Shown: positions 1 through 64,000, counted from the first letter of the stretch. The stretch is DNA of 64,000 nucleotides from Planctomycetota bacterium (GCA_018671175.1 JABHIE010000031.1:354128-418127); one strand, 5' to 3'. Made by a program: numbers and translations. Notes: generated by a model not told the origin, from the letters alone.

Positions 1-206
1 TCTCCGTCTGGCGCAAAACTGACTTTGGGCTCGCATTGCGCAGGAATGGCAATCGGCAGAACCGAGTCTGCGCGCATGCGGATTTCTGTTGCGTCGAAAG
101 TGGCATTTGCCTTATGAAAGACATACCAAGTTCCGCCACCGAGGGCGAGCGTAATCAAAAGGAGAGTGACACCGCACCCCGCAGCTATCTTTTTTCCAGC
201 AGTCAT
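1..206 (-). CDS. N-terminal part of a single-pass membrane or exported protein (cut by window edge)
   Basis: The reverse strand opens an ATG at 206 and stays open to the window edge, giving 68 codons. The protein starts MTAGKKIAAGCGVTLLL, so a short positively charged N-terminus is followed by a hydrophobic stretch at about residues 8-30, then a polar region. This fits a signal anchor or uncleaved signal peptide with an exported body. A TATACT hexamer lies 7 bases before the ATG and no Shine-Dalgarno is seen, so it fits the leaderless pattern found across the window. It is divergent from the thiC riboswitch. The family is not recognisable from the fragment. Confidence 0.62.
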   Translation of the reverse strand, partial: MTAGKKIAAGCGVTLLLITLALGGGTWYVFHKANATFDATEIRMRADSVLPIAIPAQCEPKVSFAPDG

Positions 207-213
207 GCGGAGA

Positions 214-219
214 AGTATA
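214..219 (-). promoter_or_regulatory. -10-like hexamer of the partial membrane protein gene
   Basis: The minus strand reads TATACT, ending 7 bases before the ATG at 206. If used, transcription would begin at or next to the start codon. No clear -35 box is visible. Confidence 0.4.
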
Positions 220-240
220 GGGAATCGGCCTATCGTGGCT

Positions 241-246
241 TATAGT
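241..246 (+). promoter_or_regulatory. -10-like hexamer for the thiC riboswitch transcript
   Basis: TATAGT here would place the transcription start near 252-254, exactly where the TPP aptamer begins. The spacing supports it; no good -35 is seen. Confidence 0.4.
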
Positions 247-251
247 GATGG

Positions 252-2709
<2,458 letters not shown>

Positions 2710-2726
<17 letters not shown>

Positions 2727-3198
2727 CGTTGGCTGGCGAAGCCGAAAAGCGAATGGCCGTTGCGTAGGCGATGGCCTCAACCGAACCCATCTTTTGTGCA
2801 CTTCCTGATATTTTGGAAGTCTCGATGCGCAGGTTTAAAAACAAATCGGCATCGGGTGCGGATTCAATCAAACGCAAAATGGCCTCGCGGCGAGCGCGAT
2901 CAAGTAAAGGCGCGTAACCACGCATTTCGCCGCCCACAAGTTTGCGTAGGCTGCTGGTGAAAACCTTGAAAGCATCGACAGCAATAACGACTGAGCCATG
3001 AACCAAGTGCGCTCGCTCAACAGGGCGCTCGTCATGTAGGTGCTTTGTCGTTACGACAGGTAGATTGCGGAAAGCCTGCTCGCGACGGTTGATGTCGCGG
3101 CAGTGCCTAGATTCTCTTTTCTTGCCAACAGCCCAGCCTAAAAGAATGAAAATGAATGAAAGGCTAAGTTGTATGCCAGTTGAAAGCGAGTGTTCCAA
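2710..3198 (-). CDS. YbjQ/UPF0145-like domain protein with N-terminal membrane anchor
   Basis: Residues after about 30 match the YbjQ (UPF0145, DUF74) fold, with a KLVGGEMRGYAPLL core like the KLVGGELRGYTELL of the neighbour upstream. In front is a hydrophobic segment (IQLSLSFIFILLGWAVG) that should anchor it. YbjQ proteins form pentameric shells and are loosely annotated as heavy-metal binding; the biochemical role is unknown. No ATG is available. A TTG at 3198 has GGAG 7 bases upstream, just before the stop of the preceding gene. A TTG at 3213 is the longer alternative. It sits between a soluble YbjQ gene and the M48 peptidase in one overlapping operon. Confidence 0.8.
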
Positions 3199-3202
3199 TA
3201 GC

Positions 3203-3517
3203 CTACTCCACAAGCACGGCCGTGCCGTAAACCATCATTTCAGAGGCGCCAGCCGCAACGGAAGATGTCGCGAAACGCACATTCACAATCGCGTTTGCTC
3301 CCAATTCAATAGCCTGTAGTTTCATGCGCTCAATCGCCTGAGCTCGCGATTCTTGCAATAGCTCGGTATAGCCACGGAGCTCACCGCCGACCAAATTCTT
3401 TAGGCCAGCTGCAAAATCACGCCCCACATGTTTTGCGCGAATACTAGAACCCTGCACCAAGCCGTAGTGCTCGACAATAGTTTTGCCAGGGATGCTCTCA
3501 ATGTTGGTTAACTGCAT
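3203..3517 (-). CDS. YbjQ family protein (UPF0145)
   Basis: The 104-residue product is a complete YbjQ protein: N-terminal IPGKTIVEHYGLVQGSSI, the family core KNLVGGELRGYTELL, and a C-terminal strand with YGTAVLV. The family forms small homo-oligomers with suggested metal binding but no proven reaction. It heads a three-gene operon with a membrane-anchored paralogue and an M48 peptidase. TAGAAT ends 6 bases before its ATG, mirroring the divergent trpS promoter. Confidence 0.93.
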   Translation of the reverse strand: MQLTNIESIPGKTIVEHYGLVQGSSIRAKHVGRDFAAGLKNLVGGELRGYTELLQESRAQAIERMKLQAIELGANAIVNVRFATSSVAAGASEMMVYGTAVLVE

Positions 3518-3523
3518 AACGGC

Positions 3524-3529
3524 ATTCTA
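3524..3529 (-). promoter_or_regulatory. TAGAAT -10 element of the ybjQ operon
   Basis: The minus strand reads TAGAAT, then 6 bases, then the ATG at 3517. There is no Shine-Dalgarno. Transcription would start at about the start codon. Confidence 0.55.
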
Positions 3530-3541
3530 CCTTCGCTCGTT

Positions 3542-3547
3542 TAGAAT
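3542..3547 (+). promoter_or_regulatory. TAGAAT -10 element of trpS
   Basis: TAGAAT is followed by 6 bases and the trpS ATG at 3554. It lies 12 bases from the opposing TAGAAT of ybjQ, so the 36-base divergent region holds two mirrored promoters. Confidence 0.55.
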
Positions 3548-3553
3548 GCGCGT

Positions 3554-4540
3554 ATGACCACCATCCTCAGCGGGATTCAGCCGAGCGGGACGCTTCACCT
3601 CGGTAATTACTTCGGTGCTATTCAGCAACACATCGCAATGCAAGAGCGCGATGCAGACTTGTTTTATTTCATCGCTGATTATCATGCGCTGACCACTTTG
3701 CGTGATGCCGCGGCATTGCGTGACAATGTTTTCGATGTTGCCGTTTCATATTTAGCTCTTGGCCTTGACCCTGAAAAGGTCGCACTCTTTCGCCAGTCTG
3801 ATGTGCCTGAGGTCACTGAGATTGCATGGCTGCTGGCTACGGTTACTGGCATGGGCTTGCTTGAGCGGGCGCATAGTTATAAAGACAAGGTCGCTCAAGG
3901 CATTAAGCCTAGCATTGGTTTATTTACTTACCCCATTTTGATGGCGGCTGACATTCTCGCTTACGATTCGGACATCGTCCCGGTCGGCAAAGACCAGGTC
4001 CAGCATGTCGAGATGACGCAAGACATGGCGACTCATTTCAACACGGCCTTCAAGTCAGAGGTTTTTCGCCGCCCCGAGTGGGAAATGGCTGCGACGACTT
4101 CCGCGCAGAAAGTGCCTGGGCTTGATGGCCAAAAGATGTCTAAATCATATGGCAACACCATCCCTATTTTTCTTGAGGGCAAGCCGCTTAAAAAATTGGT
4201 GAATCGTATTGTGACCGATTCGCGGCCACCCGAAGAGGCTAAAAACCCTGATGAGCTGTTTCTGTTTGATTTGCTCGCGCTCTTTTTAGACGCAAGCGAG
4301 TTGGCTGACTGGAAGTCGCAGGTCGCGGCTGGTGGCGAAGGTGCGCCAGGCTACGGTCACTTAAAAGCGCGCGTCCGCGAAGGGGTCGAAGAGCATTTTG
4401 CGGCAGCCCGTTTGCGGCGCACCGAACTAATCGCCAACCCTGACTATGTTGAGTCGGTTTTGGCCGCAGGTGCTGAAAAAGCTCGTTTGCGCGCTCGTTT
4501 AGTACGAGACCGTGCGCTTAAAGCTTGCGGTCTGCGCTAG
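3554..4540 (+). CDS. trpS: Tryptophanyl-tRNA synthetase
   Basis: A class Ic aminoacyl-tRNA synthetase that charges tRNA-Trp. The 328-residue length matches bacterial TrpS. The HIGH-like motif is TLHLGNYFG near residues 13-21 and the KMSKS loop is [10 protein letters not shown] at 192-201. The sequence between them includes the TrpS pattern [14 protein letters not shown]. It is divergent from the YbjQ operon and its last 23 bases overlap the convergent yidD gene. A TAGAAT hexamer 6 bases upstream and no ribosome site suggest a leaderless mRNA. Confidence 0.98.
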
Positions 4541-4799
4541 ATTCGCCGCATTCACAATCATCTTTTGCGAGGCATGACGGGTGCAGAGGCACTGGGTCAT
4601 AGCCACCTTTACAAAAGGGCTGGCACCGTAGCACTCGCCAAAGACCAAGCCAGAATCCAACCCAAGCCCCACGAGTCTTTAGAGCTTCAAGTGCGTAGCT
4701 TGAGCAGGTCGGGGTGAAACGGCATTTGCTTCCGCCCAGCATGGGGCTGATGAACTTCTGGTAGAAGCGCACAGGCAGAGCAAGCAAAGATGCAATCAT
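4518..4799 (-). CDS. yidD: Membrane protein insertion efficiency factor YidD
   Basis: A 93-residue protein with the family pattern: amphipathic N-terminus [27 protein letters not shown], and [14 protein letters not shown]. YidD sits at the inner face of the cytoplasmic membrane and helps YidC-dependent insertion. The start overlaps the rnpA stop by 4 bases, keeping the widespread rnpA-yidD coupling. The usual yidC partner is absent here: trpS converges on the 3' end instead. The tail after the conserved part ([15 protein letters not shown]) is acidic and not typical. Confidence 0.94.
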
Positions 4800-5227
4800 G
4801 TTGTGGTTGTATCGCTCTTGGCCGAGCGCGCGGCTTGCTGTTCCAGTTTACGAGCCCACTTCCGATCGATTTTCGGGATGAGTCTTATAAGCTCAGCTCT
4901 GACCTCAGGCATGGAATAGGCGTGCAACTTTTCGGCCACCGGGATCAGGATGTAATCCATGGCGGCTAATTCAGGTCGCAAGAGCCGAAAAGACTCTCGA
5001 AAACATCGCCGTGCACGATTGCGAATCACCGCTGACTTCGCATATTTTTTACTGACTGAGAGGCCAACTCGAGCGAAACCAGGAGAGCGGTCATTGTCTT
5101 TGGGTCGCTCTGCCGCAACGACTAAAATGAGCTGACCCCGAGCCCTCACGCCATGGCGATACACCCACGCAAAATCTTTCTGACTTTGCATGCGCGCTTG
5201 AGAGGGGAGGCGGAGGTTCTGACTCAT
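4796..5227 (-). CDS. rnpA: Ribonuclease P protein component
   Basis: RnpA binds the RNase P RNA and improves removal of 5' tRNA leaders. The 143-residue product begins [16 protein letters not shown], as in many RnpA proteins, and has the RNA-binding signature [20 protein letters not shown]. The start at 5227 is preferred over 5293 because it matches the family N-terminus and has AGGGG at 5237-5233. rpmH, normally upstream, is missing: a divergent gene starts at the very same CATG. It is translationally coupled to yidD. Confidence 0.95.
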
Positions 5228-5702
5228 GACAGCCCCTAAGCATAAACCGACGACGCCCGCGGCGGACTCTCGAGCCGTTTGGTTTGTGGGCACCGCCGAC
5301 CCTCAGGCCCTTGCGGCCAAAGAAATCTTGTCGATATGCAATGGCATATGGAGCGCCGAATCGTGTGCCGTCGCGCCAGTCGTCCTTGTGCATGAGCGCG
5401 CGCACACGCAACTCGTCCGCCGATTGCGCGAGCGGATGCCGTCCTTAGCCCCAGTGCTGGCGGCGACATTTTTGCATTCTTGGCTCGATGGGGGTGCAAC
5501 TCTCATTCAAGGTGGCTTAGATAGTGCTGATGGCGTCACTCCGGCGCTGCTCGTTAACCCTTCAGCCGATTCTTTGTGGCTGCGTCCTGACGCTCCGCGA
5601 GCCGCGGCTTTGCTCGTTCTTCGTGTTTCTGATCAGAAACACGCCGAATCCCTCCTTTCCTCCCTTGGCGCGACGGTTTTCCAAACGGCCCGATGGGGGT
5701 AG
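5226..5702 (+). CDS. Uncharacterised 158-residue protein divergent from rnpA
   Basis: I do not recognise this family. The product is soluble, Ala/Leu rich, with no signal peptide or membrane segment. It has blocks such as AVWFVGTADPQALAAKEIL at the N-terminus, a conserved-looking HERAHTQLVRRLRERMPSL middle, and a C-terminal strand-helix part (ALLVLRVSDQKHAESLLSSL). GGAGG at 5212-5216 lies 9 bases before the ATG, so translation is well supported. Its ATG and the rnpA ATG share CATG at 5225-5228. Its stop codon TAG forms the first half of the lat -10 element. Confidence 0.72.
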   Translation: MTAPKHKPTTPAADSRAVWFVGTADPQALAAKEILSICNGIWSAESCAVAPVVLVHERAHTQLVRRLRERMPSLAPVLAATFLHSWLDGGATLIQGGLDSADGVTPALLVNPSADSLWLRPDAPRAAALLVLRVSDQKHAESLLSSLGATVFQTARWG

Positions 5703-5705
5703 AAT
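5700..5705 (+). promoter_or_regulatory. TAGAAT -10 element of lat, overlapping the upstream stop codon
   Basis: The TAG stop of the upstream gene is the first half of TAGAAT. Six bases later is GTG at 5712, which supports GTG as the true lat start. Confidence 0.5.
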
Positions 5706-5711
5706 GACCCC

Positions 5712-7040
5712 GTGAACATGACTCTTAGCCCTAACGCTCCCATTGCTGCCACCGATGTGCACGAATCCCTTGGTAAGTGGATTCTCGTCGATGGCTACCC
5801 TTTCGTCCTTGACCTCGAAAATTCCAAAGGCGCTAAACTCGTCGATGCCCGCACGGGCCGCGAGTATTTAGACTTTTTTGGATGCTTCGGCTCGACACCA
5901 ATCGGCTGGAACCACCCCGCGCTATGCGATCAAGAGTGGCTCAACAAAGTGGCCACAGCGGTGATCAATAAGCCCGCCAACTCCGATCTCTACACTTGGC
6001 AAATGGCCGAGTTCGTCGAGGCCATCGGCAATGCTGCGATGCCTGAGGGCTTCAAGCACATGTTCTTTGTTGACGGCGGCGCGCTTGCTGTTGAAAATGC
6101 ACTAAAAGTTGCCTTCGACTGGAAGGTTCGGCGCAATCGCTCCAAAGGTGTCGATTCTGATGTGGGCCAATTAGTTATCCACTTCAAAAAGGCATTCCAC
6201 GGCCGCTCGGGCTATACGCTTTCCGTGACGAATACTTTGGTCGACAAAGTCGCTTACTTCCCTAAGTTTGACACTTGGCCGCGGGTCGATGCACCAGCTA
6301 TCGATTTTGATAACCCTGATGCCGTCCTTGAACTAGAAAAAGATTCACTTGCGCAAATCGATGCAGCCTTTGATCTGCACGGTGACGACATTGCTTGCAT
6401 CTTGATTGAGCCATTGCAGTGCGAGGGTGGCGACCGTCACTTCCGTCCTGAGTATTTGGCCGCACTCAAGTCGCGTTGCGAAAAGCACGATTGCTTGTTG
6501 ATCTTCGATGAGGTCCAAACGGGCTTCTTCGGTTCAGGCAAAACTTGGGCATGGCAAAACTATGGCGTTGAGCCAGATATTTTTGCTTTCGGCAAGAAGT
6601 CGCAGCAGTGCGGCATCATGGCCGGGCCGCGCATCGACGATGTGCCAGACAACTGCTTCCAGACATCTAGCCGCATTAATTCCACTTGGGGTGGCAACCT
6701 CGTTGACATGATGCGCGCCACCAAGGTGCTTGAAGTCATCGAAAACGATAACCTCGTGGCTAATGCTAGCCGTCAAGGCGAGCGCTGGATTACCGGCATG
6801 CGCGCGATTGCTGCAGATTTTGCCACAGTTACCAATGTGCGTGGTTTGGGTCTGATTATGGCCTTTGACATGCCTGATGGTGATTCGCGCAATGCTCTGC
6901 TTGGCGCCATGATGGAAGCCGGCATGATTGGCTTGAGTTCAGGTGAGCGTACGGTGCGGTTCCGTCCACACTTGGCGATTACCGATGCCGATACAGATCT
7001 TTGCCTTGAGCTAACCCGCAAGGCTTTGCAGGCTCTCTAA
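5712..7040 (+). CDS. lat: L-lysine 6-transaminase (class III PLP aminotransferase)
   Basis: LAT moves the epsilon-amino group of lysine to 2-oxoglutarate, giving allysine (2-aminoadipate 6-semialdehyde). The 442-residue protein shows LAT-type blocks rather than generic class III ones: DFFGCFGSTPIGWNHPAL near 54-71, the PLP-phosphate region DGGALAVENA at 121-130, DEVQTGFFGSGK at 266-277, and the Schiff-base lysine in FGKKSQQCG at 293-301. The start is GTG at 5712, 6 bases after TAGAAT; an ATG two codons on is the alternative. No lysine catabolic partner lies next to it. Family assignment is strong; substrate is inferred from family. Confidence 0.9.
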   Translation: MNMTLSPNAPIAATDVHESLGKWILVDGYPFVLDLENSKGAKLVDARTGREYLDFFGCFGSTPIGWNHPALCDQEWLNKVATAVINKPANSDLYTWQMAEFVEAIGNAAMPEGFKHMFFVDGGALAVENALKVAFDWKVRRNRSKGVDSDVGQLVIHFKKAFHGRSGYTLSVTNTLVDKVAYFPKFDTWPRVDAPAIDFDNPDAVLELEKDSLAQIDAAFDLHGDDIACILIEPLQCEGGDRHFRPEYLAALKSRCEKHDCLLIFDEVQTGFFGSGKTWAWQNYGVEPDIFAFGKKSQQCGIMAGPRIDDVPDNCFQTSSRINSTWGGNLVDMMRATKVLEVIENDNLVANASRQGERWITGMRAIAADFATVTNVRGLGLIMAFDMPDGDSRNALLGAMMEAGMIGLSSGERTVRFRPHLAITDADTDLCLELTRKALQAL

Positions 7041-10000
7041 CGATTTGATTCAAGCGCTTGCGGCGTTGGCTGCAAGACATTCCAGGCCTCGGGCAATTGC
7101 TCGGGGCCTGACTCTTTTAGGGCTTCTTCAAGGGCTTGAATGGCTGATTCAACTTCGGCGCAGGGCTTTGCGGTGCGAAGCAACTCAAACTCGGATTTGA
7201 TTTCAGTTGCTGTTTTTGAGCCACGGCCTGCGGCACGAGTGATTTTCATTAATTGGCCCCATTCTTTTTTGGCTTGCCGATAGAGGGCTCGCTTTTCTAG
7301 CTTGCGTAAGCGCACTTCCGCCAAATCAGAGAGGCTGGTCTCAGGGAATTCGACAACCGCGTGGCGGAGCATTGCTGCACTTTTGAGTGGCCAACCGCGC
7401 TCATAGGCTAGTTGCGCATCTTGCGGAAGATTCTCGCCCTCGGCCAAAATCTGATTGCGGATTTCTCGCACACGGATGACCGCAGGATCAAAATCGGCGT
7501 CAAGGTCGGCGAGTGGCGCGGCCAAGGTCAATGCGGTTTTCCAATCGCCGGCTTGCTGAGCGGCTTCGACTCGCTCAAGCGTGCCTTGCAATTCATGGAG
7601 CGTGTCGAGATGGTATTTGCGCGAGAGGGCCTCAAGGGGGCGGTCTAGGGGCGTTTGCGAGCCTTTGACCCAGCCCACGCCAGAGGCCAAGCTGGGGTCG
7701 CCTTCCCAAACCACTTTGCCGTGAACATCAAGCACGAGAATGTGGGGTAAGTTCCATCCGTCGTCGCCACCGACAACATGGTAGGCGTAATGCGTCGTCA
7801 AATCGAGGTCATCAATTGCTACGCTCACGCCCGGCATCGGCGTCTTATTGAGAGCTTGCCGCACCATCATGGGGTCGTGAGTGTTGTCTAGCAGAGCCAA
7901 GAATTCAAAACCCTGCGGCCCCCAGCGTTTGGCGAGCTCAGAATAATAGGCAGCCGTCGGGATTATGTTTTCTTGCGCAAGCGACCAGAACATCAAAACG
8001 AGAGGCCGACCAATTTTGTCTTTTAGGCGAAAAGTCTCGCCCTGAACAAACGGCGTATCGACCGTTGGTTCGGGTGGTGTAAAGCCAGAGAAGACACCAG
8101 GTGCTCGCAGCGATGCGTCTTGAGAAAGTGCCTGTTGCGCCATTTCGCGTTCCATGCGCGCAGCTGGGTCGTGGGGGTCGCGAGCAAGGAGCCGAATGCC
8201 ACGGTAAGCCGCATTTCCTGTACCGGTAATCAGCCCAAAACCGCCGCGGAGGGCATCTCGCGTGCTCATCTCTAGGTGCATGAGATATTTGCCGTTGAGG
8301 TAGACATCGAGGTCGGTGCCGACCACATCAATGCGCAATTTCTGCCACCCCTTTTCGAATTGGACTTGCCGGTGTTGGAGGATATCCCATTGCTCACCAT
8401 GCTTGGCGACCACTTGCAGAAAGCCTTTAGGCAAAAGCATCACGGCATGCGTGTTGTTGTTGTCTTTGTATCCGAAACAAAGCCCCATCAGGTTGGCGTC
8501 TTCGCCAAAGCGCATTTCGGTTTCAAGTGAAAAGTCGGCCTGGATCGTTGTTTCGCAAGTCAATTCGCGCGTGAGGAATGCACCCGCCTCTTTTGAAATG
8601 ATGTCGTCTCGCTCGATGCGAGCCTTGATTTTGCCTCCATAAGCCGAGTAGCCATTTGTGGTCGACCAGCCCGTCATATCGAATTCATTGAATGCGACCT
8701 TCCATTGCGCCAAGCTTAAGCCCGTGTCCTTTGTGATTTTGGTGTAAAGAGCCAAGGCCTCTTCGGATGCAAAACCAGCGCTGACTTGGCGCGTGGTTTC
8801 GAGCGCCATCAGCGGAAGGCCTCGCGCTAAATAGTCTTTGGCGAGGGCTATTCCCGTTTTTGAGGAGTCTTCGCGGATGCGCGCGTGTTTGCGTGCAGCA
8901 GGGTCAAGCTTTTTAACCAAGGCGATTGCGCTCTCGTATCGCTCATCATTTTCGGCTTCGCCACGCAACTCAAGCTCGTTTGCAAATGCGCGGTAAAGAG
9001 CACCAGCGCGGTCGAGATTTTTCATGGCATGGACGCATTCGGCTGTCGCCCATAAAACATTTGGGTCATCAGCGGCATGAAGGAGCGCCTCTTCAAAGAG
9101 CTCCATGGCAAGATCATATTCTTCGCGCGTGAAAGCTTTGATGCCAAAGGCAAGAGCGCTGGTTGTCGCATCGGCCATGCCAAGCTGAATATCGCGCAGC
9201 TGCAAAATCCACTCACCCCAAATCTCGTTTAAGGCATCAATATCTTGCACGGGCGAGAGTGGGTTTTCTTTGAGTACCAAATTCTCAAAATGCTCAACTC
9301 GCTGATCGACTCCGCGGCTTGCAGCACCCGACAAATAGTAGTCATGCAAAACCTCGCGGTAAACGGGTCGCCCTGTTTCGGGGTCGCGATAGTTGTAAAG
9401 AAAATAGACGACTCCCCATGTCGGCGCATACCAGGGTGGCCCCCAGCCATAACGATTCTCAATCAAGATGCGCAAAGTGGGAGCGCGAGTTGGCGTCGCC
9501 CATTCGCCTTCCGCATCACGGACGCCATCTTTATGGTCAACCATCCAGCCCTTTTCAACACGCGAAGCGAGTGGGAACAGCCGATGAGATGCGACCTCAT
9601 TCCAGCGCACTTTTCCGTTGGATAGGATGGTCGTGCCCTCGAAGAAACTTGCGTAGGCCTCGTTTAGCCAACCTGGCACACCACCCTTACCGGTTAGCCC
9701 CACAAACTGGTGCGCGGCTTCATGGAAAAGCGTGCTGTACATCGAAAGAATGTTTTCTTTGCCCGATGTGCCACCGACATAGGTCTCAACATGTGAACCC
9801 GTAAAGTGCCCACCTGACCACTCAATGGGGGGGCCAAAGCCCTTTTTGAGGTATTCATCACGGTCTTTAAAAACATGGACGGTAACGCGCGGGGTCGGTT
9901 TGCCGTCTTCTTTGAAGTGGAAGAAATGGCGGTAGGCCATATTCATCTGCTCCATGGCAATACTTGCTGTTTTTAAAACTAGATAACCTGCGTTTGTTTT

Positions 10001-10666
10001 ATATGAATAATTCTCACCTTTTTCTTCCCAGGCGTCGCTCCATTCCGTGTGCTTCGGATTTTCTTTTGCAAGCCACTCAGGGTCAATGCCATCAAGTGGG
10101 TCAGCGCCAGCGTAAGCGTCAGCAATGGCAACATCATCGGAACCCGTTTGGATGATTTTCTTTTTTAAAGACCGTGCCGCAGAGTGATTGGGCTCAATGC
10201 GCAAGACTTCGTCTAAAACATTGAGCGCCGCGTGTAGGCGTTTCTTTTTGAAGTGTTCTTTGGCGAGGTTAAAAAGCGCCTTTAGGTGCTTGGCGCGCAT
10301 TTTTTCCAGCGCATTGGCTTGTGGGTCAATCTCAAGGAGCGCCTCGCGCATAGCTTGGACCTCTTTGCGACTCACGGGAGGTTTGTCTAGTGAATCAACC
10401 GCGCGCAGCCACGCATGCATGGCGTAAGCCGCCTCATCAAGTTGATCGAGCTGGCGGGACCACTTTGCCCAAAGCTCTAGGGCTTCAAGATGCTGGTCGT
10501 GTAGCTCAAGTACACGCCGGACAGATGCAATCGCTAATGCAGTATGGCCAGCTTCTTCGTGACGGTGGGCAGTCGCAAGGTGCTTTTGTGTGTAGGGGTC
10601 ACCCTCGCCACCCATCGGTGAACTGAAAACAAGTGAAGACAGAAGTAAGGCGAGCAAGAAACCCAT
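7037..10666 (-). CDS. Exported multidomain protein: TPR, gluzincin-type metallopeptidase, DUF1080-like, thioredoxin-like
   Basis: The 1209-residue product begins with a signal peptide (about 1-16). Helical TPR-like repeats cover about 25-170. A zinc peptidase core follows with HEAAH at 315-319 and NEAYASFFEG placing Glu336 as third ligand, the HEXXH-Glu spacing of gluzincins. Further TPR-like repeats lie near 500-640. A jelly-roll DUF1080/LamG-like region at about 680-860 includes FGYKDNNNTHAV. A peroxiredoxin/thioredoxin-like fold spans about 890-1040 (RPLVLMFWSLAQENIIPTAA), but the CXXC cysteines are absent. The C-terminus is again helical. This should be periplasmic or surface exposed. TAAGAT, sharing the rlmN stop, ends 6 bases before the ATG. 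The 3' end overlaps lat by 4 bases. Confidence 0.85.
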   Translation of the reverse strand: MGFLLALLLSSLVFSSPMGGEGDPYTQKHLATAHRHEEAGHTALAIASVRRVLELHDQHLEALELWAKWSRQLDQLDEAAYAMHAWLRAVDSLDKPPVSRKEVQAMREALLEIDPQANALEKMRAKHLKALFNLAKEHFKKKRLHAALNVLDEVLRIEPNHSAARSLKKKIIQTGSDDVAIADAYAGADPLDGIDPEWLAKENPKHTEWSDAWEEKGENYSYKTNAGYLVLKTASIAMEQMNMAYRHFFHFKEDGKPTPRVTVHVFKDRDEYLKKGFGPPIEWSGGHFTGSHVETYVGGTSGKENILSMYSTLFHEAAHQFVGLTGKGGVPGWLNEAYASFFEGTTILSNGKVRWNEVASHRLFPLASRVEKGWMVDHKDGVRDAEGEWATPTRAPTLRILIENRYGWGPPWYAPTWGVVYFLYNYRDPETGRPVYREVLHDYYLSGAASRGVDQRVEHFENLVLKENPLSPVQDIDALNEIWGEWILQLRDIQLGMADATTSALAFGIKAFTREEYDLAMELFEEALLHAADDPNVLWATAECVHAMKNLDRAGALYRAFANELELRGEAENDERYESAIALVKKLDPAARKHARIREDSSKTGIALAKDYLARGLPLMALETTRQVSAGFASEEALALYTKITKDTGLSLAQWKVAFNEFDMTGWSTTNGYSAYGGKIKARIERDDIISKEAGAFLTRELTCETTIQADFSLETEMRFGEDANLMGLCFGYKDNNNTHAVMLLPKGFLQVVAKHGEQWDILQHRQVQFEKGWQKLRIDVVGTDLDVYLNGKYLMHLEMSTRDALRGGFGLITGTGNAAYRGIRLLARDPHDPAARMEREMAQQALSQDASLRAPGVFSGFTPPEPTVDTPFVQGETFRLKDKIGRPLVLMFWSLAQENIIPTAAYYSELAKRWGPQGFEFLALLDNTHDPMMVRQALNKTPMPGVSVAIDDLDLTTHYAYHVVGGDDGWNLPHILVLDVHGKVVWEGDPSLASGVGWVKGSQTPLDRPLEALSRKYHLDTLHELQGTLERVEAAQQAGDWKTALTLAAPLADLDADFDPAVIRVREIRNQILAEGENLPQDAQLAYERGWPLKSAAMLRHAVVEFPETSLSDLAEVRLRKLEKRALYRQAKKEWGQLMKITRAAGRGSKTATEIKSEFELLRTAKPCAEVESAIQALEEALKESGPEQLPEAWNVLQPTPQALESNR

Positions 10667-10672
10667 AAGGGA

Positions 10673-10678
10673 ATCTTA
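10673..10678 (-). promoter_or_regulatory. TAAGAT -10 element overlapping the rlmN stop codon
   Basis: The minus strand reads TAAGAT, whose TAA is the rlmN stop. Six bases separate it from the ATG at 10666 of the large exported protein. Confidence 0.45.
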
Positions 10679-11701
10679 GCCTTGCTCGGCCTTGCGCCGC
10701 CGTAGTTGCCCACAGGCAGCATCAGCAGAGCGGCCTAAACTCAAACGCAACTTGACGGGCAAACCTGATTTCTCAAGTAAGTCAGCGAAGGCTTGGCAGT
10801 GTGAGCCCTCAGGGCGGCGGAAACCCAAACCCGAAACGGGGTTGTATGGAATCAAATTCACAAAGCAACGCCGACCGTGAAGTAGGCGTCTCAACTCGTC
10901 TGCCTGGGAGAGTGAGTCATTTACGCCGGCCAATAGAACATACTCAACGGTGTATTCACGGCCCGTGGCTTCGAAGACCGCATCGGCTTCTCGGAGCGTT
11001 TCGGCAATACTGCGTTTTGCCACACCCGGGATGAGCTCATGGCGTAGAGCATCAGTCGTAGCATGCAGAGAGAGAGCCAATTTGACTTGGCGCCCCCAGG
11101 CTGCAAATTGCGGCAAACAGCCAGCAGGTGCGACCGTCGAGAGGGTGAGTCGCCGAGCGGCCATCCCGAAGCCCTCGGGGGCCATGAGAGCGTCGAGGGC
11201 TTGCAGTGTGGCGTCAAGGTTGAAGCCGGCATCGCCCATGCCCATGACGACGACGCGGTCAAAAGACCCGTAGCGATGTCTCAGCCATAACGCTTGCTCA
11301 AGAATTTCGCCGGCGGTCAAATTGCGCTCAAGCCCATCTAGACCACTCGCGCAGAACTGACATTTCACGGGGCAGCCGACCTGAGTGGAAAGACAAATCG
11401 TATGCCCTGCTGTGCCAGGCATGTGGACGGCTTCGACGGAAGCGCCGTCTGGGTAACGAATGAGCGTCTTCACGGCGCCATCTTTTGCACCACTTTCAGT
11501 TTCTGCTGTTGAAGACAAAAGCGGGGCGTCAAGCGCCAAATCGTCGCGCAAGCCAGCGGGCAAATCGGTCATGTCTTGCCAATCAGTTGCACCGCGTTGG
11601 AAAACCCAACGGGCAGCATTGCGCCCTTGGAAGGCAGGTACGCCCCGCTCTTTAAACCAAGCCGGCCACTCTGCGGGAGGTAAGTTAAGGAGTTGCGACA
11701 A
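10676..11701 (-). CDS. rlmN: RlmN-like radical SAM rRNA/tRNA methyltransferase
   Basis: RlmN methylates C2 of A2503 in 23S rRNA and A37 in some tRNAs. The radical-SAM cluster motif is CPVKCQFC (CX3CX2C at 110, 114 and 117 from the chosen start), preceded by STQVG. The conserved C-terminal cysteine that carries the methyl group appears in ADAACGQL. The long open frame begins at 11779, but that overlaps the DHH gene by 95 bases. TTG at 11701 with AAGGA about 10 bases upstream gives a usual RlmN N-terminus (LLNLPPAEWPAWFKERG) and a 17-base overlap. The Cfr/RlmN boundary cannot be settled by eye, but RlmN is more likely. Confidence 0.87.
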   Translation of the reverse strand: MSQLLNLPPAEWPAWFKERGVPAFQGRNAARWVFQRGATDWQDMTDLPAGLRDDLALDAPLLSSTAETESGAKDGAVKTLIRYPDGASVEAVHMPGTAGHTICLSTQVGCPVKCQFCASGLDGLERNLTAGEILEQALWLRHRYGSFDRVVVMGMGDAGFNLDATLQALDALMAPEGFGMAARRLTLSTVAPAGCLPQFAAWGRQVKLALSLHATTDALRHELIPGVAKRSIAETLREADAVFEATGREYTVEYVLLAGVNDSLSQADELRRLLHGRRCFVNLIPYNPVSGLGFRRPEGSHCQAFADLLEKSGLPVKLRLSLGRSADAACGQLRRRKAEQG

Positions 11702-12617
11702 GTTCGTATAAATCCTTGGCCCAAGCCATTGCGGTTTCTTCGTCTGCGGGGTTGCAACCGCCGACACCCAAGTGCCCACCGCCGCCGTATTTTTTCATCA
11801 ATTCGCCAAGATGCGGCCCGCCAGTGGGGCGATTCCAGGGGTTGCTCGCGATTGTGATGTGAACCCCCGCCCGCGTCGGCAAAACCGTAATCGCGTATTG
11901 AATATCAGGGTACAGATAAAACGGCGCAAATCGATCGCGGCGGATTTTCTTAGACCGCAAATCGGCCATCAAAGCACGGTCGTTTTGGCGGCGAATGTTA
12001 GGCGTGAAATTTTCGAGTGCATTGTCGCGGTTGCTACATGAGCGCGCAAAGCACTTATCGACTTGAGGGTTGTCAGCAATTTTTTCAAGGCTCAAATTGC
12101 GCATCCAGCCGACCATGCGGTCGTGAAAGGAGTAATCAGGAGAGCAAGTCAAAGCACGACTAATGCGGATGGCCGGATCAAAGCCAAAGAGTGCTTGCTC
12201 AGCCGATTCAAAGCCCGCCGAGTCGATGACATTTGACCAGTGAATCAAGTCGGCAAAGCGGTCTGGCATCTGCCAGCCCCAATGATCTTTAGCGTGCCCA
12301 GCAATAATCGGTGGGCAGGACGGCGACTCAGGGTCAAATCGCATTGTCGCCGAATCGGCGTAGGCCGCTTCATGTGTTTCGTCTAGAAAAGTCGTGGGAT
12401 GGTGGTCAAACCAATAATCGGCCCGCGGGTGATAATGGAAATCAACAACCGCAAAACGCATATTGAGCGAGAAGTCTTCCCAGTCGAGCGTCTTGTCGAA
12501 ATTTAACCCTAGCCAATCGATCTCGGTCTCGCGGCCCGTGTCGGTCAGAGCTTCTGCCAACATGGCGGCGGAAGCCATGCCGTCAAAGTCGCGGGGATAA
12601 TGAATGCGCAAAGTCAT
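11685..12617 (-). CDS. DHH/DHHA1-family phosphoesterase
   Basis: This is a two-domain DHH phosphoesterase. Motif I is HYPRDFDGMASAAML near the start, the DHH motif is FDHHPT near residue 70, and the C-terminal DHHA1 substrate loop is GGGGHLGVGG. Relatives include nanoRNases (NrnA), c-di-AMP phosphodiesterases and RecJ-like enzymes. The 310-residue size and lack of extra domains suggest an NrnA-like or unassigned small-substrate enzyme. The ATG at 12617 overlaps the TGA of the M1-like gene as ATGA, so the longer frame from 12677 is not needed. It lies between that gene and rlmN in the clp operon. Confidence 0.87.
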   Translation of the reverse strand: MTLRIHYPRDFDGMASAAMLAEALTDTGRETEIDWLGLNFDKTLDWEDFSLNMRFAVVDFHYHPRADYWFDHHPTTFLDETHEAAYADSATMRFDPESPSCPPIIAGHAKDHWGWQMPDRFADLIHWSNVIDSAGFESAEQALFGFDPAIRISRALTCSPDYSFHDRMVGWMRNLSLEKIADNPQVDKCFARSCSNRDNALENFTPNIRRQNDRALMADLRSKKIRRDRFAPFYLYPDIQYAITVLPTRAGVHITIASNPWNRPTGGPHLGELMKKYGGGGHLGVGGCNPADEETAMAWAKDLYELVATP

Positions 12618-14317
12618 GATTTTGGAAGTGGCGGTGGAGTGATGTCGTAAAGATAGGCCTCGAAAAAAGCAGCCCAATCTGTGCCCGTCGCTTTTTCGAG
12701 GGCGTCGCGGAGGTCTTCCGTCGTGAAAGGTCGGTTGCGTGCGAGAAAGGCCATCAAAATGCCGTCAAGCGTCTTTTGGCCCGCCAATCGCTCAATAGCA
12801 GACCAAACCAAAGGGCCACGATGCAGAAGCCGCTGGGGGCCAGAGATGTCGTCGGTTGGAGTCAGGGAAAGCGGTAAAACCATATCGCCCGCATTCTTTT
12901 CATGCTCAACCCATTGTGCGCGCAGTGCCGCTGCGTCGGCAGTAAAACCGCAGTCGAGCAATAGCTGTGCCGTCGCGTATTCGGCAAGGGAAGTCGTCAA
13001 GAATGCCGATGCCGAACCGAGCCCTTTAAGGCGAGTGCCGAAAACTTGAGCGGCGGCCATCCGAGCGATGCTTGTGCGGCGGCTGAGGCCTTGCCATTGA
13101 GCGTCAGGCGGGGATGTCAGCCAGTTGTCGTTTTCGTCAAGCAGCAAAAGGCCCGGGAAGGAATGAGTGCCAGAGCCCGCAAAGGTGGTTGTGTTCCAGG
13201 TGGCCGGTGCGTCAGGCAACCAGCGGGCTGTTGCAGCTGCGAAACGACTTTGTGCCTCAAGGAAGGGCGCGTAACTTTTGCTGCGACTGCCCTTGCGGAG
13301 GAAAATCGGCATGCCGTTAATCTCTTCTTTTAGAAGTGGCCCAGAAACGAATACAGGCCAAGAACGCCCTGGAATGGGCGAATGGAAGTGAATCATGAAA
13401 GAGGCATCGGCTTCGTCTTGCTCAATCGCTATGGGTGGATTCACGCTGACTGCGCCGAGATGAGCTGCGACTTGAACGTTGAGCTTCCAGGCGGGCGGTG
13501 CCAATGCGCCAATGCTTGCATCGAATTCAGGGAGGGCCATCCAGTTTGGGTTAATGGCCGCGAGGGCAAAACCAAGCCGCAGCATGCCTGTATCAAGAAG
13601 GCTATCTTCGGTCAGCGCGTAGCGGATATAGCGCGCACTTTTGCTCACCAATTTTGCGCGCAAGGGCAGTTGCCAATGGAAGGGTGGCAACCCCTCAGGT
13701 GTGTCACGGATGTGGATTTCGCAAAGATACTCGCCACGCTCGTTGGGCCGCAAATCAAGAGAAACTTCAAGCAAGCCAGGGAAAGGTGTGAGCTTTGATA
13801 ATGGCCCAAGGCCACGATGGGTGTCGGTCTGTGCAAGCGGGGCAGGAAGCCACTCGCTCGGTGCGTGGAAGGAATCAAGTGCTAATGTGGCAAGTGACTC
13901 GTCTTGCGTGGCTCCTTCCCAGAGGGCCAAAGTGAGGCGGTCTCCTTTGAGCAAAACGCGCTGAAAAATCGTGACGGCTTGCTCAGCTGAAGTAAGACGA
14001 ATAATCGAGCCCGCGGAAGGCTCACCTGACCATGTTGCCGCCCAGTTTTGCAGCGTGCCATTTTGTTGCTGAAGAAAGGGCTGCCATTGGCGTTGGCGGA
14101 AGTCTTCGGCAACAGATTCGGCTAAGGCGCCAGGCACGGCAATTTGATAGTGGCGAATCTCGAAACGAGCAGAACCATCTGAAAGTGCCGCCGACCAAAC
14201 GCTTTGCTGCCCGGCAGGGATAGCGAAGGCAGAATACCCATCGGGTAGATCCATTGAAAATGGAAGCTCAGCGGCTTGCGGGAGTGCCGCAAGGAGGAGA
14301 GTGGCAAACCACAGCAT
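12614..14317 (-). CDS. Exported M1-peptidase-like protein lacking the zinc motif
   Basis: The 567-residue product has a signal peptide (MLWFATLLLAALPQAAE) and a large beta-rich N-terminal half. The C-terminal half resembles M1 aminopeptidases: SIARMAAAQVFG at 416-427 sits where the family has the HEXXHXWWG block, so both histidines and the glutamate are replaced (R419, M420, A423). The downstream third-ligand segment survives as SLAEYATAQ with E446. The end (GTDWAAFFEAYLYDITPP) also matches the family terminus. It probably folds but cannot bind catalytic zinc, so a binding or scaffolding role is inferred. It starts 11 bases after clpX and couples to the DHH gene by ATGA. Confidence 0.75.
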   Translation of the reverse strand: MLWFATLLLAALPQAAELPFSMDLPDGYSAFAIPAGQQSVWSAALSDGSARFEIRHYQIAVPGALAESVAEDFRQRQWQPFLQQQNGTLQNWAATWSGEPSAGSIIRLTSAEQAVTIFQRVLLKGDRLTLALWEGATQDESLATLALDSFHAPSEWLPAPLAQTDTHRGLGPLSKLTPFPGLLEVSLDLRPNERGEYLCEIHIRDTPEGLPPFHWQLPLRAKLVSKSARYIRYALTEDSLLDTGMLRLGFALAAINPNWMALPEFDASIGALAPPAWKLNVQVAAHLGAVSVNPPIAIEQDEADASFMIHFHSPIPGRSWPVFVSGPLLKEEINGMPIFLRKGSRSKSYAPFLEAQSRFAAATARWLPDAPATWNTTTFAGSGTHSFPGLLLLDENDNWLTSPPDAQWQGLSRRTSIARMAAAQVFGTRLKGLGSASAFLTTSLAEYATAQLLLDCGFTADAAALRAQWVEHEKNAGDMVLPLSLTPTDDISGPQRLLHRGPLVWSAIERLAGQKTLDGILMAFLARNRPFTTEDLRDALEKATGTDWAAFFEAYLYDITPPPLPKS

Positions 14318-14328
14318 GCGAGAGTTTA

Positions 14329-15648
14329 CTAGGCCGTCTCTCGGTGTTCGCTCACGGATTCGAGCAAGACATTGACATTGCCGTTGCGAATCATTTCGCC
14401 TGTGATGACAAACCGTCGCGCATCGCCGTCAAGGTCGGGAATGCGGAACATCAAATCATGCAGCGTGTCTTCGAGGATGGAGCGCAGGGCTCGCACACCC
14501 GTATCGCGGGCGCAGGCCAGGTCAGCAATTTCTTTTAGTGCCTCGTCGGTAAAGGCCAACTCGTGGCCTTCCATGCCGAAATACGCACCGTATTGCTTTG
14601 TCAGCGCATTGCGCGGCTCGGTCAAGATATGGACGAGATCTGCTGCGTCGAGCCCGTGAAGGTGCACATGAACAGCGAGTCGGCCCACAAACTCTGGGAT
14701 TAAGCCGAACTCAATCAAGTCTTTGGTGTCGAGGTGGGGGATTAAACGCTCGCGGTCGGTTAAATCGGCCACAGCTTCTCCCTCGACAGCGCCATGGTCA
14801 AAACCAATCGAGCCCTCGCCAATGCGATGCCCGATGATGTCTTCGATACCTGAGAAAGTGCCACCGCAGAGGAAAAGGATGCCCGAAGTGTCAACCTGCA
14901 ACAGCTGCTGCTCAGGATGCTTCCGCCCACCTTGGGGTGGAACGCTCGCAATCGTGCCTTCGAGGATTTTTAGCAAAGCCTGCTGGACGCCTTCCCCCGA
15001 AACATCTCGGCTGATGGAGACATTTTGAGTGGTGCGTGAAATCTTGTCGATTTCATCAATGTAGATGATGCCGCGCTGGGCCTTTTCGATGTCGTAGTCG
15101 CAGGATTGGAGCAACTTCAAGATGATGTTTTCGACATCTTCGCCAACATAGCCCGCCTCAGTTAGAGTCGTGGCGTCGGCAATTGCAAAGGGCACATCTA
15201 GGACGCGCGCCAAAGTGCGTGCGAGCAAAGTCTTGCCTGACCCTGTTGGGCCGATCATTAAGACATTTGACTTTTCGAGCTCGACATCGGCCCACGCTGG
15301 TCGGTCGTCGCCCTCTTTGGATTGAGCGATTTCAGCCTGCAACCGTTTGTAGTGGTTGTGCACGGCGACGGCCAAAACGCGTTTGGCATCAGACTGACCG
15401 TAAACATATTCGTCGAGTTTGGTCACGACTCCGCGCGGGGTCAGAACCTGACCCTCGACGAGCGCGTTTTCGACGGTCGTTTTCGGATCGACGCGGCGGT
15501 GCTCTTCGTGCAAGATTGAATTGCAAATCTCGACGCACTCGTTGCAGATGTAAATCCCGGGAGGGCCTGCGATGAGTTGCTCAACTTGCGCACGCACCTT
15601 TTCACAAAAGGTGCAGCGTTCGGTTCCAGGGCGTTCGTTACGAGTCAT
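14329..15648 (-). CDS. clpX: ATP-dependent Clp protease ATP-binding subunit ClpX
   Basis: ClpX unfolds tagged substrates and feeds them into ClpP. The 439-residue product has the N-terminal C4 zinc domain (CTFC and CNEC pairs near residues 12-40), Walker A GPTGSGKT, the pore loop GYVGED, Walker [10 protein letters not shown] and the C-terminal small domain. It is transcribed after tig and clpP, with a 65-base gap from clpP that contains a hairpin. The order tig-clpP-clpX is the common bacterial one; lon does not follow. Confidence 0.98.
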
Positions 15649-15669
15649 GAGAGCTTAGACATAAGGATA

Positions 15670-15693
15670 CCCCACAAATGGCGTTTTGTGGGG
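15670..15693 (-). terminator. Hairpin between clpP and clpX (weak terminator, attenuator or mRNA-stabilising stem)
   Basis: CCCCACAAA at 15670-15678 pairs perfectly with TTTGTGGGG at 15685-15693 around a 6-base loop. On the minus strand it is followed by TATCCTTATG rather than a T-run, so full intrinsic termination is doubtful. It could reduce clpX expression relative to clpP or protect the clpP 3' end. Confidence 0.5.
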
Positions 15694-15713
15694 CATCGAG
15701 TCGGGGGACTTAA

Positions 15714-16325
15714 TTAATGAACGGCACCAATCACTTGGTCAACAAGGCCGAAATCAACGGCCTCTTGAGCGGAAAGGAAGTTGTCTCGATCGGTGGCCTT
15801 TTCGATTTCTTTGACCTTTTTGTCGCAGTGGTGCGCCAAAATGCCATTGAGGCTCTTTTTGAGTTTGAGAATCTCTTTGACCTGGATTTCCATGTCAGAA
15901 GCCGTGCCTTGCGTACCACCCCAAGGCTGGTGAATCATCACGCGCGAATTGGGCAGGATGAATCGCTTACCTTTGGTGCCACCCGCAAGTAAAACGGCAC
16001 CCATTGAGGCGCATTGGCCGATGCAATAGGTCGCCACATCGCAATCGATGTATTGCATAGTGTCGTACATCGCCAAGCCCGCGGTCACAGAACCACCTGG
16101 GCTGTTGATGTAAACCTGCACATCTTGGGTTTTGTTTTGTTTATGCAAAAACAAAAGCTGGGCGACCACAACATTGGCAACCATGTCATTGACCTCGGTG
16201 CCGATGAAGATAATTCGGTCTTCCATGAGACGCGAATAAAGGTCGTAAGTGCGCTCACCACGCCCTGTCTTTTCGATGACATAGGGAATGGAGAAGGCTT
16301 GGGAGTCGGGGGCGAGTTCGCTCAT
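15714..16325 (-). CDS. clpP: ATP-dependent Clp protease proteolytic subunit ClpP
   Basis: ClpP forms the tetradecameric serine protease barrel. From the ATG at 16325 (203 residues) the catalytic triad is Ser107 in GQCASMGA, His132 in VMIHQPWGG and Asp181 in TDRDNFLSA. The longer frame to 16415 would add 30 non-homologous residues and overlap tig. The gene starts 10 bases after the tig stop. Only one clpP is seen here. Confidence 0.98.
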
Positions 16326-16335
16326 GATGCTTAGC

Positions 16336-17664
16336 CTATTCTGCGGAAGTGCCCGCGGCAACTTTTGTGTGCTGATCCATGAGAGCGAGCAAGTGCCCGC
16401 GCGTCTTGGCCTCAAGGATTTCAGAGCGCATGCCCTCGGTCATATCTTGCTCTTTATAGAAATTCTTGAGCATTTTGACCTCGACGCCGTGTTGGGCGGC
16501 CAAGGCTTGGAACTGCTGATTCATGTCTTTGGAAGTCACGCGGATTTTGTCAACCCGAGCAATCTCGCGCAAGATAAAGAAGTGGCGTAGCTTCCGCTCT
16601 GCCGTTTCGGCTTCAGCTTTGCCATCTGCGGAAGCAGCAATTTGCTTGTCGGCTTCTTCTTCGGGCATGCCTTGTTGCACCATCTGCTTCTTCTGATTTT
16701 CTTTTGTGCCGGCAATCTCTTCTTCGATCATCGAGTCGGGCATATGGAAGGGATTAAGCTCGTGGATCTTTTCGAGTGAATCAAAAAGACGGCGGTCTTG
16801 GTCGCGCTGGAAATTCTCGCGCTCGATGCTCTCTTCAATGCGTGCCTGCAATTCGTCGACATCTTTCATCGCAAATTGCTCGACCAATTCTTCCATGGTC
16901 GCGGGGCGGCTTTTGACGACCTTGACGACTTCAACATGAGCCATGCCTTCTTTGCCAACCCATTCTTCGTTTTGGAAGCCCTCATTAAAAGTAACAGGGA
17001 TTTCAACTTTGTCGCCCGCCTTTGCGCCAGTCATGGCTTTGTCGTAGGCGGCGTCTTCTGAGCCGTAAAGAGCTTGGCCTAAAGAAAGCTTGACGCCATC
17101 TGTCGAATCAGTGGAGTCTTCTTTGTAGTGGTAAGTGAGATTGCATTCGGCAGTCAAATCACCTTCAAGCCCGCCCTCGGCGTCATCAAATTGGACATTG
17201 CCTTCGGTGACCTGCTTGACAGCATCGGCGCGCTGCTCATCGCTTGGCTTGGTGTCGGCGGCTTCAATGGCCACTTCAGGCCAGTCAGGAAGCACCACAC
17301 TCGGGAAGGCCTCGATGACAACTTCGAAAGTGAGCTCGGTGTCAAAAGCAACTTCAATCTCAGAGCCGTCAAAATCTTTGAGGCGCATGGCCACAATTTT
17401 GTGCTCACGAAGGCCTTCGTTAATGACACTCTGAAACATGTCGCCCTTGACCTCATCGATCATGGCGTCGCCGAATTGCTGCCGCAAAACACTGGCAGGG
17501 ATGTGCCCAGGGCGGAAGCCGGGCATCTTCATGCCTTTAGAATATGCTTTGTAGCCGCGGTCAAGCTCTGCCGAAACGCGCTCGGCAGGTATGGTGATGG
17601 CCAATTTGTGGAGGCAGGCGCCGAGGTCGGAAGCCTCAATCGAAAGGGGAGTCTTTATGGACAC
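16336..17664 (-). CDS. tig: Trigger factor
   Basis: The ribosome-bound chaperone and peptidyl-prolyl isomerase. The ribosome-binding signature is [19 protein letters not shown] near residues 47-65, followed by the FKBP-like domain and a long helical C-terminal domain. The 442-residue length is normal. It starts with GTG at 17664. There is no obvious ribosome site, and TAGAAT lies 35 bases upstream, giving a leader of about 29 bases. It heads the tig-clpP-clpX operon. Confidence 0.95.
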
Positions 17665-17699
17665 AGTTTAGGTTGGGTTTGATCGGAATCGAGCCGCAC

Positions 17700-17705
17700 A
17701 TTCTA
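17700..17705 (-). promoter_or_regulatory. TAGAAT -10 element of tig, overlapping the upstream stop codon
   Basis: The minus strand reads TAGAAT, and its TAG is the stop codon of the upstream HEAT-repeat gene. The predicted start site leaves a leader of about 29 bases before the GTG at 17664. Confidence 0.4.
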
Positions 17706-19013
17706 GCGGATGGCAAGCAAAGCACCAATTGCGCCTTTGTCAAGATATCGCTGGAATTCAGGTAGTTTGCGAGCTTCGCGGATTTGCTCCGCGCTTAAGC
17801 GGGCATTTTGCAGCCATCTCTCAAGATGGCGGGTCTTGTGGGCGCCAGCAGAGCTTCGCGCCGCATAAAACCAATCTTGCGTGGTAAGGCGTTTTAAGTC
17901 GCGGGTGCCCTCGAGTTTTCCGTAAACGCGCACGGCGTTTTTGTAAGCATCTTTGAAAACGCCCAAGTCTACCTCGAGGCGCATGAGCGCAACGCGAGAG
18001 CGCCAATCTTCGGGGTTGGCCTTGACTCGGTCTTTCGGATCTTGGAGCAAGAACTTGTCACCGTTTTTTTCGCCCATCTGATGGAGTGCCCAAGCCAACT
18101 CATAGGCTTGGGGGTCGATGTCTTTGCCACGAAGTAGCGGAGTGAGTTTGCGCGAGATTGAGCGCCAACGAAAAGAAGCGGCACCGCGTTCGATAGCTTG
18201 CAGGAAGTCCAGGCGGTTTGCAGGGGTCGTGACGAAATTTAAAAACCAATCAAGGAGTAAATCTTCCGTGCGCTCGTCTGGGTAGACCGTCCAAAAACGC
18301 GCGAGTGAAATTGGGGAGCAAACATCTTGGGCTAGCCAACTTTCTGGAAGCAAAATGCGCTCAGGAAATGCACGAGCGGCCATGTTGTTGAGAGCGATAT
18401 CTGTTGTAGCGCGAGAAACCGAGGAGAGCGGGGTGGCGGCTAGAAAACCTTGCAAAGCAGTTGGCTCTGCGAATTCAGCAAAGGCTTCAAGGGAAACACG
18501 CGCCAGGGTCGTGTCGGCGCTCGTGAGCCATTGAGCGGCCCGCGCGTGCAAGAATACCGTCCCGCGCTCGATGCAAATACGCAGAGCCAAGGGGCGGTCT
18601 TCCTCGCGAAAACGAGAGAGGAGCGAGAATAAGTCGTCGGCACTCGCAGGACCGAGCGTCTTTTCAAGGAGAAGCAGAGCCGGGCGGATGGGGGAAGCCT
18701 CTGTAGGCGCTGCTGCGAGTTGTTTGCGAATCCAGCGCAGAGCTGGGAGCTGAATCTCAGGTGCCGCGACCAAAAGCGACTGCATAGCCTTGGCGCGGTC
18801 GCCCGATTGGAAGGCCGGGAAATGCTGAGCCCAAGCATCTTCGGCAGCGGCGCGTCGAGCAGCTGTATCTCTTGATAGAGCTTTTTGGACGCGATGCAGC
18901 CCATGCGGCTCCGCCGATTCTTGGGCGGGCGCCGACTCTATTGCAAGCGGCCACTCCATGGTCGATGGCACCATGGCAAGACCCGCCCATGTCAGTAGGG
19001 AGCAAACAAGCAC
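17703..19013 (-). CDS. Exported HEAT-like helical repeat protein
   Basis: The 436-residue product opens with a hydrophobic signal sequence (MLVCSLLTWAGLAMVPS) and continues as alpha-helical repeats rich in Ala, Leu and Arg, for example SLEAFAEFAEPTALQGFL. The C-terminal third has two repeats like TPRs. No catalytic motif is visible. The start is GTG at 19013, with TATTCT 7 bases upstream. It is upstream of tig on the same strand and divergent from mnmG. The role is unknown; protein binding in the periplasm is inferred from the fold. Confidence 0.7.
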   Translation of the reverse strand: MLVCSLLTWAGLAMVPSTMEWPLAIESAPAQESAEPHGLHRVQKALSRDTAARRAAAEDAWAQHFPAFQSGDRAKAMQSLLVAAPEIQLPALRWIRKQLAAAPTEASPIRPALLLLEKTLGPASADDLFSLLSRFREEDRPLALRICIERGTVFLHARAAQWLTSADTTLARVSLEAFAEFAEPTALQGFLAATPLSSVSRATTDIALNNMAARAFPERILLPESWLAQDVCSPISLARFWTVYPDERTEDLLLDWFLNFVTTPANRLDFLQAIERGAASFRWRSISRKLTPLLRGKDIDPQAYELAWALHQMGEKNGDKFLLQDPKDRVKANPEDWRSRVALMRLEVDLGVFKDAYKNAVRVYGKLEGTRDLKRLTTQDWFYAARSSAGAHKTRHLERWLQNARLSAEQIREARKLPEFQRYLDKGAIGALLAIR

Positions 19014-19019
19014 GGCGAT

Positions 19020-19026
19020 TAGAATA
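19020..19026. promoter_or_regulatory. Overlapping divergent -10 elements for mnmG and the HEAT gene
   Basis: The plus strand reads TAGAAT at 19020-19025 (leader of about 32 bases to mnmG), and the minus strand reads TATTCT at 19026-19021, 7 bases from the GTG at 19013. The two hexamers share five positions, so RNA polymerase can open only one direction at a time if both are real. Confidence 0.35.
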
Positions 19027-19063
19027 ACGGGCTCGCGGCGCTCTGTCCGCCCATCATTAAGAG

Positions 19064-20932
19064 ATGAATCACCCTGATTACGCTGTCGTTGTCATAGGTG
19101 GCGGCCATGCTGGCGTAGAAGCCGCAGCTGCCGCCGCTCGCGCAGGTGCTTGCGTGGCCTTGATTACCCAAGAGCCAGATGCACTCGGGCGAATGAGCTG
19201 CAACCCCGCAATCGGCGGTATCGGCAAAGGGCAGCTCGCGCGCGAAGTCGATGCTTTGGGCGGTTTGATGGGGCTTGCTGCTGATGCGGCCGGGATTCAG
19301 TTCCGCCTCTTAAACACGAGCAAAGGTCGAGCGGTTCAGTCGCCTCGCGCTCAATGTGATCGCGATCGATATGAACAGGCGGTTTGCCGATTGATTGCTC
19401 AGCAAGATGGCCTTGATGTGATTCAGGGCGAAGCCGTCTCGCTTGTTCTTGAGCCGCTTCTATTCGAGGGTGATTCTGGTGCGAGCTCCTCTAAGCCACA
19501 GGTGACTGGCGTGCGGCTTGCCGATGGTCGCGCCTTTAGAGCCTCCGAGGTCATTCTGACGACGGGCACTTTTTTAGATGGCGTCTTGCATACTGGGCCT
19601 GAGCAAGTCCTTGGGGGGCGCATGGGAGAAAAGCCAGCGGCTCAACTGGGCGAAGATTTGCGCAAACTGGGCTTGCCGTTGGGGCGTCTAAAAACGGGCA
19701 CGCCGCCGCGTATTGCTATTGAGAGTGTCGATTTCAGTCAGATGGAAGAGCAGCATGGCGATGAATCTCCTGTGGCCTTTTCCTTTCTGACACCATCTCT
19801 GCCGCAGCGACAGATTTCTTGTTGGTTGACGCGCACGAATCCGCACACCCATCAGGTCGTCCGTGACCATCTGCACCTTGCGCCGATGTATGCGGGTCGT
19901 ATTGAGGGCAAGGGGCCTCGTTATTGCCCTTCGTTAGAAGACAAAGTCGTGCGCTTTTCTGACCGTGATGGGCACACGATCTTTTTAGAGCCTGAGGGTT
20001 TTGATAGCGATCTGCTTTACGCCAACGGAATCTCGACTTCTCTGCCTGTTGAGGCTCAAGAGCAGTTCGTCCAAACCTGCGTGGGGCTCGAAAATGCCCG
20101 ACTTGTTCAGCCAGGTTATGCCGTCGAATATACCTTTGTTGCTCCACGCGCTTTGCACCGTAGTTTGGCCGTGCGTGATGTGGGGGGGCTTTGGCTCGCG
20201 GGGCAGATTTGCGGCACTTCTGGCTATGAAGAAGCTGCCGCTCAAGGTTTGCTCGCTGGCTTAAATGCCGCGCGTCGAGTTGCGGGCCTGGCTGCATGGG
20301 TGCCGGCTCGGCATGAAGCTTATTTAGGTGTTCTCGTAGATGACCTTGTCGTGAGCGACCCAAGCGAGCCTTACCGGATGTTCACTTCGCGTGCCGAGCA
20401 CCGTTTGCTCTTGCGGCACGACAATGCCGATTTGCGGCTCACTCCGCATGCTATCCGCCTTGGTCTGTGCTGTGAAAAGAGACGGGCCGTTTTTAAGGCG
20501 CGTTGCGACAGACTCGAAATGGCTCGGGCTGAAATGACCCAGCGAGAAGCGATGGGTGAGCCGCGAAAACAAGGCCGCAAGGTCACGCTCCTTGATTTGC
20601 TGCGTCGTCCCGGTGCGTCATTCCAACAGGTCTTCGCTTCCGACCCAAGTACGGCCGACTGGGGCCTGCTTGAATCCGATCAAGTCACGCTTGAGGCGGA
20701 TGTCCTGTACGAAGGCTATGCCCGTCGTCAACAAGCTTGGGTTGACCGTGGGGCCGAGCGCGAGGCCATGCAACTGCCGCTAGATTTTGATTTTGCGGCG
20801 GTTTCTGGCTTGCGTAACGAAGCGGTTCTCACGCTTACAGAAAGCCGCCCCGAAACCTTAGGGGCGGCGGGGCGGCTGGCTGGCGTGACGCCGGCTGACT
20901 TGGCTTTGCTCGAAATTGCGCTTGCTCGTTAA
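19064..20932 (+). CDS. mnmG: tRNA uridine 5-carboxymethylaminomethyl modification enzyme MnmG (GidA)
   Basis: MnmG, with MnmE, installs the (carboxymethyl)aminomethyl group on the wobble uridine using FAD and methylene-tetrahydrofolate. The 622-residue product has the FAD-binding VVIGGGHAGVEAA at 9-21, the MSCNPAIGGIGKGQL signature and a complete C-terminal tRNA-binding region. Length is normal. Convergent purC begins its stop 8 bases after the mnmG stop. mnmE and rsmG are not nearby. Confidence 0.97.
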   Translation: MNHPDYAVVVIGGGHAGVEAAAAAARAGACVALITQEPDALGRMSCNPAIGGIGKGQLAREVDALGGLMGLAADAAGIQFRLLNTSKGRAVQSPRAQCDRDRYEQAVCRLIAQQDGLDVIQGEAVSLVLEPLLFEGDSGASSSKPQVTGVRLADGRAFRASEVILTTGTFLDGVLHTGPEQVLGGRMGEKPAAQLGEDLRKLGLPLGRLKTGTPPRIAIESVDFSQMEEQHGDESPVAFSFLTPSLPQRQISCWLTRTNPHTHQVVRDHLHLAPMYAGRIEGKGPRYCPSLEDKVVRFSDRDGHTIFLEPEGFDSDLLYANGISTSLPVEAQEQFVQTCVGLENARLVQPGYAVEYTFVAPRALHRSLAVRDVGGLWLAGQICGTSGYEEAAAQGLLAGLNAARRVAGLAAWVPARHEAYLGVLVDDLVVSDPSEPYRMFTSRAEHRLLLRHDNADLRLTPHAIRLGLCCEKRRAVFKARCDRLEMARAEMTQREAMGEPRKQGRKVTLLDLLRRPGASFQQVFASDPSTADWGLLESDQVTLEADVLYEGYARRQQAWVDRGAEREAMQLPLDFDFAAVSGLRNEAVLTLTESRPETLGAAGRLAGVTPADLALLEIALAR

Positions 20933-20940
20933 AGCTCGCT

Positions 20941-21879
20941 CTAAACCGCAAGCCCTTCAGGTAGAGCACCACAAAGAATCTGGCAAATTTCTAGGTAGCG
21001 GTCGCGCGTTTGGGCAATGACATCTGCAGGAATCGTGGGCGGAGGTGCTTTGAAATCCCAGTTGTCGACTGTCCGTAAAAACTGGCGGACGATTTCTTTG
21101 TCATAGCTCGGAGGCTCTTTGCCGGCCACAATTTGATCGGCGGGCCAGTAACGCGAGCTGTCAGGGGTGAGGACCTCATCAATCACGACCAACTCGCCAT
21201 CAAGGCGCCCAAACTCAAATTTGGTGTCGGCCAAAATCACACCCCTTGAATTTGCGCGTGTTGCCGCTTCTTGGAACATGCGGAAGGCCAACTCGCGGAT
21301 TCGATCCGCCTGCGCAAGATCGCCAATCTCGGCGACGGCTTCCATCCAGGTGATGGGTTCATCTTTTTCAGCCTTGGTGGTTGGAGTCAAGACGACTTCA
21401 GGTAGTTTGGAAGAATTTTGCAACCCCTCAGGCACTTCGATATCCCAGAGCTTGCCTGTATCACGGTATTCGCGGTAGCCCGAACCAGCCAAATGCGCGC
21501 GGAGAACGATTTCAACATTGACACGGTCGGCGGTGTGCGTCCAGGTCATGCGGCCTCGTAAAACATCGTGTACTTCGCTAGGGAGGTCAGGCACTTTGCT
21601 GGGCTCACAGGTGATGCGTGCGGCGGGCATCCAGTCGCTGACTTCTTTTAGCCAATGCTCGGTAATAAAAGTCAGGATTTTGCCACGATCTGGAATCGTC
21701 TCGGCCATCACCACATCAAAGGCAGAAAGCCGATCCGTTGCAATCATTAAGAGTTGGTCGGGGTGATTTGGGTGGCGATAAAGGTCGCGCACTTTTCCTT
21801 TGTAGAAAAGCTCCCAACCAGGGATGTCGAGGCCGCCGATGTAGCCGCCGGCGGTGTCTAAAGCGAGGGTGGCTGTCAT
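20941..21879 (-). CDS. purC: Phosphoribosylaminoimidazole-succinocarboxamide synthase (SAICAR synthetase)
   Basis: PurC joins aspartate to CAIR in purine synthesis. The sequence has YKGKVRDLY, MIATDRLSAFDVVM, and the C-terminal SYDKEIVRQFL. At about 312 residues it is of the longer, yeast Ade1-like type. Two ATGs are possible: 21885 lies directly against a TAGAAT, while 21879 lies exactly 6 bases after it, as at other leaderless starts here. I therefore choose 21879. It is divergent from aroA. purM lies 26 kb away. Confidence 0.95.
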   Translation of the reverse strand: MTATLALDTAGGYIGGLDIPGWELFYKGKVRDLYRHPNHPDQLLMIATDRLSAFDVVMAETIPDRGKILTFITEHWLKEVSDWMPAARITCEPSKVPDLPSEVHDVLRGRMTWTHTADRVNVEIVLRAHLAGSGYREYRDTGKLWDIEVPEGLQNSSKLPEVVLTPTTKAEKDEPITWMEAVAEIGDLAQADRIRELAFRMFQEAATRANSRGVILADTKFEFGRLDGELVVIDEVLTPDSSRYWPADQIVAGKEPPSYDKEIVRQFLRTVDNWDFKAPPPTIPADVIAQTRDRYLEICQILCGALPEGLAV

Positions 21880-21885
21880 ACCCAT

Positions 21886-21891
21886 ATTCTA
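21886..21891 (-). promoter_or_regulatory. TAGAAT -10 element of purC
   Basis: The minus strand reads TAGAAT, with 6 bases to the ATG at 21879. It mirrors the aroA element 13 bases away. Confidence 0.5.
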
Positions 21892-21904
21892 AGCAAAGCG
21901 GCGT

Positions 21905-21910
21905 TAGAAT
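21905..21910 (+). promoter_or_regulatory. TAGAAT -10 element of aroA
   Basis: TAGAAT is followed by 6 bases and the aroA ATG at 21917. No Shine-Dalgarno is seen. Confidence 0.55.
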
Positions 21911-21916
21911 TCTTGC

Positions 21917-23158
21917 ATGGGCACACAGGAAAACGGGCCGCTTCGTTGCGTCCAGCTCCCAGGCTGTAAATCAACTTCTCAGCGAATGTTGATTTTGGCC
22001 GCAACTCGCCCAAATGGCGAGCAAACCAGCCTTTCGGGCTTGTCTGGTGGCGACGATACGCGTGGCCTTATTCAGGCTTTGACTCTGATGGGGGCTCAGT
22101 TCAATACGCCTTCTTCCGATACCGTTCGGGTTACTCCGATTCCACGACCTTTCCGGTTTGAGGGCTTGCAGCTTGATGCTGGCCCTGCAGGTTCCACTTT
22201 TCGATTTTTGCTTGCCCTACTCGCCACAGGCCAGGCGGATGCCATCCTGCGTGCAACGCCACGATTGTTAGAGCGTCCGCAAGATGATTTATATGATTGG
22301 TTGCGTGAGCGTGGCGTCCAAGTAGCACTCTTGGCCGATGGAAGTGGTCTGCACATTCAATCTCAAGGTCTTGCGGCTGGTGAGTGGTTGGCCCCGACTC
22401 AATTTACGAGTCAGTTCCTCTCAGGTTTGGCTTTGGCTACAGCTTGGCGTTCCGATGTCTCGGTTCGTCCAGAGGCTCTCGCTCAGGTTGAGAGCTGCCC
22501 AGGTGTTGGCTATTGGGCGCTCACGCGGCAAGTCATTGAGCTAGCGCAGTCAGGACAAAAGCAATGGTGCGTGCCGTCCGACCCGAGTGCAGCGACTTTT
22601 TTTTTGGTGGCCCTCGTTTTGACTGGCGGCCAGATGGAAGCCCCGCTTCTGGCTTCTGCGCATCCTGAAGCGGCCTTGCACGAGTGCTTGTTTGACGCAG
22701 GCTTGCTGCAACGAGTGGCGCGGTCATCGGGCAGCTGGGTGGAGGCGACGGGGCGGCATCCGTCAGAGCCCTTGCTTGTTCCGCTAGATTCTGCTCCTGA
22801 CGCTGGGCCAGCCCTGGGTGTGCTGGGCCTTCATTTAGCGTCGGGGTTAATTCTTCAAGGTGTGGCGCGCTTGCGTCTCAAAGAGTCCGATCGACTCGAA
22901 GGCATCTTGCGGTTGGCCCACCACCTTGAGGCAGAGGCCGAACATGACGCAAGTGCTGATTCTCTTCGTCTCTTTGGCGGAGGAATTCCGGCGACAACAC
23001 CGCGTGAACCTTATGATGTTGCCGAGGACCACCGCCTCGCAATGGCTGCTGGCGTGGCTTCGCTGCTGAGCTCGTCTTTGCTGGTTAATGATTCCGACTG
23101 CGTTTCCAAGTCTTTTCCCGAATTCTGGCAACAGCTTTCTCGCTGGACTGATGCATAA
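21917..23158 (+). CDS. aroA: 3-phosphoshikimate 1-carboxyvinyltransferase (EPSP synthase)
   Basis: The sixth shikimate pathway step, joining phosphoenolpyruvate to shikimate 3-phosphate. Family landmarks are LPGCKSTSQRMLILAA near 14-29 (catalytic lysine 18), AGPAGSTFRFLLALLA, PSDPSAATFFLVAL and the LKESDRLEGI motif. At 413 residues it is slightly short but complete. The central and N-terminal motifs are divergent from E. coli type, for example GCKSTSQR. It starts 6 bases after TAGAAT. Its stop overlaps the next gene by 8 bases. Confidence 0.95.
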   Translation: MGTQENGPLRCVQLPGCKSTSQRMLILAATRPNGEQTSLSGLSGGDDTRGLIQALTLMGAQFNTPSSDTVRVTPIPRPFRFEGLQLDAGPAGSTFRFLLALLATGQADAILRATPRLLERPQDDLYDWLRERGVQVALLADGSGLHIQSQGLAAGEWLAPTQFTSQFLSGLALATAWRSDVSVRPEALAQVESCPGVGYWALTRQVIELAQSGQKQWCVPSDPSAATFFLVALVLTGGQMEAPLLASAHPEAALHECLFDAGLLQRVARSSGSWVEATGRHPSEPLLVPLDSAPDAGPALGVLGLHLASGLILQGVARLRLKESDRLEGILRLAHHLEAEAEHDASADSLRLFGGGIPATTPREPYDVAEDHRLAMAAGVASLLSSSLLVNDSDCVSKSFPEFWQQLSRWTDA

Positions 23159-24305
23159 ATTCCGTTTCCTGTTTTTCTTGGCTCTTTGGGCGCCCGTGGG
23201 CGTTTCGTGCGCGAGTGTTCCTACAAAAGATGGGGGCTCACAAGACCCCGCAAGTCAGACTCAAGCTGCCGATTGGCTGGCTCTCGCAGACGAGGCCGAA
23301 GCACGCTTGTCCTGGGATGAACTCGCTCTCTGCCTTGACCGCTGGGCTATGGAATATGAGCCTGACGAAGCTTGGATGCAACGCAGGGTGCAAGCCGCTG
23401 TGCAAATGGAAGATGTCGACACTAGCGCGCGCTATCGAGTGCTACTGTTGGCGGTCCACCCAGACGATGTATTGCTGCGTATTCAATTGGCCACTGACTT
23501 GAAGCGCCTCGATCGGGGTCTTGAAGGGGTGATGCTCCTTGAAGCCGTTCTGGGTGGTGAGAACCCACCTGCAGATGTTTTGCTCGCTTTGGCTGAAATC
23601 CACCGCTTTGATCAACGCTGGATTGAAGCAGCCGAGGCTTACGAGCGTTTGGCAAAGACGAGCCAAGCCGATGCCGCAAGGTGGTGGCAGGCGGCATCTC
23701 AAATGCGTGAGCAAGCCGGAGACATGATCGGCGCAACCGCAAATCTCGACCGAGCTTTAGTTCAATCTGATCTAGGCGATTCTGAGAAAAGATCCATGGA
23801 GCGCCTAAAGGCTTTTCAGATGGGTGTGCCTCAAAATGTTGGCGACGCAATTGATTTGATGCAACATCACCCCGAACCAGGCTTCCGCTTGCAGGGCGCA
23901 GAATACCTGTCGCATCTTGATTTTGAGCAGTCGATTTCGGTGTTTCGCGGCGCTTTACTTGACAGCGATTTGCGTTTAGTGCGCATCGGGCTTGTTGAGT
24001 TGGGCTTGCGCCTTGAAGTTGGCGAGGGTGCGTTTTTGTACCCGTTATTGTCTCATACTGACTCCGATGTCGCTTTTGACGCTTTGCAAGCCTTAGCACG
24101 AATTGCAGTTATGAGTGATGTTCCTGCCTTGCTCGAGCAGCTTGACCCAACTAAGCGCAGTCATTTTCGCATGGCCCGTAAAGGCCTTGAAGCGGCTTCT
24201 GGCAATGTAATTGGCTCTGATTTAGATCCCAATCAAGACCGGCGCCAAGAGCTGCATGACTTGTGGCAGCAATGGTGGGCAGAATTCTCGGCAACTGAGC
24301 TCTAA
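23151..24305 (+). CDS. Exported TPR/HEAT-repeat protein, possible lipoprotein
   Basis: From the ATG at 23151 the 384-residue product begins MHKFRFLFFLALWAPVGVSC, a signal peptide with a cysteine at 20. The lipobox is non-canonical (Gly at -3). Residues about 40-220 form TPR-like helices, and the C-terminal part resembles HEAT repeats (LYPLLSHTDSDVAFDALQAL). There is no catalytic motif. It overlaps aroA by 8 bases and precedes dacB by 3 bases, so aroA, this gene, dacB and the phosphatase appear to be one operon. The context hints at an envelope role. Confidence 0.75.
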   Translation: MHKFRFLFFLALWAPVGVSCASVPTKDGGSQDPASQTQAADWLALADEAEARLSWDELALCLDRWAMEYEPDEAWMQRRVQAAVQMEDVDTSARYRVLLLAVHPDDVLLRIQLATDLKRLDRGLEGVMLLEAVLGGENPPADVLLALAEIHRFDQRWIEAAEAYERLAKTSQADAARWWQAASQMREQAGDMIGATANLDRALVQSDLGDSEKRSMERLKAFQMGVPQNVGDAIDLMQHHPEPGFRLQGAEYLSHLDFEQSISVFRGALLDSDLRLVRIGLVELGLRLEVGEGAFLYPLLSHTDSDVAFDALQALARIAVMSDVPALLEQLDPTKRSHFRMARKGLEAASGNVIGSDLDPNQDRRQELHDLWQQWWAEFSATEL

Positions 24306-24308
24306 TCC

Positions 24309-25691
24309 ATGTTCCTCAGTCTTGGTTGGTCGTTCCTGCTTGTTGCCTTTGCTGCACCGCAACAAGCCATTGTGCGCCCGATTCACGCCGAGCGTGGGAT
24401 TGATATTTCTGCTCGTGTTGAGACCATGCAAGGCGAGGTGATTTTCAGCCACCTTGGCGATGTACCTCGCGTATTGGCCTCCAACAACAAATTACTCACA
24501 ATGGCGGCTGTTGTCTTGGGCTTGCCCTCGAATTATCGCTGGCAGACTTGCGCTCGCCTTGAGGGCAATAGTTTGCGCGTTTTCGGCAATGGCGACCCAT
24601 CTTTGCGCGTGCTTCCTGACCGTAATCCGCCTGATGAGTTTGCGACACTTCTGGCGAGTCGTTTGCTTTCCGCATCCCATCCAAAATTAGATTCTCTCAT
24701 CATTGATGCGCGTGCTTTTATCTCTGGGCGCCCGCCGTTGTGGCCGTCCGATCAACGCTACCGCCCCTATTGTGCACCACCAAGCGCAATGGCTCTAGAG
24801 GGCTCGTGTATCAGTATTACACCTGTTTCCGGAAAACTCACGATGAGCCCCGATTGCGGTATTCGCATAAAACGCAAAAACAAAAAGGGGTTTTGGGCCG
24901 GCTGGATTTCTCCTGATCGTGAGGTCTCCGTTACCTGGGACGGCAAGGCTAAGGGCATCCTGCAATTGGCCGTTGATGACCCGGCTCGCGTTTTTGGCGA
25001 ATGGCTCTTGAGAGCTTTGCGTAGGCGTGGTGTTGCGATTGCCGAATTGCGTTTTGCTGCGCAAGACGACCCCGATCCATGGGCCACTGAAACTAAAACT
25101 TTGCTGCGTTTTGCTTCAGCCTGGGATTTGGCCGACGCCGTTAAAGTCGCAAATCGCGATAGCGATAACACATTAACCGAAACCCTGCTGCTGACCTTGG
25201 CGCGCGAGAAAACGGGTGTCGGCTCACTCGAGGCGGGTTTGGCGGAAGTCCACCGACAGTTGAGTGCTCTCGGGATTAGCCCCGATGCATTTTCTCAAGC
25301 CGATGGCTCCGGTATGTCTCGCTCTTCCACTCATGCTGTCAATGTTTGCGCACCTTCCACTTTGGTGCGACTTTTGCGCGAGATGGGTGAGCAAGATGAG
25401 GCCGCCTTGTTTTTTGATTCGCTGCCTGTTGGCGGGCAAGAGGGGCATTTGCGCAAAATATTAAAAGATGATGTGTTTCAGCCAGGCCGAGTGCGCGCCA
25501 AAACGGGCTGGATCACAGGAGCAAGTTCACTCTCAGGTTTTATGCTGGCGCCAGACGACGAGACCGTTTTGCTTTTTTCGATTGTTGTGAATTATCAAAA
25601 AGACCACACCGCTCGTACAAACAATAAGCGTTTTCGCAAAATGCAAGAAGATGTCCTTAAAGAAGTCATGGAAAAATGGACGACTCGCTAA
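24309..25691 (+). CDS. dacB: D-alanyl-D-alanine carboxypeptidase/endopeptidase (PBP4, peptidase S13)
   Basis: PBP4-type enzymes trim or open peptidoglycan crosslinks in the periplasm. All three penicillin-binding motifs are present: SNNK at 58-61 (nucleophile Ser58), SDN at 285-287 and KTG at 398-400. A signal peptide covers about 1-20. The 460-residue length fits DacB with its inserted domain. A functional peptidoglycan layer is implied. It is fourth-last in the aroA operon and overlaps the next gene by 16 bases. Confidence 0.93.
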   Translation: MFLSLGWSFLLVAFAAPQQAIVRPIHAERGIDISARVETMQGEVIFSHLGDVPRVLASNNKLLTMAAVVLGLPSNYRWQTCARLEGNSLRVFGNGDPSLRVLPDRNPPDEFATLLASRLLSASHPKLDSLIIDARAFISGRPPLWPSDQRYRPYCAPPSAMALEGSCISITPVSGKLTMSPDCGIRIKRKNKKGFWAGWISPDREVSVTWDGKAKGILQLAVDDPARVFGEWLLRALRRRGVAIAELRFAAQDDPDPWATETKTLLRFASAWDLADAVKVANRDSDNTLTETLLLTLAREKTGVGSLEAGLAEVHRQLSALGISPDAFSQADGSGMSRSSTHAVNVCAPSTLVRLLREMGEQDEAALFFDSLPVGGQEGHLRKILKDDVFQPGRVRAKTGWITGASSLSGFMLAPDDETVLLFSIVVNYQKDHTARTNNKRFRKMQEDVLKEVMEKWTTR

Positions 25692-26524
25692 ATCAAGTGT
25701 TAGCACATGCCGTTTCGCTAGCTGAGTCTGCTGGCGCGCTCTTACTCGATAAATTTGGGCAACTGGCCAGTGGGGAAGTCGGGCATAAATCGGCGAGTCG
25801 AGATTTGGTTACCGCAGCAGATTTGGCGAGCGAGGCCTTCATCCTGCGCGGCCTGCAAGATGCTTTTCCTGATGACTCGGTCTTGGCCGAAGAAGACGCA
25901 AAGGGCGTTTTCGCACGAGAAAGTGGGCAAACGGGGTCGTCTTGGATTGTCGACCCACTTGATGGCACCGTGAATTTCGTGCATGGTTTGCCGATGTGGG
26001 GCGTTTCGATTGCACGCATGACCGACGACAAAGTCGATGTCGCGGTTGTTCATCTACCTCGTCTCCAAGAAACTTTTACCGCCGTTTTGGGTGGCGGCGC
26101 ATTCTTGAATGGGCGACCCATTCAAGTTTCTGATGCTAAACATTTAGCCGATACGGTTTTGGCGACGGGTTTTCCATATCGTCGCCATGTTCTGCTTGAC
26201 GATAATCTCGAAAACTTTCAGAGGTTGTTTTTGCATCAGCGCGGCGTGCGCCGAATGGGAGCCGCAGCCGTTGATTTGGCCTATGTCGCTGCTGGGCGAC
26301 TCGGTGCATTCTGGGAGCTGCATCTCGCGCCCTGGGATGTTGCCGCTGGTGGTTTGTTGGTGCAAGAAGCCGGAGGCGTCGTAGATACGATTCAGCCTTC
26401 TGGCGATTGGCTTTTTGGGCGTAATCTGCTGGCCGGCCCAGAGCCGCTTTTGCTTGAGATGCGCGAGCATTTGCTCGCCGGTCGAGACCAAGATTACCCT
26501 CCGCTCGGAGAGCACCCCTCATGA
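25676..26524 (+). CDS. Inositol monophosphatase family phosphatase
   Basis: The metal-binding signature is complete: EED in VLAEEDAKG near residue 72, WIVDPLDGTVNFVHG near 89-103, and WDVAAGGLLVQEAGG near 222-236. The fold acts on inositol phosphate, histidinol phosphate or 3'-phosphoadenosine 5'-phosphate. Which substrate applies cannot be told from the motifs; SuhB-like or HisN-like are most likely. It overlaps dacB by 16 bases and the UvrA-like gene by ATGA. Confidence 0.92.
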   Translation: MDDSLNQVLAHAVSLAESAGALLLDKFGQLASGEVGHKSASRDLVTAADLASEAFILRGLQDAFPDDSVLAEEDAKGVFARESGQTGSSWIVDPLDGTVNFVHGLPMWGVSIARMTDDKVDVAVVHLPRLQETFTAVLGGGAFLNGRPIQVSDAKHLADTVLATGFPYRRHVLLDDNLENFQRLFLHQRGVRRMGAAAVDLAYVAAGRLGAFWELHLAPWDVAAGGLLVQEAGGVVDTIQPSGDWLFGRNLLAGPEPLLLEMREHLLAGRDQDYPPLGEHPS

Positions 26525-29500
26525 GCAGCATTCGCCTGCGTGGCCTGCGCGCAGGCAATTTGCAGAATGCTGATCTCGACCTCCAGCTCGGTCGCTGGAC
26601 GGCGATTCACGGTCCAAGCGGCGCAGGGAAGAGTGCACTTTTATTTGGCACACTTGAGCCAGTCGCCGCCCGCAGGTTTTCTTTGCTTTCCAAGCCTGAC
26701 TCACTTCCAGGAGGTACCGAAGACTGGTTGGTTCCGATTGCAGATTCGATTCAAGGGTTGCCCCCGACACTGGCTTCCGCGGGTGAAATCCCACGGAATC
26801 GCCGGCTCAAAGAGGTCGGTTCGGTGCTGGATGTCTGGCCCTTTCTGGCCGAGCAGTGGCAGCTGCATCCGCAGCGTTGTTGCTCCAATTGTGGGCATAA
26901 GTGGCTGCAACCGCAAATGGATGTTTTGCTTGAATTGGCTCGTTCCTGGCCAGTGGGGGTGCGCATTCACTTTTTCTCAGATGCGTCTGGCGCATCAACG
27001 GATGATCTTTTGCATGCAGGCTGGACGCGAGTTCGATTAAAGCAAACGCTTGCGCGCCTCGAAGAAGCTCCTGAGGTTTTGCCGGCTGAGAGTCAACTTC
27101 TTCTCGACCGTTTCAAATGGAAAGGTCGCGCATCTGAGGCTCGCCTTGCCGAGGCTTTATCCGAAGGTTTGCGCCGGGGGGTGGCCTTTCAGATTGACAT
27201 CCATGGTGGCGATTCGATTGATATCCCTAGCTCAACAAACTGCCCCACTTGTCAGTCCGAGCTTCCTAAACGAGATGCTGCTCATTTAGCGCAACTTACT
27301 CCTCAAGAGTCGGAAGGCTGTCAAGATGTCTGGGTAAAGGGTCATCCGTGGTCGGCATGGCGTAATGCACCGTTTTCGGATTGGCACTCCGCTTTCTCAG
27401 CAGAAAAGTCGTGCGCAACAACTCGTCGACTTCATTTCATAAGCCGCACAGGCTTAGGGCATTTGTCGGCCAGCCGGCAACTCGGCACTCTGTCGCTGGG
27501 CGAGGGGCGGCGCCTTGAGCTCGTAAGTTGGCTAGCTCAGGCACGCACGGGTCAGCTCTTGCTCTTTGATGAGCCCGGCATGGGCTTGCACGGCTCCGAG
27601 CGACGAGACTTAGCCGCTTTACTTCAAGAGCTCACACGGCAAGGCAATACGGTTTTGACTGCCGACCCCGCGCGTGAGTTTTTAGAAGCTGCCGACGAGT
27701 GGGTTCATCTTGGCCCCGGCGGAGGTCCTTCTGGTGGGCAAGTCGTCGCCCAAGGTAATCGTCAAGAATTGCCCAATGCAGATGACGCTCCAGCTTTTAC
27801 CGTTTCAAAACCCGATGCGGATACCTCTCTGTCCTTTTCAAACTTGCAGAAAAGGCATCTTGCAATACCATCTTTAAAGGTGCCATTAGGGCGCGTTGTG
27901 GCCTTCTGCGGAGTAAGCGGTAGCGGCAAGACGACGCTGGTTGAGCATGAAATCCTACCTCGATTGCGAGCGGAAGAAGGCTTTGAGGGTCAGCTCCCTC
28001 TCGGAGGCGTTCGCGTCTTGCTTGAGCGTGCTCTCGGGCATTCGCTTTGGTCAACTGTGGCGACCCTTTCGGGGGCTTGGCGCGAAATTCGCGAACATTT
28101 TGCGGAAGGTGAAGAGGGGCGCATTCGGGGTTTAAGCGCATCCGATTTTGTTGCCCGTCCAAAGCAAGGCGCTTGTGCTGTTTGCCAAGGTCATGGTGTG
28201 GCAGCAGATGGCATCCCTTGTGAGCACTGTGAAGGTCTTGGGTTGCGGCTTGATTTGCTCGATCTTCGATTTCGCTCAAGGTCTCTTCGTCAGTGGCTGA
28301 CCACACCTTTAGAGAGCTTGGAGAAGCGGCTACCTCAAGAAGGGCGGTTGCGCACTCTTGTGCAACACCTGTGCCGTCTTGGTTTAGGTGCGCGCACTTT
28401 CGGCGAGCGTGGTCGGCACTTGTCGCTTGGCGAGCGTGGTCGTCTTGCTCTGGCGCGTGCCCTTGCTAGCGCGCGCCGGGGCCGGCCTCAGCTTTTCTTG
28501 CTCGACGAGCCTTGTTTGGGGCTGCCGACCCCAGATGCGATGCGCGTCGTTGAGTTGCTTCGCTCCCTTACCGAGCAGGGCCATTCTTTCTGGGTTGTTG
28601 AGCATCACGAGGTCCTTCTTCGTAGCGCCGACTGGTTGATTGAGCTTGGCCCTGGCGCCGGCCCATCTGGTGGTAATTTACTTTTTGAAGGCCCACCTTC
28701 GGCTCTAGAGTCATCCCACACCCCAACCGCAGTCTGGTTTCGGCAATCCCGCCAGCAGGCTCTTTCGCCGCTGGCTTGGGAAGAATCAGCCCTTCCTCTT
28801 TCTGAGCGTCTTCAAGAAAATCTTGCCTTGCCCGCTCGCCGGCAGCTGGAAGACGATTTGTTGCGTGAGCTGGCCACTCGCTCTCCGCTTTTGAGTGACG
28901 CATTGCCTGCTCAGACTGCAAACGATGCTCTTCTGCCGCCTGTGGCTTGGCCTGTTTCACCTCCGCCACGCACGCCCGTCATTTCCGTTCTCGGTTTAGA
29001 TGCACTCTTCAAAGAAGCGCTACTTGAGCATGGTCAATCCCTTTGCCCAGCCTGTCGTGGTGGGGGGCCTTGGCCCGATTTGCTGACAGCCGTGGCCGCG
29101 CAGGCCGACCAGGGAGAGTTTGTTTTCGCGACTCCACTGAGCGCAAACCTTGCCGCCGAGGGTGCGACTTCACTTTTGCATGCGGCAGGTTTCCGGCGTT
29201 TTCTACGAGCAGGCAAGCGCGAAAAGATCACTCTCAAAAACCACATTCAGCCCGGCGAGCCCGTCTGGCTCGATCGCATCCACCTCAAAACAGATGATGA
29301 CGCACAGGGTCGTTTACTGGATTTAGAGCACCATTCGAGGCTTTTAGGTCAAAAAGAGTTGCTCGTGTACGCGCCCCAAGATTTAAATCACGCCGCGTGG
29401 GTCTATCACCCCGATGCTTGCCGAGATTGCGCGCAACGGGGCCTTGGCGTCGAGACTCAGCTCGCCGGGCTTTCCCGCGCAAAACTTTATGAATTACCGC

Positions 29501-30459
29501 TCCAAGAGAGTTTGCATCATTTTCAACGACATCTGCGTCAAGCGAACATCTTCAAGGAAGCACTCGATTTACTCGCCACCACGGATGTCCTCCGCGTGTC
29601 CGCACAAACCCCACTCAGCCAATTGTCCGAATGCAGCGCTCGGTGCGCGCACCTGATTGGCTGGCTGCTTTCACCACTCGACGGCGTGGTTCTTCTTGCA
29701 TCTCAACCTCTTGCGGGGCTTCCTCCTAAGTTGTCGCGGCAACTCGCTGATGCGTTTTCCGACGGGCGGCACGGGGTTTGGCGCTGGAGCGATGCGCAAG
29801 GCGAAAATCGGCTTACCGCTCCAACTCCGATGGCCTTCGATCTCGATGCTTGGTCGTTGCCAACTAGGGTGGGGCGCAACGGGCTTCTCCGTGATGCTCT
29901 TGGTTTGACTGACCCCTTGATTCAGCATTACCTTCGTACCGAGGAGGCCCGTTTTCGTGGCTTGAAGCAACAGGATCTTTCCTCCAAGGGTGCTCTGGCT
30001 TGCCCCAAATGCCGCGCAAATGGAACTTTTGCACCCCATCCTGAATTGCGGCTTGCTTGCCCAGCATGTTTCGGAACAGGATGGCGGCGTGAGGCGGCAG
30101 CCCTTGAAGATCGTGGCGTTTCATGGTCTCAATTGGGGCAGATGAGCCTTGAAGCCCTAGCTGAACATTTTGCCGCGACGCCTGCTTTGGCCGAAGTCCT
30201 TGAAGCGGCGCTGGCGTTCGGTTTTCACGGATTACAACTCGACGAGGCTATTCAGCGTTTGCCCGAGGCCGTGCGGCAGTGGGCCCCCTTGTGCGGCAAA
30301 CTCCAAATGGGTGGCTCTTGGAGACTGGCTGCCCCATTTGCTGGTTTAAGCCACTTGGAGGCAAAGCGAATCGCGTCTACAATGGATGGTTTCTCCCAGA
30401 GCAAAAATGACTTTGAGCAACAGGGTCATCCCGCTATGGGTGAGATGCCTCATGATTGA
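26521..30459 (+). CDS. Degenerate, extended UvrA-like ABC ATPase
   Basis: The 1312-residue product has two complete UvrA-type ATPase modules. Module 1: Walker A GPSGAGKS at 31-38, cysteine pairs at 121-124 and 241-244, signature LSLGEGRR at 324-331, Walker B LLLFDEP at 346-352. Module 2: Walker A GVSGSGKT at 464-471, zinc cysteines in 552-570, signature LSLGERGR at 634-641, Walker B LFLLDEP at 658-664. Residues about 820-1312 look like two further modules: CPAC at 842, an insertion-domain-like stretch, CRDC at 967, CPKC and CPAC at 1161-1183. They lack any Walker A; the signature is decayed to LSECSA and the Walker B lacks its acidic pair. Chlamydial UvrA is a known tandem duplication. This looks like a reduced version and is not the housekeeping UvrA. 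Confidence 0.88.
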   Translation: MSSIRLRGLRAGNLQNADLDLQLGRWTAIHGPSGAGKSALLFGTLEPVAARRFSLLSKPDSLPGGTEDWLVPIADSIQGLPPTLASAGEIPRNRRLKEVGSVLDVWPFLAEQWQLHPQRCCSNCGHKWLQPQMDVLLELARSWPVGVRIHFFSDASGASTDDLLHAGWTRVRLKQTLARLEEAPEVLPAESQLLLDRFKWKGRASEARLAEALSEGLRRGVAFQIDIHGGDSIDIPSSTNCPTCQSELPKRDAAHLAQLTPQESEGCQDVWVKGHPWSAWRNAPFSDWHSAFSAEKSCATTRRLHFISRTGLGHLSASRQLGTLSLGEGRRLELVSWLAQARTGQLLLFDEPGMGLHGSERRDLAALLQELTRQGNTVLTADPAREFLEAADEWVHLGPGGGPSGGQVVAQGNRQELPNADDAPAFTVSKPDADTSLSFSNLQKRHLAIPSLKVPLGRVVAFCGVSGSGKTTLVEHEILPRLRAEEGFEGQLPLGGVRVLLERALGHSLWSTVATLSGAWREIREHFAEGEEGRIRGLSASDFVARPKQGACAVCQGHGVAADGIPCEHCEGLGLRLDLLDLRFRSRSLRQWLTTPLESLEKRLPQEGRLRTLVQHLCRLGLGARTFGERGRHLSLGERGRLALARALASARRGRPQLFLLDEPCLGLPTPDAMRVVELLRSLTEQGHSFWVVEHHEVLLRSADWLIELGPGAGPSGGNLLFEGPPSALESSHTPTAVWFRQSRQQALSPLAWEESALPLSERLQENLALPARRQLEDDLLRELATRSPLLSDALPAQTANDALLPPVAWPVSPPPRTPVISVLGLDALFKEALLEHGQSLCPACRGGGPWPDLLTAVAAQADQGEFVFATPLSANLAAEGATSLLHAAGFRRFLRAGKREKITLKNHIQPGEPVWLDRIHLKTDDDAQGRLLDLEHHSRLLGQKELLVYAPQDLNHAAWVYHPDACRDCAQRGLGVETQLAGLSRAKLYELPLQESLHHFQRHLRQANIFKEALDLLATTDVLRVSAQTPLSQLSECSARCAHLIGWLLSPLDGVVLLASQPLAGLPPKLSRQLADAFSDGRHGVWRWSDAQGENRLTAPTPMAFDLDAWSLPTRVGRNGLLRDALGLTDPLIQHYLRTEEARFRGLKQQDLSSKGALACPKCRANGTFAPHPELRLACPACFGTGWRREAAALEDRGVSWSQLGQMSLEALAEHFAATPALAEVLEAALAFGFHGLQLDEAIQRLPEAVRQWAPLCGKLQMGGSWRLAAPFAGLSHLEAKRIASTMDGFSQSKNDFEQQGHPAMGEMPHD

Positions 30460-32170
30460 CTCCGACAAGCCCCTCATCCTCCAAGGCGATATGACTATCG
30501 TTCTCGAGACGACGCACCCTCGCTTTGAAGAGATGCGCGATGGCTTGCTGCCTTTCACAGAGTTGGTTAAGTCGCCTGAGTATTTGCACACTTATCGCGT
30601 GACGCCTATTTCCGTCTGGAATGCCTCGGCTACGGGGCTCAAGGCTTCCGAAGTGCTGGCCTTCCTCGAAGCTGAGAGCCGCTACGGAATGCCTAGCCAC
30701 TTTGCCGTTGAGATTGAGGGTTGGTTCAATCGTTGCGGAGTGTTTTCTCTTCACTCCGATGAAAGCACGGGCGAGTTGCGACTTGAGGCCACCGACCCTT
30801 CTCTTTTTGCTCAGCTTTTGCACGACTCCGAATTGGCGGCTCAATTCAAAGCCGTTGATGCCAGTCGAGGTCGTGGCCAGCTCACTCGCGGTCGCCGAGG
30901 CTTAGTCAAAGAACACCTCATCAAGCTCGGCTATCCCGTTGATGATCGCGCCGGTTATGTCGACGGAAGCCCTCTAGAGATTCGCCTTCGAGGTCAAGAC
31001 GAGGGTGGTTTTGCTTTGCGTGAATATCAAACGAGAGCCGTTGAGTCGTTCCATCGTGGCGGCTCAGCTCTAGGCGGGTCAGGCGTAATCGTCTTGCCGT
31101 GCGGCTCCGGTAAAACGGTGGTGGGTTTGGCCGCAATGGCCGCAGTCGGCACGCATACCTTGGTTTTGACGCCAAACACCGTTGCGCTGCGGCAATGGAA
31201 ACGCGAGCTTCTTGACAAAACGCATCTCACCGAAGATGACATCGGCGAATACAGCGGTGATTCAAAAGAGATTCGGCCCGTTACTTTGACGACCTATCAA
31301 ATATTGACTTACCGTAAAAAGAAAGGCGGCGAGTTCTTGCACTTCAACCTTTTCGCAGCAGGGAACTGGGGCTTAATCATTTACGATGAAGTCCATCTTT
31401 TGCCCGCACCCGTTTTTCGCGCGACGGCCGAGATCCAAGCGCGTCGTCGTCTAGGTCTAACTGCAACTTTGGTGCGCGAAGATGGCAAAGAAGATGAGGT
31501 GTTTTGCCTTATTGGCCCCAAGCGCTACGACGCGCCCTGGAAAGATTTAGAGCGCCGCGGTTTTATCGCTTCCGTGCAATGCGCCGAGATACGCGTTTCG
31601 ATGAGCGATGATTTGCGCGTTGAGTATTTGGCTTCAGGTAAGCGTTCGAGATTTCGTATTGCCTCAGAAAACCCAGCTAAAACAGATGTCATCCTTGCGT
31701 TGCTCGAGCGCCATAAGGGTGAGCGCATTTTGATTATTGGCCAGTATCTTGATCAGTTGCGTGAGCTGCAAAAAGAGTTGGGTTGCCCCATGATTACAGG
31801 CAAGATGCCTAATCCTGAGCGAGACCAGTGGTACGACGCTTTTCGAGAGGGGCGCGAAGAAGTTCTGCTTGTAAGTAAGGTCGGTAATTTCGCGATTGAT
31901 TTACCCGACGCATCTGTCGCTATTCAGATTTCAGGCGCCTACGGTTCTCGTCAAGAAGAGGCGCAGCGCATGGGGCGCATTTTGCGACCCAAAGCTGATG
32001 GGCGCGGGGCATCGTTTTACGCGATTGTCAGTGAAGCCAGCGTGGATCAAGAGTTCGCTGAAAATCGTCAGAGGTTTTTAACCGAGCAAGGCTACGCCTA
32101 CGCCATTTTGTCGGGTGATGCGCTGATCGCTGATCTTGACCGTCATTTTTCCCCTCATTGCCGCAATTGA
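30452..32170 (+). CDS. XPB/Ssl2-type DNA repair helicase
   Basis: A superfamily 2 helicase of the bacterial XPB group. From the ATG at 30452 (573 residues) there is an N-terminal XPB-like region, Walker A LPCGSGKT at 215-222, DEVH at 312-315, TAT with the XPB-specific RED motif (LTATLVREDGKEDE, 336-349), and C-terminal motifs V and VI (SKVGNFAIDLPDA, QRMGRILRP). XPB unwinds or translocates DNA in transcription and nucleotide excision repair in eukaryotes; bacterial XPBs are poorly understood. It overlaps the UvrA-like gene by 8 bases and the next gene by one base. Confidence 0.93.
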   Translation: MIDSDKPLILQGDMTIVLETTHPRFEEMRDGLLPFTELVKSPEYLHTYRVTPISVWNASATGLKASEVLAFLEAESRYGMPSHFAVEIEGWFNRCGVFSLHSDESTGELRLEATDPSLFAQLLHDSELAAQFKAVDASRGRGQLTRGRRGLVKEHLIKLGYPVDDRAGYVDGSPLEIRLRGQDEGGFALREYQTRAVESFHRGGSALGGSGVIVLPCGSGKTVVGLAAMAAVGTHTLVLTPNTVALRQWKRELLDKTHLTEDDIGEYSGDSKEIRPVTLTTYQILTYRKKKGGEFLHFNLFAAGNWGLIIYDEVHLLPAPVFRATAEIQARRRLGLTATLVREDGKEDEVFCLIGPKRYDAPWKDLERRGFIASVQCAEIRVSMSDDLRVEYLASGKRSRFRIASENPAKTDVILALLERHKGERILIIGQYLDQLRELQKELGCPMITGKMPNPERDQWYDAFREGREEVLLVSKVGNFAIDLPDASVAIQISGAYGSRQEEAQRMGRILRPKADGRGASFYAIVSEASVDQEFAENRQRFLTEQGYAYAILSGDALIADLDRHFSPHCRN

Positions 32171-34167
32171 TGCCTCAACTCACTTTATCCCGCACTTTAG
32201 CGAAGCGTTCCACAAGCGAGCTCGCTGAGCTGTTTGCGCTCTGGCATGAAAAAACGAATTCTCCTAATGGCCGAGCTGATTTGCTTGCGGCTTTGGCGAA
32301 ACGCATGAGCCAGCCATCCGCGGTCGCCGCCATAAGAGCGCAGCTCGACGAGACGCTCGACCCGGTTTTTCGTGCAATGAGCGTATACCCTGGCGAGGGG
32401 TTGCTTTTCGGTCGCATCAAGCACGACCCTAATTGCAACGGTGTCGAAAATCGATTGATTCGCTCAGCCTTAAGTGAGCTTGTGCATCTTGGCCTAGCCT
32501 CGATGTCAATGGGTGTTCGTTCTGGCGAAGAGCGCAAGCTGTGGGGCATCCCTATGGAAATCCACCTGGCTCTGGGGCAAACACCGCAGACAAAAGGTGA
32601 GCCCGGGTCTTTGCTCACTTTGCGAGGTTGGCTTGAGCAGGCCTTTCGTCGTCAAGGTCAAGAAGAGCCTGCTGAGCAAGCTAGACGCATGTACCGCTTT
32701 TTGGCTGACGACAAGGCATTGCTGGCTCGTATTGATGCCCTGGCGCCACAATTGAAAGAGGTTTACCACCTCATTGCGAGTGAGTGGGGCGGTATTGTTT
32801 CAATCGCTGACTATCAAACAAAAGCCCTTGAGCTTTCGTTTCAGGAATTAATCGACGGCCTTGAAAGTGCAACTCTAGGCACTGTCGGCGAGCTTGACCT
32901 CGAGAGCTTTGGTTTGCGCCAACGTGGCCAAGTGATTGCTCTCTTCGACGAGGGCGTTTTAGCCTATTTGCGCCGAGAAGGGGTTGTATCGGCTGTTTTA
33001 CCCGAATTCTCTGCAAGCATCGGGGTTGACTTTGTTTCCAACTTTGGCCGATTTGCTTCTTTTGTCGAAGGCGAAAATGTGCGATTCACAGTAAGCGGCT
33101 CACTATTCAAGAGCACGGGTAAACGCATAGCCGAGCGGCTCATTGCAAACCCTGGGCGTGAATTCAGGCGATTCGAAATTCTTGAACTCGAGTATAAGTT
33201 TGCACTCGCGCATGGCTTCATCGACCGCACGGGTAAGCGCACTTTTTCAGTAACACCTGAGGGCTTTGAGTTCTTGAATCAAAGCCTCGAAGACAAGCAG
33301 CGAGTCATGCTCGATTGGCTCATCGAAGATCGAGATTTACCTGGCGATCTTGCTCACCAAATCCCTCTCCGCCGCACGACGCTTCGTTACCTCAAGCGCC
33401 TTGAGCCTAATGTTTGGTATGACGCGATGTTCTTGCCTTTCGTGGTGCGCAATCATTACCTTGGTGGCTTGAGTATGCAGGCCCGGCGCAATGGTGAGTC
33501 GCGCTCATTCCCTGTGCGTTCGTCTGCCGATGTACGCTCTCTAGCCTGGAATTTGTTCACTTGGGTTCGTAAATATCTTTATTTACTTGGCATCATTGAC
33601 ATGGCATACGACGACTCGGGTCGAGCGACCGCAATTCGGCTCACTACTTTGGGGGCAGAGCTTCTCGAAGTCATTCCTGGCCGCGATCTCGAAGCCGCGG
33701 GGCGCATAGTCGTCAACCCTGATTTCGAAGTCGTTCTTTTTCCCGATGTTCGCTCGCATGGGCTGGTTTACGAGCTTGACCGTTTTTGCGACCGTGAAAA
33801 AACCGATAGCCTTTACCACTATCGCATTTCGCCAAGCAGTTTGCAGCGCGCGCTTGCAGAAGGGGAAACACTCGATGTGATTCTGGCTTTACTTCAGAGC
33901 CGCAGTCGCACTCCCGTTCCTCAAAATGTTTTGTATTCGCTTGAGTCTTGGGCGCGCCAAGACGGTCTCATCCATTGGGATGGAGCTCATGCGTTGCATA
34001 GCGAACAAAAAGAGGTCCTTGACCGAATTGCATTGCACCCACAGCTACAAGCCTTGGGCTTAGATCGCGCGAGCCCTAATGAGTTGCAAGTCAACAAGGC
34101 GATACCGCGCGAAGACCTCTCGGGCTGGTTAAGAGACTACGGCGTGGCTTTGCACATCGAGGCCTAA
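32170..34167 (+). CDS. Helicase-associated protein (XPB/Ssl2-like, Helicase_C_3 domain)
   Basis: A 665-residue protein of the type encoded next to bacterial XPB genes. The C-terminal half (GRIVVNPDFEVVLFPDV, YELDRFCDREKTDSLYHYRI) matches the Helicase_C_3 pattern. The N-terminal half has winged-helix-like segments (ENRLIRSALSELVHLGLA). It has no ATPase motif and is thought to be a partner of XPB. ATG at 32170 uses the TGATG junction with the XPB stop. A TTG at 32158 is possible but less likely. Function beyond partnering is unknown. Confidence 0.85.
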   Translation: MPQLTLSRTLAKRSTSELAELFALWHEKTNSPNGRADLLAALAKRMSQPSAVAAIRAQLDETLDPVFRAMSVYPGEGLLFGRIKHDPNCNGVENRLIRSALSELVHLGLASMSMGVRSGEERKLWGIPMEIHLALGQTPQTKGEPGSLLTLRGWLEQAFRRQGQEEPAEQARRMYRFLADDKALLARIDALAPQLKEVYHLIASEWGGIVSIADYQTKALELSFQELIDGLESATLGTVGELDLESFGLRQRGQVIALFDEGVLAYLRREGVVSAVLPEFSASIGVDFVSNFGRFASFVEGENVRFTVSGSLFKSTGKRIAERLIANPGREFRRFEILELEYKFALAHGFIDRTGKRTFSVTPEGFEFLNQSLEDKQRVMLDWLIEDRDLPGDLAHQIPLRRTTLRYLKRLEPNVWYDAMFLPFVVRNHYLGGLSMQARRNGESRSFPVRSSADVRSLAWNLFTWVRKYLYLLGIIDMAYDDSGRATAIRLTTLGAELLEVIPGRDLEAAGRIVVNPDFEVVLFPDVRSHGLVYELDRFCDREKTDSLYHYRISPSSLQRALAEGETLDVILALLQSRSRTPVPQNVLYSLESWARQDGLIHWDGAHALHSEQKEVLDRIALHPQLQALGLDRASPNELQVNKAIPREDLSGWLRDYGVALHIEA

Positions 34168-34168
34168 A

Positions 34169-34774
34169 ATGCTGATGCCACCCAGAGGCGTTTGGGCAAT
34201 CGCATCAGACCTTGAATCGGCAACAGAAGCCATGCAATGGGCAGATGGCGCAGCTTGCGCACAAGCGTTTAGTTTTCGTTCCACCCAGCCGCAATCGGCT
34301 CGAATTTCACTCGCATGCCTTCAATCTATGCGCGAGCGCCTGCCTTGGCTTGCGGTTCATGCGCGGGCATCTTGGGCTCGATTGGTCGGTGCTGACGCCC
34401 TCATTGTGGGCTCTAGGGGTTTGCCTGTCTTCGAGACTCAGCAACTTTGGGATAGCAGCCTTGGCTTAAGTTCGCATTCGCCTGATGATCTTCAAATCGC
34501 TCAGAGCGGCGGCTTTGCTTTTGCTTTTGCCAGCCCCATTTGGGCAACCCCGTCTAAGGCGGGCATCCTTGAGCCACTTGGCTTAGAGACTCTACGCAAT
34601 CAAGTGGCCGATTTTGATGTACCACTCATCGCCCTGGGTGGTGTCAGCACGCCCGCACAAGTGGCTCAGTGCGCAGAGGCAGGCGCTCATGGCGTAGCGG
34701 TTTTGCGTGCAGCTCAAGAGCCAAAATTGTTGGCCGAAATGGTGGATGCCTGGCGTGAAACGGCTAAGGCCTAG
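34169..34774 (+). CDS. ThiE/TenI-like TIM-barrel protein
   Basis: The 201-residue product follows the ThiE/TenI layout: HARASWARLVGADALIVG, then GLSSHSPDDLQIAQSGG, then SPIWATPSKAG (compare GPVFPTxTK), and a phosphate-binding end LIALGGVSTPAQVAQCAEAG. The ThiE catalytic block around DGVHLGQ is replaced by DALIVGSRG, so thiamine-phosphate synthase activity is doubtful and a TenI-like or other role is possible. It follows the helicase-associated gene by one base. A second ATG at 34175 is an alternative start. Its 3' end overlaps the convergent pseudopilin-like gene by 11 bases. Confidence 0.72.
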   Translation: MLMPPRGVWAIASDLESATEAMQWADGAACAQAFSFRSTQPQSARISLACLQSMRERLPWLAVHARASWARLVGADALIVGSRGLPVFETQQLWDSSLGLSSHSPDDLQIAQSGGFAFAFASPIWATPSKAGILEPLGLETLRNQVADFDVPLIALGGVSTPAQVAQCAEAGAHGVAVLRAAQEPKLLAEMVDAWRETAKA

Positions 34775-35282
34775 GCCATAAAACTTGGAGTATGTCGTTG
34801 GCTTCCAGCGAAAAATGAGTCGGTAGAATGCCATCTGACCCGCCAGTAGCAATCGTCAAAATGTCGCGCCCTTGATGAGGTATCACGCGCATTGCGTACG
34901 CGTTGCCCCATGGGTCGATGGGCAGAAAAGTTTCATGGGGGAAGAGCGATTTGAGCGAGTGCGCAATATCAGCATCTTGCTCTATAGCCTTGGGGCGTGC
35001 ACCGGGCCCGAGCCAGAGATGCCCTCCAACTAGATCAGGCGCATAAACGCCGCCAAGCGTGGCATCCTCGAGCGCGAGATGAATGTGTCCGCGCAAATAC
35101 TCAAGGGCTGATTCGACCTGCGAAAGGCGAGCTCTTGGGCGCTCAGGTACCAGCGTCTTTACAATTAGCAAACTCACCAACGCTAAGAGAGCCAAAGCCC
35201 AGAGCCATTCGGCTCGGCTGAGACCGGAACTCGAGCTGCGGGCATTTGGTAAAACTGACGATGGGGCAGGGCGAAGAAGCAT
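34764..35282 (-). CDS. Type II secretion GspG-like pseudopilin
   Basis: From the ATG at 35282 (172 residues) the product has a short basic leader, a hydrophobic helix at about 24-45 (EWLWALALLALVSLLIVKTL), and a C-terminal part typical of major pseudopilins: PIDPWGNAYAMRVIPHQ and TIATGGSDGILPT, which resemble the GspG calcium-binding loop. The prepilin peptidase site is unusual, with SRAEWLW in place of GFTLIE. GGAAG lies about 10 bases upstream. Other secretion genes are absent. Its 5' end overlaps divergent thiL by 22 bases. Confidence 0.72.
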   Translation of the reverse strand: MLLRPAPSSVLPNARSSSSGLSRAEWLWALALLALVSLLIVKTLVPERPRARLSQVESALEYLRGHIHLALEDATLGGVYAPDLVGGHLWLGPGARPKAIEQDADIAHSLKSLFPHETFLPIDPWGNAYAMRVIPHQGRDILTIATGGSDGILPTHFSLEANDILQVLWPRP

Positions 35283-36178
35283 TGCATGACATCTTCCGGA
35301 ATTCTTTCCGCGGAGGGAAGGGCCTTTCTGGCCCAGGCTCAGATTGTGCTCGCTTGAAACCACCTTCTGGTGTGGCCACCTTGCAAACTGTCGATCAACT
35401 CATCGAGGGCGTGCATGCTGAATTGGGCACTCCCTGGACCACCCTCGCCCGCAAATTGCTTCGACGCACGCTCAGTGATTTGGCGGCTGTCGGGGCTCGT
35501 CCGTGGGCTGTTAGCTGGACAATTGCCGCGCCAGCTTCTGCTAGCCAATCTCGTCTCAAGCGAATGGCGCAAGCCTTTTTGGCTGAGGCCAACGCCTTCG
35601 GGTGCGCTGTCGTGGGCGGCGATTTGTCTCAAAGCCCTCATCTGGTTTTGACTTGTACTGCGACCGGCCTCGAGGGTCGGCGTCGCGCTCCAGGTCGATC
35701 AGGCGCTCGACCTGGCGATTGGCTCTTAGTTACCGGGCGACTGGGTGGGGCCGTTCAATCTGGAAGACACCTTCGCCCTGAGCCTCGCTTAACTGAGGGC
35801 ACGCGTCTCAATCAGACCTATCGCCCGCGAGCCATGATGGATTTGTCCGATGGCTTAGCGACTGATTTACCTCGACTCTTGCGGGCATCGGGGGTGGGCG
35901 CACAAATCCAGTTGAACGATTTGCCACTCCATCCAGAGGCCACCAAGGCAACGGGCCATGAGCGTTGGCAATGTGCACTTGCTGAGGGCGAAGATTACGA
36001 ATTGCTGATTGCCCTTCCCGCTCGCCGCGCACGGATGGCCTTGACCGACCCCGTTTTGTTGCGCACCGGTTTGACTCAAATCGGCACAGTTACAGAAGGC
36101 AACTCTTTGGTCTGGCTAGATGGGCAAACGCCTTTACGGGCAAAGTTCAAAGGCTGGACTTATTCTTGGAAGTCATGA
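35261..36178 (+). CDS. thiL: Thiamine-monophosphate kinase
   Basis: ThiL phosphorylates thiamine phosphate to thiamine pyrophosphate. The PurM-like fold is recognisable: GPGSDCARL (for the usual GIGDDAA), TVDQLIEGVHAE, RTLSDLAAVGARPWAV, VGGDLSQSPHLVLT, MMDLSDGLATDLPRLL and AEGEDYELLIALP. The ATG at 35261 is preferred to the TTG at 35246; TAAAAC ends 5 bases before it. The gene couples to tsaE by ATGA. It is not under a visible riboswitch. Confidence 0.92.
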   Translation: MGQGEEALHDIFRNSFRGGKGLSGPGSDCARLKPPSGVATLQTVDQLIEGVHAELGTPWTTLARKLLRRTLSDLAAVGARPWAVSWTIAAPASASQSRLKRMAQAFLAEANAFGCAVVGGDLSQSPHLVLTCTATGLEGRRRAPGRSGARPGDWLLVTGRLGGAVQSGRHLRPEPRLTEGTRLNQTYRPRAMMDLSDGLATDLPRLLRASGVGAQIQLNDLPLHPEATKATGHERWQCALAEGEDYELLIALPARRARMALTDPVLLRTGLTQIGTVTEGNSLVWLDGQTPLRAKFKGWTYSWKS

Positions 36179-36660
36179 AATACTCACTTACAAGCGCATC
36201 GCCTGAAATGACCCGCCGCCTCGGCGAGGCCCTTGGCGCGCTGTTAAAGGGCGGCGATTGCGTTTTGCTTGACGGCGAGCTTGGAGCGGGCAAAACCACT
36301 TTTGGTGGCGGGGTGGGGCTTGGTCTTGAAATCAAAGAGCCATTAACTTCCCCGACCTATCTTTTGTGCTGTGAATATATCGGCCGCACGAGGCTCCTGC
36401 ACCTCGACGCATATTTCGAAGAGCGGATGGACGGCCTGTTATGCGAGGGCTTGGTCGAGCGGTTTGATCGTGAAACGGTAATCCTGGTTGAGTGGGCTCG
36501 CAAAATGCAAGAATGGCTTCCGCAAGATCGACTTGAAATCATGTTTACAGGTTGGGCCGACGACCGACAGATTGTATTCACAGCCAGCGGGGCTCGGAGC
36601 CAGGCATTATTAACGGCATTTTCCGTGAACCCGTCATTCTCTGGTGCGTTTTCTTCCTAG
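36175..36660 (+). CDS. tsaE: tRNA threonylcarbamoyladenosine biosynthesis ATPase TsaE
   Basis: TsaE is the P-loop partner of TsaB-TsaD in making the t6A modification. The 161-residue product has Walker A GELGAGKTTF near 40-49, SPTYLLCCEY for the SPTF-type block, HLDAYFE for the HxDxYR block, and VEWARK for the EWxE region. The start overlaps thiL as ATGA. The C-terminal tail is longer than usual by about 15 residues. Confidence 0.92.
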   Translation: MKYSLTSASPEMTRRLGEALGALLKGGDCVLLDGELGAGKTTFGGGVGLGLEIKEPLTSPTYLLCCEYIGRTRLLHLDAYFEERMDGLLCEGLVERFDRETVILVEWARKMQEWLPQDRLEIMFTGWADDRQIVFTASGARSQALLTAFSVNPSFSGAFSS

Positions 36661-36664
36661 GTGC

Positions 36665-37228
36665 ATGGCTAATCACGCAGCGGATTTGTTGGAGCGCTTC
36701 CGGTCAGGCGATCGCGAGGCATTTCAGACCCTCGTTTGTGAGATGGGCCCTCGGCTAAAGGGGTTTTTCCTGAGGCAAGGGGCCCAAGCCGCCACCGCCG
36801 AAGACCTTACCCAAGATGTTTTTCTCCGCATCTACAACAGCAAAACGACCTACCAGGCGACTGGCAGGCTTGACGCTTACTTTTTTCGCATCGCCCGCAA
36901 CATCTGGATTGACTCGCGGCGCAAAAAGCGCCCTGTCCTGCTCGGCGATGACCAACCTGATGCCATCGATTCTGCTCCAAGCCCTGTTGAGCAAGTCGAT
37001 TTGGCTGACCGCGCTGCGCAGTTGCGCCAGTGGGTTGCCGAGCTTGACCCTGAGGCGCACGAATTGGTTGAGCTTGCAGTCTTGCAGCAACTTCCTTATC
37101 GCGAGATTTCTGAAATACTGGGCATTCCTGTGGGCACCGTTAAGAGCCGAGTCTTTTACACCTTGCGCCGTTTGCGTGAACAAGCCTCTGCGATTGACCC
37201 GAATACGCCATCCGAGGGCAGCCCGTGA
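36665..37228 (+). CDS. ECF-type RNA polymerase sigma factor
   Basis: A 187-residue sigma-70 family protein with only regions 2 and 4. Region 2 contains TAEDLTQDVFLRIYNS and RLDAYFFRIARNIWIDSRRKK; region 4 contains LPYREISEILGIPVGTVKSRVFYTLRRL. Such factors switch on small stress or envelope regulons. The ATG at 36665 starts 5 bases after tsaE. Its stop overlaps the GTG start of the next gene, a probable anti-sigma factor. Confidence 0.93.
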   Translation: MANHAADLLERFRSGDREAFQTLVCEMGPRLKGFFLRQGAQAATAEDLTQDVFLRIYNSKTTYQATGRLDAYFFRIARNIWIDSRRKKRPVLLGDDQPDAIDSAPSPVEQVDLADRAAQLRQWVAELDPEAHELVELAVLQQLPYREISEILGIPVGTVKSRVFYTLRRLREQASAIDPNTPSEGSP

Positions 37229-37995
37229 CTGAGCCTAAAGACTTCATCGAGTTTACTGATTCACAAGAGTCGGCTGCGCTTTCAGCTTTTGCTTCTGAAT
37301 TGCGTCAAGCCCACCCTGGGGTTGAGTTGAGCCCCTCATTTGAGATTGAATTGGCTGACGGTTTACGCAATAGCTGGTCTTGGCGCGGGTCGATTCGGCA
37401 AAGCCCATTGTTGCGCATTGCAGCGAGCTTGTTGCTGCTCACGGCGTTGGCTGTGCCAGTCGCTGCTGTTGTGGCTTTGCTACAAACCCCAGATTCCGAT
37501 CGGCCTGAAATTGGTTTTCAAATGCCAACTGAGCTGCTCATCGATCGTGAGAGCCCACAGGTTCCCCGAGTCGTGCCCCCGAGTGAGCCCTTGGGTGATG
37601 ACCTTCTCTTCGATGGGGCTTGGGCATTGGCTATTGAGCAGCAAAATCGTTTTGCTCAGGCGTCAGCTTCTTGGCAGATTAGATTCCTTGAGTCTCCAAT
37701 TGCTGCCGATCTCTTTAAGCAGCGCCAGACAGCTGTTCAGGCTTTGGCGCGGCGCGAAAATAACCCCGCCGCAGTTGAGCTTTTTGAGCAACTCGAGAGC
37801 GCCTTGCAGAGTGGTGAATACCCAACAGCTTTTCCATGCTCGTCGCAAGAGCTTATCGACCAGCTGGCTTTGGCTCCTGACCTCGCTCCATTCTTGGCCG
37901 GATGGCTTTGGGTGATGAGTGCTCAAGTGCCACCTTCAGGCATCGATGTTGACATGAGCTGGCCAAACGCGCCTTGGCTCGCTGAATTGCCCTAG
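37225..37995 (+). CDS. Probable membrane anti-sigma factor
   Basis: The 256-residue product begins with a cytoplasmic acidic region of about 55 residues, has one membrane helix at about 65-88 (LLRIAASLLLLTALAVPVAAVVALL), and a long exported C-terminal part with helical TPR-like character. This matches the layout of ECF anti-sigma factors, although no HxxxCxxC zinc motif is visible. GTG start overlapping the sigma stop by 4 bases. The pairing is inferred from position and topology. Confidence 0.7.
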   Translation: MTEPKDFIEFTDSQESAALSAFASELRQAHPGVELSPSFEIELADGLRNSWSWRGSIRQSPLLRIAASLLLLTALAVPVAAVVALLQTPDSDRPEIGFQMPTELLIDRESPQVPRVVPPSEPLGDDLLFDGAWALAIEQQNRFAQASASWQIRFLESPIAADLFKQRQTAVQALARRENNPAAVELFEQLESALQSGEYPTAFPCSSQELIDQLALAPDLAPFLAGWLWVMSAQVPPSGIDVDMSWPNAPWLAELP

Positions 37996-38047
37996 TTCAA
38001 TTTTCTATTCGATTGCTGACGGCACTAACGCAGGGCGTGCAAGTCCG

Positions 38048-38053
38048 TAAACT
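38048..38053 (+). promoter_or_regulatory. TAAACT -10 element of the TolC-like gene
   Basis: TAAACT ends 8 bases before the ATG at 38062 in a 66-base intergenic gap with no Shine-Dalgarno, so the gene can have its own near-leaderless transcript. Confidence 0.4.
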
Positions 38054-38061
38054 ATGCCATC

Positions 38062-39525
38062 ATGATTCTCGCACTTTGCCTAGTTGCCGCCCTCACTCAA
38101 GACGCTCCGAATGGTGCCTCTCTCGCTCCATCGAGCCACCCGATGACTCTTGCAGAGGTCGTGGCGCTTGCTTCTGAAAACGCCCCGGCTTGGCGCCAAG
38201 CTCGCTTGCAGTTTCAGGCTTCAGAAGGCGGCGTGATCGAGGCCATGGGTGCGTTTGATCCGACGCTCTTTGCAGACGCCACTTACTCTTACGCAGAGCA
38301 GCCTACGAGTGGATTTTTTAGCCAACTTGGCATAACTGAAACGACAACAAAATCGTTGACCATGAATCAGGGTATTCGGCAACTGCTATCTTCAGGCGGA
38401 AATTACTCCTTGTCCTTTCGAGAGGGTCAATCTGAATATAGTTATCTTGGCGAAGACCAAGCTGATGTTTCGGTCAATTTCAATTTCACTCAGCCGTTGC
38501 TCAAAGGTGCCGGTGCTTTGCATGCGACCTACTCACTTGAGTCGGCCCGCATTTCAGAAGCCCAGGCCGATGCTGGCGCGCGTTCTGCGCAAAACGATGT
38601 CGTCCAGGCAGCAGTCGATTCCTATTGGAGTTTAGCTTTTGCTCGGGCTGATGTTGAAGTTAAAGAAAAGTCTTTAGCTCTTGCGGAACGCTTGCGCGAA
38701 GTGACGGATGCCAAATTTCGCGTTGGTTCCGTGGCTCAAGTTGAGGTCGTTCAAACCGAGGCTGATATTGCGACTCGTCAAGATGCCTTGCTGACCGCGC
38801 GCAACCAGGTCAAGCAAGCGCAAGATGCCTTGCGCCTCATGTTGTATGGCCTTGAGGGGTTGACTGATTGGCAAACTCAAATCATCCCCGTCGACGAGCC
38901 TACAAAACCGAATGCGCAGTCTTTGTCTTGGCAAATGGCGTGGTCAGTCGCTCAAGAGACTCGGGCAGATTTAGAGCAACTGCGCCTAGCGAGTGAGCAA
39001 TCCGATCTTGACCTGCGTGTTGCGAAAGACAACTTGAAACCTAAACTTGATTTGATCATTTCGGGCAATGCTTTTGATCAACAGCCTGTGATTGGTCGCG
39101 CTTTAAGCGACTTAAGAAATTTTGATTATCCCGGATATTCTGTAGGGCTTGTCTTTGAAATGCCACTTGGCAATCAGCAATATAAAGGTGCGGCTCGGCG
39201 CGCTAAATATTCTCATGCTTTGGCGCAACGCCAATGGCATGATCGTGAAAAAGAAGTCATCCAAGAGGTGCGCGATGCGGTCCGCAACATGACTTACTTG
39301 AGCGAGCGCATTCGCGTGACATCTAAAGCGCGGCAGGTGGCTTTTCGGCAATTAGAGGCTGAGCAGCGCCGGCTTGAAGGTGGTGCCTCTACAAACTTTC
39401 AGGTGCTGCAGTTTCAGACCGATCTTGCGGTTGCCGAAAGTTCTGAAATCCAAGCACGCATGGAATATGCTAAAGCGACGGTCAAGCTGTACACCGTGCA
39501 GGGCCTCTCTTGGCAAGGCGAATAG
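38062..39525 (+). CDS. TolC-family outer membrane efflux protein
   Basis: A 487-residue outer membrane channel protein. A short signal region (about 1-20) is followed by LAEVVALASENAPAWRQARLQ, the typical TolC start, and two long coiled helical stretches (residues about 165-230 and 370-470) separated by strands. TolC trimers connect inner membrane efflux or type I secretion pumps to the exterior, implying an outer membrane. No pump or adaptor gene lies next to it; it ends 30 bases from the convergent dus gene. Confidence 0.9.
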   Translation: MILALCLVAALTQDAPNGASLAPSSHPMTLAEVVALASENAPAWRQARLQFQASEGGVIEAMGAFDPTLFADATYSYAEQPTSGFFSQLGITETTTKSLTMNQGIRQLLSSGGNYSLSFREGQSEYSYLGEDQADVSVNFNFTQPLLKGAGALHATYSLESARISEAQADAGARSAQNDVVQAAVDSYWSLAFARADVEVKEKSLALAERLREVTDAKFRVGSVAQVEVVQTEADIATRQDALLTARNQVKQAQDALRLMLYGLEGLTDWQTQIIPVDEPTKPNAQSLSWQMAWSVAQETRADLEQLRLASEQSDLDLRVAKDNLKPKLDLIISGNAFDQQPVIGRALSDLRNFDYPGYSVGLVFEMPLGNQQYKGAARRAKYSHALAQRQWHDREKEVIQEVRDAVRNMTYLSERIRVTSKARQVAFRQLEAEQRRLEGGASTNFQVLQFQTDLAVAESSEIQARMEYAKATVKLYTVQGLSWQGE

Positions 39526-39555
39526 CCCATCCATAGAGACGCTTGCCTCTTTAAT

Positions 39556-40548
39556 CTAAGGATTACTGTTTAGCCATTCGGCCAGACGGTGCAGGTCTTC
39601 GAGTGATTTGAGCTTAATGCACTCAGCGCGGGCCTTAGCTGACCCTGGCAAGCCCTTGAAAAAATCAGATGCGAGTCGTCGCATCACGAGCATGCCGCGT
39701 TTCTCGCCGTAGAGCTGCGCGATGCCCTCTCCGAGCTCTAACAAAATAGATGCCCGCTCGTTGGCGGTCGGGGCTTTCGGGATGTCTTCCCCCTGAAGAG
39801 CGGCTCGAATCTGTCGGAAAATCCAGGGCTTACCGAGTGCTCCTCGCCCAATCGCGATACCGTTTACGCCCGTTGCAAACATGCGCATGGCCGATGGAAC
39901 ATCAGTGATATCGCCATTGCCGATAACCGGAATACTGCAGCGTGCTGCCGTCTCAGCGATGATGTCTAGGTCGGCCTCGCCCATGTATTTTTGCGCGCGC
40001 GTACGGCCATGAATCGTGATTACAGCAGCGCCTGCTTCTTGCAATTGATGAGCAAAGGCAGGGGCGTTTTTATTGGCTGAATCCCAGCCGGCTCTGATTT
40101 TTGCGGTGATGGGCAAGCCAGAATGCGCAACCATAGACTCAATACAGCGTGCGGCCAAATCAGGATCGCGAAGCAGAGAACTGCCGCCACCGCTACCCGT
40201 GATTTTGGGAACAGGGCAACCCATATTGAGGTCAATCGCGTGAAAGCCCCGCTTTTCGACTTCTTGGACGGCAATGGCAAGAGTCTCTGGAGATGCACCA
40301 AAAATTTGAGCCACAACGGGCTCTTCCTCTTTACCGCGTTCAAGATAAGTCAAACTTTTGGCGTCGCCAAACTCAAGCGCCCGCGAAGACACCATTTCGG
40401 TGCAGGTCAATTCAGCGCCAAATTTCTTGCAGAGCCGCCGATACGCTAAGTTGGTGTTACCGGCCATGGGCGCAAGCGCTAAACCATGCACGACCCGAAA
40501 TGGGCCGAGTTCAAATCCGATGTTACTTAAGTCTGTTGTGGCTGTCAC
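39556..40548 (-). CDS. dusB: tRNA-dihydrouridine synthase (DusB-like)
   Basis: An FMN enzyme that reduces uridines in tRNA D-loops. The 330-residue protein has ALAPMAGNTNLAYRRLC, CTEMVSSRALEFG, IDLNMGCPVPKITGSGGG with the catalytic cysteine, and VIGNGDI. GTG start at 40548, with TAAAAT ending 9 bases upstream. Its first 29 bases overlap the 5' end of the divergent HEAT lipoprotein gene. The B subfamily is the most likely bacterial one but is not proven. Confidence 0.93.
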   Translation of the reverse strand: MTATTDLSNIGFELGPFRVVHGLALAPMAGNTNLAYRRLCKKFGAELTCTEMVSSRALEFGDAKSLTYLERGKEEEPVVAQIFGASPETLAIAVQEVEKRGFHAIDLNMGCPVPKITGSGGGSSLLRDPDLAARCIESMVAHSGLPITAKIRAGWDSANKNAPAFAHQLQEAGAAVITIHGRTRAQKYMGEADLDIIAETAARCSIPVIGNGDITDVPSAMRMFATGVNGIAIGRGALGKPWIFRQIRAALQGEDIPKAPTANERASILLELGEGIAQLYGEKRGMLVMRRLASDFFKGLPGSAKARAECIKLKSLEDLHRLAEWLNSNP

Positions 40549-42187
40549 GAAACGGCAATTTTACCCCTTATTGGGCAGTCTCTCGCTGGCCCTTCTCTTT
40601 TTCTTAGGGCTACCTTCTTGTGGGGGTGAGCCGGCTACGCCTTCGGTGGGCTTAAGTGCAGAGCAGATTCATCAGATCTGGGCTGTGCGTAAGAGCCTGC
40701 CCCTCTGGGAACCCCCGGCCAAAGATGAAATCTTGCGTCGAGATTTGTCTAAGTTGCAATCGGCTAGTAAGGCCTCTTTGAGACTTGCAACTGAGCGTTT
40801 GGTGCGGCAAGGGCAAGAAGTCGTCCCTCATCTCGAAAAAGAAATTGCTCTGCATGCTGTTGATCCTCGTGCGATGGCCTATCTCGTTAATTTGGCAAGC
40901 ACTCTGGCACAGGCCGGGTCTGCAGGCGATGGCGCCTCGCTCATTCGCGTTCTTGAGCATTCGCCTGTTGCCGTTGCGCGGACGGCCGCTCTTGACGCTT
41001 TGTCGGCGCTCGGAAGCCGAGAGCTTTTGCCCGCGATGCTTCAGCATGCAAAGAGAGAACCCGAACAAGCGCCCCTCCGAGTCGTTTACTCTTTGCTCGG
41101 TAAATGGGGTGATGAGCATGCGGCCCATTTCCTCACGGCGTCTGCCGCTGATTGGCTTGATGGGATTGAGACTTCAGGTAAGGGGCAAATGGCGTGGGCG
41201 AGCCTGCTTGAGCTGCGGCATCCTGTGGCGCAAGATTGGCTGTACCAGCGCCTTCCCTCTCTCGCGCCATCCTTGCGGATGCAGGCCTTGACGGCTCTGC
41301 TTGATCAAGGGGTACCTGATTTGCGCGATTCCGTTCGTGGCATGCTTGATGCGGGGCAATACCCGTCGGGGCGATTACGGGCTTTGGCCATCGCAGGCCT
41401 AGCTCAACTTCAAGACTGGCCGGGGATTTTGGCGGCAGCTAACGACCCCGACGAGTCGGTGCAGATGGCCATCGCCAAGGCACTTGCTTCGCCAGAGGCT
41501 GTGTCGGCTGCAGTCGGCTTAGATTATCTTGATGAGTTGTCTCGCCATCCTGTGCCTGAATTGCAATCGATGGCAATCAAAGCTCTCTTGGCTCACGGTC
41601 ATTCCGAGTCACTTGATTCATGGCTAAATCGTTTGCGGAAATATCCCAATGGGCAGGGTTCGGTTGCGTCTTTATTGATCTTGCGAGAAGACGGGATATC
41701 AGATCCGCGCTTTGCGCGCGTCCTCATCCCTCGATGGCCCTTTTGCGAAGACAATTTTCGAGTCGATCTGCTTCGCGCTTTAGTCTTCACTCAAGATCTC
41801 CAAGCCCTTCAGTTTTCGGCAAAAGTAGCGGCTGACTCAACTGAGAGCCTTTATGTGCGGCAGTCGGCTTTTATGAGTCTGGGCAGTTATGCACCAAAGA
41901 GTATCCCGCTTTTGCTGGGCTTGTGGTCTACTGATTTAGATGTGGTTCTCAAGACAACATTGGTGAACAGCTTGCTCTATGGTTTTGATCAGCCCGAGGT
42001 TCAAAACTTGCTGAAGCAAATCGCCAATGACCCGCAAACACATGATTCATTGCGCGCTCAACTTTATCGCGACTTTGTGCGATTGATGGGGGCGGATGCC
42101 CGTGCATATTTATACGGCATCCTGCAGAATGAGCCACGAAGTCAAATTCGAAGTTGGCTCAATGCGCTGTTGCACGAGTTTTTCTGA
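40520..42187 (+). CDS. HEAT-repeat lipoprotein
   Basis: From the ATG at 40520 (555 residues) the product has a basic N-terminus, a hydrophobic helix and a lipobox ending LGLPSC, so a lipid anchor is likely. The rest is made of alpha-helical HEAT repeats, for example ARTAALDALSALGSRELLPAML and ALAIAGLAQLQDWPGILAAA. GTG at 40538 is an alternative start that shortens the n-region. No catalytic motif is visible. It overlaps dusB divergently and ends 2 bases from the convergent UbiA-family gene. Confidence 0.78.
   Translation: MLLKSVVAVTKRQFYPLLGSLSLALLFFLGLPSCGGEPATPSVGLSAEQIHQIWAVRKSLPLWEPPAKDEILRRDLSKLQSASKASLRLATERLVRQGQEVVPHLEKEIALHAVDPRAMAYLVNLASTLAQAGSAGDGASLIRVLEHSPVAVARTAALDALSALGSRELLPAMLQHAKREPEQAPLRVVYSLLGKWGDEHAAHFLTASAADWLDGIETSGKGQMAWASLLELRHPVAQDWLYQRLPSLAPSLRMQALTALLDQGVPDLRDSVRGMLDAGQYPSGRLRALAIAGLAQLQDWPGILAAANDPDESVQMAIAKALASPEAVSAAVGLDYLDELSRHPVPELQSMAIKALLAHGHSESLDSWLNRLRKYPNGQGSVASLLILREDGISDPRFARVLIPRWPFCEDNFRVDLLRALVFTQDLQALQFSAKVAADSTESLYVRQSAFMSLGSYAPKSIPLLLGLWSTDLDVVLKTTLVNSLLYGFDQPEVQNLLKQIANDPQTHDSLRAQLYRDFVRLMGADARAYLYGILQNEPRSQIRSWLNALLHEFF
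40558..40563 (-). promoter_or_regulatory. TAAAAT -10 element of dusB
   Basis: The minus strand reads TAAAAT, 9 bases before the GTG at 40548. It lies inside the coding start of the divergent lipoprotein gene. Confidence 0.35.
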
Positions 42188-42189
42188 GC

Positions 42190-43053
42190 TTACTCAGCGG
42201 TCGTCAATTTGGCTAGTTGATTCACCGATAGACTTGCGATGGGGCCGCCTAGCGCCCAAGCCCATTCGCCTTTTGCGGCTAAGATGACGCTGAGCAACAA
42301 GGGTGCTGCACTAAGCAGTCGCCTAACTTGCATTTGCACGCGTGTGGGCGACCAATGAGCCCCGCGGTCAACCCAAGCGGGGCGGACGATGAAGGCAATC
42401 AAGGCAAGCCAGAAAGGAGCGAGTGCCCAGTGAGGTGTGCCGATTTGTAAGAGCGCCAGAGGGGTAACGGCGCATGCGACAGAGAAGCCGAGGCCACGCA
42501 TGCCGGGTAAACCTCTTTCTTCGGCTTGCGCCAGCCGTGACAAAAAGAGAAAGTAGAGTGCGTAGCAGGCCGCCGGCAGAAGGGTAACTAATCCGACAAA
42601 AGCCGATGGCTCAAACCAAAAGAGTGGCCCAAAACTGAGGGCAATGGCCCGTGCAATAGCGAGTAGTACCGGCCCTAGCCAGTGCCGCAAGTAGCGGCTA
42701 CCGAGGTTGTAAACGAGAATCACACCGAGCAGAATCTGCACATGTTTCTGTTCGAATCCGGCCAAATAAGCCCCACCAAACAGAAGCGCCGCTGCAATGA
42801 AAAGCGCAACAGAGGGTCGAACAGCTCCGCTTGCTAGTGGGCGGCTAGAGCGATAAATAGAATCATCTTTTCGATCAGCCCAGTCGTTGAGCACCATTCC
42901 GCCGTGATAGAGGGCGATTAAAGCCAATAACGGTGGAACGCTGCGCTCAGGAACAAAAAGTTGGGAAGCTAGGCCAGCGAGAACCATGCCCGCAACGAAA
43001 TCCCAGAGAATGCTCGGAAAGAGCGCTAATCGCAGCAAGTGCACCCAAGCCAT
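42190..43053 (-). CDS. UbiA-family prenyltransferase-like membrane protein
   Basis: A 287-residue polytopic protein with about eight membrane helices. The first aspartate-rich motif is clear as NDWADRKDDS near residues 56-65, followed by RSSRPLASG, as in UbiA enzymes that transfer prenyl groups to aromatic acceptors. The second motif (usually YxxxKRxTxxxD) is not convincing, so the acceptor cannot be predicted. It starts 2 bases after rseP and is probably the last gene of dxr-rseP-ubiA-like, which fits isoprenoid use. Confidence 0.8.
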   Translation of the reverse strand: MAWVHLLRLALFPSILWDFVAGMVLAGLASQLFVPERSVPPLLALIALYHGGMVLNDWADRKDDSIYRSSRPLASGAVRPSVALFIAAALLFGGAYLAGFEQKHVQILLGVILVYNLGSRYLRHWLGPVLLAIARAIALSFGPLFWFEPSAFVGLVTLLPAACYALYFLFLSRLAQAEERGLPGMRGLGFSVACAVTPLALLQIGTPHWALAPFWLALIAFIVRPAWVDRGAHWSPTRVQMQVRRLLSAAPLLLSVILAAKGEWAWALGGPIASLSVNQLAKLTTAE

Positions 43054-43055
43054 CT

Positions 43056-44819
43056 TTATGAAAAGAAGCGTTGGATGTCGAGGGTTGTGACAAAAATGAC
43101 CATCGAAATGACGAGCAAAAACCCGGCGAGGTTGATCATGCCTTGAGCTTGCTCGCTTACGGGTTTGCCGCGTAGAAGCTCATAAATTAAAAACATTAGA
43201 TGCCCTCCGTCGAGACCTGGGATAGGCAATAAATTGAGCACACCCAAATGAATCGAAATCATGCAAAGGAAAAACAAGAGGGGGATCCAGCCTTGTTCGG
43301 CAAAAGAATGCGTGATGACCCCAATGGTCATGATGCCGCCCAAGTTGCTCGAATCGATACCGCCACCCAAGACCCGCGACAAAGTACGGACGACCTCCAA
43401 CCCCATGCGGCTGGCCTCGGAAAGCCCTAATGTCAAGGCATGAAGGGGGCCATTTGCCTGAACGGTATCTTCGATGACCTCACGAGCCACCCCGTAATGA
43501 AAGGCTGTGGCAAGCTTGGGCTGCACCACAATAGCGATGGTCTCGTCGCCGCGGCTAAGTGATAGAGGCAGCTCTTGCCCAAGGTCGAGTGGAAGGATGG
43601 CTTGCCGCAAATTGCTTAGTGAATAAATCGGCTTATCGTTTGCTCGCAGGATGCAATCGCCGTTTTGAATGCCGGCTTCGAATGCAGCGCTTTGTGGGCG
43701 AACACTCACAGCCAGTCCGGGAGCTTGGCTCAGGTGAAGGGCTGCGTATAAGTTTTCGGGGGTGTAGCCGCTCGGCATGATGAAATCTTGCACCGGGCTT
43801 CCGTATTGCACGAAGGTCGGTCGTGATGAATCGAGCAGGGCTTCCGCTAAGTCATCAATCGTGCTGAGTGCTTGACCGTTAACAGAATGAATCGTGTCAC
43901 CCTTTTGAAAGGGCATGGTGGACGGCGCGAGGTTTTCTGCAACTTGGTTGCTTAAGGCAAACACCCCAATTTGAAGTGGAGCTGCATCTTGAAAATCAAT
44001 AGCTGTAGGTGAAAGCGTAAGCGTTTTGGAAATGCCATCTTGGGAGGTGGCTGTAATTTCAATCGTTCGCTGTAGGCGTGTGGCTTGACTCAATAGCAGT
44101 CGAGCAACTGCGGGGCGATTTGAAACAACGACATCGCCGATTTTGGTGATCTCATCGGTTGGCTCAAAACCTGCATCAATCGCAGGGCCAGTCGGGTGGA
44201 AAACCAAGCGCTCAGGTATGCCCATGCCCACGCGCGCAAAACCAGCGTCAGCATCATATTCAGGGGCAAGATGGACTTCTCGGCTTTGGCCATCAGGGCT
44301 TTGAAGTTGGAATACCAGTGGCGATCCCGCTTCATTGAGGGCCACAGCTGCCGAAACATGGCGGAAGGCATGCAGTGTCTCGTCGTTTGCCGATAAGACA
44401 CGATCTCCTTCTAGGATGCCAGCATGCCAAGCTGGAGAACCCGCTTCGATGGGGCCCGCAATCGGAGCTTCAAGAGGCACACCGACGGCAAACAGAATGG
44501 GAATAATGATTAGGGCAATTAAAAAGTTAGCTAGGATTCCACCGGCGAAAATCAAAAAACGCCAGCCGACACTTTTGCCGAGAAGGCCATCAGGCGAACT
44601 CGAGTTTTCTTCGCCGGCCATCCGGACATAGCCGCCTAAAGGAATCAAAGAAATGCGGTAGTCGGTATCGCCCTTTTTAAAACCAAAAAGGCGTGGGCCA
44701 AAGCCGAGTGAAAAAACATCAACGCGAACTCCGGCAGCGCGAGCAGCAAGATAGTGTCCGCCTTCGTGAAAAAAGAGGAGTAGGCCAATGCCCAGAACTG
44801 TGAATAAAGTAGCAAGCAT
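43056..44819 (-). CDS. rseP: Site-2 intramembrane metalloprotease RseP (M50)
   Basis: RseP cuts membrane anti-sigma factors and signal-peptide remnants. The first helix carries HEGGH at 18-22, and the LDG motif sits in LPIPGLDGGHLMF near the C-terminus. Between them are several PDZ-like domains; I count probably three or four (GSPAWHAGILEGDRVLSAN, AFEAGIQNGDCILRAND). At 587 residues it is longer than E. coli RseP (about 450), from the extra PDZ-like segments. It overlaps dxr by one base (TGATG). The ECF/anti-sigma pair 6 kb away is a plausible client. Confidence 0.93.
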   Translation of the reverse strand: MLATLFTVLGIGLLLFFHEGGHYLAARAAGVRVDVFSLGFGPRLFGFKKGDTDYRISLIPLGGYVRMAGEENSSSPDGLLGKSVGWRFLIFAGGILANFLIALIIIPILFAVGVPLEAPIAGPIEAGSPAWHAGILEGDRVLSANDETLHAFRHVSAAVALNEAGSPLVFQLQSPDGQSREVHLAPEYDADAGFARVGMGIPERLVFHPTGPAIDAGFEPTDEITKIGDVVVSNRPAVARLLLSQATRLQRTIEITATSQDGISKTLTLSPTAIDFQDAAPLQIGVFALSNQVAENLAPSTMPFQKGDTIHSVNGQALSTIDDLAEALLDSSRPTFVQYGSPVQDFIMPSGYTPENLYAALHLSQAPGLAVSVRPQSAAFEAGIQNGDCILRANDKPIYSLSNLRQAILPLDLGQELPLSLSRGDETIAIVVQPKLATAFHYGVAREVIEDTVQANGPLHALTLGLSEASRMGLEVVRTLSRVLGGGIDSSNLGGIMTIGVITHSFAEQGWIPLLFFLCMISIHLGVLNLLPIPGLDGGHLMFLIYELLRGKPVSEQAQGMINLAGFLLVISMVIFVTTLDIQRFFS

Positions 44820-45934
44820 CAGGTGCGAGTGCAGATGGATTGAGCAAACTCGCGGGCCCAGGTGTCGGCAGCGAGCGCGTCTTGTATGGTGTCGGCTGTA
44901 AAGCCAGGGTTTGCAGAAAGTGCTTCTGCCAAAATCGGGACAATGTCAGTGAAGCGAACCTCGCCACGCAAAAAAGCCTCTACTAAAACTTCATCGGCAG
45001 CATTAAGGATCGCCCCCGATGCACCACCCTCGCGGACGACTTCGAACGCCAGCTCAAGTGCCGGGAATCGCTCTGAATCGGGTGATTCGAGGCTGAGATT
45101 CGAAAACAGTATCGGGTCAAAGCCTTGCAGCACGGGGTCGGCTACACGGTGCGGCCAATGCAAGGCGTAATGCACAGGGAAGGCCATGTCGGGTCGCCCC
45201 ATTTGTGCAAGCAAAGAGCCATCATGAAACTCAACCATGGAATGAATGACCGATTGGCGATGAATCAAAACTTTGATTTGCGAGGCGTCCGCAGAAAAAA
45301 GGTGAGCTGCTTCGACAATTTCAAAGGCCTTGTTGACCATCGTGGCCGAGTCGATAGTAATGCGCGGCCCCATGTCCCAGTTTGGGTGAGCCAGAGCTTG
45401 AGCCGGTGTAACGGCATCAAATTGGTCAAGCGGTGTGTCCCTTAGCGCGCCACCCGAAGCCGTGAGGTAAAGCGTACGGAAGCCCTCGCCCGGGCTAGCG
45501 GCAAGGCACTGGTGAATCGCCGAGTGCTCAGAATCTACAGGAATAATCCGCCCACCGTTTTGAGCTGCCAACTGCATCAGTGCGCGGCCAGCCATGACAA
45601 GCGATTCTTTGTTGGCCAAGGCTAAAGTACGACCGTTTTTCAGGACGGCTTCCGAAAAAGGCAGGCCTGCCGCGCCAACAATCGCATTGAGGCAAATTTC
45701 ATATTCACCATGCTTAAGGAAATCGAGAAGGGCGTCTCGCTGGGCGGGGTCTTTCGTTAGGAAAGTTGGGCATTCAGGCCAACCTTGGCTAATCAAGAGC
45801 AAGGCCTCTTTGCGCGAATGGGCTGAAAAACCGGCCGGTACGAGCGAAGAGCTGTGGCGCCGAAGAATATCGCAAGCTTTGAGCCCAACCGTGCCGGTGG
45901 CTCCTAGGACTATGACGCGATTCTGTGCACTCAT
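44819..45934 (-). CDS. dxr: 1-deoxy-D-xylulose 5-phosphate reductoisomerase
   Basis: The committed step of the MEP isoprenoid pathway. The 371-residue product has the NADPH-binding GATGTVGLKACDIL, ALANKESLVMAG, PVDSEHSAIHQCL, and the metal/substrate region LTASGGALRDTP. It heads dxr-rseP-ubiA-like. Dxr next to rseP is a common bacterial arrangement. TATGAT ends 9 bases before the ATG. Confidence 0.96.
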   Translation of the reverse strand: MSAQNRVIVLGATGTVGLKACDILRRHSSSLVPAGFSAHSRKEALLLISQGWPECPTFLTKDPAQRDALLDFLKHGEYEICLNAIVGAAGLPFSEAVLKNGRTLALANKESLVMAGRALMQLAAQNGGRIIPVDSEHSAIHQCLAASPGEGFRTLYLTASGGALRDTPLDQFDAVTPAQALAHPNWDMGPRITIDSATMVNKAFEIVEAAHLFSADASQIKVLIHRQSVIHSMVEFHDGSLLAQMGRPDMAFPVHYALHWPHRVADPVLQGFDPILFSNLSLESPDSERFPALELAFEVVREGGASGAILNAADEVLVEAFLRGEVRFTDIVPILAEALSANPGFTADTIQDALAADTWAREFAQSICTRT

Positions 45935-45943
45935 GAATAGCCC

Positions 45944-45949
45944 ATCATA
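45944..45949 (-). promoter_or_regulatory. TATGAT -10 element of dxr
   Basis: The minus strand reads TATGAT, 9 bases before the ATG at 45934. The 102-base region to the divergent subtilase gene also holds TAGACT at 45976-45981 on the plus strand, which would give that gene a leader of about 50 bases. Confidence 0.4.
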
Positions 45950-46036
45950 GGGCGGCTTGAAGCCGTTTTCTCTTGTAGACTAAGGACATTGGCTTTCTAC
46001 TTTCGTTAGCCAGAGCCCTCTCCGACCCATTCCCTC

Positions 46037-48019
46037 ATGCGCGCATTCCTTGCACTCCTCTCCGTTCTGGCTCTTTCTGCTGCCGTATCACAGGTTGCAC
46101 CCACTTTGCATTCTGCACCTGATGCCCAGCCCACACGGCTTCTTTTAAAGAATTTAGACTGGGACACATCTCAGCCTCTGCCCGCGTTACCTAAACACGG
46201 AACCCTTTCTAATCAAGAGGCGGCCGATGCCGGTTACTGGGTTGTGCAGGCCGCTCCCTCAAACCGCGCTCAACTCGAAGATTGGGTCAGTGCAAATGGG
46301 GGGCAGGTTTTTGATTATGTCCCGCACCATGCCTTTGAGGCTCGCATCCCTGCTTCGGCATTAAGCGCATTGCGAGCACAAGAGTCCTGCCAAGAAATTC
46401 TTGCTGTTCACCCATTCCTCAAGGTATCGCCAGACACCGGGCACTTCGGCACTGTCATGGATCAACCTGATGGCTCGATGGCGTTGTCTGTCGAATTATG
46501 GCCTGATGCAGATCTCGCCACTGTTTACGAAAAAGTAACCGAGTGGGGCGCTGTCGTCCTAGAAGAAGCGGTGACCGAACGATACACGCGGCTTGACTTG
46601 CGGGTGCCTCCTCTGCAAGTTGCGGCTTTGGCAAGAATTCCTGAAATCCGCTGGCTTGAAGAGTCAGTACAGCCGGTTCTGCGTAATGATAAAACGGTTT
46701 GGGTCGTTCAAACAAATCGCAACAACGACATGAAAATCTGGAATAAGGGCCTTTCTGGTGAAAATGTCATCATTGGCCATATTGATGGGCGTATTCAAGA
46801 GGGCTCGTGCTTTTTTGATGACCCGACTGGCGCTGCTGTTGGCCCAAATCATCGTAAATTGGTGTACATGAGCACGAGTGGTAGCGGCGAAAGCCATGGC
46901 ACTCACACAGCTGGTTCTGCTGCCGGTAATCGCACACCCGTTGATGGCCAATGGAAATACAACGGCGTCGCCTTTGGAGCACGAATTGCTCATTTGCGTA
47001 ACAATGAAGTGAATAGTTCTAATTTCCTGTCTAAGCTAACCGTCCTGGCTCGGAAGGGCGCGACCGTTTTTACCAATTCTTGGGGCAACGATGGCACCAC
47101 GCAATATAACAACTGGTGCCGCGATATTGACGCGATGAGCCATGACTATGAGCCATCTGTGATTTGCTTTGCAGAGACTAACGGGTCCAATTTGAAAAAC
47201 CCTGAAAATGCCAAGAGCTGTGTTGCAGTTGCTGCAGCCGACCGAAACAATCCTGACCAGAAAGGTTCTGGTGGGCGTGGTCCGACGAGTGACGGGCGTG
47301 CCAAGCCAGAGGTCATGGCACCTGGTTGCAGTTTGTATTCTGCAAAAAATAGCAATTCCTGTAGCACAAAAACAATGTGCGGCACATCTATGGCGTGTCC
47401 TATTGTTGCGGGTGGAGCAGCCCTTGCAAAAGAGTATTTTGAAAAGGGCTTTTACCCAACGGGTGCAGCTAATTCCGCCGATGGGTTTACTCCATCAGGT
47501 TCACTCTTACGCGGCCTGTTGGCCAACAGCACGACCGACATGCTCGACATGGGTGGGTGGCCTTCCTACAGCGAGGGTTGGGGTCGGATCCTGCTAGAAA
47601 ACACAATGAGCTTTGCTGGTGAGGCCGGCGGTCTTTGGGTGATGGATCAGTGGCATATCAATGGCGTCCAGACTGGGCAGACTCAGACTTGGCAATTCGA
47701 TGTGCCAGCAAGTATGCAACGCCTCGCCGTAACGATGGCTTTTGCTGACGAACCTGCGAGTGCTTTTGCTAGTTACGCCCCAGTTAATGATCTCAATCTT
47801 GTATTGATTGCCCCCAATGGTGATGAATATCACGGTAATTTGTTGCGCTTGAGTACCGGCGAGTGGATCGTTAATACGCCTAAGCATGACCCGAAAAATA
47901 GCATGGAGCAGATTCGTTTGAATCAGCCAGCAGCCGGCACCTGGACCGTTTCCGTGACCGGGAAAGATGTCCCTCGTGGCCCGCAAGGCTTCGCTCTTTT
48001 GGCGGCTTGGCGCGAATAG
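46037..48019 (+). CDS. Secreted subtilisin-like serine protease (S8)
   Basis: A 660-residue secreted protease. Signal peptide about 1-17, an N-terminal prodomain to about 220 that seems to contain two repeated ferredoxin-like inhibitor units, then the catalytic domain with Asp250 (IIGHIDGRI), His287 (GESHGTHTAG) and Ser451 (CGTSMACP). Residues about 540-660 form a beta-rich P/proprotein-convertase-like C-terminal domain (LAVTMAFADEPASAF). Closest in layout to kumamolisin-unlike, KP-43-type subtilases. It ends 33 bases before purM. Confidence 0.92.
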   Translation: MRAFLALLSVLALSAAVSQVAPTLHSAPDAQPTRLLLKNLDWDTSQPLPALPKHGTLSNQEAADAGYWVVQAAPSNRAQLEDWVSANGGQVFDYVPHHAFEARIPASALSALRAQESCQEILAVHPFLKVSPDTGHFGTVMDQPDGSMALSVELWPDADLATVYEKVTEWGAVVLEEAVTERYTRLDLRVPPLQVAALARIPEIRWLEESVQPVLRNDKTVWVVQTNRNNDMKIWNKGLSGENVIIGHIDGRIQEGSCFFDDPTGAAVGPNHRKLVYMSTSGSGESHGTHTAGSAAGNRTPVDGQWKYNGVAFGARIAHLRNNEVNSSNFLSKLTVLARKGATVFTNSWGNDGTTQYNNWCRDIDAMSHDYEPSVICFAETNGSNLKNPENAKSCVAVAAADRNNPDQKGSGGRGPTSDGRAKPEVMAPGCSLYSAKNSNSCSTKTMCGTSMACPIVAGGAALAKEYFEKGFYPTGAANSADGFTPSGSLLRGLLANSTTDMLDMGGWPSYSEGWGRILLENTMSFAGEAGGLWVMDQWHINGVQTGQTQTWQFDVPASMQRLAVTMAFADEPASAFASYAPVNDLNLVLIAPNGDEYHGNLLRLSTGEWIVNTPKHDPKNSMEQIRLNQPAAGTWTVSVTGKDVPRGPQGFALLAAWRE

Positions 48020-48039
48020 GAAGCAATGGGGGGCGGCTG

Positions 48040-48045
48040 TAGAAT
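48040..48045 (+). promoter_or_regulatory. TAGAAT -10 element of the purM operon
   Basis: TAGAAT is followed by 7 bases and the purM ATG at 48053. No Shine-Dalgarno is visible. Confidence 0.5.
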
Positions 48046-48052
48046 TCACACC

Positions 48053-49102
48053 ATGAGTGATTCGCCTGCCCCCGACTCCATGACTTACCGCGATGCGGGA
48101 GTCAATATAGATGCCGCTGAGTCGGCTCTCGATAAGGCCAAGACGGCCATTCGTGCGACTTTCGGTCCGCGCGTTTTGGCTGATGTCGGGGCGTTCGGTG
48201 GTCTCTATCGAGCTGATGGCCTAGGTGACAAGCCTGTTTTGGTCGCCACGGCAGATGGCGTTGGCACTAAGGTGCGTATTGCCTCGGCAGTTGGGCGTTA
48301 CGATTCTGTCGGCCGCGACCTTGTTCAGCATTGCATCAATGATGCACTTGTTCAGGGCGCAGAGCCGCTGTTCTTTCTCGATTACATTGGGGTCGGCAAA
48401 CTTGATGACGACATGGTCGCAAGCGCCGTTATCGGCCTAGCTCATGCATGCGCAGACCACAACATGACCCTTATTGGTGGCGAAACGGCTGAGATGCCGG
48501 GTGTCTATCCTGAGGGTGAGTTCGATCTTGTGGGCACTCTAATCGGTGTGGTCGAGCGTGACCACATCCTCGATGGCTCACGCTGCCAACCCGGTGATGT
48601 CTTGATTGGGCTAGCATCCAATGGCCTGCACACGAATGGCTATTCACTCGCTCGCCGTATCGTCGAAGAGCGTCTGCAGGCGCAGTGGCTCGACCCATTC
48701 CCAGGTGATGATTCTGAAACTTGGGCCGATGTCCTCCTTCGTCCGCATCGTTGCTATTTAGAATGCATGCGACCTATGCTGAAGCAGCCGGGGTTGCACG
48801 CGATGGCTCATATTACCGGTGGTGGCGTCGTAGGTAATCTGCCACGCGTTCTTTCTGGTTTGGGTGCGCGAGTTTCACGCAAAGCTGTTCCTGCGCTTCC
48901 GGTTTTTGATGTACTGGTTCAAGCGGGCAATGTGCCGCGCGACGAAGCATGGCGCGCTTTCAATATGGGGGTCGGGCTAATCGTTGTGGTTGATCCTTCT
49001 TTTGTTGATGAGGCAATGCGCGTTCTGGAAGACGGTGGTGAGCAACCTTTCCTCATGGGTGAATTGGCCGAAGGCATTGACGGTGTCGAATGGCTCGATT
49101 GA
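48053..49102 (+). CDS. purM: Phosphoribosylformylglycinamidine cyclo-ligase (AIR synthetase)
   Basis: PurM closes the imidazole ring in purine synthesis. The 349-residue product has MTYRDAGVNIDAAESAL, VATADGVGTKVRIA, GRDLVQHCINDALVQGAEPLFFLDY, GGETAEMPG and HITGGGVVGNLPRVL, all typical. The ATG at 48053 fits the leaderless spacing and removes a non-homologous extension. It heads a run of six genes to 53497 that overlap or nearly touch; the others have no visible link to purines. Confidence 0.96.
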   Translation: MSDSPAPDSMTYRDAGVNIDAAESALDKAKTAIRATFGPRVLADVGAFGGLYRADGLGDKPVLVATADGVGTKVRIASAVGRYDSVGRDLVQHCINDALVQGAEPLFFLDYIGVGKLDDDMVASAVIGLAHACADHNMTLIGGETAEMPGVYPEGEFDLVGTLIGVVERDHILDGSRCQPGDVLIGLASNGLHTNGYSLARRIVEERLQAQWLDPFPGDDSETWADVLLRPHRCYLECMRPMLKQPGLHAMAHITGGGVVGNLPRVLSGLGARVSRKAVPALPVFDVLVQAGNVPRDEAWRAFNMGVGLIVVVDPSFVDEAMRVLEDGGEQPFLMGELAEGIDGVEWLD

Positions 49103-49641
49103 TTCTGGCCTTTAGTCTTGTCTCTGCAATGCTGGCAGGCATGGCAGAGCTTGTGGCCTCTCAAAGTGATGCCTCACTTGCGCTGGCTCAAGCGCGACTT
49201 GAGACTTACATGCATCAGCCTAAGCCCGAATCCATGCTTTGGCGAAAGAAAGTCTCAGGGCTCCTTCCGATTCTTGAGCATGCCGCCTCGCCATCGGTGG
49301 GTGCTGCATGGCGCCTGCTGGCTCATTCAAACGCAGACGCCGATCGCGCGAACTACATCTTGTTTTTACGCCGACATGGGTATGATCTGCCCACCGTCGG
49401 CCCGCAAATTTTGACCGGTTCCGAAGAAACGCTTGAACGCGCGTTGGCTATGTGGGGAAGCAATGATTTGGCCGCCACTCAGCACTTACTTGAAGCAGCC
49501 GTTTTGCGATTCCCCCTAGATGGTCGTTTTCGGCAAAACCTTTTGTGGTTGTTGCCAGACCAACACGAGCGGTTTTCACTTCGTGACGACCCCCGCGCTT
49601 CCGCCCTTTCGGTACTCGCCGCGAGGCGTGCATTTCGTTAA
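49090..49641 (+). CDS. Small exported helical-repeat protein
   Basis: The 183-residue product has a signal-like N-terminus (MARLILAFSLVSAMLAGMAELVA) and an all-helical body with one or two TPR-like units (LERALAMWGSNDLAATQHLLEAAVL). The family is not recognised. It overlaps purM by 13 bases, and the overlap argues for translational coupling. Confidence 0.65.
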   Translation: MARLILAFSLVSAMLAGMAELVASQSDASLALAQARLETYMHQPKPESMLWRKKVSGLLPILEHAASPSVGAAWRLLAHSNADADRANYILFLRRHGYDLPTVGPQILTGSEETLERALAMWGSNDLAATQHLLEAAVLRFPLDGRFRQNLLWLLPDQHERFSLRDDPRASALSVLAARRAFR

Positions 49642-49653
49642 CCTTGATAGACC

Positions 49654-50817
49654 ATGAGAGCCTTCCTTACTGCAATCCTCACTTTCCTTCTTTTCGCTGC
49701 ACCACTCGCAGCGCAGGCTGACATTCAACTAAAAAAGAATGATCACAAAAAGCTAGGGAAGCCATTTAGCGTTTGGTTAACAGGCAAGCTTGAAGCCGAC
49801 TTTGAGGCCACGACAGGCGCTCTCGAAGATTTGTCTGGTGCAATCGTTGATCTCGAAAAAAAGACCAGGGGCGTTCCCGTTCTCTCGATGGTAGCCGATT
49901 GGGGTTTTGTTCTTGATGCTTATCGCACCTTTTCGACCAAGGGCTTGAAAAAAGGAAAAACCACGCTGCAAGAGATTCCAGGTGACCGCGGAGCCTATGC
50001 GCAATTTTTGCCAAAGAAGTACAAAGGCAAGCAGTCATGGCCCTTGCTTGTCATTCTTCCCGGTGACCATTTAGAGCCAGAGGCTGCAATTCAGCAATTG
50101 CCAACAGAGATGCTTGAGCAGTGCATTGTGGTAGCCCCAGATATGCGCGACCTCAAGCCAGGCGAGGCTTTGTCGGAATCAAAAGGGCGGCTTCGTTTAC
50201 TGCTTCCACTATCGATTGTCTCGGGCTCTCTTATGGTTGACCGCAGTCGCGTCATGCTTTTAGGTTTGGGTTCTGGCGCGGCTGATGCGTCCACTTTGGC
50301 CGCTGCTCAACCGGGCGTCTTTTCGGCTTACGCATGGGCGGGTGGCGCCATAGCGTCTGATTTGGCTGAGGGCAATCTGGCCTTGATTTCGGGTAAAGAG
50401 CACCCAGACGCGCCTTCTGCTTTAACATGGCTTCTTGGGCATGCGCCACGCAATGCTTACCCCCTCGAGATGGATATCCAATTCACCAACGACTGGAGCA
50501 AGCGCTTTTTCTATGTCTGGGCCAAACCTGATACAGGTGTCGAAGGCCGCACACCGCGCATGAAAGTCGTGGTCGATCGTGAGAGCAATACAATTCGCAT
50601 CGATGCGGAGGCCGTTGAAAAGGTCGATATTTTCCTAAACGATGTGCTTCTTGATCTCGACAAGCCTGTCCAAGTCGTACGCAACGGCGAGAATTATGTA
50701 TTTAACGCACGGCGTTCAACAGGCACGATTCTTGAGTATTTCTTAAATACTCTTGATTCGAGTTCAATCTACACTGCAAAGATTCGTGGGCTTAGCATCC
50801 CAGCCGTTGCAAAATGA
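49654..50817 (+). CDS. Exported alpha/beta-hydrolase-like protein with a degenerate nucleophile elbow
   Basis: The 387-residue product has a signal peptide (MRAFLTAILTFLLFAAPLAAQA), a helical N-terminal region and an esterase-D-like core: WPLLVILPGD near 129-137, CIVVAPDMRD near 157-166, and MLLGLGSGAADAS at 201-213. In active relatives the last block is GxSxGG. Here the aligned nucleophile is Gly206 (GLGSG), so hydrolysis by the usual mechanism is doubtful. The C-terminal 120 residues are beta-rich, perhaps an Ig-like domain. It couples to the next gene by ATGA. Confidence 0.65.
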   Translation: MRAFLTAILTFLLFAAPLAAQADIQLKKNDHKKLGKPFSVWLTGKLEADFEATTGALEDLSGAIVDLEKKTRGVPVLSMVADWGFVLDAYRTFSTKGLKKGKTTLQEIPGDRGAYAQFLPKKYKGKQSWPLLVILPGDHLEPEAAIQQLPTEMLEQCIVVAPDMRDLKPGEALSESKGRLRLLLPLSIVSGSLMVDRSRVMLLGLGSGAADASTLAAAQPGVFSAYAWAGGAIASDLAEGNLALISGKEHPDAPSALTWLLGHAPRNAYPLEMDIQFTNDWSKRFFYVWAKPDTGVEGRTPRMKVVVDRESNTIRIDAEAVEKVDIFLNDVLLDLDKPVQVVRNGENYVFNARRSTGTILEYFLNTLDSSSIYTAKIRGLSIPAVAK

Positions 50818-52358
50818 TTCTGTGCGCCGCCTTCCTGGCGGGTCTTGCTGTCCTGACCATTGAAATCGTGGGCGTCCACTGGATGGCGCCTTGGTTTGGT
50901 GCTTCTGCACTGATTTGGAGCAATCAGATAGGCATCATCCTTTTTGCCATGGCAGCGGGTGGCTGGCTTGGTGGCCGCATTACGCGAAAGAAAAGTTCCC
51001 TTATGCCCTATGCTGCCGCATTCCTTTTGATTGCGGCCCTTTACCTGAAGATGGGCGAATGGCTTCTGCCATCCTTTGCTTCGTTGTTTCAGCCTGAGGG
51101 CTTGCTTCTTGAAGAAGCTGCAGCATTATTCTTTTCGGGTTCTTTAGCGGCATCCATTTTCTTTTTCGCACTTCCCGTTTTGTGCGCTTCCTTGGTGACG
51201 CCGATGCTTATTCATGAGCACTCTACGCGCATCGGTAATGTCGGCCAGGCCGCGGGTGAAGTTGCTGCCGCCGGCACTTTAGGTTCTCTTGTCGGCGTTT
51301 TCGGGACGACCTTTTTCTTGCTGCCCTTTGGGGTGCCCTCCACTCTTTTCGCGGTTACGCTGGCATTGGCTTTCGCTGCATTGAGTTTGTGCCGCAATCG
51401 CCTTGTTCTTGCTCTTGTTGGCGTTCTGGCGCTTACATCCCTTCTGGTTTTGTTGTACCCAGCACCGGCTTTCTCCGATCTGCCTAGCCAAGCTAAACTT
51501 CTCGAGACCCGAACTAGTTCTTATCAAACTTCGCGAGTCATCGAACAAAGCGACGGCACGCGCTGGCTTCAAGTCAATGAGGGGCTCGATTCATTTCAGA
51601 GTATCTGGAAGCCAAACTCTCTTTTCCCAGGGGGCTATTACGATCTTTTTGCCCTTGCACCCGTCTATGCCAACGCCAGAAATCAAGAGAGCTTTCAAGC
51701 CTGGTTGTTAGGTGCTGGTACAGCCTCAGCCGTTGGGCCTTTGACTTTCCCACTCGGCGATTCATGCAAATGGTCCGTAATCGGCGTCGAGCTCGACCCT
51801 GATGTTATCGAGCTAGGGCAAAAATGGATGCCTCTTCCCGAGCCACTTGCTCAAAATTATACAGCCTTGCCCGCCATGGATGCCCGCGCGGCTTTGCGCG
51901 TAGCCAACCCAAATTCTCTAGATTGTGTGTTGCTTGATGCCTACGCAAATCAATTCGAAATCCCAGTTCACTTGGCTTCGGTTGAGTTTTTCTCAGAGGT
52001 CGCTTCTCGCTTACGAGATGGGGGAGTTTTCGCCATGAACATCGGTGCTGCAGGCCGTGGTGCGCCTTTCCTGCAAGATGCTTTGTGCGGCACCCTGAGC
52101 CAAGTTTTTGCTGACCTGCGTGTTCAACGTGTCCCTTGGAGCCGTAACCGAGTTATTTTTGCTCGCAAAGGCTTGCATCTGCCTCCTTTGGCTGGTTTGA
52201 GTGCTCTCCTTCCATCTGGTCTTCCCGCCTCACTTGGGGCCAGTTGCTTGCCTGGGCAAGTCGTCGATGGCGCACCGAAATCCTACTGTTTACTGTTGGA
52301 TGCCAAAAACCCTTTAATCTCACTTCAGTGGCAAGCCTGGTGGGAGGCCCTTTCCTAG
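50814..52358 (+). CDS. Membrane-fused spermidine-synthase-like protein
   Basis: The N-terminal about 220 residues hold six or seven membrane helices (FLAGLAVLTIEIVGVHWMAP, AAGGWLGGRITRK). The C-terminal part is a spermidine-synthase-like Rossmann domain with LLGAGTASAVG, VIGVELDPDVIELG and CVLLDAYANQFEIPVHL. This fused architecture is common, yet substrates are unknown; the key aspartates for aminopropyl transfer are not clearly all present. It overlaps the previous gene by 4 bases. Confidence 0.82.
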   Translation: MILCAAFLAGLAVLTIEIVGVHWMAPWFGASALIWSNQIGIILFAMAAGGWLGGRITRKKSSLMPYAAAFLLIAALYLKMGEWLLPSFASLFQPEGLLLEEAAALFFSGSLAASIFFFALPVLCASLVTPMLIHEHSTRIGNVGQAAGEVAAAGTLGSLVGVFGTTFFLLPFGVPSTLFAVTLALAFAALSLCRNRLVLALVGVLALTSLLVLLYPAPAFSDLPSQAKLLETRTSSYQTSRVIEQSDGTRWLQVNEGLDSFQSIWKPNSLFPGGYYDLFALAPVYANARNQESFQAWLLGAGTASAVGPLTFPLGDSCKWSVIGVELDPDVIELGQKWMPLPEPLAQNYTALPAMDARAALRVANPNSLDCVLLDAYANQFEIPVHLASVEFFSEVASRLRDGGVFAMNIGAAGRGAPFLQDALCGTLSQVFADLRVQRVPWSRNRVIFARKGLHLPPLAGLSALLPSGLPASLGASCLPGQVVDGAPKSYCLLLDAKNPLISLQWQAWWEALS

Positions 52359-52829
52359 GTGTTTTCCTGCCTACTCTTGCTGACGGCTTTTTTTCAGCAG
52401 CCCCTCGATGACGCGGTTTCTTTTTTAACTTGGAATGATACGCATCGCCAGACAGAGTCTTTGTCGTGGCAGGCTTTTACTTTGGTTTCTGCTGGTGCTG
52501 AGCAAGAGGCACGCTCGGTCATTCGTCAAATCCTGGTTTCATCTCCCGATGACCCAGATGCTTTGCGCTACTCCATTGAGTTAGATGCCCTCTATCCAAA
52601 ACTTCACTCCGAGGTTTTGCAACGAGCTTTTGAGTGGCGTAGCAATTTTTCGGCAGCCCAACCTGCTGCGGTGCAGGCCTCGGTGTCCAACATGATTCAA
52701 TTTCTCGAAACCGAAACCATGCGCCGAGACCAATTGGCTGCCAAACGAGTTTTGCTCTGGGCAGCGCCTTTACTTGGGCTGTCTTCCCTAATCGGTGCGG
52801 TTTACTTCCTTTCGAGGCGTTTTGCATGA
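52359..52829 (+). CDS. Small exported TPR-like protein with C-terminal membrane anchor
   Basis: The 156-residue product has a short signal-like start (MFSCLLLLTAFFQQP), a TPR-like middle (AFTLVSAGAEQEARSVIRQIL) and a terminal membrane helix at about 130-150 ending in SRRFA. The topology suggests a periplasmic helical domain. The start is a GTG directly after the previous stop, and the gene overlaps the next by 4 bases. Confidence 0.65.
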   Translation: MFSCLLLLTAFFQQPLDDAVSFLTWNDTHRQTESLSWQAFTLVSAGAEQEARSVIRQILVSSPDDPDALRYSIELDALYPKLHSEVLQRAFEWRSNFSAAQPAAVQASVSNMIQFLETETMRRDQLAAKRVLLWAAPLLGLSSLIGAVYFLSRRFA

Positions 52830-53497
52830 GTTTTTTTCGACGCCGCCGTGGGCCATCTACGGGTCGCTTGGTCGTTTATGGTCCTGATGGGCTAGCCCTT
52901 CAACGCGATATTTCAACGCAACTCCTCCAAGATTTTCTCGAAAAGATGCTTGTTGCAGGTGGGGCTACTGCGCGATTGCAGTGGGAGAAGATGGGCTTAA
53001 TTAGTTCCGAATTGGTGCAGTCTCATTGGCCGCCGGGTTTGCCGCTTCCGCAAAAAGCCGTTCTGCGTTCAGGGCATTCCTTGGGCACAGGGATGGCTTT
53101 GCAAATCGACCTCCAAGATGTTTCTGGAGTCAAAGATTTTGCGACAGACATTATTCGATTGCTCGAAGGCAAATCGCCGCTAGTTGACTATGAAGTTCTC
53201 GTGCCCGAGCCAATCGTGCCCGAGCCAATCGTGCCCGAGCCAATCGTGCCCGAAATGGGGCCATTCGCCTTCCAAAGCGACGGCGTTGCTTTGGAAGGAA
53301 CTTCTCCAGAGAAATTCCATGCCAGCGACTTTGAATGGCTCGTGCCAGGCTCTCGTCTAGCAGATAGGCATCGTGGCTATTGTCGCGTCAAGAAAGTTGA
53401 CCTAGCTCATCGTCAAGCCATCCTCCGAGATGCGAAGGGGGAAGATTTCTTAGTTACCCTCGACGAGCTTGCTAGCCAATATTGGCATAGAGACTAA
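52826..53497 (+). CDS. Uncharacterised protein with a VPEPI repeat
   Basis: The 223-residue product begins MSFFRRRRGPSTG, so a basic cytoplasmic end, and has no signal peptide. A short domain (residues about 15-115) is followed by a hinge of three VPEPI units and a partial fourth, then a C-terminal domain with DFEWLVPGSRLADRHRGYCRVKKVD. No known family is evident. It is the last gene of the purM run. Confidence 0.65.
   Translation: MSFFRRRRGPSTGRLVVYGPDGLALQRDISTQLLQDFLEKMLVAGGATARLQWEKMGLISSELVQSHWPPGLPLPQKAVLRSGHSLGTGMALQIDLQDVSGVKDFATDIIRLLEGKSPLVDYEVLVPEPIVPEPIVPEPIVPEMGPFAFQSDGVALEGTSPEKFHASDFEWLVPGSRLADRHRGYCRVKKVDLAHRQAILRDAKGEDFLVTLDELASQYWHRD
53201..53253 (+). repeat. 15-base in-frame tandem repeat, 3.5 copies
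   Basis: The unit GTGCCCGAGCCAATC occurs at 53201, 53216 and 53231, identical in sequence, followed by eight bases of a fourth copy. It encodes VPEPI repeats and should be prone to slippage in whole-codon steps. Confidence 0.95.
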
Positions 53498-53503
53498 AAA
53501 AAT

Positions 53504-53524
53504 AGGGCGCACGATGTGCGCCCT
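53504..53524 (-). terminator. Rho-independent terminator of the HEAT/Pro-Ala gene
   Basis: AGGGCGCAC and GTGCGCCCT form a perfect 9-bp stem around a 3-base loop. On the minus strand it is followed by TATTTTTTT, the classical intrinsic terminator layout, 22 bases after the stop at 53547. It could also block read-through from the convergent purM run. Confidence 0.88.
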
Positions 53525-53546
53525 AAGGGCTGAATCAGGACGGTGT

Positions 53547-55559
53547 TTAGAGAATATCCAAAATGCCAGAGCTGGATGCCTTATCCACAAGCGTGCTTGT
53601 AGCTGCACGATAGTTAAGGTCGCTTGCAATGATTGAGTTCCAGGGCAGGTTGTCTTTGTCAGCAACCATACCTAAGCCAATCGCCGAGAAGGCCCGTGCG
53701 AGTTTCGTCATCTTTTCGTCTTTCATGGCCGTGATAAGTGGGTCAACAGAACGACGATCACCAATGAAGCCAATTGCCATTGCTGCGGCTGACAAAACGG
53801 CAAGACGAGGCATGCGCTTGCCATCGGGCGAGAGAAGCCCGAGCAGGATATCGACGACCTCGCGGTCTTTCATCAAGCCGAGAGCAATAGAGGCCTGTCG
53901 CAAGAGTTGAGGCTTGCGCTTTGACTCTTGAACGATTTGGGAGATGTAGTCTTTGTACTCTCGGGCAGTCAGCAAGCCAAGTGCAACACTTGCGTAGCCG
54001 CGGTACTCGAGGTCAGAAATCTTATCCATGGATTGCCTTAAAGACTCTTTCGCGCCTTCGTTGGCCATAAGACCAAGAGAAATCGCGTAGGCCGCCTTGG
54101 GTGAAGGTGACTTTGTCTTGTTGAAGACTGCCAAGGTCGTGCTATGGACAAGAGGTGAAACTTGACCACCATTGTCAGCAATACGGAAAGCCATCACGCC
54201 AAGAGCTAGGCCTGCCCAAGGCTTGTAGGCACTCTTGCCTTTTTCTAGTTTCTTAATCAAGAAAGCCGTTACATTTTTGCGCACAGGTGATGTGTCGTCA
54301 GCAGAAGCACCAATGTAGGCAAGTGCAATCGAGGTGAAATTGCGCTCTTGGCGGTCTTTAGCCTTATCGCTGGCTTTGCTGAGAGCTTTGAAGACCTTGC
54401 CAGCGTAGGGCGCATTGCCAGGGGTGAGTAGGCCAAGGGCTTGCACACACGACTGGCGAATCTCTGTCTTGGTCTTAGTGCTAGTCTCTAAATCTAAGAA
54501 AGACATCACTGCGCGTTCTCGTAGTGGTGAGTCATCAGCAGTCTGAAGTAGCAATTTCGCAATCGCGGTGGGGCAGTGGGAGCGCGATAGGAAATCGTGC
54601 GAATCGTCGGCCAAATAGTTGGCGAGCTTATCTGCAAGCGGCGCTGGGTCGTCAAGCTTCAGGAGCCCAATAGCAATGACACATGCAACACGGATGTCTT
54701 TTGCAGGGTCGTCGTCGGTAGATAGGACTTCCCAAAGAGTATTAGCGAGCCGTGCTTGAATCGCAGAGTCTTGCTGGGTGCTGCCCAAAAGGCCTAGACC
54801 GTAAGCGGCGAAAGAACGGGTGCGGACAGGGACGCCAGTGGATTTGCCGACAAGTTTCCTGCCTTGCTCTGACTCTGTGAGCAGTTGCTCAAGGATCTCT
54901 AGCGCTTCAACATTTTGAAGAATGCCTAAGGAGACCCCGGCGGTCTCAGAAATTTCCTGTGAGGAAGAATTCAGTCGCTCGCGGAAGAAAGCAGCCGATT
55001 CTTTGGGTGCAAGACCTGCTTTGGCTAAGGCAATCATGCAGGCACCAACAATGTCTTTGTTGTCGGCTGACTCAAGGGTTTGGTTGAGTGCCGGGATGAT
55101 GCTGTTGAGGATCTGTGACCGTGAAGGTGCCAAAGTGGTGGGCTTGGCGGCAACAGCGCCCAAGCCAGCGAGTAGATCGCCTTCGCCGGAAGTTGTTTCG
55201 GCTTCGTGGACTTTGGCCTTCAGGTTTAGGTAGGCGTCTTTATTGAACTCCCACCAGAATTCCCAAGTAGAGAGGTCAATGCCCGAGGCGGGAGGTGGCG
55301 TGGTTGCAGCAGGTGCAGACGGTGCGCCTGGGGCGGACGGAGTCGATGGAGTCGATGGAGTGCTGGGGGAGCCAGGGGCGGCAGGGGCCGCAGGTGCAGC
55401 GGGAGCTGCGGGGGCAGCAGGTGCGGCGGGGGCCGATGGCGCGCCACCGGCAGGAGGAACCGTGTCACCAGGGCCGCGATAAGTGCCGCCATGAGCCGCA
55501 GCTTCAGGTGCAAACCAGAGGAGAAGCAGGAAGGCAAGGAAAGGAAGGATTTTTTTCAT
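53547..55559 (-). CDS. Exported HEAT-repeat protein with Pro/Ala/Ser-rich linker
   Basis: The 670-residue product has a signal peptide (MKKILPFLAFLLLLWFAPEAAA), a low-complexity Pro-Ala then Ser-Thr-Pro linker at about 35-95, and about a dozen HEAT repeats over residues 130-670, such as ACMIALAKAGLAPKESAAFF and RAVMSFLDLETSTKTKTEIRQSC. No catalytic motif is seen. The low-complexity linker suggests attachment or reach across an envelope layer. A possible promoter (TTGACT/TACACT-like) lies 45-70 bases upstream. Confidence 0.82.
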   Translation of the reverse strand: MKKILPFLAFLLLLWFAPEAAAHGGTYRGPGDTVPPAGGAPSAPAAPAAPAAPAAPAAPAAPGSPSTPSTPSTPSAPGAPSAPAATTPPPASGIDLSTWEFWWEFNKDAYLNLKAKVHEAETTSGEGDLLAGLGAVAAKPTTLAPSRSQILNSIIPALNQTLESADNKDIVGACMIALAKAGLAPKESAAFFRERLNSSSQEISETAGVSLGILQNVEALEILEQLLTESEQGRKLVGKSTGVPVRTRSFAAYGLGLLGSTQQDSAIQARLANTLWEVLSTDDDPAKDIRVACVIAIGLLKLDDPAPLADKLANYLADDSHDFLSRSHCPTAIAKLLLQTADDSPLRERAVMSFLDLETSTKTKTEIRQSCVQALGLLTPGNAPYAGKVFKALSKASDKAKDRQERNFTSIALAYIGASADDTSPVRKNVTAFLIKKLEKGKSAYKPWAGLALGVMAFRIADNGGQVSPLVHSTTLAVFNKTKSPSPKAAYAISLGLMANEGAKESLRQSMDKISDLEYRGYASVALGLLTAREYKDYISQIVQESKRKPQLLRQASIALGLMKDREVVDILLGLLSPDGKRMPRLAVLSAAAMAIGFIGDRRSVDPLITAMKDEKMTKLARAFSAIGLGMVADKDNLPWNSIIASDLNYRAATSTLVDKASSSGILDIL

Positions 55560-55688
55560 GATTAGAGGCTGATGTAGGTGCGCCGTCGTATCGATGCAAA
55601 TAGTGTACCAACCGCTGGCCTAGTCAAACTTGGGTGAGTTGTCGCCTTTCGGTAACATCGCGTCAGGAAGAGGCGTAAATGCAACTTT

Positions 55689-56222
55689 CTAGGGTGTGCG
55701 CGTCTTAGGTAAGAATGCTTGTTTGAACATCAGGGTTGTCCATTCAATCTTAACCAGCAAAACAGGGCTCTGTGAGTCAACTTCTTTATAGACAAGCGTG
55801 TCCCAGACAACCCTTCCGTAGCGTTTGCCGGCAGATGGGTCAGCGCTGGCGATAGTTACTTCTGCGAAGATCCTGTCGTGAGGTCGCGCCGGTTGTAAGA
55901 ATTTTTCAGAACTAGACTCCAGTGCAAGGATATTTGGGCCAAGGAGCCCTTCTTCGTAAGCAAAGCCAGAGGCCATTGCCGCAAGCAGCGTTCCGTGCGC
56001 GATCGTTCCTCTAAAGGGCGTTTTCTTGGCAAATTCGGGGTCAAGGTGGATGGGGTTTTTATCCCCGGAGACATCGGCGTAGCGACGGATTAGCTCCATG
56101 GTCAGTGTTTTGCACGGGCTACGGAAGGCTTGACCAACTTTGAAGTCTTCAAAGGCGAGCTGTGGCTGAGGGGTGGTTTCAGAATTATGCACTTGTTTTC
56201 CACATTGTTTTCCACAATGCAA
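55689..56222 (-). CDS. MaoC-like dehydratase (hot-dog fold)
   Basis: A 177-residue single-domain hot-dog protein. The (R)-hydratase signature is readable as DVSGDKNPIHLDPEFA with catalytic Asp and His, followed by GTIAHGTLLAAMASGFA. Such enzymes hydrate enoyl-CoA or enoyl-ACP in fatty acid or polyester metabolism. The first 10 codons (MHCGKQCGKQ) come from a 12-base repeat, and GTG at 56192 is an alternative start that removes them. It is a single-gene unit between two small AT-rich gaps. Confidence 0.85.
   Translation of the reverse strand: MHCGKQCGKQVHNSETTPQPQLAFEDFKVGQAFRSPCKTLTMELIRRYADVSGDKNPIHLDPEFAKKTPFRGTIAHGTLLAAMASGFAYEEGLLGPNILALESSSEKFLQPARPHDRIFAEVTIASADPSAGKRYGRVVWDTLVYKEVDSQSPVLLVKIEWTTLMFKQAFLPKTRTP
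56193..56216. repeat. Tandem 12-base repeat with DnaA-box-like sequence
   Basis: TTGTTTTCCACA occurs twice in direct succession. TTTTCCACA differs from the DnaA box TTATCCACA at one position in each copy. The copies sit at the maoC start, next to the AT-rich gap 56223-56359. An origin is not claimed. Confidence 0.6.
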
Positions 56223-56359
56223 TCAACAATACCTTAGCAACGCCCTGATTTTTACGCAATAACAGGGCACATTCCGGCTTTCCCCGACAATCGACTTTAC
56301 ATAATAAATATTATCGGACGATGCGCATGGGCTAGAGATTCCCCCTCTTGACTTGTAAA

Positions 56360-57889
56360 TCACTCAGCGGGTTGCTCAGTGCTACCTGGGAGGACTTCTT
56401 TAGGCAAATACTTCGTCATATGGAAAGAGCCTGCCCTCCAGGTGCCGATGAGCAGGTCACCTACCCGAATTAGGGAAGTAGCTTCTTTTGGGACGCACTC
56501 AACCGATGCAGACTGGTCTTGATCTTGGGTGTGAACTCTTATCGGGCTGATCTCGGCGACCTTCGCCATCTGCGTGTTAGCCCCATCAGTAGCCGTCGCG
56601 GCGCCAGAGTTGATGGACACAGCTTTACGGATGCGCTCAAGGCCCTCGTCAGAAAAAGTTTCCAACCACTCTTCGAGTGGCATCCCTTGCTCGACGCAAA
56701 GCCACTTAAGAAAGGGCTGGTAAAGCGCCCAGCGTTGCTCGAAAACCTGTTCCTGAGGCGACTGAATGAGTTGGGTCGTTAGTTTGGCAACAATATGAGG
56801 CCCTGAAGACTGCGGAGTGATTCCATTTGCAAAGGACTTGATCTCTTGCAACTGAGATTCAGGAATAGGGTCGCTGGCTAAGTCAAATAGATAGGCATCT
56901 AAGAAATAGTTGGCGTCAACTAGGTCATCGAGTGGGCCAGCTTCCCCTTCGTCGGTTTGTTCTGGGTCAAGCTCGTCACTTACGCCAGGTGGCAGATTTA
57001 GCTGCGCCTCAAGCATGGCAAAGGCACCCTCGATACTGCCGCCCCGACATCGCAGTTGGTCGAATGCAGTCAGCGCATCAACTGTGCTGGACGAGTCTGT
57101 TGTCGGTAAAAGGGAAGCCGATGCAAGCGCAACTGCGATGCCGCTCTGGAGAGCCTCGAGGTCAATGTTGGACTCGAAGGCGAGTTGATCAATCAACTCT
57201 TGGGCACCATGCTCCTGAGCGATTTGACAGGCCTCTCGCCAGGACCAGCCTGGGAGTGCGTCAACCATGGCTTGAACCTTAAGAACTTGGTCGGTGCCGG
57301 TTGCGCCCGAGTCTGAACTTTGTTGCGCAAGTAAAAGCCGCTCGAGCTGCAGTTGAGAGAGGCACTCGCGAGGGTTCTCGCCTCGGATCCTGCAGATATC
57401 AGCATCAAGAGCAGCAATAAGCCCCTCTTGCATCATGGCTTGTGCACCAGGAAGGGGCTGATATAGGCCCTCTTCATTGAGTGCCAAGCGCCCCACTAGA
57501 AGGAAGTGAGTCGCCTGTGTATCTTCAAATTTAGGATAGGCGGTCTGGAAATTCTGGCCCGTCCAAGAATCAAGCAGCATGGCTTGGCCATTTTGCGCAC
57601 CATTTGGGCGAAAGAGGCCAAGGTTGGCATCTAGCAAGCGCGCCCAAGGTTCGTCGGCTTGAATACTCGCGGGAGCCCAAAAAACAGCTGGTGCTGCACC
57701 AAGGCTCGCTGATTCTCGTTCCAGGAGAAACCACTCTAAGAAGCGTGCCTCAGCACCTTCTTGGAGGCACCAAGGTTCTTGGCGGAGTGCTGATTCCCAC
57801 TCTTGAGTGAGTGCGGATTCGCTTTGAATTCTGGTTTGCAGCTCGTCTAGGAGCTGCAGCAGAGTTGCGTCAAAGGGGCTTTCGTGCAA
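56360..57889 (-). CDS. Uncharacterised acidic 509-residue protein
   Basis: I do not recognise this family. It has no signal peptide or membrane segment, is mostly helical and rich in Glu, Gln and Leu, with an N-terminal stretch MHESPFDATLLQLLDELQT and an FLKWLCVEQGMPLEEWLETF segment near residue 405. The C-terminal 60 residues look like a small beta domain (SLIRVGDLLIGTW). The start is TTG at 57889. No strong ribosome site is seen. It is divergent from the CvpA-like gene with a 29-base gap. Confidence 0.6.
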   Translation of the reverse strand: MHESPFDATLLQLLDELQTRIQSESALTQEWESALRQEPWCLQEGAEARFLEWFLLERESASLGAAPAVFWAPASIQADEPWARLLDANLGLFRPNGAQNGQAMLLDSWTGQNFQTAYPKFEDTQATHFLLVGRLALNEEGLYQPLPGAQAMMQEGLIAALDADICRIRGENPRECLSQLQLERLLLAQQSSDSGATGTDQVLKVQAMVDALPGWSWREACQIAQEHGAQELIDQLAFESNIDLEALQSGIAVALASASLLPTTDSSSTVDALTAFDQLRCRGGSIEGAFAMLEAQLNLPPGVSDELDPEQTDEGEAGPLDDLVDANYFLDAYLFDLASDPIPESQLQEIKSFANGITPQSSGPHIVAKLTTQLIQSPQEQVFEQRWALYQPFLKWLCVEQGMPLEEWLETFSDEGLERIRKAVSINSGAATATDGANTQMAKVAEISPIRVHTQDQDQSASVECVPKEATSLIRVGDLLIGTWRAGSFHMTKYLPKEVLPGSTEQPAE

Positions 57890-57906
57890 AAGATGTCTTG
57901 GTGTTT

Positions 57907-57912
57907 TAGAAT
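57907..57912 (+). promoter_or_regulatory. TAGAAT -10 element of the cvpA-like gene
   Basis: TAGAAT is followed by 6 bases and the ATG at 57919. Confidence 0.5.
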
Positions 57913-57918
57913 GGTGTA

Positions 57919-58467
57919 ATGGATCAAATCCACAATCTTGATTGGCTCGTTGCGGGCATCCTGGCCTATGGTGTCGTAGCGGGGATGGTGCGTGGCTTCT
58001 TACAACAGTTTACTCGCCTGTTTGCGTTGATTGGTGCCCTCCTTTTAGCCTCTTCCTGGAACCCGCTGACCCATTGGCTGGCTACCGTTTATTCTGATCA
58101 GGCAGAAATCTCTGGTCGAGTTCAGGCTGATGTTGAGCTACTCATTTTTCTTCTAGCCTTTGTGGCTTTGCTTTTGTTGAGGCGCACAATACTTGGTTGG
58201 CTTGGCTCCCCCGCCGGAGCTGACGCGCGTGCGGCTGGCGCTCTTAGCGGGCTAGTCGGTGTTGTTTTGCTTTCAAGCTTGGTGCTCGGTCACCAGAAGG
58301 CCCGAATGCCCCACGAAGATTTTTCGGAGTTATTTTTTACTCGTTACTTACATCGGCCAACGGTCGCTGCCCTGAGTTTGTTGCCGAGCTCTCTTGTTCC
58401 GAGCATTGTTTTTGAATCTGAGCATGACGAAAGCAGTCTGCCCGAAAACGAACCTCTCCTTCCGTAG
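57919..58467 (+). CDS. CvpA-family membrane protein
   Basis: A 182-residue inner membrane protein with four predicted helices and the CvpA opening pattern (NLDWLVAGILAYGVVAGMVRGFLQQ). CvpA proteins affect colicin V export and envelope integrity in enterobacteria; molecular function is unknown. The C-terminal 44 residues, soluble and acidic, overlap the convergent gene by 131 bases. Confidence 0.82.
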   Translation: MDQIHNLDWLVAGILAYGVVAGMVRGFLQQFTRLFALIGALLLASSWNPLTHWLATVYSDQAEISGRVQADVELLIFLLAFVALLLLRRTILGWLGSPAGADARAAGALSGLVGVVLLSSLVLGHQKARMPHEDFSELFFTRYLHRPTVAALSLLPSSLVPSIVFESEHDESSLPENEPLLP

Positions 58468-58978
58468 AGTGGTCGAGGGTATATTTTGCAAAAGAGTCAA
58501 CCCACTTTTTGCTAGGCAGACCCTTTCCAGAGTGAGAGACAACCAGAGATCCATCTTTCCAACTCGTTGTTAGCGGCTGCTCATCGGTGCCAGCTCGTGC
58601 GAGACACCAAAGACAAAGAGCTAAACTCGCTAGCGGCTGGGTGATGAGTGGAAGGTTTTCTTGCGCTTCCTCGGGCGTCCCGAGGCGGAGGGCTGCGGCA
58701 AGCAAAACACTTGGCGCTTCTCCTTTCTCGAGTCTCTCTAAAGTTGGTGGCTGATGGAGCATCGCGCGCAGCCAATCAAGCCGCCCCAAAAGAACCAAGT
58801 CTTCATCGAGTCTATTTTGCAGCTTGTTTTCTTCGCTAACTGGAACACCAACCATCGCCCAGCCCAAAATCAGACCACGTACCCCACGCAGGCGGTGGAG
58901 AGTTGCTCGCATTGCCTCGTTGAGCAGTGCAGCGAGCTCGGGGGAGCGATCGTAAAGAGAGGCGTTGGATGCTGACAT
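58337..58978 (-). CDS. Possible degenerate histidine-kinase/phosphotransferase-like protein
   Basis: A 213-residue soluble protein. The N-terminal helices (ELAALLNEAMRATLHRLRGVRGLILGW, LVLLGRLDWLRAMLHQPP) resemble a two-helix dimerisation domain. The C-terminal strand pattern (TSWKDGSLVVSHSGKGLPSKKWVDS) recalls a HATPase fold with the G-x-G turn but no clear N box or ATP lid. A ChpT-like role is a guess. Its last 43 codons overlap the convergent cvpA-like gene, so both frames are constrained. It starts 44 bases after tRNA-Leu. Confidence 0.5.
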   Translation of the reverse strand: MSASNASLYDRSPELAALLNEAMRATLHRLRGVRGLILGWAMVGVPVSEENKLQNRLDEDLVLLGRLDWLRAMLHQPPTLERLEKGEAPSVLLAAALRLGTPEEAQENLPLITQPLASLALCLWCLARAGTDEQPLTTSWKDGSLVVSHSGKGLPSKKWVDSFAKYTLDHSTEGEVRFRADCFRHAQIQKQCSEQESSATNSGQRPLADVSNE

Positions 58979-59022
58979 AGAATAGGTTTAGCAGGACAGG
59001 AGCATAGAAACAAGTTGTGCTG

Positions 59023-59109
59023 TGGTGCCGAAGGGGGGACTTGAACCCCCACTCCCTTGCGAGAAATGGATTTTGAATCCATCGCGTCTGCCGATTCCGC
59101 CACTTCGGC
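59023..59109 (-). tRNA. tRNA-Leu (anticodon CAA)
   Basis: The minus strand folds as a class II tRNA of 87 bases with encoded CCA. The acceptor GCCGAAG pairs with CTTCGGC, the D-arm is TGGCGGAATCGGCAGAC, the anticodon stem ATGGA/TCCAT encloses TTCAAAA (anticodon CAA), a long variable arm follows, and the T-arm GTGGGGGTTCAAGTCCCCC is complete. It reads UUG. Confidence 0.97.
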
Positions 59110-59125
59110 TACTACAGCGACGCAA

Positions 59126-59131
59126 AATATA
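59126..59131 (-). promoter_or_regulatory. Possible -10 element of tRNA-Leu
   Basis: TATATT on the minus strand lies 16 bases before the mature 5' end and just after the hairpin that closes the upstream gene. Confidence 0.35.
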
Positions 59132-59133
59132 GC

Positions 59134-59183
59134 AATGCGCCCCGCAAATCGGAGCATAAAAACTCCTTTTTGCGGGGCGCATT
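59134..59183 (-). terminator. Long hairpin between the beta-helix gene and tRNA-Leu
   Basis: AATGCGCCCCGCAAA at 59134-59148 pairs without mismatch with TTTGCGGGGCGCATT at 59169-59183, and GGAG/CTCC inside form a second stem. It lies 16 bases after the stop at 59199. The T-run after it is weak (GCTATATTTT), so termination is likely but not certain. Confidence 0.7.
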
Positions 59184-59198
59184 GAAGGAATGCTGGAT

Positions 59199-60749
59199 TT
59201 AGAGGATGTCCCCTACCAGAAGGGTGCTTAGTAATTCCGAAGTAAAGTCATAGGCTTGAACATAAACCTTTGAGCCTGTTAGACCTAGCGGCAGCCAAAG
59301 CGAGTTGGTCGCAGCCCCGAAGCCATCGGATGTAATGGTTGGCATGCGGATAATTGGCATTTCAAGTTGGACAATACCGTAACGCGTTAGCAAGGGCGCC
59401 GATCCTTGAAAGGATGCAGCGAAAGCAATTGGGCTATTCGCAACGCAACCTGTGACCGTAAACATTGCAAAATCGTCTGCGACAAGGTTTGTGCCACCTA
59501 AATCAGGAGCCAATACGGCGGGCGTAAAATTGACTAGCCCAAGCGAACTATCGTCGCTTCTATGAAGGATTTGCCCCTCAATTGCATTGTTGCTGGCAAG
59601 CGCCCAATAGTTACGACTCGCAGTTAGGTTGTCGTCGCAATGAATGAGTTGAATGCCACCGAGGTTATTCGCGACAAAATCATTGCAGTCGGCATCGGTT
59701 TGCCCACCAATTTGGAAGTCAATCGCCCAGCCCTGCATGCCAGGCATCTCTTCGCAAACAACACCCCAGTCAAGGTTGGTGAAGTTACTGCGTGAAACAT
59801 GGCCCCGTACATAATTGTGGTAGGAAGGGTCGACCTCAGTATTTGTGTATATCCCGACAGTGTTGGCGCGACCAAGACCATTAAAAGTATTGTCTTCGAA
59901 ATACCCTCGCCCGTTTGAGCCAAGGAAAGTAATGCCGGTTTCACAGTAGAGGAATTCACTTTCAGAAATTGTGACATCTGCATGAAGCACCTCAAGGCGT
60001 GCGCCTTCGCCGCAACGAGCAAAGCGATTGTTTGCCCAAATTAAATCAGCACCATTTTCTTTGCACGCAAATCCGATCATGGAAAGCATGAAAGTGCTTT
60101 CACTGCAGTTCACTTGAGCACCATTGTTGGCTCTTACCCCAGTAGCGCAACGCGTAGTGCTAATATCAGTAAGCTCAACTTGAGAGTCGCTAAAGGCAAA
60201 CCCATTGGCGAGCCCACTCAGATTGCCGTAGATATCTAAGGCACTTGTCTGAGCAACGGCGTGATTGACGCCCCCTACTATGGCGAGGCCTGTGTAAAAG
60301 TAATTCTTAATTTCACAACGAGTCACTTCGAGGCCATCAAAAGAACCGTAGCGATAGTCAGTAACAACGCCGTTGCGGCCATCTGCGCGGAGTGGGAAAC
60401 CAGGGTTGTTGCCATCGAAAACAAGACCATACAAGGTAACATCGTTAGCGCGAACTAAGCAGTTCGTTGAAGATGCCCCTAAATCTAAATTCGGTGCTGG
60501 CCCGCCGGGCGCAGAAGTCGTGGGCATAATCACAACCGAGCCTGGGTCGGTCGCGGCTAGAGTAAGAGACTTGTCAATAACAAGATCTTCAACATAAAGC
60601 CCAGGGGAAATGAGGATGACATCACCGTGGGAGGCCGCGTTAATAGCGTCTTGGATGGAACCAAAGGCGCCATTGCCGCCGTGGCCAGCAGTGAGGGTCG
60701 ATGCGATGAGGATGAGGGGAATAAGCATTGCAATGAGGGCTAAACCCAA
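59199..60749 (-). CDS. Exported right-handed beta-helix protein
   Basis: The 516-residue product begins with a hydrophobic signal (LIAMLIPLILIASTLTAG), then FGSIQDAINAASHGDVILISPGLYVEDLVIDKSLTL, the typical start of pectin-lyase-like beta helices. Repeats with DNxF, NxA and short hydrophobic turns run to about 410. The last 100 residues form a separate beta domain ending STLLVGDIL; similar C-terminal domains occur in secreted planctomycete-type proteins, so it may help anchoring or export (inference). Start is TTG at 60749 or ATG at 60728. TATGAT lies 5 bases before the TTG. Confidence 0.8.
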   Translation of the reverse strand: MGLALIAMLIPLILIASTLTAGHGGNGAFGSIQDAINAASHGDVILISPGLYVEDLVIDKSLTLAATDPGSVVIMPTTSAPGGPAPNLDLGASSTNCLVRANDVTLYGLVFDGNNPGFPLRADGRNGVVTDYRYGSFDGLEVTRCEIKNYFYTGLAIVGGVNHAVAQTSALDIYGNLSGLANGFAFSDSQVELTDISTTRCATGVRANNGAQVNCSESTFMLSMIGFACKENGADLIWANNRFARCGEGARLEVLHADVTISESEFLYCETGITFLGSNGRGYFEDNTFNGLGRANTVGIYTNTEVDPSYHNYVRGHVSRSNFTNLDWGVVCEEMPGMQGWAIDFQIGGQTDADCNDFVANNLGGIQLIHCDDNLTASRNYWALASNNAIEGQILHRSDDSSLGLVNFTPAVLAPDLGGTNLVADDFAMFTVTGCVANSPIAFAASFQGSAPLLTRYGIVQLEMPIIRMPTITSDGFGAATNSLWLPLGLTGSKVYVQAYDFTSELLSTLLVGDIL

Positions 60750-60860
60750 GATTTATCATAATGGAACTTCCTAGAAAGCGCCAATAGAAAATGTAAGCCA
60801 CTTAACGGAGAGCGTGTGGCCGTCGCCCAACCCCTTTGCCCGTAAGGAGTTGCAGGCGTT

Positions 60861-62249
60861 TTAGCCCGTTACGATTTGCCGCCCTTTGAGGGCCATATGT
60901 GCTGTATTCGTCTCTAAATCAGTGGGGGAAAGGCAAATCGAAGATTCTAGCTCAAAAGGGCCTGAGCCAGGGAGGTCGTCAAAACGACCTGAATTTGCAG
61001 CCCATTGTAAATTGCGATGGCTTAAATCTTTGCGTGAAGTCACGATAGAGTCGTGGCCAGACCGATTTTTAAGGGGTGAAAACTCGTCCTGTCGAGTTGC
61101 GAGCTGCACAACAGTGCGCTCGGCGAGAGCCAGCGCGTCAAAGACGAAAGACTCAAACTTAACACCTTGATTTTCAGTGAGGCTGTCTTGCCCGTGCAGG
61201 GCCAAAATCTGCTTATGCGCAAGGTGGAGAGGTAGTTGCGCTTCGGCCATTTCTTGAACGAAGTCAAGTGCGAAAGCATGAATCGCAATGTTGCCCGCCC
61301 GAAATAGAAGCCCCCCATCAGGTGCCCGCTCAGAGCAAAGGTCTTGGGGCATGTCGGAATACTCGATACAAAGTGTTCGTTTGTCGCGGCAAACGAGAAG
61401 CCCAACCTTTTCGGACGGCTCAACCTTTTCAACAACTTTGGCAGACATCTGTGCATCAGCCAATAAGTGTTGGCCAAGGAAGACAGGGTCGCCAATAAGC
61501 GCAAGAGGGTTGTCGACCTGGCAGTAATAGAGTGTGCTTACTCCATGATCTTTAAGCTTTGTTAAAGCTCCACTCGATTTGAGTGCTCGATAAAAACCGC
61601 CATGGCCATCAGGGTTGCGGAAGAGGCGGTCTGGTGCAGCCAAAAGCAGTTGACCCTCAGGGCTCAATGCTGGAAGTGTGCCTTGGCAGGCAAAGTGAAT
61701 GCTGGAAGAACCTAAACCAAACCAATTGCGCTTAGCGAAAAACTCTTTTGTCTCTAAGTCGTTGCCTGGGCCTGTCTGAATCACCCAGTGAACTTCAGCC
61801 TGTGCTAATTCACGAAGCCGTTTAATCTGCCCTGCAAAAATCTGGAATAAACTGGCGCCAGAAATGGGGCTGAGCGGAAAAGCACCCTTCGGGCCATCAA
61901 AACCAAGTCGTGAAGCTTGACCGCCTGCAACAGTCGCAATCGCAATGTCGCCAGACCTATAGGCATCCCAGGCGCACTCTTGTGCGGTCGCCTGGGATGC
62001 CGAAGCTGGCAAGGACGGGGGGTGGAGGTCAGGCGGAGTCAGGCCAGAAACATCGGTTTGAGCGGGGAGCTCGAGCGCGCGTTGCTGCTGCTCAAGAACA
62101 CCAAAGTCAATGGTGGCTAAATCTTGGAGGAACGTAGCTTTTGATGACCCTCTCAGCTTATGGAAAGCTTCAAGTGCCAAGATGAGGCCGCGTTCCTCGA
62201 GAGCCCCGAGGATGGAGCTTTCAGACAAATTAATCTTGACCGTCGCCAA
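60861..62249 (-). CDS. UAP1-type UDP-sugar pyrophosphorylase (probable UDP-GlcNAc pyrophosphorylase)
   Basis: A 462-residue UDPGP-family nucleotidyltransferase of the eukaryote-like type, not GlmU. The UTP-binding signature is AGGQASRLGFDGPKGAFPL; further blocks are PDGHGGFYRAL (compare PNGNGGxY) and YYCQVDNPLALIGDP. UAP1 makes UDP-GlcNAc from GlcNAc-1-phosphate; UDP-glucose or galactose specificity cannot be excluded. It overlaps the preceding small gene by 20 bases and ends the acpP-fabF operon. Confidence 0.88.
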   Translation of the reverse strand: MATVKINLSESSILGALEERGLILALEAFHKLRGSSKATFLQDLATIDFGVLEQQQRALELPAQTDVSGLTPPDLHPPSLPASASQATAQECAWDAYRSGDIAIATVAGGQASRLGFDGPKGAFPLSPISGASLFQIFAGQIKRLRELAQAEVHWVIQTGPGNDLETKEFFAKRNWFGLGSSSIHFACQGTLPALSPEGQLLLAAPDRLFRNPDGHGGFYRALKSSGALTKLKDHGVSTLYYCQVDNPLALIGDPVFLGQHLLADAQMSAKVVEKVEPSEKVGLLVCRDKRTLCIEYSDMPQDLCSERAPDGGLLFRAGNIAIHAFALDFVQEMAEAQLPLHLAHKQILALHGQDSLTENQGVKFESFVFDALALAERTVVQLATRQDEFSPLKNRSGHDSIVTSRKDLSHRNLQWAANSGRFDDLPGSGPFELESSICLSPTDLETNTAHMALKGRQIVTG

Positions 62250-62562
62250 TCTTGTCGAGCGCCTCTTCCATGAGGTCGACGAGGAGGGCTAGCTTCCGCT
62301 CGAGCAGAAGCTCGCGGCGAGTAATCTTTTCGACAATCGGAGGAAGGAGTGCCTCAAGAACATAATTGTTAATCATGTTGATGATCTCTGCGCGGTCAGC
62401 ATCGACCAACTTGTGAAAGTGGAAGTGGTAAGCGTTATCTAGGACATCTTGAGAAAAGGCCATTGACTCTTCAGTCAGGGACTTGAGCTCGCTAGGGTCG
62501 TGCTCAACTTTGTAGACATCTTTACGATAAGTCTTGAGTGCTTCTGCGAATTTTTGTTTCAC
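62230..62562 (-). CDS. Small helical uncharacterised protein in the fab operon
   Basis: The 110-residue product is fully alpha-helical and charged (KTYRKDVYKVEHDPSELKSL, RRELLLERKLALLVDLMEEAL), with no membrane segment. No family is recognised. It lies 16 bases after fabF and overlaps the pyrophosphorylase gene by 20 bases, so it is co-expressed and may bind one of these products. Confidence 0.7.
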   Translation of the reverse strand: MKQKFAEALKTYRKDVYKVEHDPSELKSLTEESMAFSQDVLDNAYHFHFHKLVDADRAEIINMINNYVLEALLPPIVEKITRRELLLERKLALLVDLMEEALDKIGDGQD

Positions 62563-62578
62563 GGGGATGTGTGTGGGG

Positions 62579-63841
62579 CTAGTCGAACTTGCGGAAGGCT
62601 AGACAAACATTGTGCCCACCGAAGCCGAGAGAATTGGAGAGGGCAGCTCTGAAATTGCTTTCGCGAGGCCCATCAGGGATGTAATCCAAGTCGCAACCTG
62701 CCTCAAGGTCAGGATTTTCAAGGTTGCGTGTTTGGTGAGCAACGCCGCGGTATAGCGTGAAGGCCGTGACAACGGCTTCAACAGCTGCGGCCGCACCAAT
62801 GAGGTGACCCGTCATGGACTTTGTCGATGAAATCGCAATCTGTCGCGCAGCTGTTTCACCGAGCGCCATCTTGAGAGACAGGGTCTCGATGCGGTCATTC
62901 ATCTGGGTGGAAGTGCCGTGGGCATTGACATAGTCAATCTCGTCGGCATTGAGCCCCCCATCTTGAATGGCCATGCGCATGGCTGCGGAAGGCATTTCGC
63001 CGCTTGGGTCGGGTGCGGTGATGTGGCCAGCATCATCGGTTTGGCCAAAGCCAGCGAGCTCGCAATAAATGGTTGCGCCACGCGCTTTTGCGTGCTCAAG
63101 CTCTTCAATGACGAGAGCGCCTGCGCCTTCGCCCATGACAAAACCATTGCGCTCGACATCGAATGGGCGGGAAGCCTCTTCGGGGCGGTCATTCCAGGTG
63201 GATAGTGCTTTGAGCTGCATAAAGCCAGCCATGGTGAGAGGATTGGTCGTCGTCTCTGCCCCACCGGTCATCATGACATCCGCGCGGCCATCACGAATTT
63301 CTCGCATGGCCATGCCAATCGCGTGCCCGCTGGATGCGCAGGCAGATGAGGTCAGGAAGCAAGCGCCCTTAAGCCCGTGTTCAATCGCAATATTACCAGC
63401 CAAAGCATTGGCCATCGTATTGGGAATAAAGAAAGGAGTAACGCGTCGAGGGCCTTTTTCTTTAAGGACCTCGTGGTAATCCAAAATGGTCTGGATACCG
63501 CCAATACCTGTGCCCAAGATCGCACCCGCACGCATGGGGTCGAAAGCGCCTTCTGTGAGGCCAGAATCAGTCCATGCCTCTCGCGCCGCAACAACACCAA
63601 CTTGACTAAACCAATCTTGGCGCTTGAGCTCTTTACGAGAGAAGTGGTCTTCGGGGATATAGGTCAGGTTGCGGACTTCTCCTGCAATGCGGGTAGACCA
63701 ATCTTGGTTTTCCCAACGATCAAGGACGCGTACGCCGCTCTTAGCAGCGAGCATCGCCTCGAAACTAGCAGAAGCACCACAGGCCAGAGGCGTAAGCGCC
63801 CCTAGCCCCGTGATGACGACCCGGCGTTTGGCCTCGGTCAT
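62579..63841 (-). CDS. fabF: 3-oxoacyl-ACP synthase II (FabF)
   Basis: Condensing enzyme of fatty acid elongation. From the ATG at 63841 (420 residues) the Cys-His-His triad is Cys168 in TSSACASSG, His308 in NAHGTSTQMND and His346 in KSMTGHLIGAA, with Lys341. It starts 15 bases after acpP, the usual acpP-fabF order. The longer frame to 63856 overlaps that gap only. Confidence 0.97.
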   Translation of the reverse strand: MTEAKRRVVITGLGALTPLACGASASFEAMLAAKSGVRVLDRWENQDWSTRIAGEVRNLTYIPEDHFSRKELKRQDWFSQVGVVAAREAWTDSGLTEGAFDPMRAGAILGTGIGGIQTILDYHEVLKEKGPRRVTPFFIPNTMANALAGNIAIEHGLKGACFLTSSACASSGHAIGMAMREIRDGRADVMMTGGAETTTNPLTMAGFMQLKALSTWNDRPEEASRPFDVERNGFVMGEGAGALVIEELEHAKARGATIYCELAGFGQTDDAGHITAPDPSGEMPSAAMRMAIQDGGLNADEIDYVNAHGTSTQMNDRIETLSLKMALGETAARQIAISSTKSMTGHLIGAAAAVEAVVTAFTLYRGVAHQTRNLENPDLEAGCDLDYIPDGPRESNFRAALSNSLGFGGHNVCLAFRKFD

Positions 63842-63856
63842 AGCGACTCGACCCAA

Positions 63857-64000
63857 CTAGACGTTGAGCTTCTTGCCGATGTAATCAATTGCGCTGCCGA
63901 CAGTCATGATGTGCTCTGCATCTTCGTCGGGGATAGTGATATCAAAAGCACTTTCGAATTCCATGACGAGCTCAACTGTGTCGAGGCTATCGGCACCGAG
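63857..64000 (-). CDS. acpP: Acyl carrier protein, C-terminal part (cut by window edge)
   Basis: The minus strand stays open from the edge and gives [16 protein letters not shown], with the phosphopantetheine serine in DSL, then [23 protein letters not shown] and the stop. Only the last 47 residues are visible. It is upstream of fabF. Confidence 0.95.

Follow-up and report, generated by a model that had tools for sequence, protein, structure and literature searches.

Hexamers of the TAGAAT type close to start codons suggest widespread leaderless transcription in a Planctomycetota genome

In a stretch of 64,000 nucleotides from an uncultured Planctomycetota bacterium (the window; bases 354128-418127 of contig 23), a hexamer resembling a −10 element ends 6 to 9 bases upstream of the start codon of many genes. 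This raises the question of whether these genes are transcribed without a leader, as the original prediction held, alongside a second mode of initiation that uses Shine-Dalgarno (SD) sites. The genome comprises 2.39 Mb in 36 contigs with a completeness of about 89% and a G+C content of 54%. In a comparison of PurC, the nearest named relatives were uncultured Planctomycetota MAGs.

Hexamers at thirteen gene starts of the window

All 13 hexamers listed in the original prediction were found in the window with the spacing and on the strand given there. The spacer is the number of bases between the hexamer and the start codon.

214..219, minus strand: TATACT of a partial gene, spacer 7 to ATG 206, leaderless posterior 0.81
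3524..3529, minus strand: TAGAAT, putative −10 hexamer of ybjQ, spacer 6 to ATG 3517, leaderless posterior 0.99
3542..3547, plus strand: TAGAAT, putative −10 hexamer of trpS, spacer 6 to ATG 3554, leaderless posterior 0.99
5700..5705, plus strand: TAGAAT of lat, spacer 6 to GTG 5712; the TAG also terminates ORF 5472-5702
10673..10678, minus strand: TAAGAT of a large exported protein, spacer 6 to ATG 10666; the TAA also terminates the same-strand upstream gene
19021..19026, minus strand: TATTCT of a HEAT gene, spacer 7 to a possible GTG start at 19013; start uncertain
21886..21891, minus strand: TAGAAT, putative −10 hexamer of purC, spacer 6 to ATG 21879
21905..21910, plus strand: TAGAAT, putative −10 hexamer of aroA, spacer 6 to ATG 21917
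38048..38053, plus strand: TAAACT of a tolC-like OEP gene, spacer 8 to ATG 38062
40558..40563, minus strand: TAAAAT of dusB, spacer 9 to GTG 40548
45944..45949, minus strand: TATGAT of dxr, spacer 9 to start 45934; start uncertain
48040..48045, plus strand: TAGAAT, putative −10 hexamer of purM, spacer 7 to ATG 48053
57907..57912, plus strand: TAGAAT, putative −10 hexamer of a cvpA-like gene, spacer 6 to ATG 57919

For nine of the 13 genes (the partial gene at 206, ybjQ, trpS, purC, aroA, tolC, dusB, purM and cvpA), the predicted start obtained a high leaderless posterior and is uncomplicated. Upstream of the tolC-like gene, at 66 nt, lies a neighbour on the same strand, and purM is likewise preceded by one at 33 nt. 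The hexamers of trpS and ybjQ face each other, with the start codons 36 bp apart.

At the remaining four sites, the TA is contributed by a stop codon or the start is uncertain. The genes for lat and the large exported protein, which had been taken as first genes of their units, are not clearly so, as each begins 9 bases after a same-strand ORF. Since ORF 5472-5702 upstream of lat has no Pfam match, lat may be the first gene despite this small ORF. For the HEAT gene and dxr the hexamers are in place, but the coding model prefers starts 228 and 138 nt further in, respectively.

Positional peak, gene context and proposed mechanism

If leaderless transcription is widespread, the hexamer should form a positional peak across the genome. 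For this analysis, genes were called with a simple home-made codon-usage finder that is blind to promoters. The longest ATG/GTG ORF start of each gene was used and TANNNT was then counted upstream, so that the starts are independent of the motif. Roughly half of the genome was sampled, the first sample being 858 kb.

At spacer 6, TANNNT was present in 45 of 323 first genes, compared to approximately 4 per other position. For spacers 5 to 9 combined, 83 first genes carried the motif, against a shuffle mean of 21 (maximum 35). Divergent genes were additionally counted as a separate set, since an upstream stop codon cannot interfere there, and gave 34 at spacer 6 versus 2.5 per position (Poisson p = 2e-26). 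A smaller spacer-6 peak (20) was found for internal genes. The sharp peak repeats in a held-out set of 390 kb from contigs not previously used (14 vs. 1.4, p = 4e-10) and in the relatives G004, G009, G034 and G047 (7, 7, 7 and 4, respectively, vs. at most 1). In contrast, 250 kb of E. coli K-12 analyzed with the same pipeline had no spacer-6 peak (2 vs. 2.4). The positional peak that leaderless transcription predicts is thus seen.

An unsupervised three-way mixture model (promoter, SD or neither), which also picks the start codon, was used to estimate the size of the classes. The promoter class, with the consensus T-A-G/A-A-A/C-T and a spacer of 6 in 51%, has a weight of 0.25; the SD class is GAGG-like with a spacer of about 7 and a weight of 0.19. 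Neither signal was assigned to 56% of the genes. Among in-frame decoy codons within genes, 4% were called leaderless. About 25% of the genes of the source genome therefore appear to belong to a leaderless-type class. Mixture fits on 100-200 kb of the relatives were overfit with inflated weights and were discarded in favour of the positional counts given above.

First genes of transcription units are enriched for the hexamer class over operon-internal genes, and SD sites are concentrated in tightly packed operon genes. Among 194 divergent genes, 82 were called leaderless (42%, hard calls) and 14 SD, whereas 299 same-strand genes with a gap below 25 comprised 45 leaderless and 82 SD genes (Fisher p = 2e-14 for the split by context). 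The predicted coexistence of two initiation modes is borne out by this split, but the separation is not clean, given the internal peak at spacer 6 and the large share of genes with neither signal. The division between leaderless and SD genes is statistical, not absolute. A 16S rRNA gene was not detectable in the genome bin of the window (36 contigs, about 89% complete). The 16S 3′ tail of 11 relatives retains ACCTCC, which contains the anti-SD motif CCUCC, so both modes of initiation can coexist.

The best explanation, to which we assign a probability of roughly 0.87, is that sigma-70-type −10 promoters yield leaderless or near-leaderless mRNAs. We infer that housekeeping promoters of this type have the hexamer as their −10 element. 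A spacer of 6 corresponds to the canonical distance between −10 and +1. Judged from this distance, RNA polymerase would initiate at the start codon's first base, or at most about 3 nt away from it, for approximately a quarter of the genes. A spacer of 6 would place +1 on the start codon itself and spacers of 7 to 9 within about 3 nt, so that spacers of 8 and 9 may leave a leader of 1 to 3 nt. The resulting mRNAs would be translated without SD contact. First genes would mostly follow this mode, and genes packed in operons would use SD sites or stop-start overlaps.

Further promoter features were searched for in the source genome. No TTGACA-like −35 element was enriched at a spacer of 15 to 19 upstream of the −10 hexamer. 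An initiator signature at the start base was not found, C at position −1 being equally common in the other classes, and the depletion of TTG starts among confident leaderless calls was not significant. In Deinococcus, the −10 motif alone was reported to be sufficient (PMC12340547).

Leaderless genes with TANNNT are already well established in other bacteria. The transcriptome of Mycobacterium tuberculosis is reportedly rich in leaderless mRNAs with a TANNNT −10 motif and both ATG and GTG starts; it was mapped by RNA-seq and belongs to another phylum. TANNNT approximately 12 bp upstream of the start was described as a leaderless signature, with signature genes in 207 of 953 bacterial genomes and a share of about 19% of the genes in Actinobacteria and 39% in Deinococcus-Thermus (Zheng et al., 2011; PMC3160421). 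The leaderless genes described there resemble those found here in the hexamer, its position, the coexistence with SD sites and the fraction of genes, whereas the source genome prefers a G at the third position (TAGAAT). The text of that study does not name Planctomycetes (PMC3160421). In Deinococcus-Thermus, a −10 element beside the ORF, a weak or absent −35 element and leaderless mRNA next to a classical mode are likewise found (PMC12340547). These were tested experimentally, whereas in this comparison, as in that with Zheng et al., the source genome is represented by its DNA sequence only.

Leaderless transcription has been predicted by GeneMarkS-2 for 21.6% of bacterial species (as quoted in PMC9581028). 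For one planctomycete, a low SD content with an upstream bias was ascribed in 2017 to leaderless mRNA and/or S1 (PMC5397173). In the literature library that was searched, no transcript-start mapping or dRNA-seq study of Planctomycetota was found.

Conservation in relatives

Among start-aligned reciprocal best orthologues, TANNNT is kept at a spacer of 5 to 9 in 19 of 61 leaderless-class genes compared to 10 of 181 others (p = 1e-6, pairs being counted without regard to kinship). For aroA the hexamer is found at a spacer of 6 to 8 in 18 of 19 genomes of the family, mostly as TAGAAT-N6, a count that is somewhat inflated because the start picker favoured starts with a hexamer. Five named relatives have TARAAT-N5/6-ATG at purC, the divergent partner of aroA, and in one of these the contig is 75% G+C. 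The spacer of 9 at dusB is retained across four genera, with G009, G047 and G050 among the genomes that have it, and purM has TANNNT at a spacer of 7 to 8 in G009 and G047. The trpS hexamer is not retained in G004 and G041, the two relatives with alignable starts.

In the family, 25 genomes contain mcsB. Where it lies directly behind another gene (gap below 10), the hexamer is present in none of eight genomes. Elsewhere, 15 of 17 genomes have it at a spacer of 5 to 9, the remaining two at a spacer of 11. The p-value of this contrast is 4e-5, the eight operon-internal cases representing two genera and not being independent.

These data bear on the possibility that the hexamer acts in translation, as an AT-rich, unstructured or S1-binding element of mRNAs with 5′ leaders. 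In other phyla with few SD sites, this reading has been given to an AT-rich bias in the region from −20 to −10 (PMC5397173). The signal described here is instead specific, a T-A-x-x-x-T for which one spacer dominates, and not a diffuse AT bias. It is missing at precisely those mcsB genes that lie tightly inside operons, which would still require an element for translation. Internal genes are under-represented in the leaderless class relative to the SD class. We therefore regard a role in translation as unlikely. The mcsB gene is the clearest natural control, since its pattern would be accounted for by a promoter and not by a translation signal.

Possible shared cores, stop codons and occurrence across the phylum

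In the divergent arrangement, putative leaderless promoters of the two strands can come close to each other. In the first sample, 23 of 99 divergent pairs were called leaderless on both sides, several of them with start codons 18-25 bp apart and overlapping hexamers. The held-out set adds two pairs with overlapping hexamers at 22 and 26 bp, and the overlapping opposite geometry occurs at about eight loci. None of 27 divergent pairs in E. coli lay within 45 bp.

Between the K-channel gene and mcsB, five genera (L172, L178, L184, L185 and L191) share the 10-mer ATTCTACAAT without a single change, while the flanks diverge and each side retains its own start codon 6 to 9 bases off. The hexamers of purC and aroA are 13 bp apart in the source genome and fused as ATTCTAGAAT in two relatives. 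A symmetric 10-bp −10 core (ATTCTACAAT, ATTCTAGAAT) may serve two divergent leaderless genes with starts 22-26 bp apart. A scan for the symmetric pattern by itself showed no enrichment (6 vs. 3.9 in shuffles), so the bidirectional case is based on gene context and on the conservation at mcsB. Exact N6/N6 symmetric matches numbered seven versus 0 in the control for the source genome, a weak indication in its favour. The bidirectional form at mutS2 and the cysteine synthase gene was rejected, as it is not conserved in the relatives.

The palindromic forms could also be operators of a global regulator instead of promoter elements, in line with the perfect or near-perfect palindromes that five genomes have at mcsB and two genomes have in the purC-aroA intergenic region. 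In most instances, however, a lone hexamer with a defined strand orientation belongs to one start codon, and in other genera the halves move apart with each keeping its own distance to the start codon, as two promoters would. Operators are thus even less probable than a translation element.

Divergent transcription start sites of symmetric bidirectional promoters in E. coli are spaced by 18 bp and also by 10 and 23 bp (Warman and colleagues; PMC12825309). The proposed shared cores would resemble them in having one −10 core read in both directions, and their spacing fits the 23-bp class. The E. coli promoters are defined by the spacing of transcription start sites, whereas in the source genome the start codons serve as apparent start sites, with intergenic distances of 22-26 bp. 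The text of the Deinococcus-Thermus paper does not speak of bidirectional or divergent use (PMC12340547).

A second compact layout involves the stop codon of the preceding gene. At a stop-to-start gap of exactly 9 bases, a T completes TA(A/G)NNT in 19 of 28 cases compared to a background of 25% (p = 2e-6). By set, these were 8 of 13 in the first sample, 4 of 5 in the held-out set and 7 of 10 in the relatives, where orthologues may be included. In the window, lat and the large exported protein are of this type. Together, the two layouts suggest a family that compresses its leaderless promoters, a reading to which we give an even chance. On this reading, the entire intergenic region at the shared cores would be one promoter read both ways, and at a gap of exactly 9 the stop codon TAA or TAG would also supply the opening three bases of the following −10 element. 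It is possible, at about even odds, that the shared-core and stop-fusion layouts are new variants. They would represent simple cases of two genes competing for, or coupled via, a ten-base promoter.

Least probable of all is a chance pattern with annotation bias, in which starts were picked because TANNNT happened to precede them: the four complicated sites of the window and raw TANNNT-N6-ATG counts close to the N14 counts in the source genome would fit it, but motif-independent starts yield the peak in both sets, the held-out data refute it, E. coli is negative under the same pipeline and the N6/N14 similarity is a reading-frame effect (180 for N6 vs. an in-phase spacing average of 116).

Raw genome-wide pattern counts were consequently dropped in favour of gene-based and in-phase tests. 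The reversed-pattern and N14 controls are out of phase with N6, and because these controls lie in other reading frames, raw ratios are misleading in A+T-richer genomes such as the source genome. Raw counts are uninformative for genomes in which chance makes the pattern frequent, the source genome being one of them, and only the gene-based test is of use there.

For the promoter reading, agreement of transcript mapping would place a large part of the Planctomycetota among the bacteria with routine leaderless mRNA, with consequences for gene-start annotation and promoter prediction in this phylum. Of the 119 Planctomycetota genomes sampled, 43, belonging to 26 of 66 families, had raw TANNNT-N6-ATG counts above 1.5 times those of TANNNT-N14-ATG. 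This number is conservative, since the reading-frame difference between N6 and N14 works against N6. The raw spacer-6 excess is seen in genomes in which the motif is otherwise rare.

Hexamers sharing bases with stop codons

Where the gap between a stop codon and the next start codon is exactly 9 nucleotides, the upstream stop codon may also serve as the first half of a −10 hexamer. A T completing the hexamer was found in 19 of 28 such gaps (first sample, held-out contigs and relatives pooled), compared to a background of 25%. In the window this overlap is seen at:

5700-5705, stop codon/−10 hexamer overlap (TAGAAT) before lat
10673-10678, stop codon/−10 hexamer overlap (TAAGAT) before the large exported protein

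Divergent gene pairs

The two TAGAAT boxes of purC/aroA are 13 bp apart in the window, whereas in two relatives (loci L206 and L208) the facing boxes are merged into the palindrome ATTCTAGAAT. The divergent K-channel and mcsB genes, whose start codons are separated by 22-26 bp, have between them a symmetric 10-mer that is identical across five genera:

L172, L178, L184, L185, L191, upstream of mcsB, ATTCTACAAT

Leadered and other genes

Adjoining the leaderless-class genes, thiC is clearly a leadered gene, divergently oriented to the partial gene at 206.

249-344, TPP riboswitch (Rfam RF00059, 69.8 bits)
334-1971, thiC (longest ORF), directly downstream of the riboswitch
59023-59109, minus strand, tRNA-Leu (CAA)

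Since the RF00059 match extends 11 bases beyond the longest-ORF start, the real thiC start may lie downstream of 334. The tRNA-Leu is the sole tRNA found within the window. In the whole sampled genome, 56% of the genes carry neither a start-adjacent −10 hexamer nor a Shine-Dalgarno site.

Follow-up and report, generated by a model that had tools for sequence, protein, structure and literature searches.

A bacterial XPB gene is followed by a p52-like gene and preceded by uvrA

Our main new finding is that both halves of an XPB-p52 pair, as known from TFIIH, are encoded by adjacent genes in a bacterium, directly downstream of a gene for UvrA. Tandem UvrA, bacterial XPB, and the Helicase_C_3 Pfam domain are families already known. 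The genes lie in a stretch of 64,000 nucleotides from a Planctomycetota bacterium (here called the window), which is part of contig 23 (C23) of a 2.39-Mb draft genome (G000; 89% complete). In an XPB search of a named collection, the close relatives detected were Planctomycetota metagenome assemblies. The first gene, uvrA (26521..30459, + strand; stop TGA 30457-30459), encodes 1,312 aa and matches TIGR00630 (E = 2.4e-88). It is followed by xpb (30452..32170, +; stop TGA 32168-32170), which matches NF045503 and TIGR00603, and by a gene for a Helicase_C_3 protein of 665 aa (32170..34167, +; ATG 32170 within ATTGATG), which AlphaFold and Foldseek identify as p52/Tfb2-like. The mechanical open reading frame (ORF) of xpb opens at 30386; family matches start only at about residue 29, and the ATG at 30452 was taken as the start. 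An earlier note, made from the sequence alone, had described three plus-strand genes of UvrA-like, XPB, and Helicase_C_3 (PF13625) type that overlap by 8 bases (uvrA and xpb) and 1 base (xpb and the p52-like gene). The ORF coordinates bear out this arrangement, and profile searches agree with the family identities.

The run extends past the trio on both sides. An inositol monophosphatase (IMPase) gene upstream overlaps uvrA by 4 bases, a thiE-like gene lies 1 base downstream of the p52-like gene, and these neighbors are syntenic too.

The third protein is predicted to have the fold and domain order of TFIIH p52

The role of bacterial XPB has been in question since the 1990s, the apparent lack of TFIIH partners being one ground for doubt. 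Its function is still called elusive in a 2026 review (PMC13024598), and according to a 2012 paper the TFIIH partners of XPB are seemingly absent from bacteria (PMC3353954). The XPB encoded here scores 813.8 bits against NF045503 (cut-off 610) and 330.6 bits against TIGR00603 (cut-off 328.7), and it matches human and yeast XPB chains with E values down to 4e-81. Its N-terminal, clutch-partner domain gave a Pfam match to PF13625 (residues 30 to 151; 30473..30838, +); in TFIIH, this is the domain that binds p52 (PMC6422496). The helicase core (31013..32122, +), delimited from translation, profiles, and an alignment to yeast and human XPB, carries the SF2 motifs GSGKT, DEVH, and QRMGR together with the RED motif (LVRED). 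Being over the curated cut-off of NF045503, the protein belongs to the same family as Mycobacterium tuberculosis XPB, from which it differs in the linkage of its gene to uvrA and the p52-like gene. Archaeal XPB-Bax1 likewise consists of XPB and a dedicated partner; however, Bax1 is a nuclease, whereas the p52-like protein has predicted winged helices and a clutch and gave no nuclease match. In addition, the Archaeoglobus fulgidus XPB lacks an N-terminal domain, according to the literature, and the planctomycete XPB has one.

A single-sequence search of the PDB with the third protein gave no match, and profile and fold searches were needed. Its clutch-like domain (residues 518 to 637; 33709..34068, +) matches PF13625 at 63.5 bits (cut-off 34.2; E = 2.5e-17) and is preceded by a putative winged-helix array (32395..33660, +), the extent of which is approximate and taken from the secondary structure of the model. 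The AlphaFold model, built from a 44-sequence alignment, has a mean pLDDT of 88.2 and a pTM of 0.73 and ends in what is predicted to be a small beta-beta-alpha-beta element (residues 631 to 663). When the model was compared to the PDB with Foldseek, the top 19 matches were all TFIIH p52/Tfb2 (best 7zs9_2, E = 3.6e-9; also 9pd3_D, 8ebt_D, 6trs_B, and 6nmi_D), with alignments that cover most of p52. Chains not labeled p52 were taken as p52/Tfb2 from how we read the TFIIH entries. The next matches were XPB chains, via the homologous N-terminal domain. Global TM-scores against p52 are low (0.2 to 0.3), which would be expected of a flexible protein with several domains in differing orientations, so that the likeness claimed is one of domain order and fold and not of rigid superposition. 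A profile of the third protein matches the N-terminal domain of human XPB (E = 8.5e-5); its match to the Tfb2 clutch is weak (E = 0.09 over 29 residues). The computations thus show a protein with the predicted p52/Tfb2 fold and domain order, winged helices followed by an XPB-homologous clutch, and a p52 likeness that appears to rest mainly on fold. N-terminal winged-helix arrays of this kind also match other proteins weakly.

In TFIIH, the p52 clutch and the XPB N-terminal domain are homologous and form a pseudosymmetric dimer that recruits XPB (PMC6422496); according to work cited there, p52 stimulates the XPB ATPase. The bacterial pair shares with TFIIH XPB-p52 (Ssl2-Tfb2) the N-terminal PF13625 domain of XPB and, in the model, a partner in which a homologous clutch comes after a winged-helix array. 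It differs in being bacterial and UvrA linked, in having a partner of 665 aa rather than about 450 to 510 aa, and in being known from genes and models. The earlier note had called the third protein the usual partner of XPB; a probable partnership is supported, and the predicted p52/Tfb2-like fold is more specific than that guess. Two papers on p52 (PMC7708078 and PMC9557730) make no mention of bacteria. Neither a bacterial p52 nor a UvrA-XPB-p52 gene unit turned up in the literature searched, which was mostly open access, so novelty is unproven.

UvrA retains two ATPases and the UvrB-binding domain and has lost the insertion domain

UvrA scores 297.4 bits against TIGR00630 in an NCBIfam profile search, under the equivalog cut-off of 729.8 bits, and we therefore call it divergent and reduced. 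A phmmer search aligned residues 1 to 735 with UvrAs of known structure, leaving a single large gap. A motif scan found both ATPases of this half intact, with Walker A, signature, and Walker B at residues 31, 324, and 348 in ATPase I (Walker A GPSGAGKS, residues 31 to 38, 26611..26634; signature LSLGE and Walker B LFDEP, 27490..27576; +) and at residues 464, 634, and 660 in ATPase II (GVSGSGKT, 27910..27933; LSLGE and LLDEP, 28420..28512; +). LSLGE is a variant of the signature. The UvrB-binding domain (about residues 112 to 247, CxxC at 121 and 241; 26854..27261, +; phmmer alignment to 2r6f) covers 0.89 of E. coli residues 119 to 250 and has equivalents of Geobacillus stearothermophilus UvrA R176 and R206, the latter being E. 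coli R216. At the site of the insertion domain (E. coli 290 to 400), about 50 unrelated residues are left (27262..27420, +); coverage is 0.09 of E. coli 285 to 400, and the gap spans 261 to 442 relative to 3pih.

We denote the family of the source genome f1 and the other families of the same order f2 to f8. When coverage was mapped on E. coli UvrA, the insertion domain was absent from UvrA in every f1 member sampled. The Walker lysines K37 and K646, the UvrB interface residue R216, and the DNA-binding residues R712 and R724 (E. coli numbering) are invariant in 10 of 10 sampled f1 members; in the same 10, position R722 holds R or K, and R730 is replaced by D and G502 by A or S. In E. coli, UvrA without residues 290 to 400 discriminates damage poorly, and this deletion or G502D hurts global repair more strongly than the Mfd-dependent (transcription-coupled) mode; neither mode works without the UvrB-binding domain and the set of DNA-binding arginines (PMC3025350). 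By analogy, the f1 UvrA resembles the E. coli 290-to-400 deletion, with the loader parts retained and the presumptive sensor part gone. It is like class I UvrA in its two intact ABC ATPases, UvrB-binding domain, zinc modules, and DNA-binding arginines and in being the sole UvrA beside UvrB and UvrC. Unlike class I, it has no insertion domain, has LSLGE in place of LSGGE, and carries an ATPase-dead UvrA half fused at its C terminus.

This second half (residues 738 to 1312; 28732..30456, +) has a UvrA fold and keeps the zinc CxxC pairs, and the motif scan found no Walker A, signature, or Walker B in it. With hhalign, an alignment of the f1 second halves matched the second halves of intact tandem UvrAs at a probability of 98.8 (E = 7.3e-17). 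In its AlphaFold model (pLDDT 80), the 38 best PDB matches were all UvrA (E down to 7.1e-18), and the isolated interaction domain of UvrA and UvrB, 3fpn, is matched as well (TM 0.64 of the target). These computations show that UvrA descends from a fused tandem (four-ATPase) UvrA whose second unit is now without ATPase motifs and retains the fold; judging from the model, this unit keeps a UvrB-interaction-like domain and zinc modules. Like the tandem UvrAs of about 1,800 to 2,050 aa (model NF001885/PRK00635, which we take to be chlamydial), the protein has two UvrA units per chain; in contrast to them, its second unit is devoid of ATPase motifs and has shrunk to about 570 aa.

Tandem UvrAs with four ATPases are the rule in the sister families, and three kinds of UvrA occur in the order. 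The usual XPB-linked form (f5, f6, and f8) is a tandem in which all four ATPases are intact and each half has a UvrB-binding domain and an insertion domain. The second kind is a class II-like tandem without a UvrB-binding domain. The third is XPB linked and has kept the UvrB-binding domain and lost the insertion domain; it is the sole UvrA in f1 and also occurs in f2, f7, and, for part of the first half, f4. Genomes of f2, f7, and f4 have an additional UvrA, not linked to XPB, that retains 77% or more of the insertion domain. Near-complete loss of this domain was found in XPB-linked UvrAs only, and every unlinked UvrA sampled keeps at least 77% of it, in a small sample in which the domain may have been lost independently no more than two or three times. 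Long branches prevented a tree built from UvrA halves from placing f1.

Class II UvrAs are without a UvrB-binding domain. Because this domain is present here, a class II identity was rejected. The trio might also be read as a system for defense or antibiotic self-resistance, a class II UvrA-like ABC protein working with a helicase, and weak PADLOC matches to ABC ATPase and helicase profiles point that way. However, these matches are generic short stretches, the class II-like tandem UvrAs that relatives possess separately were never next to XPB in our sample, and inheritance looks vertical, among housekeeping genes. We consider this reading scarcely credible, and a defense system was rejected on the generic matches and the vertical synteny.

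The genome has a single UvrA together with UvrB and UvrC

A check of G000 for separate uvrA, uvrB, and uvrC genes found uvrB and uvrC and no further uvrA, the other UvrA matches in this incomplete draft being generic ABC ATPases only. In genomes of the same family, a search with UvrA (P0001) found orthologues only, among the matches listed. The same search detected the canonical UvrAs of sister families (31 to 38% identity) at E values of about 1e-50; therefore, a canonical copy in f1 genomes should have shown. P0001 is the genome's only UvrA; the draft is incomplete, but other f1 members agree. The UvrA derivative of which the earlier note had spoken is this sole UvrA and not an additional gene. 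A plasmid search with the same protein returned ordinary UvrA-like matches only, at <60% identity and with none spanning 80% of the query.

Both uvrB (G000:C23:506056-507999; E = 5.6e-266) and uvrC (G000:C23:504308-506008; E = 6e-123) are full length and adjoin each other on the same contig as the trio, and both genes are present throughout the sampled relatives. The genome also encodes Mfd (C16:3857-5908), two UvrD-type helicases, and one DinG/XPD-type helicase. These results bear on the earlier proposal that the UvrA-like sensor and the XPB pair supply recognition and unwinding for repair or surveillance without UvrB and UvrC. In principle, XPB could unwind in place of UvrB. However, the genome and its sampled relatives have both UvrB and UvrC, for which reason we reject repair without them. 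In addition, the active half of UvrA keeps a UvrB-binding domain with the key interface arginine, its dead half has a matching fold, and the trio contains no nuclease. We regard such independence as very improbable.

XPB-p52 pairing extends across the phylum and is tighter than the link to UvrA

UvrA is directly upstream of XPB in all 23 judgeable f1 genomes (3 more were not judgeable from their contigs) and, by coordinate count, in 27 of the 34 XPB-bearing genomes of f2 to f8; UvrA lies elsewhere in four f6 genomes, and three cases are broken or ambiguous. Where UvrA has been relocated in f6, XPB and the p52-like gene remain together. One genome, G037, has neither XPB nor the p52-like gene and has kept UvrA. 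Beyond the order, XPB is common (above cut-off in 115 of 246 sampled Planctomycetota genomes), and among 20 XPB loci drawn from families elsewhere in the phylum, 16 have an adjacent p52-like gene. UvrA is also directly upstream at five of these (L198, L201, L205, L209, and L211), and the named collection adds one more locus with the trio, L166. XPB also lies beside weakly similar p52-like genes on one Sumerlaeota and two Bacillota contigs. The pairing of XPB with p52 is tighter than the link to UvrA. The suggestion that a unit of UvrA, XPB, and an XPB partner is kept across many genomes and is informative for bacterial XPB is supported by these counts; far from being limited to one strain, the gene arrangement is kept throughout this order of Planctomycetota and, beyond the order, in scattered families.

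The flanks are syntenic across the order as well, with PBP4 and IMPase upstream and thiE, thiL, tsaE, and sigma downstream. Adjacency within the order is therefore partly inertia and weak evidence of coupling, and for this reason we shifted weight to loci with differing flanks. It could be that uvrA is a bystander, placed beside xpb-p52 through an intact ancestral string (PBP4, IMPase, uvrA, xpb, p52-like, thiE, thiL, tsaE), with UvrA serving ordinary UvrABC repair and XPB-p52 acting separately. Besides the shared flanks, this is consistent with the unlinked UvrA of the four f6 genomes, with the UvrA of G037 that outlasted XPB and p52, and with some loci at which IMPase-XPB-p52 persists and UvrA is missing. 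However, at L166 and L211 the trio lacks the usual flanks and has genes of the opposite strand on either side, identified by Pfam as GreA/GreB-domain proteins downstream at both loci and a protein kinase upstream in L166, and the restriction of insertion-domain loss to XPB-linked UvrAs in the sample also argues against a mere bystander. Moreover, UvrA and XPB are both excision-repair families. On balance, we consider the bystander explanation rather unlikely.

XPB-p52 may act as a motor at the front end of UvrABC repair

We propose that the trio is probably a front end of UvrABC excision repair equipped with an XPB-p52-like motor, in which XPB-p52 takes part with UvrA; functional coupling of UvrA with the pair is what we infer from the gene arrangement. 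The p52-like protein and XPB would pair through their homologous PF13625 domains, as in TFIIH, and this pairing may anchor and stimulate XPB. In TFIIH, XPB-p52 opens DNA at lesions. Brought to DNA with UvrA, the XPB-p52-like translocase could similarly open or probe the duplex at a lesion. The f1 UvrA, without its damage-recognition part, would mainly load UvrB where another motor offers a site, either Mfd at a stalled polymerase or the co-encoded translocase; after loading, UvrB would verify the damage and UvrC would cut. Since UvrA retains the insertion domain in most other families of the order, XPB-p52 would assist recognition there and not replace it.

We counted in favor of this model the sole UvrA, the adjacent uvrB and uvrC, the invariant residues, insertion-domain loss confined to XPB-linked UvrAs, the p52-like fold, the 16/20 gene pairs, the trio alone in L166 and L211, the joint loss in G037, and the retention of the pair in f6. 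Counted against it were the order-wide synteny of the flanks, the separate UvrA of f6, the IMPase-XPB-p52 loci without UvrA, and the low TM-score. A stronger version, which we advance tentatively and hold to be doubtful, is that the XPB-p52 core of TFIIH exists in bacteria as a dedicated excision-repair translocase coupled to UvrABC, that in f1 it took over damage finding from UvrA, which gave up its insertion domain and whose dead half became a scaffold, and that it is a possible relative of a TFIIH precursor module.

If that stronger version is true, it describes a bacterial repair machine that joins UvrABC with TFIIH-type damage opening. With a p52-like gene beside XPB and UvrA beside both, the role of bacterial XPB in excision repair becomes directly testable. 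A natural UvrA with no damage-recognition domain and one dead half can separate sensing from UvrB loading, and the XPB-p52-like pair offers a lead on the origin of TFIIH.

TFIIH XPB-p52 serves transcription as well as repair, which allows a different reading: the bacterial pair may be a translocase associated with promoters or RNA polymerase, and the reduced UvrA may serve mainly in transcription-coupled repair. The insertion domain that UvrA lacks is needed less for this mode than for global repair in E. coli, and Mfd is present. However, Mfd already supplies the coupling, neither XPB nor the p52-like protein showed an identifiable polymerase-binding element, and most linked UvrAs of the order keep the insertion domain. 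We judge this reading unlikely, if less so than defense or independence from UvrB and UvrC. Also on its side are the GreA/GreB-domain proteins next to the trio in L166 and L211.

UvrA variants

Both ABC signatures of the window UvrA (26521-30459) read LSLGE, not LSGGE, and this form was invariant among the UvrAs of the same family in which the motif was found. In f7, another family of the same order, no recognizable Walker A motifs were present in the last part of the XPB-linked UvrA (loci L173 and L083). The canonical UvrA of f7 lies away from XPB in these loci as two separate genes of about 940 to 1030 aa (in L173, 3383-6436 and 8712-11528). Class-II-like tandem UvrAs without the UvrB-binding domain were observed in three related genomes (G039, contig C9; G045, C27, locus L185; G060, C27, locus L072); each contained an in-frame TGA inside the matched region, which may reflect decay, a split gene, or sequencing error.

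Gene neighborhoods and the XPB-p52-like pair

In two distant Planctomycetota, where the uvrA-xpb-p52 trio stands without its usual flanking genes, a gene for a GreA/GreB-domain protein adjoins the trio directly 3', on the opposite (-) strand (L166, 13788-16142; L211, 11677-13896). These large proteins (739 to 784 aa) carry the GreA/GreB N- and C-terminal domains at their end, suggesting a possible link between transcription elongation and the trio.

The XPB match of genome G043 (C11, 117195-118358; locus L186) lacks the N-terminal part, covering query residues 187-576 only, and the adjacent p52-like gene was hardly detectable; possibly, the two are decaying together. In L146, labelled Thorarchaeota, XPB is 56% identical to the window's planctomycete XPB and 3.5 kb separates it from the p52-like gene; contamination during binning is likely.

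In the window, thiE-like and thiL genes (34169-36178) adjoin the repair unit, far downstream of a TPP riboswitch (RF00059; 249-344, + strand; 69.8 bits).
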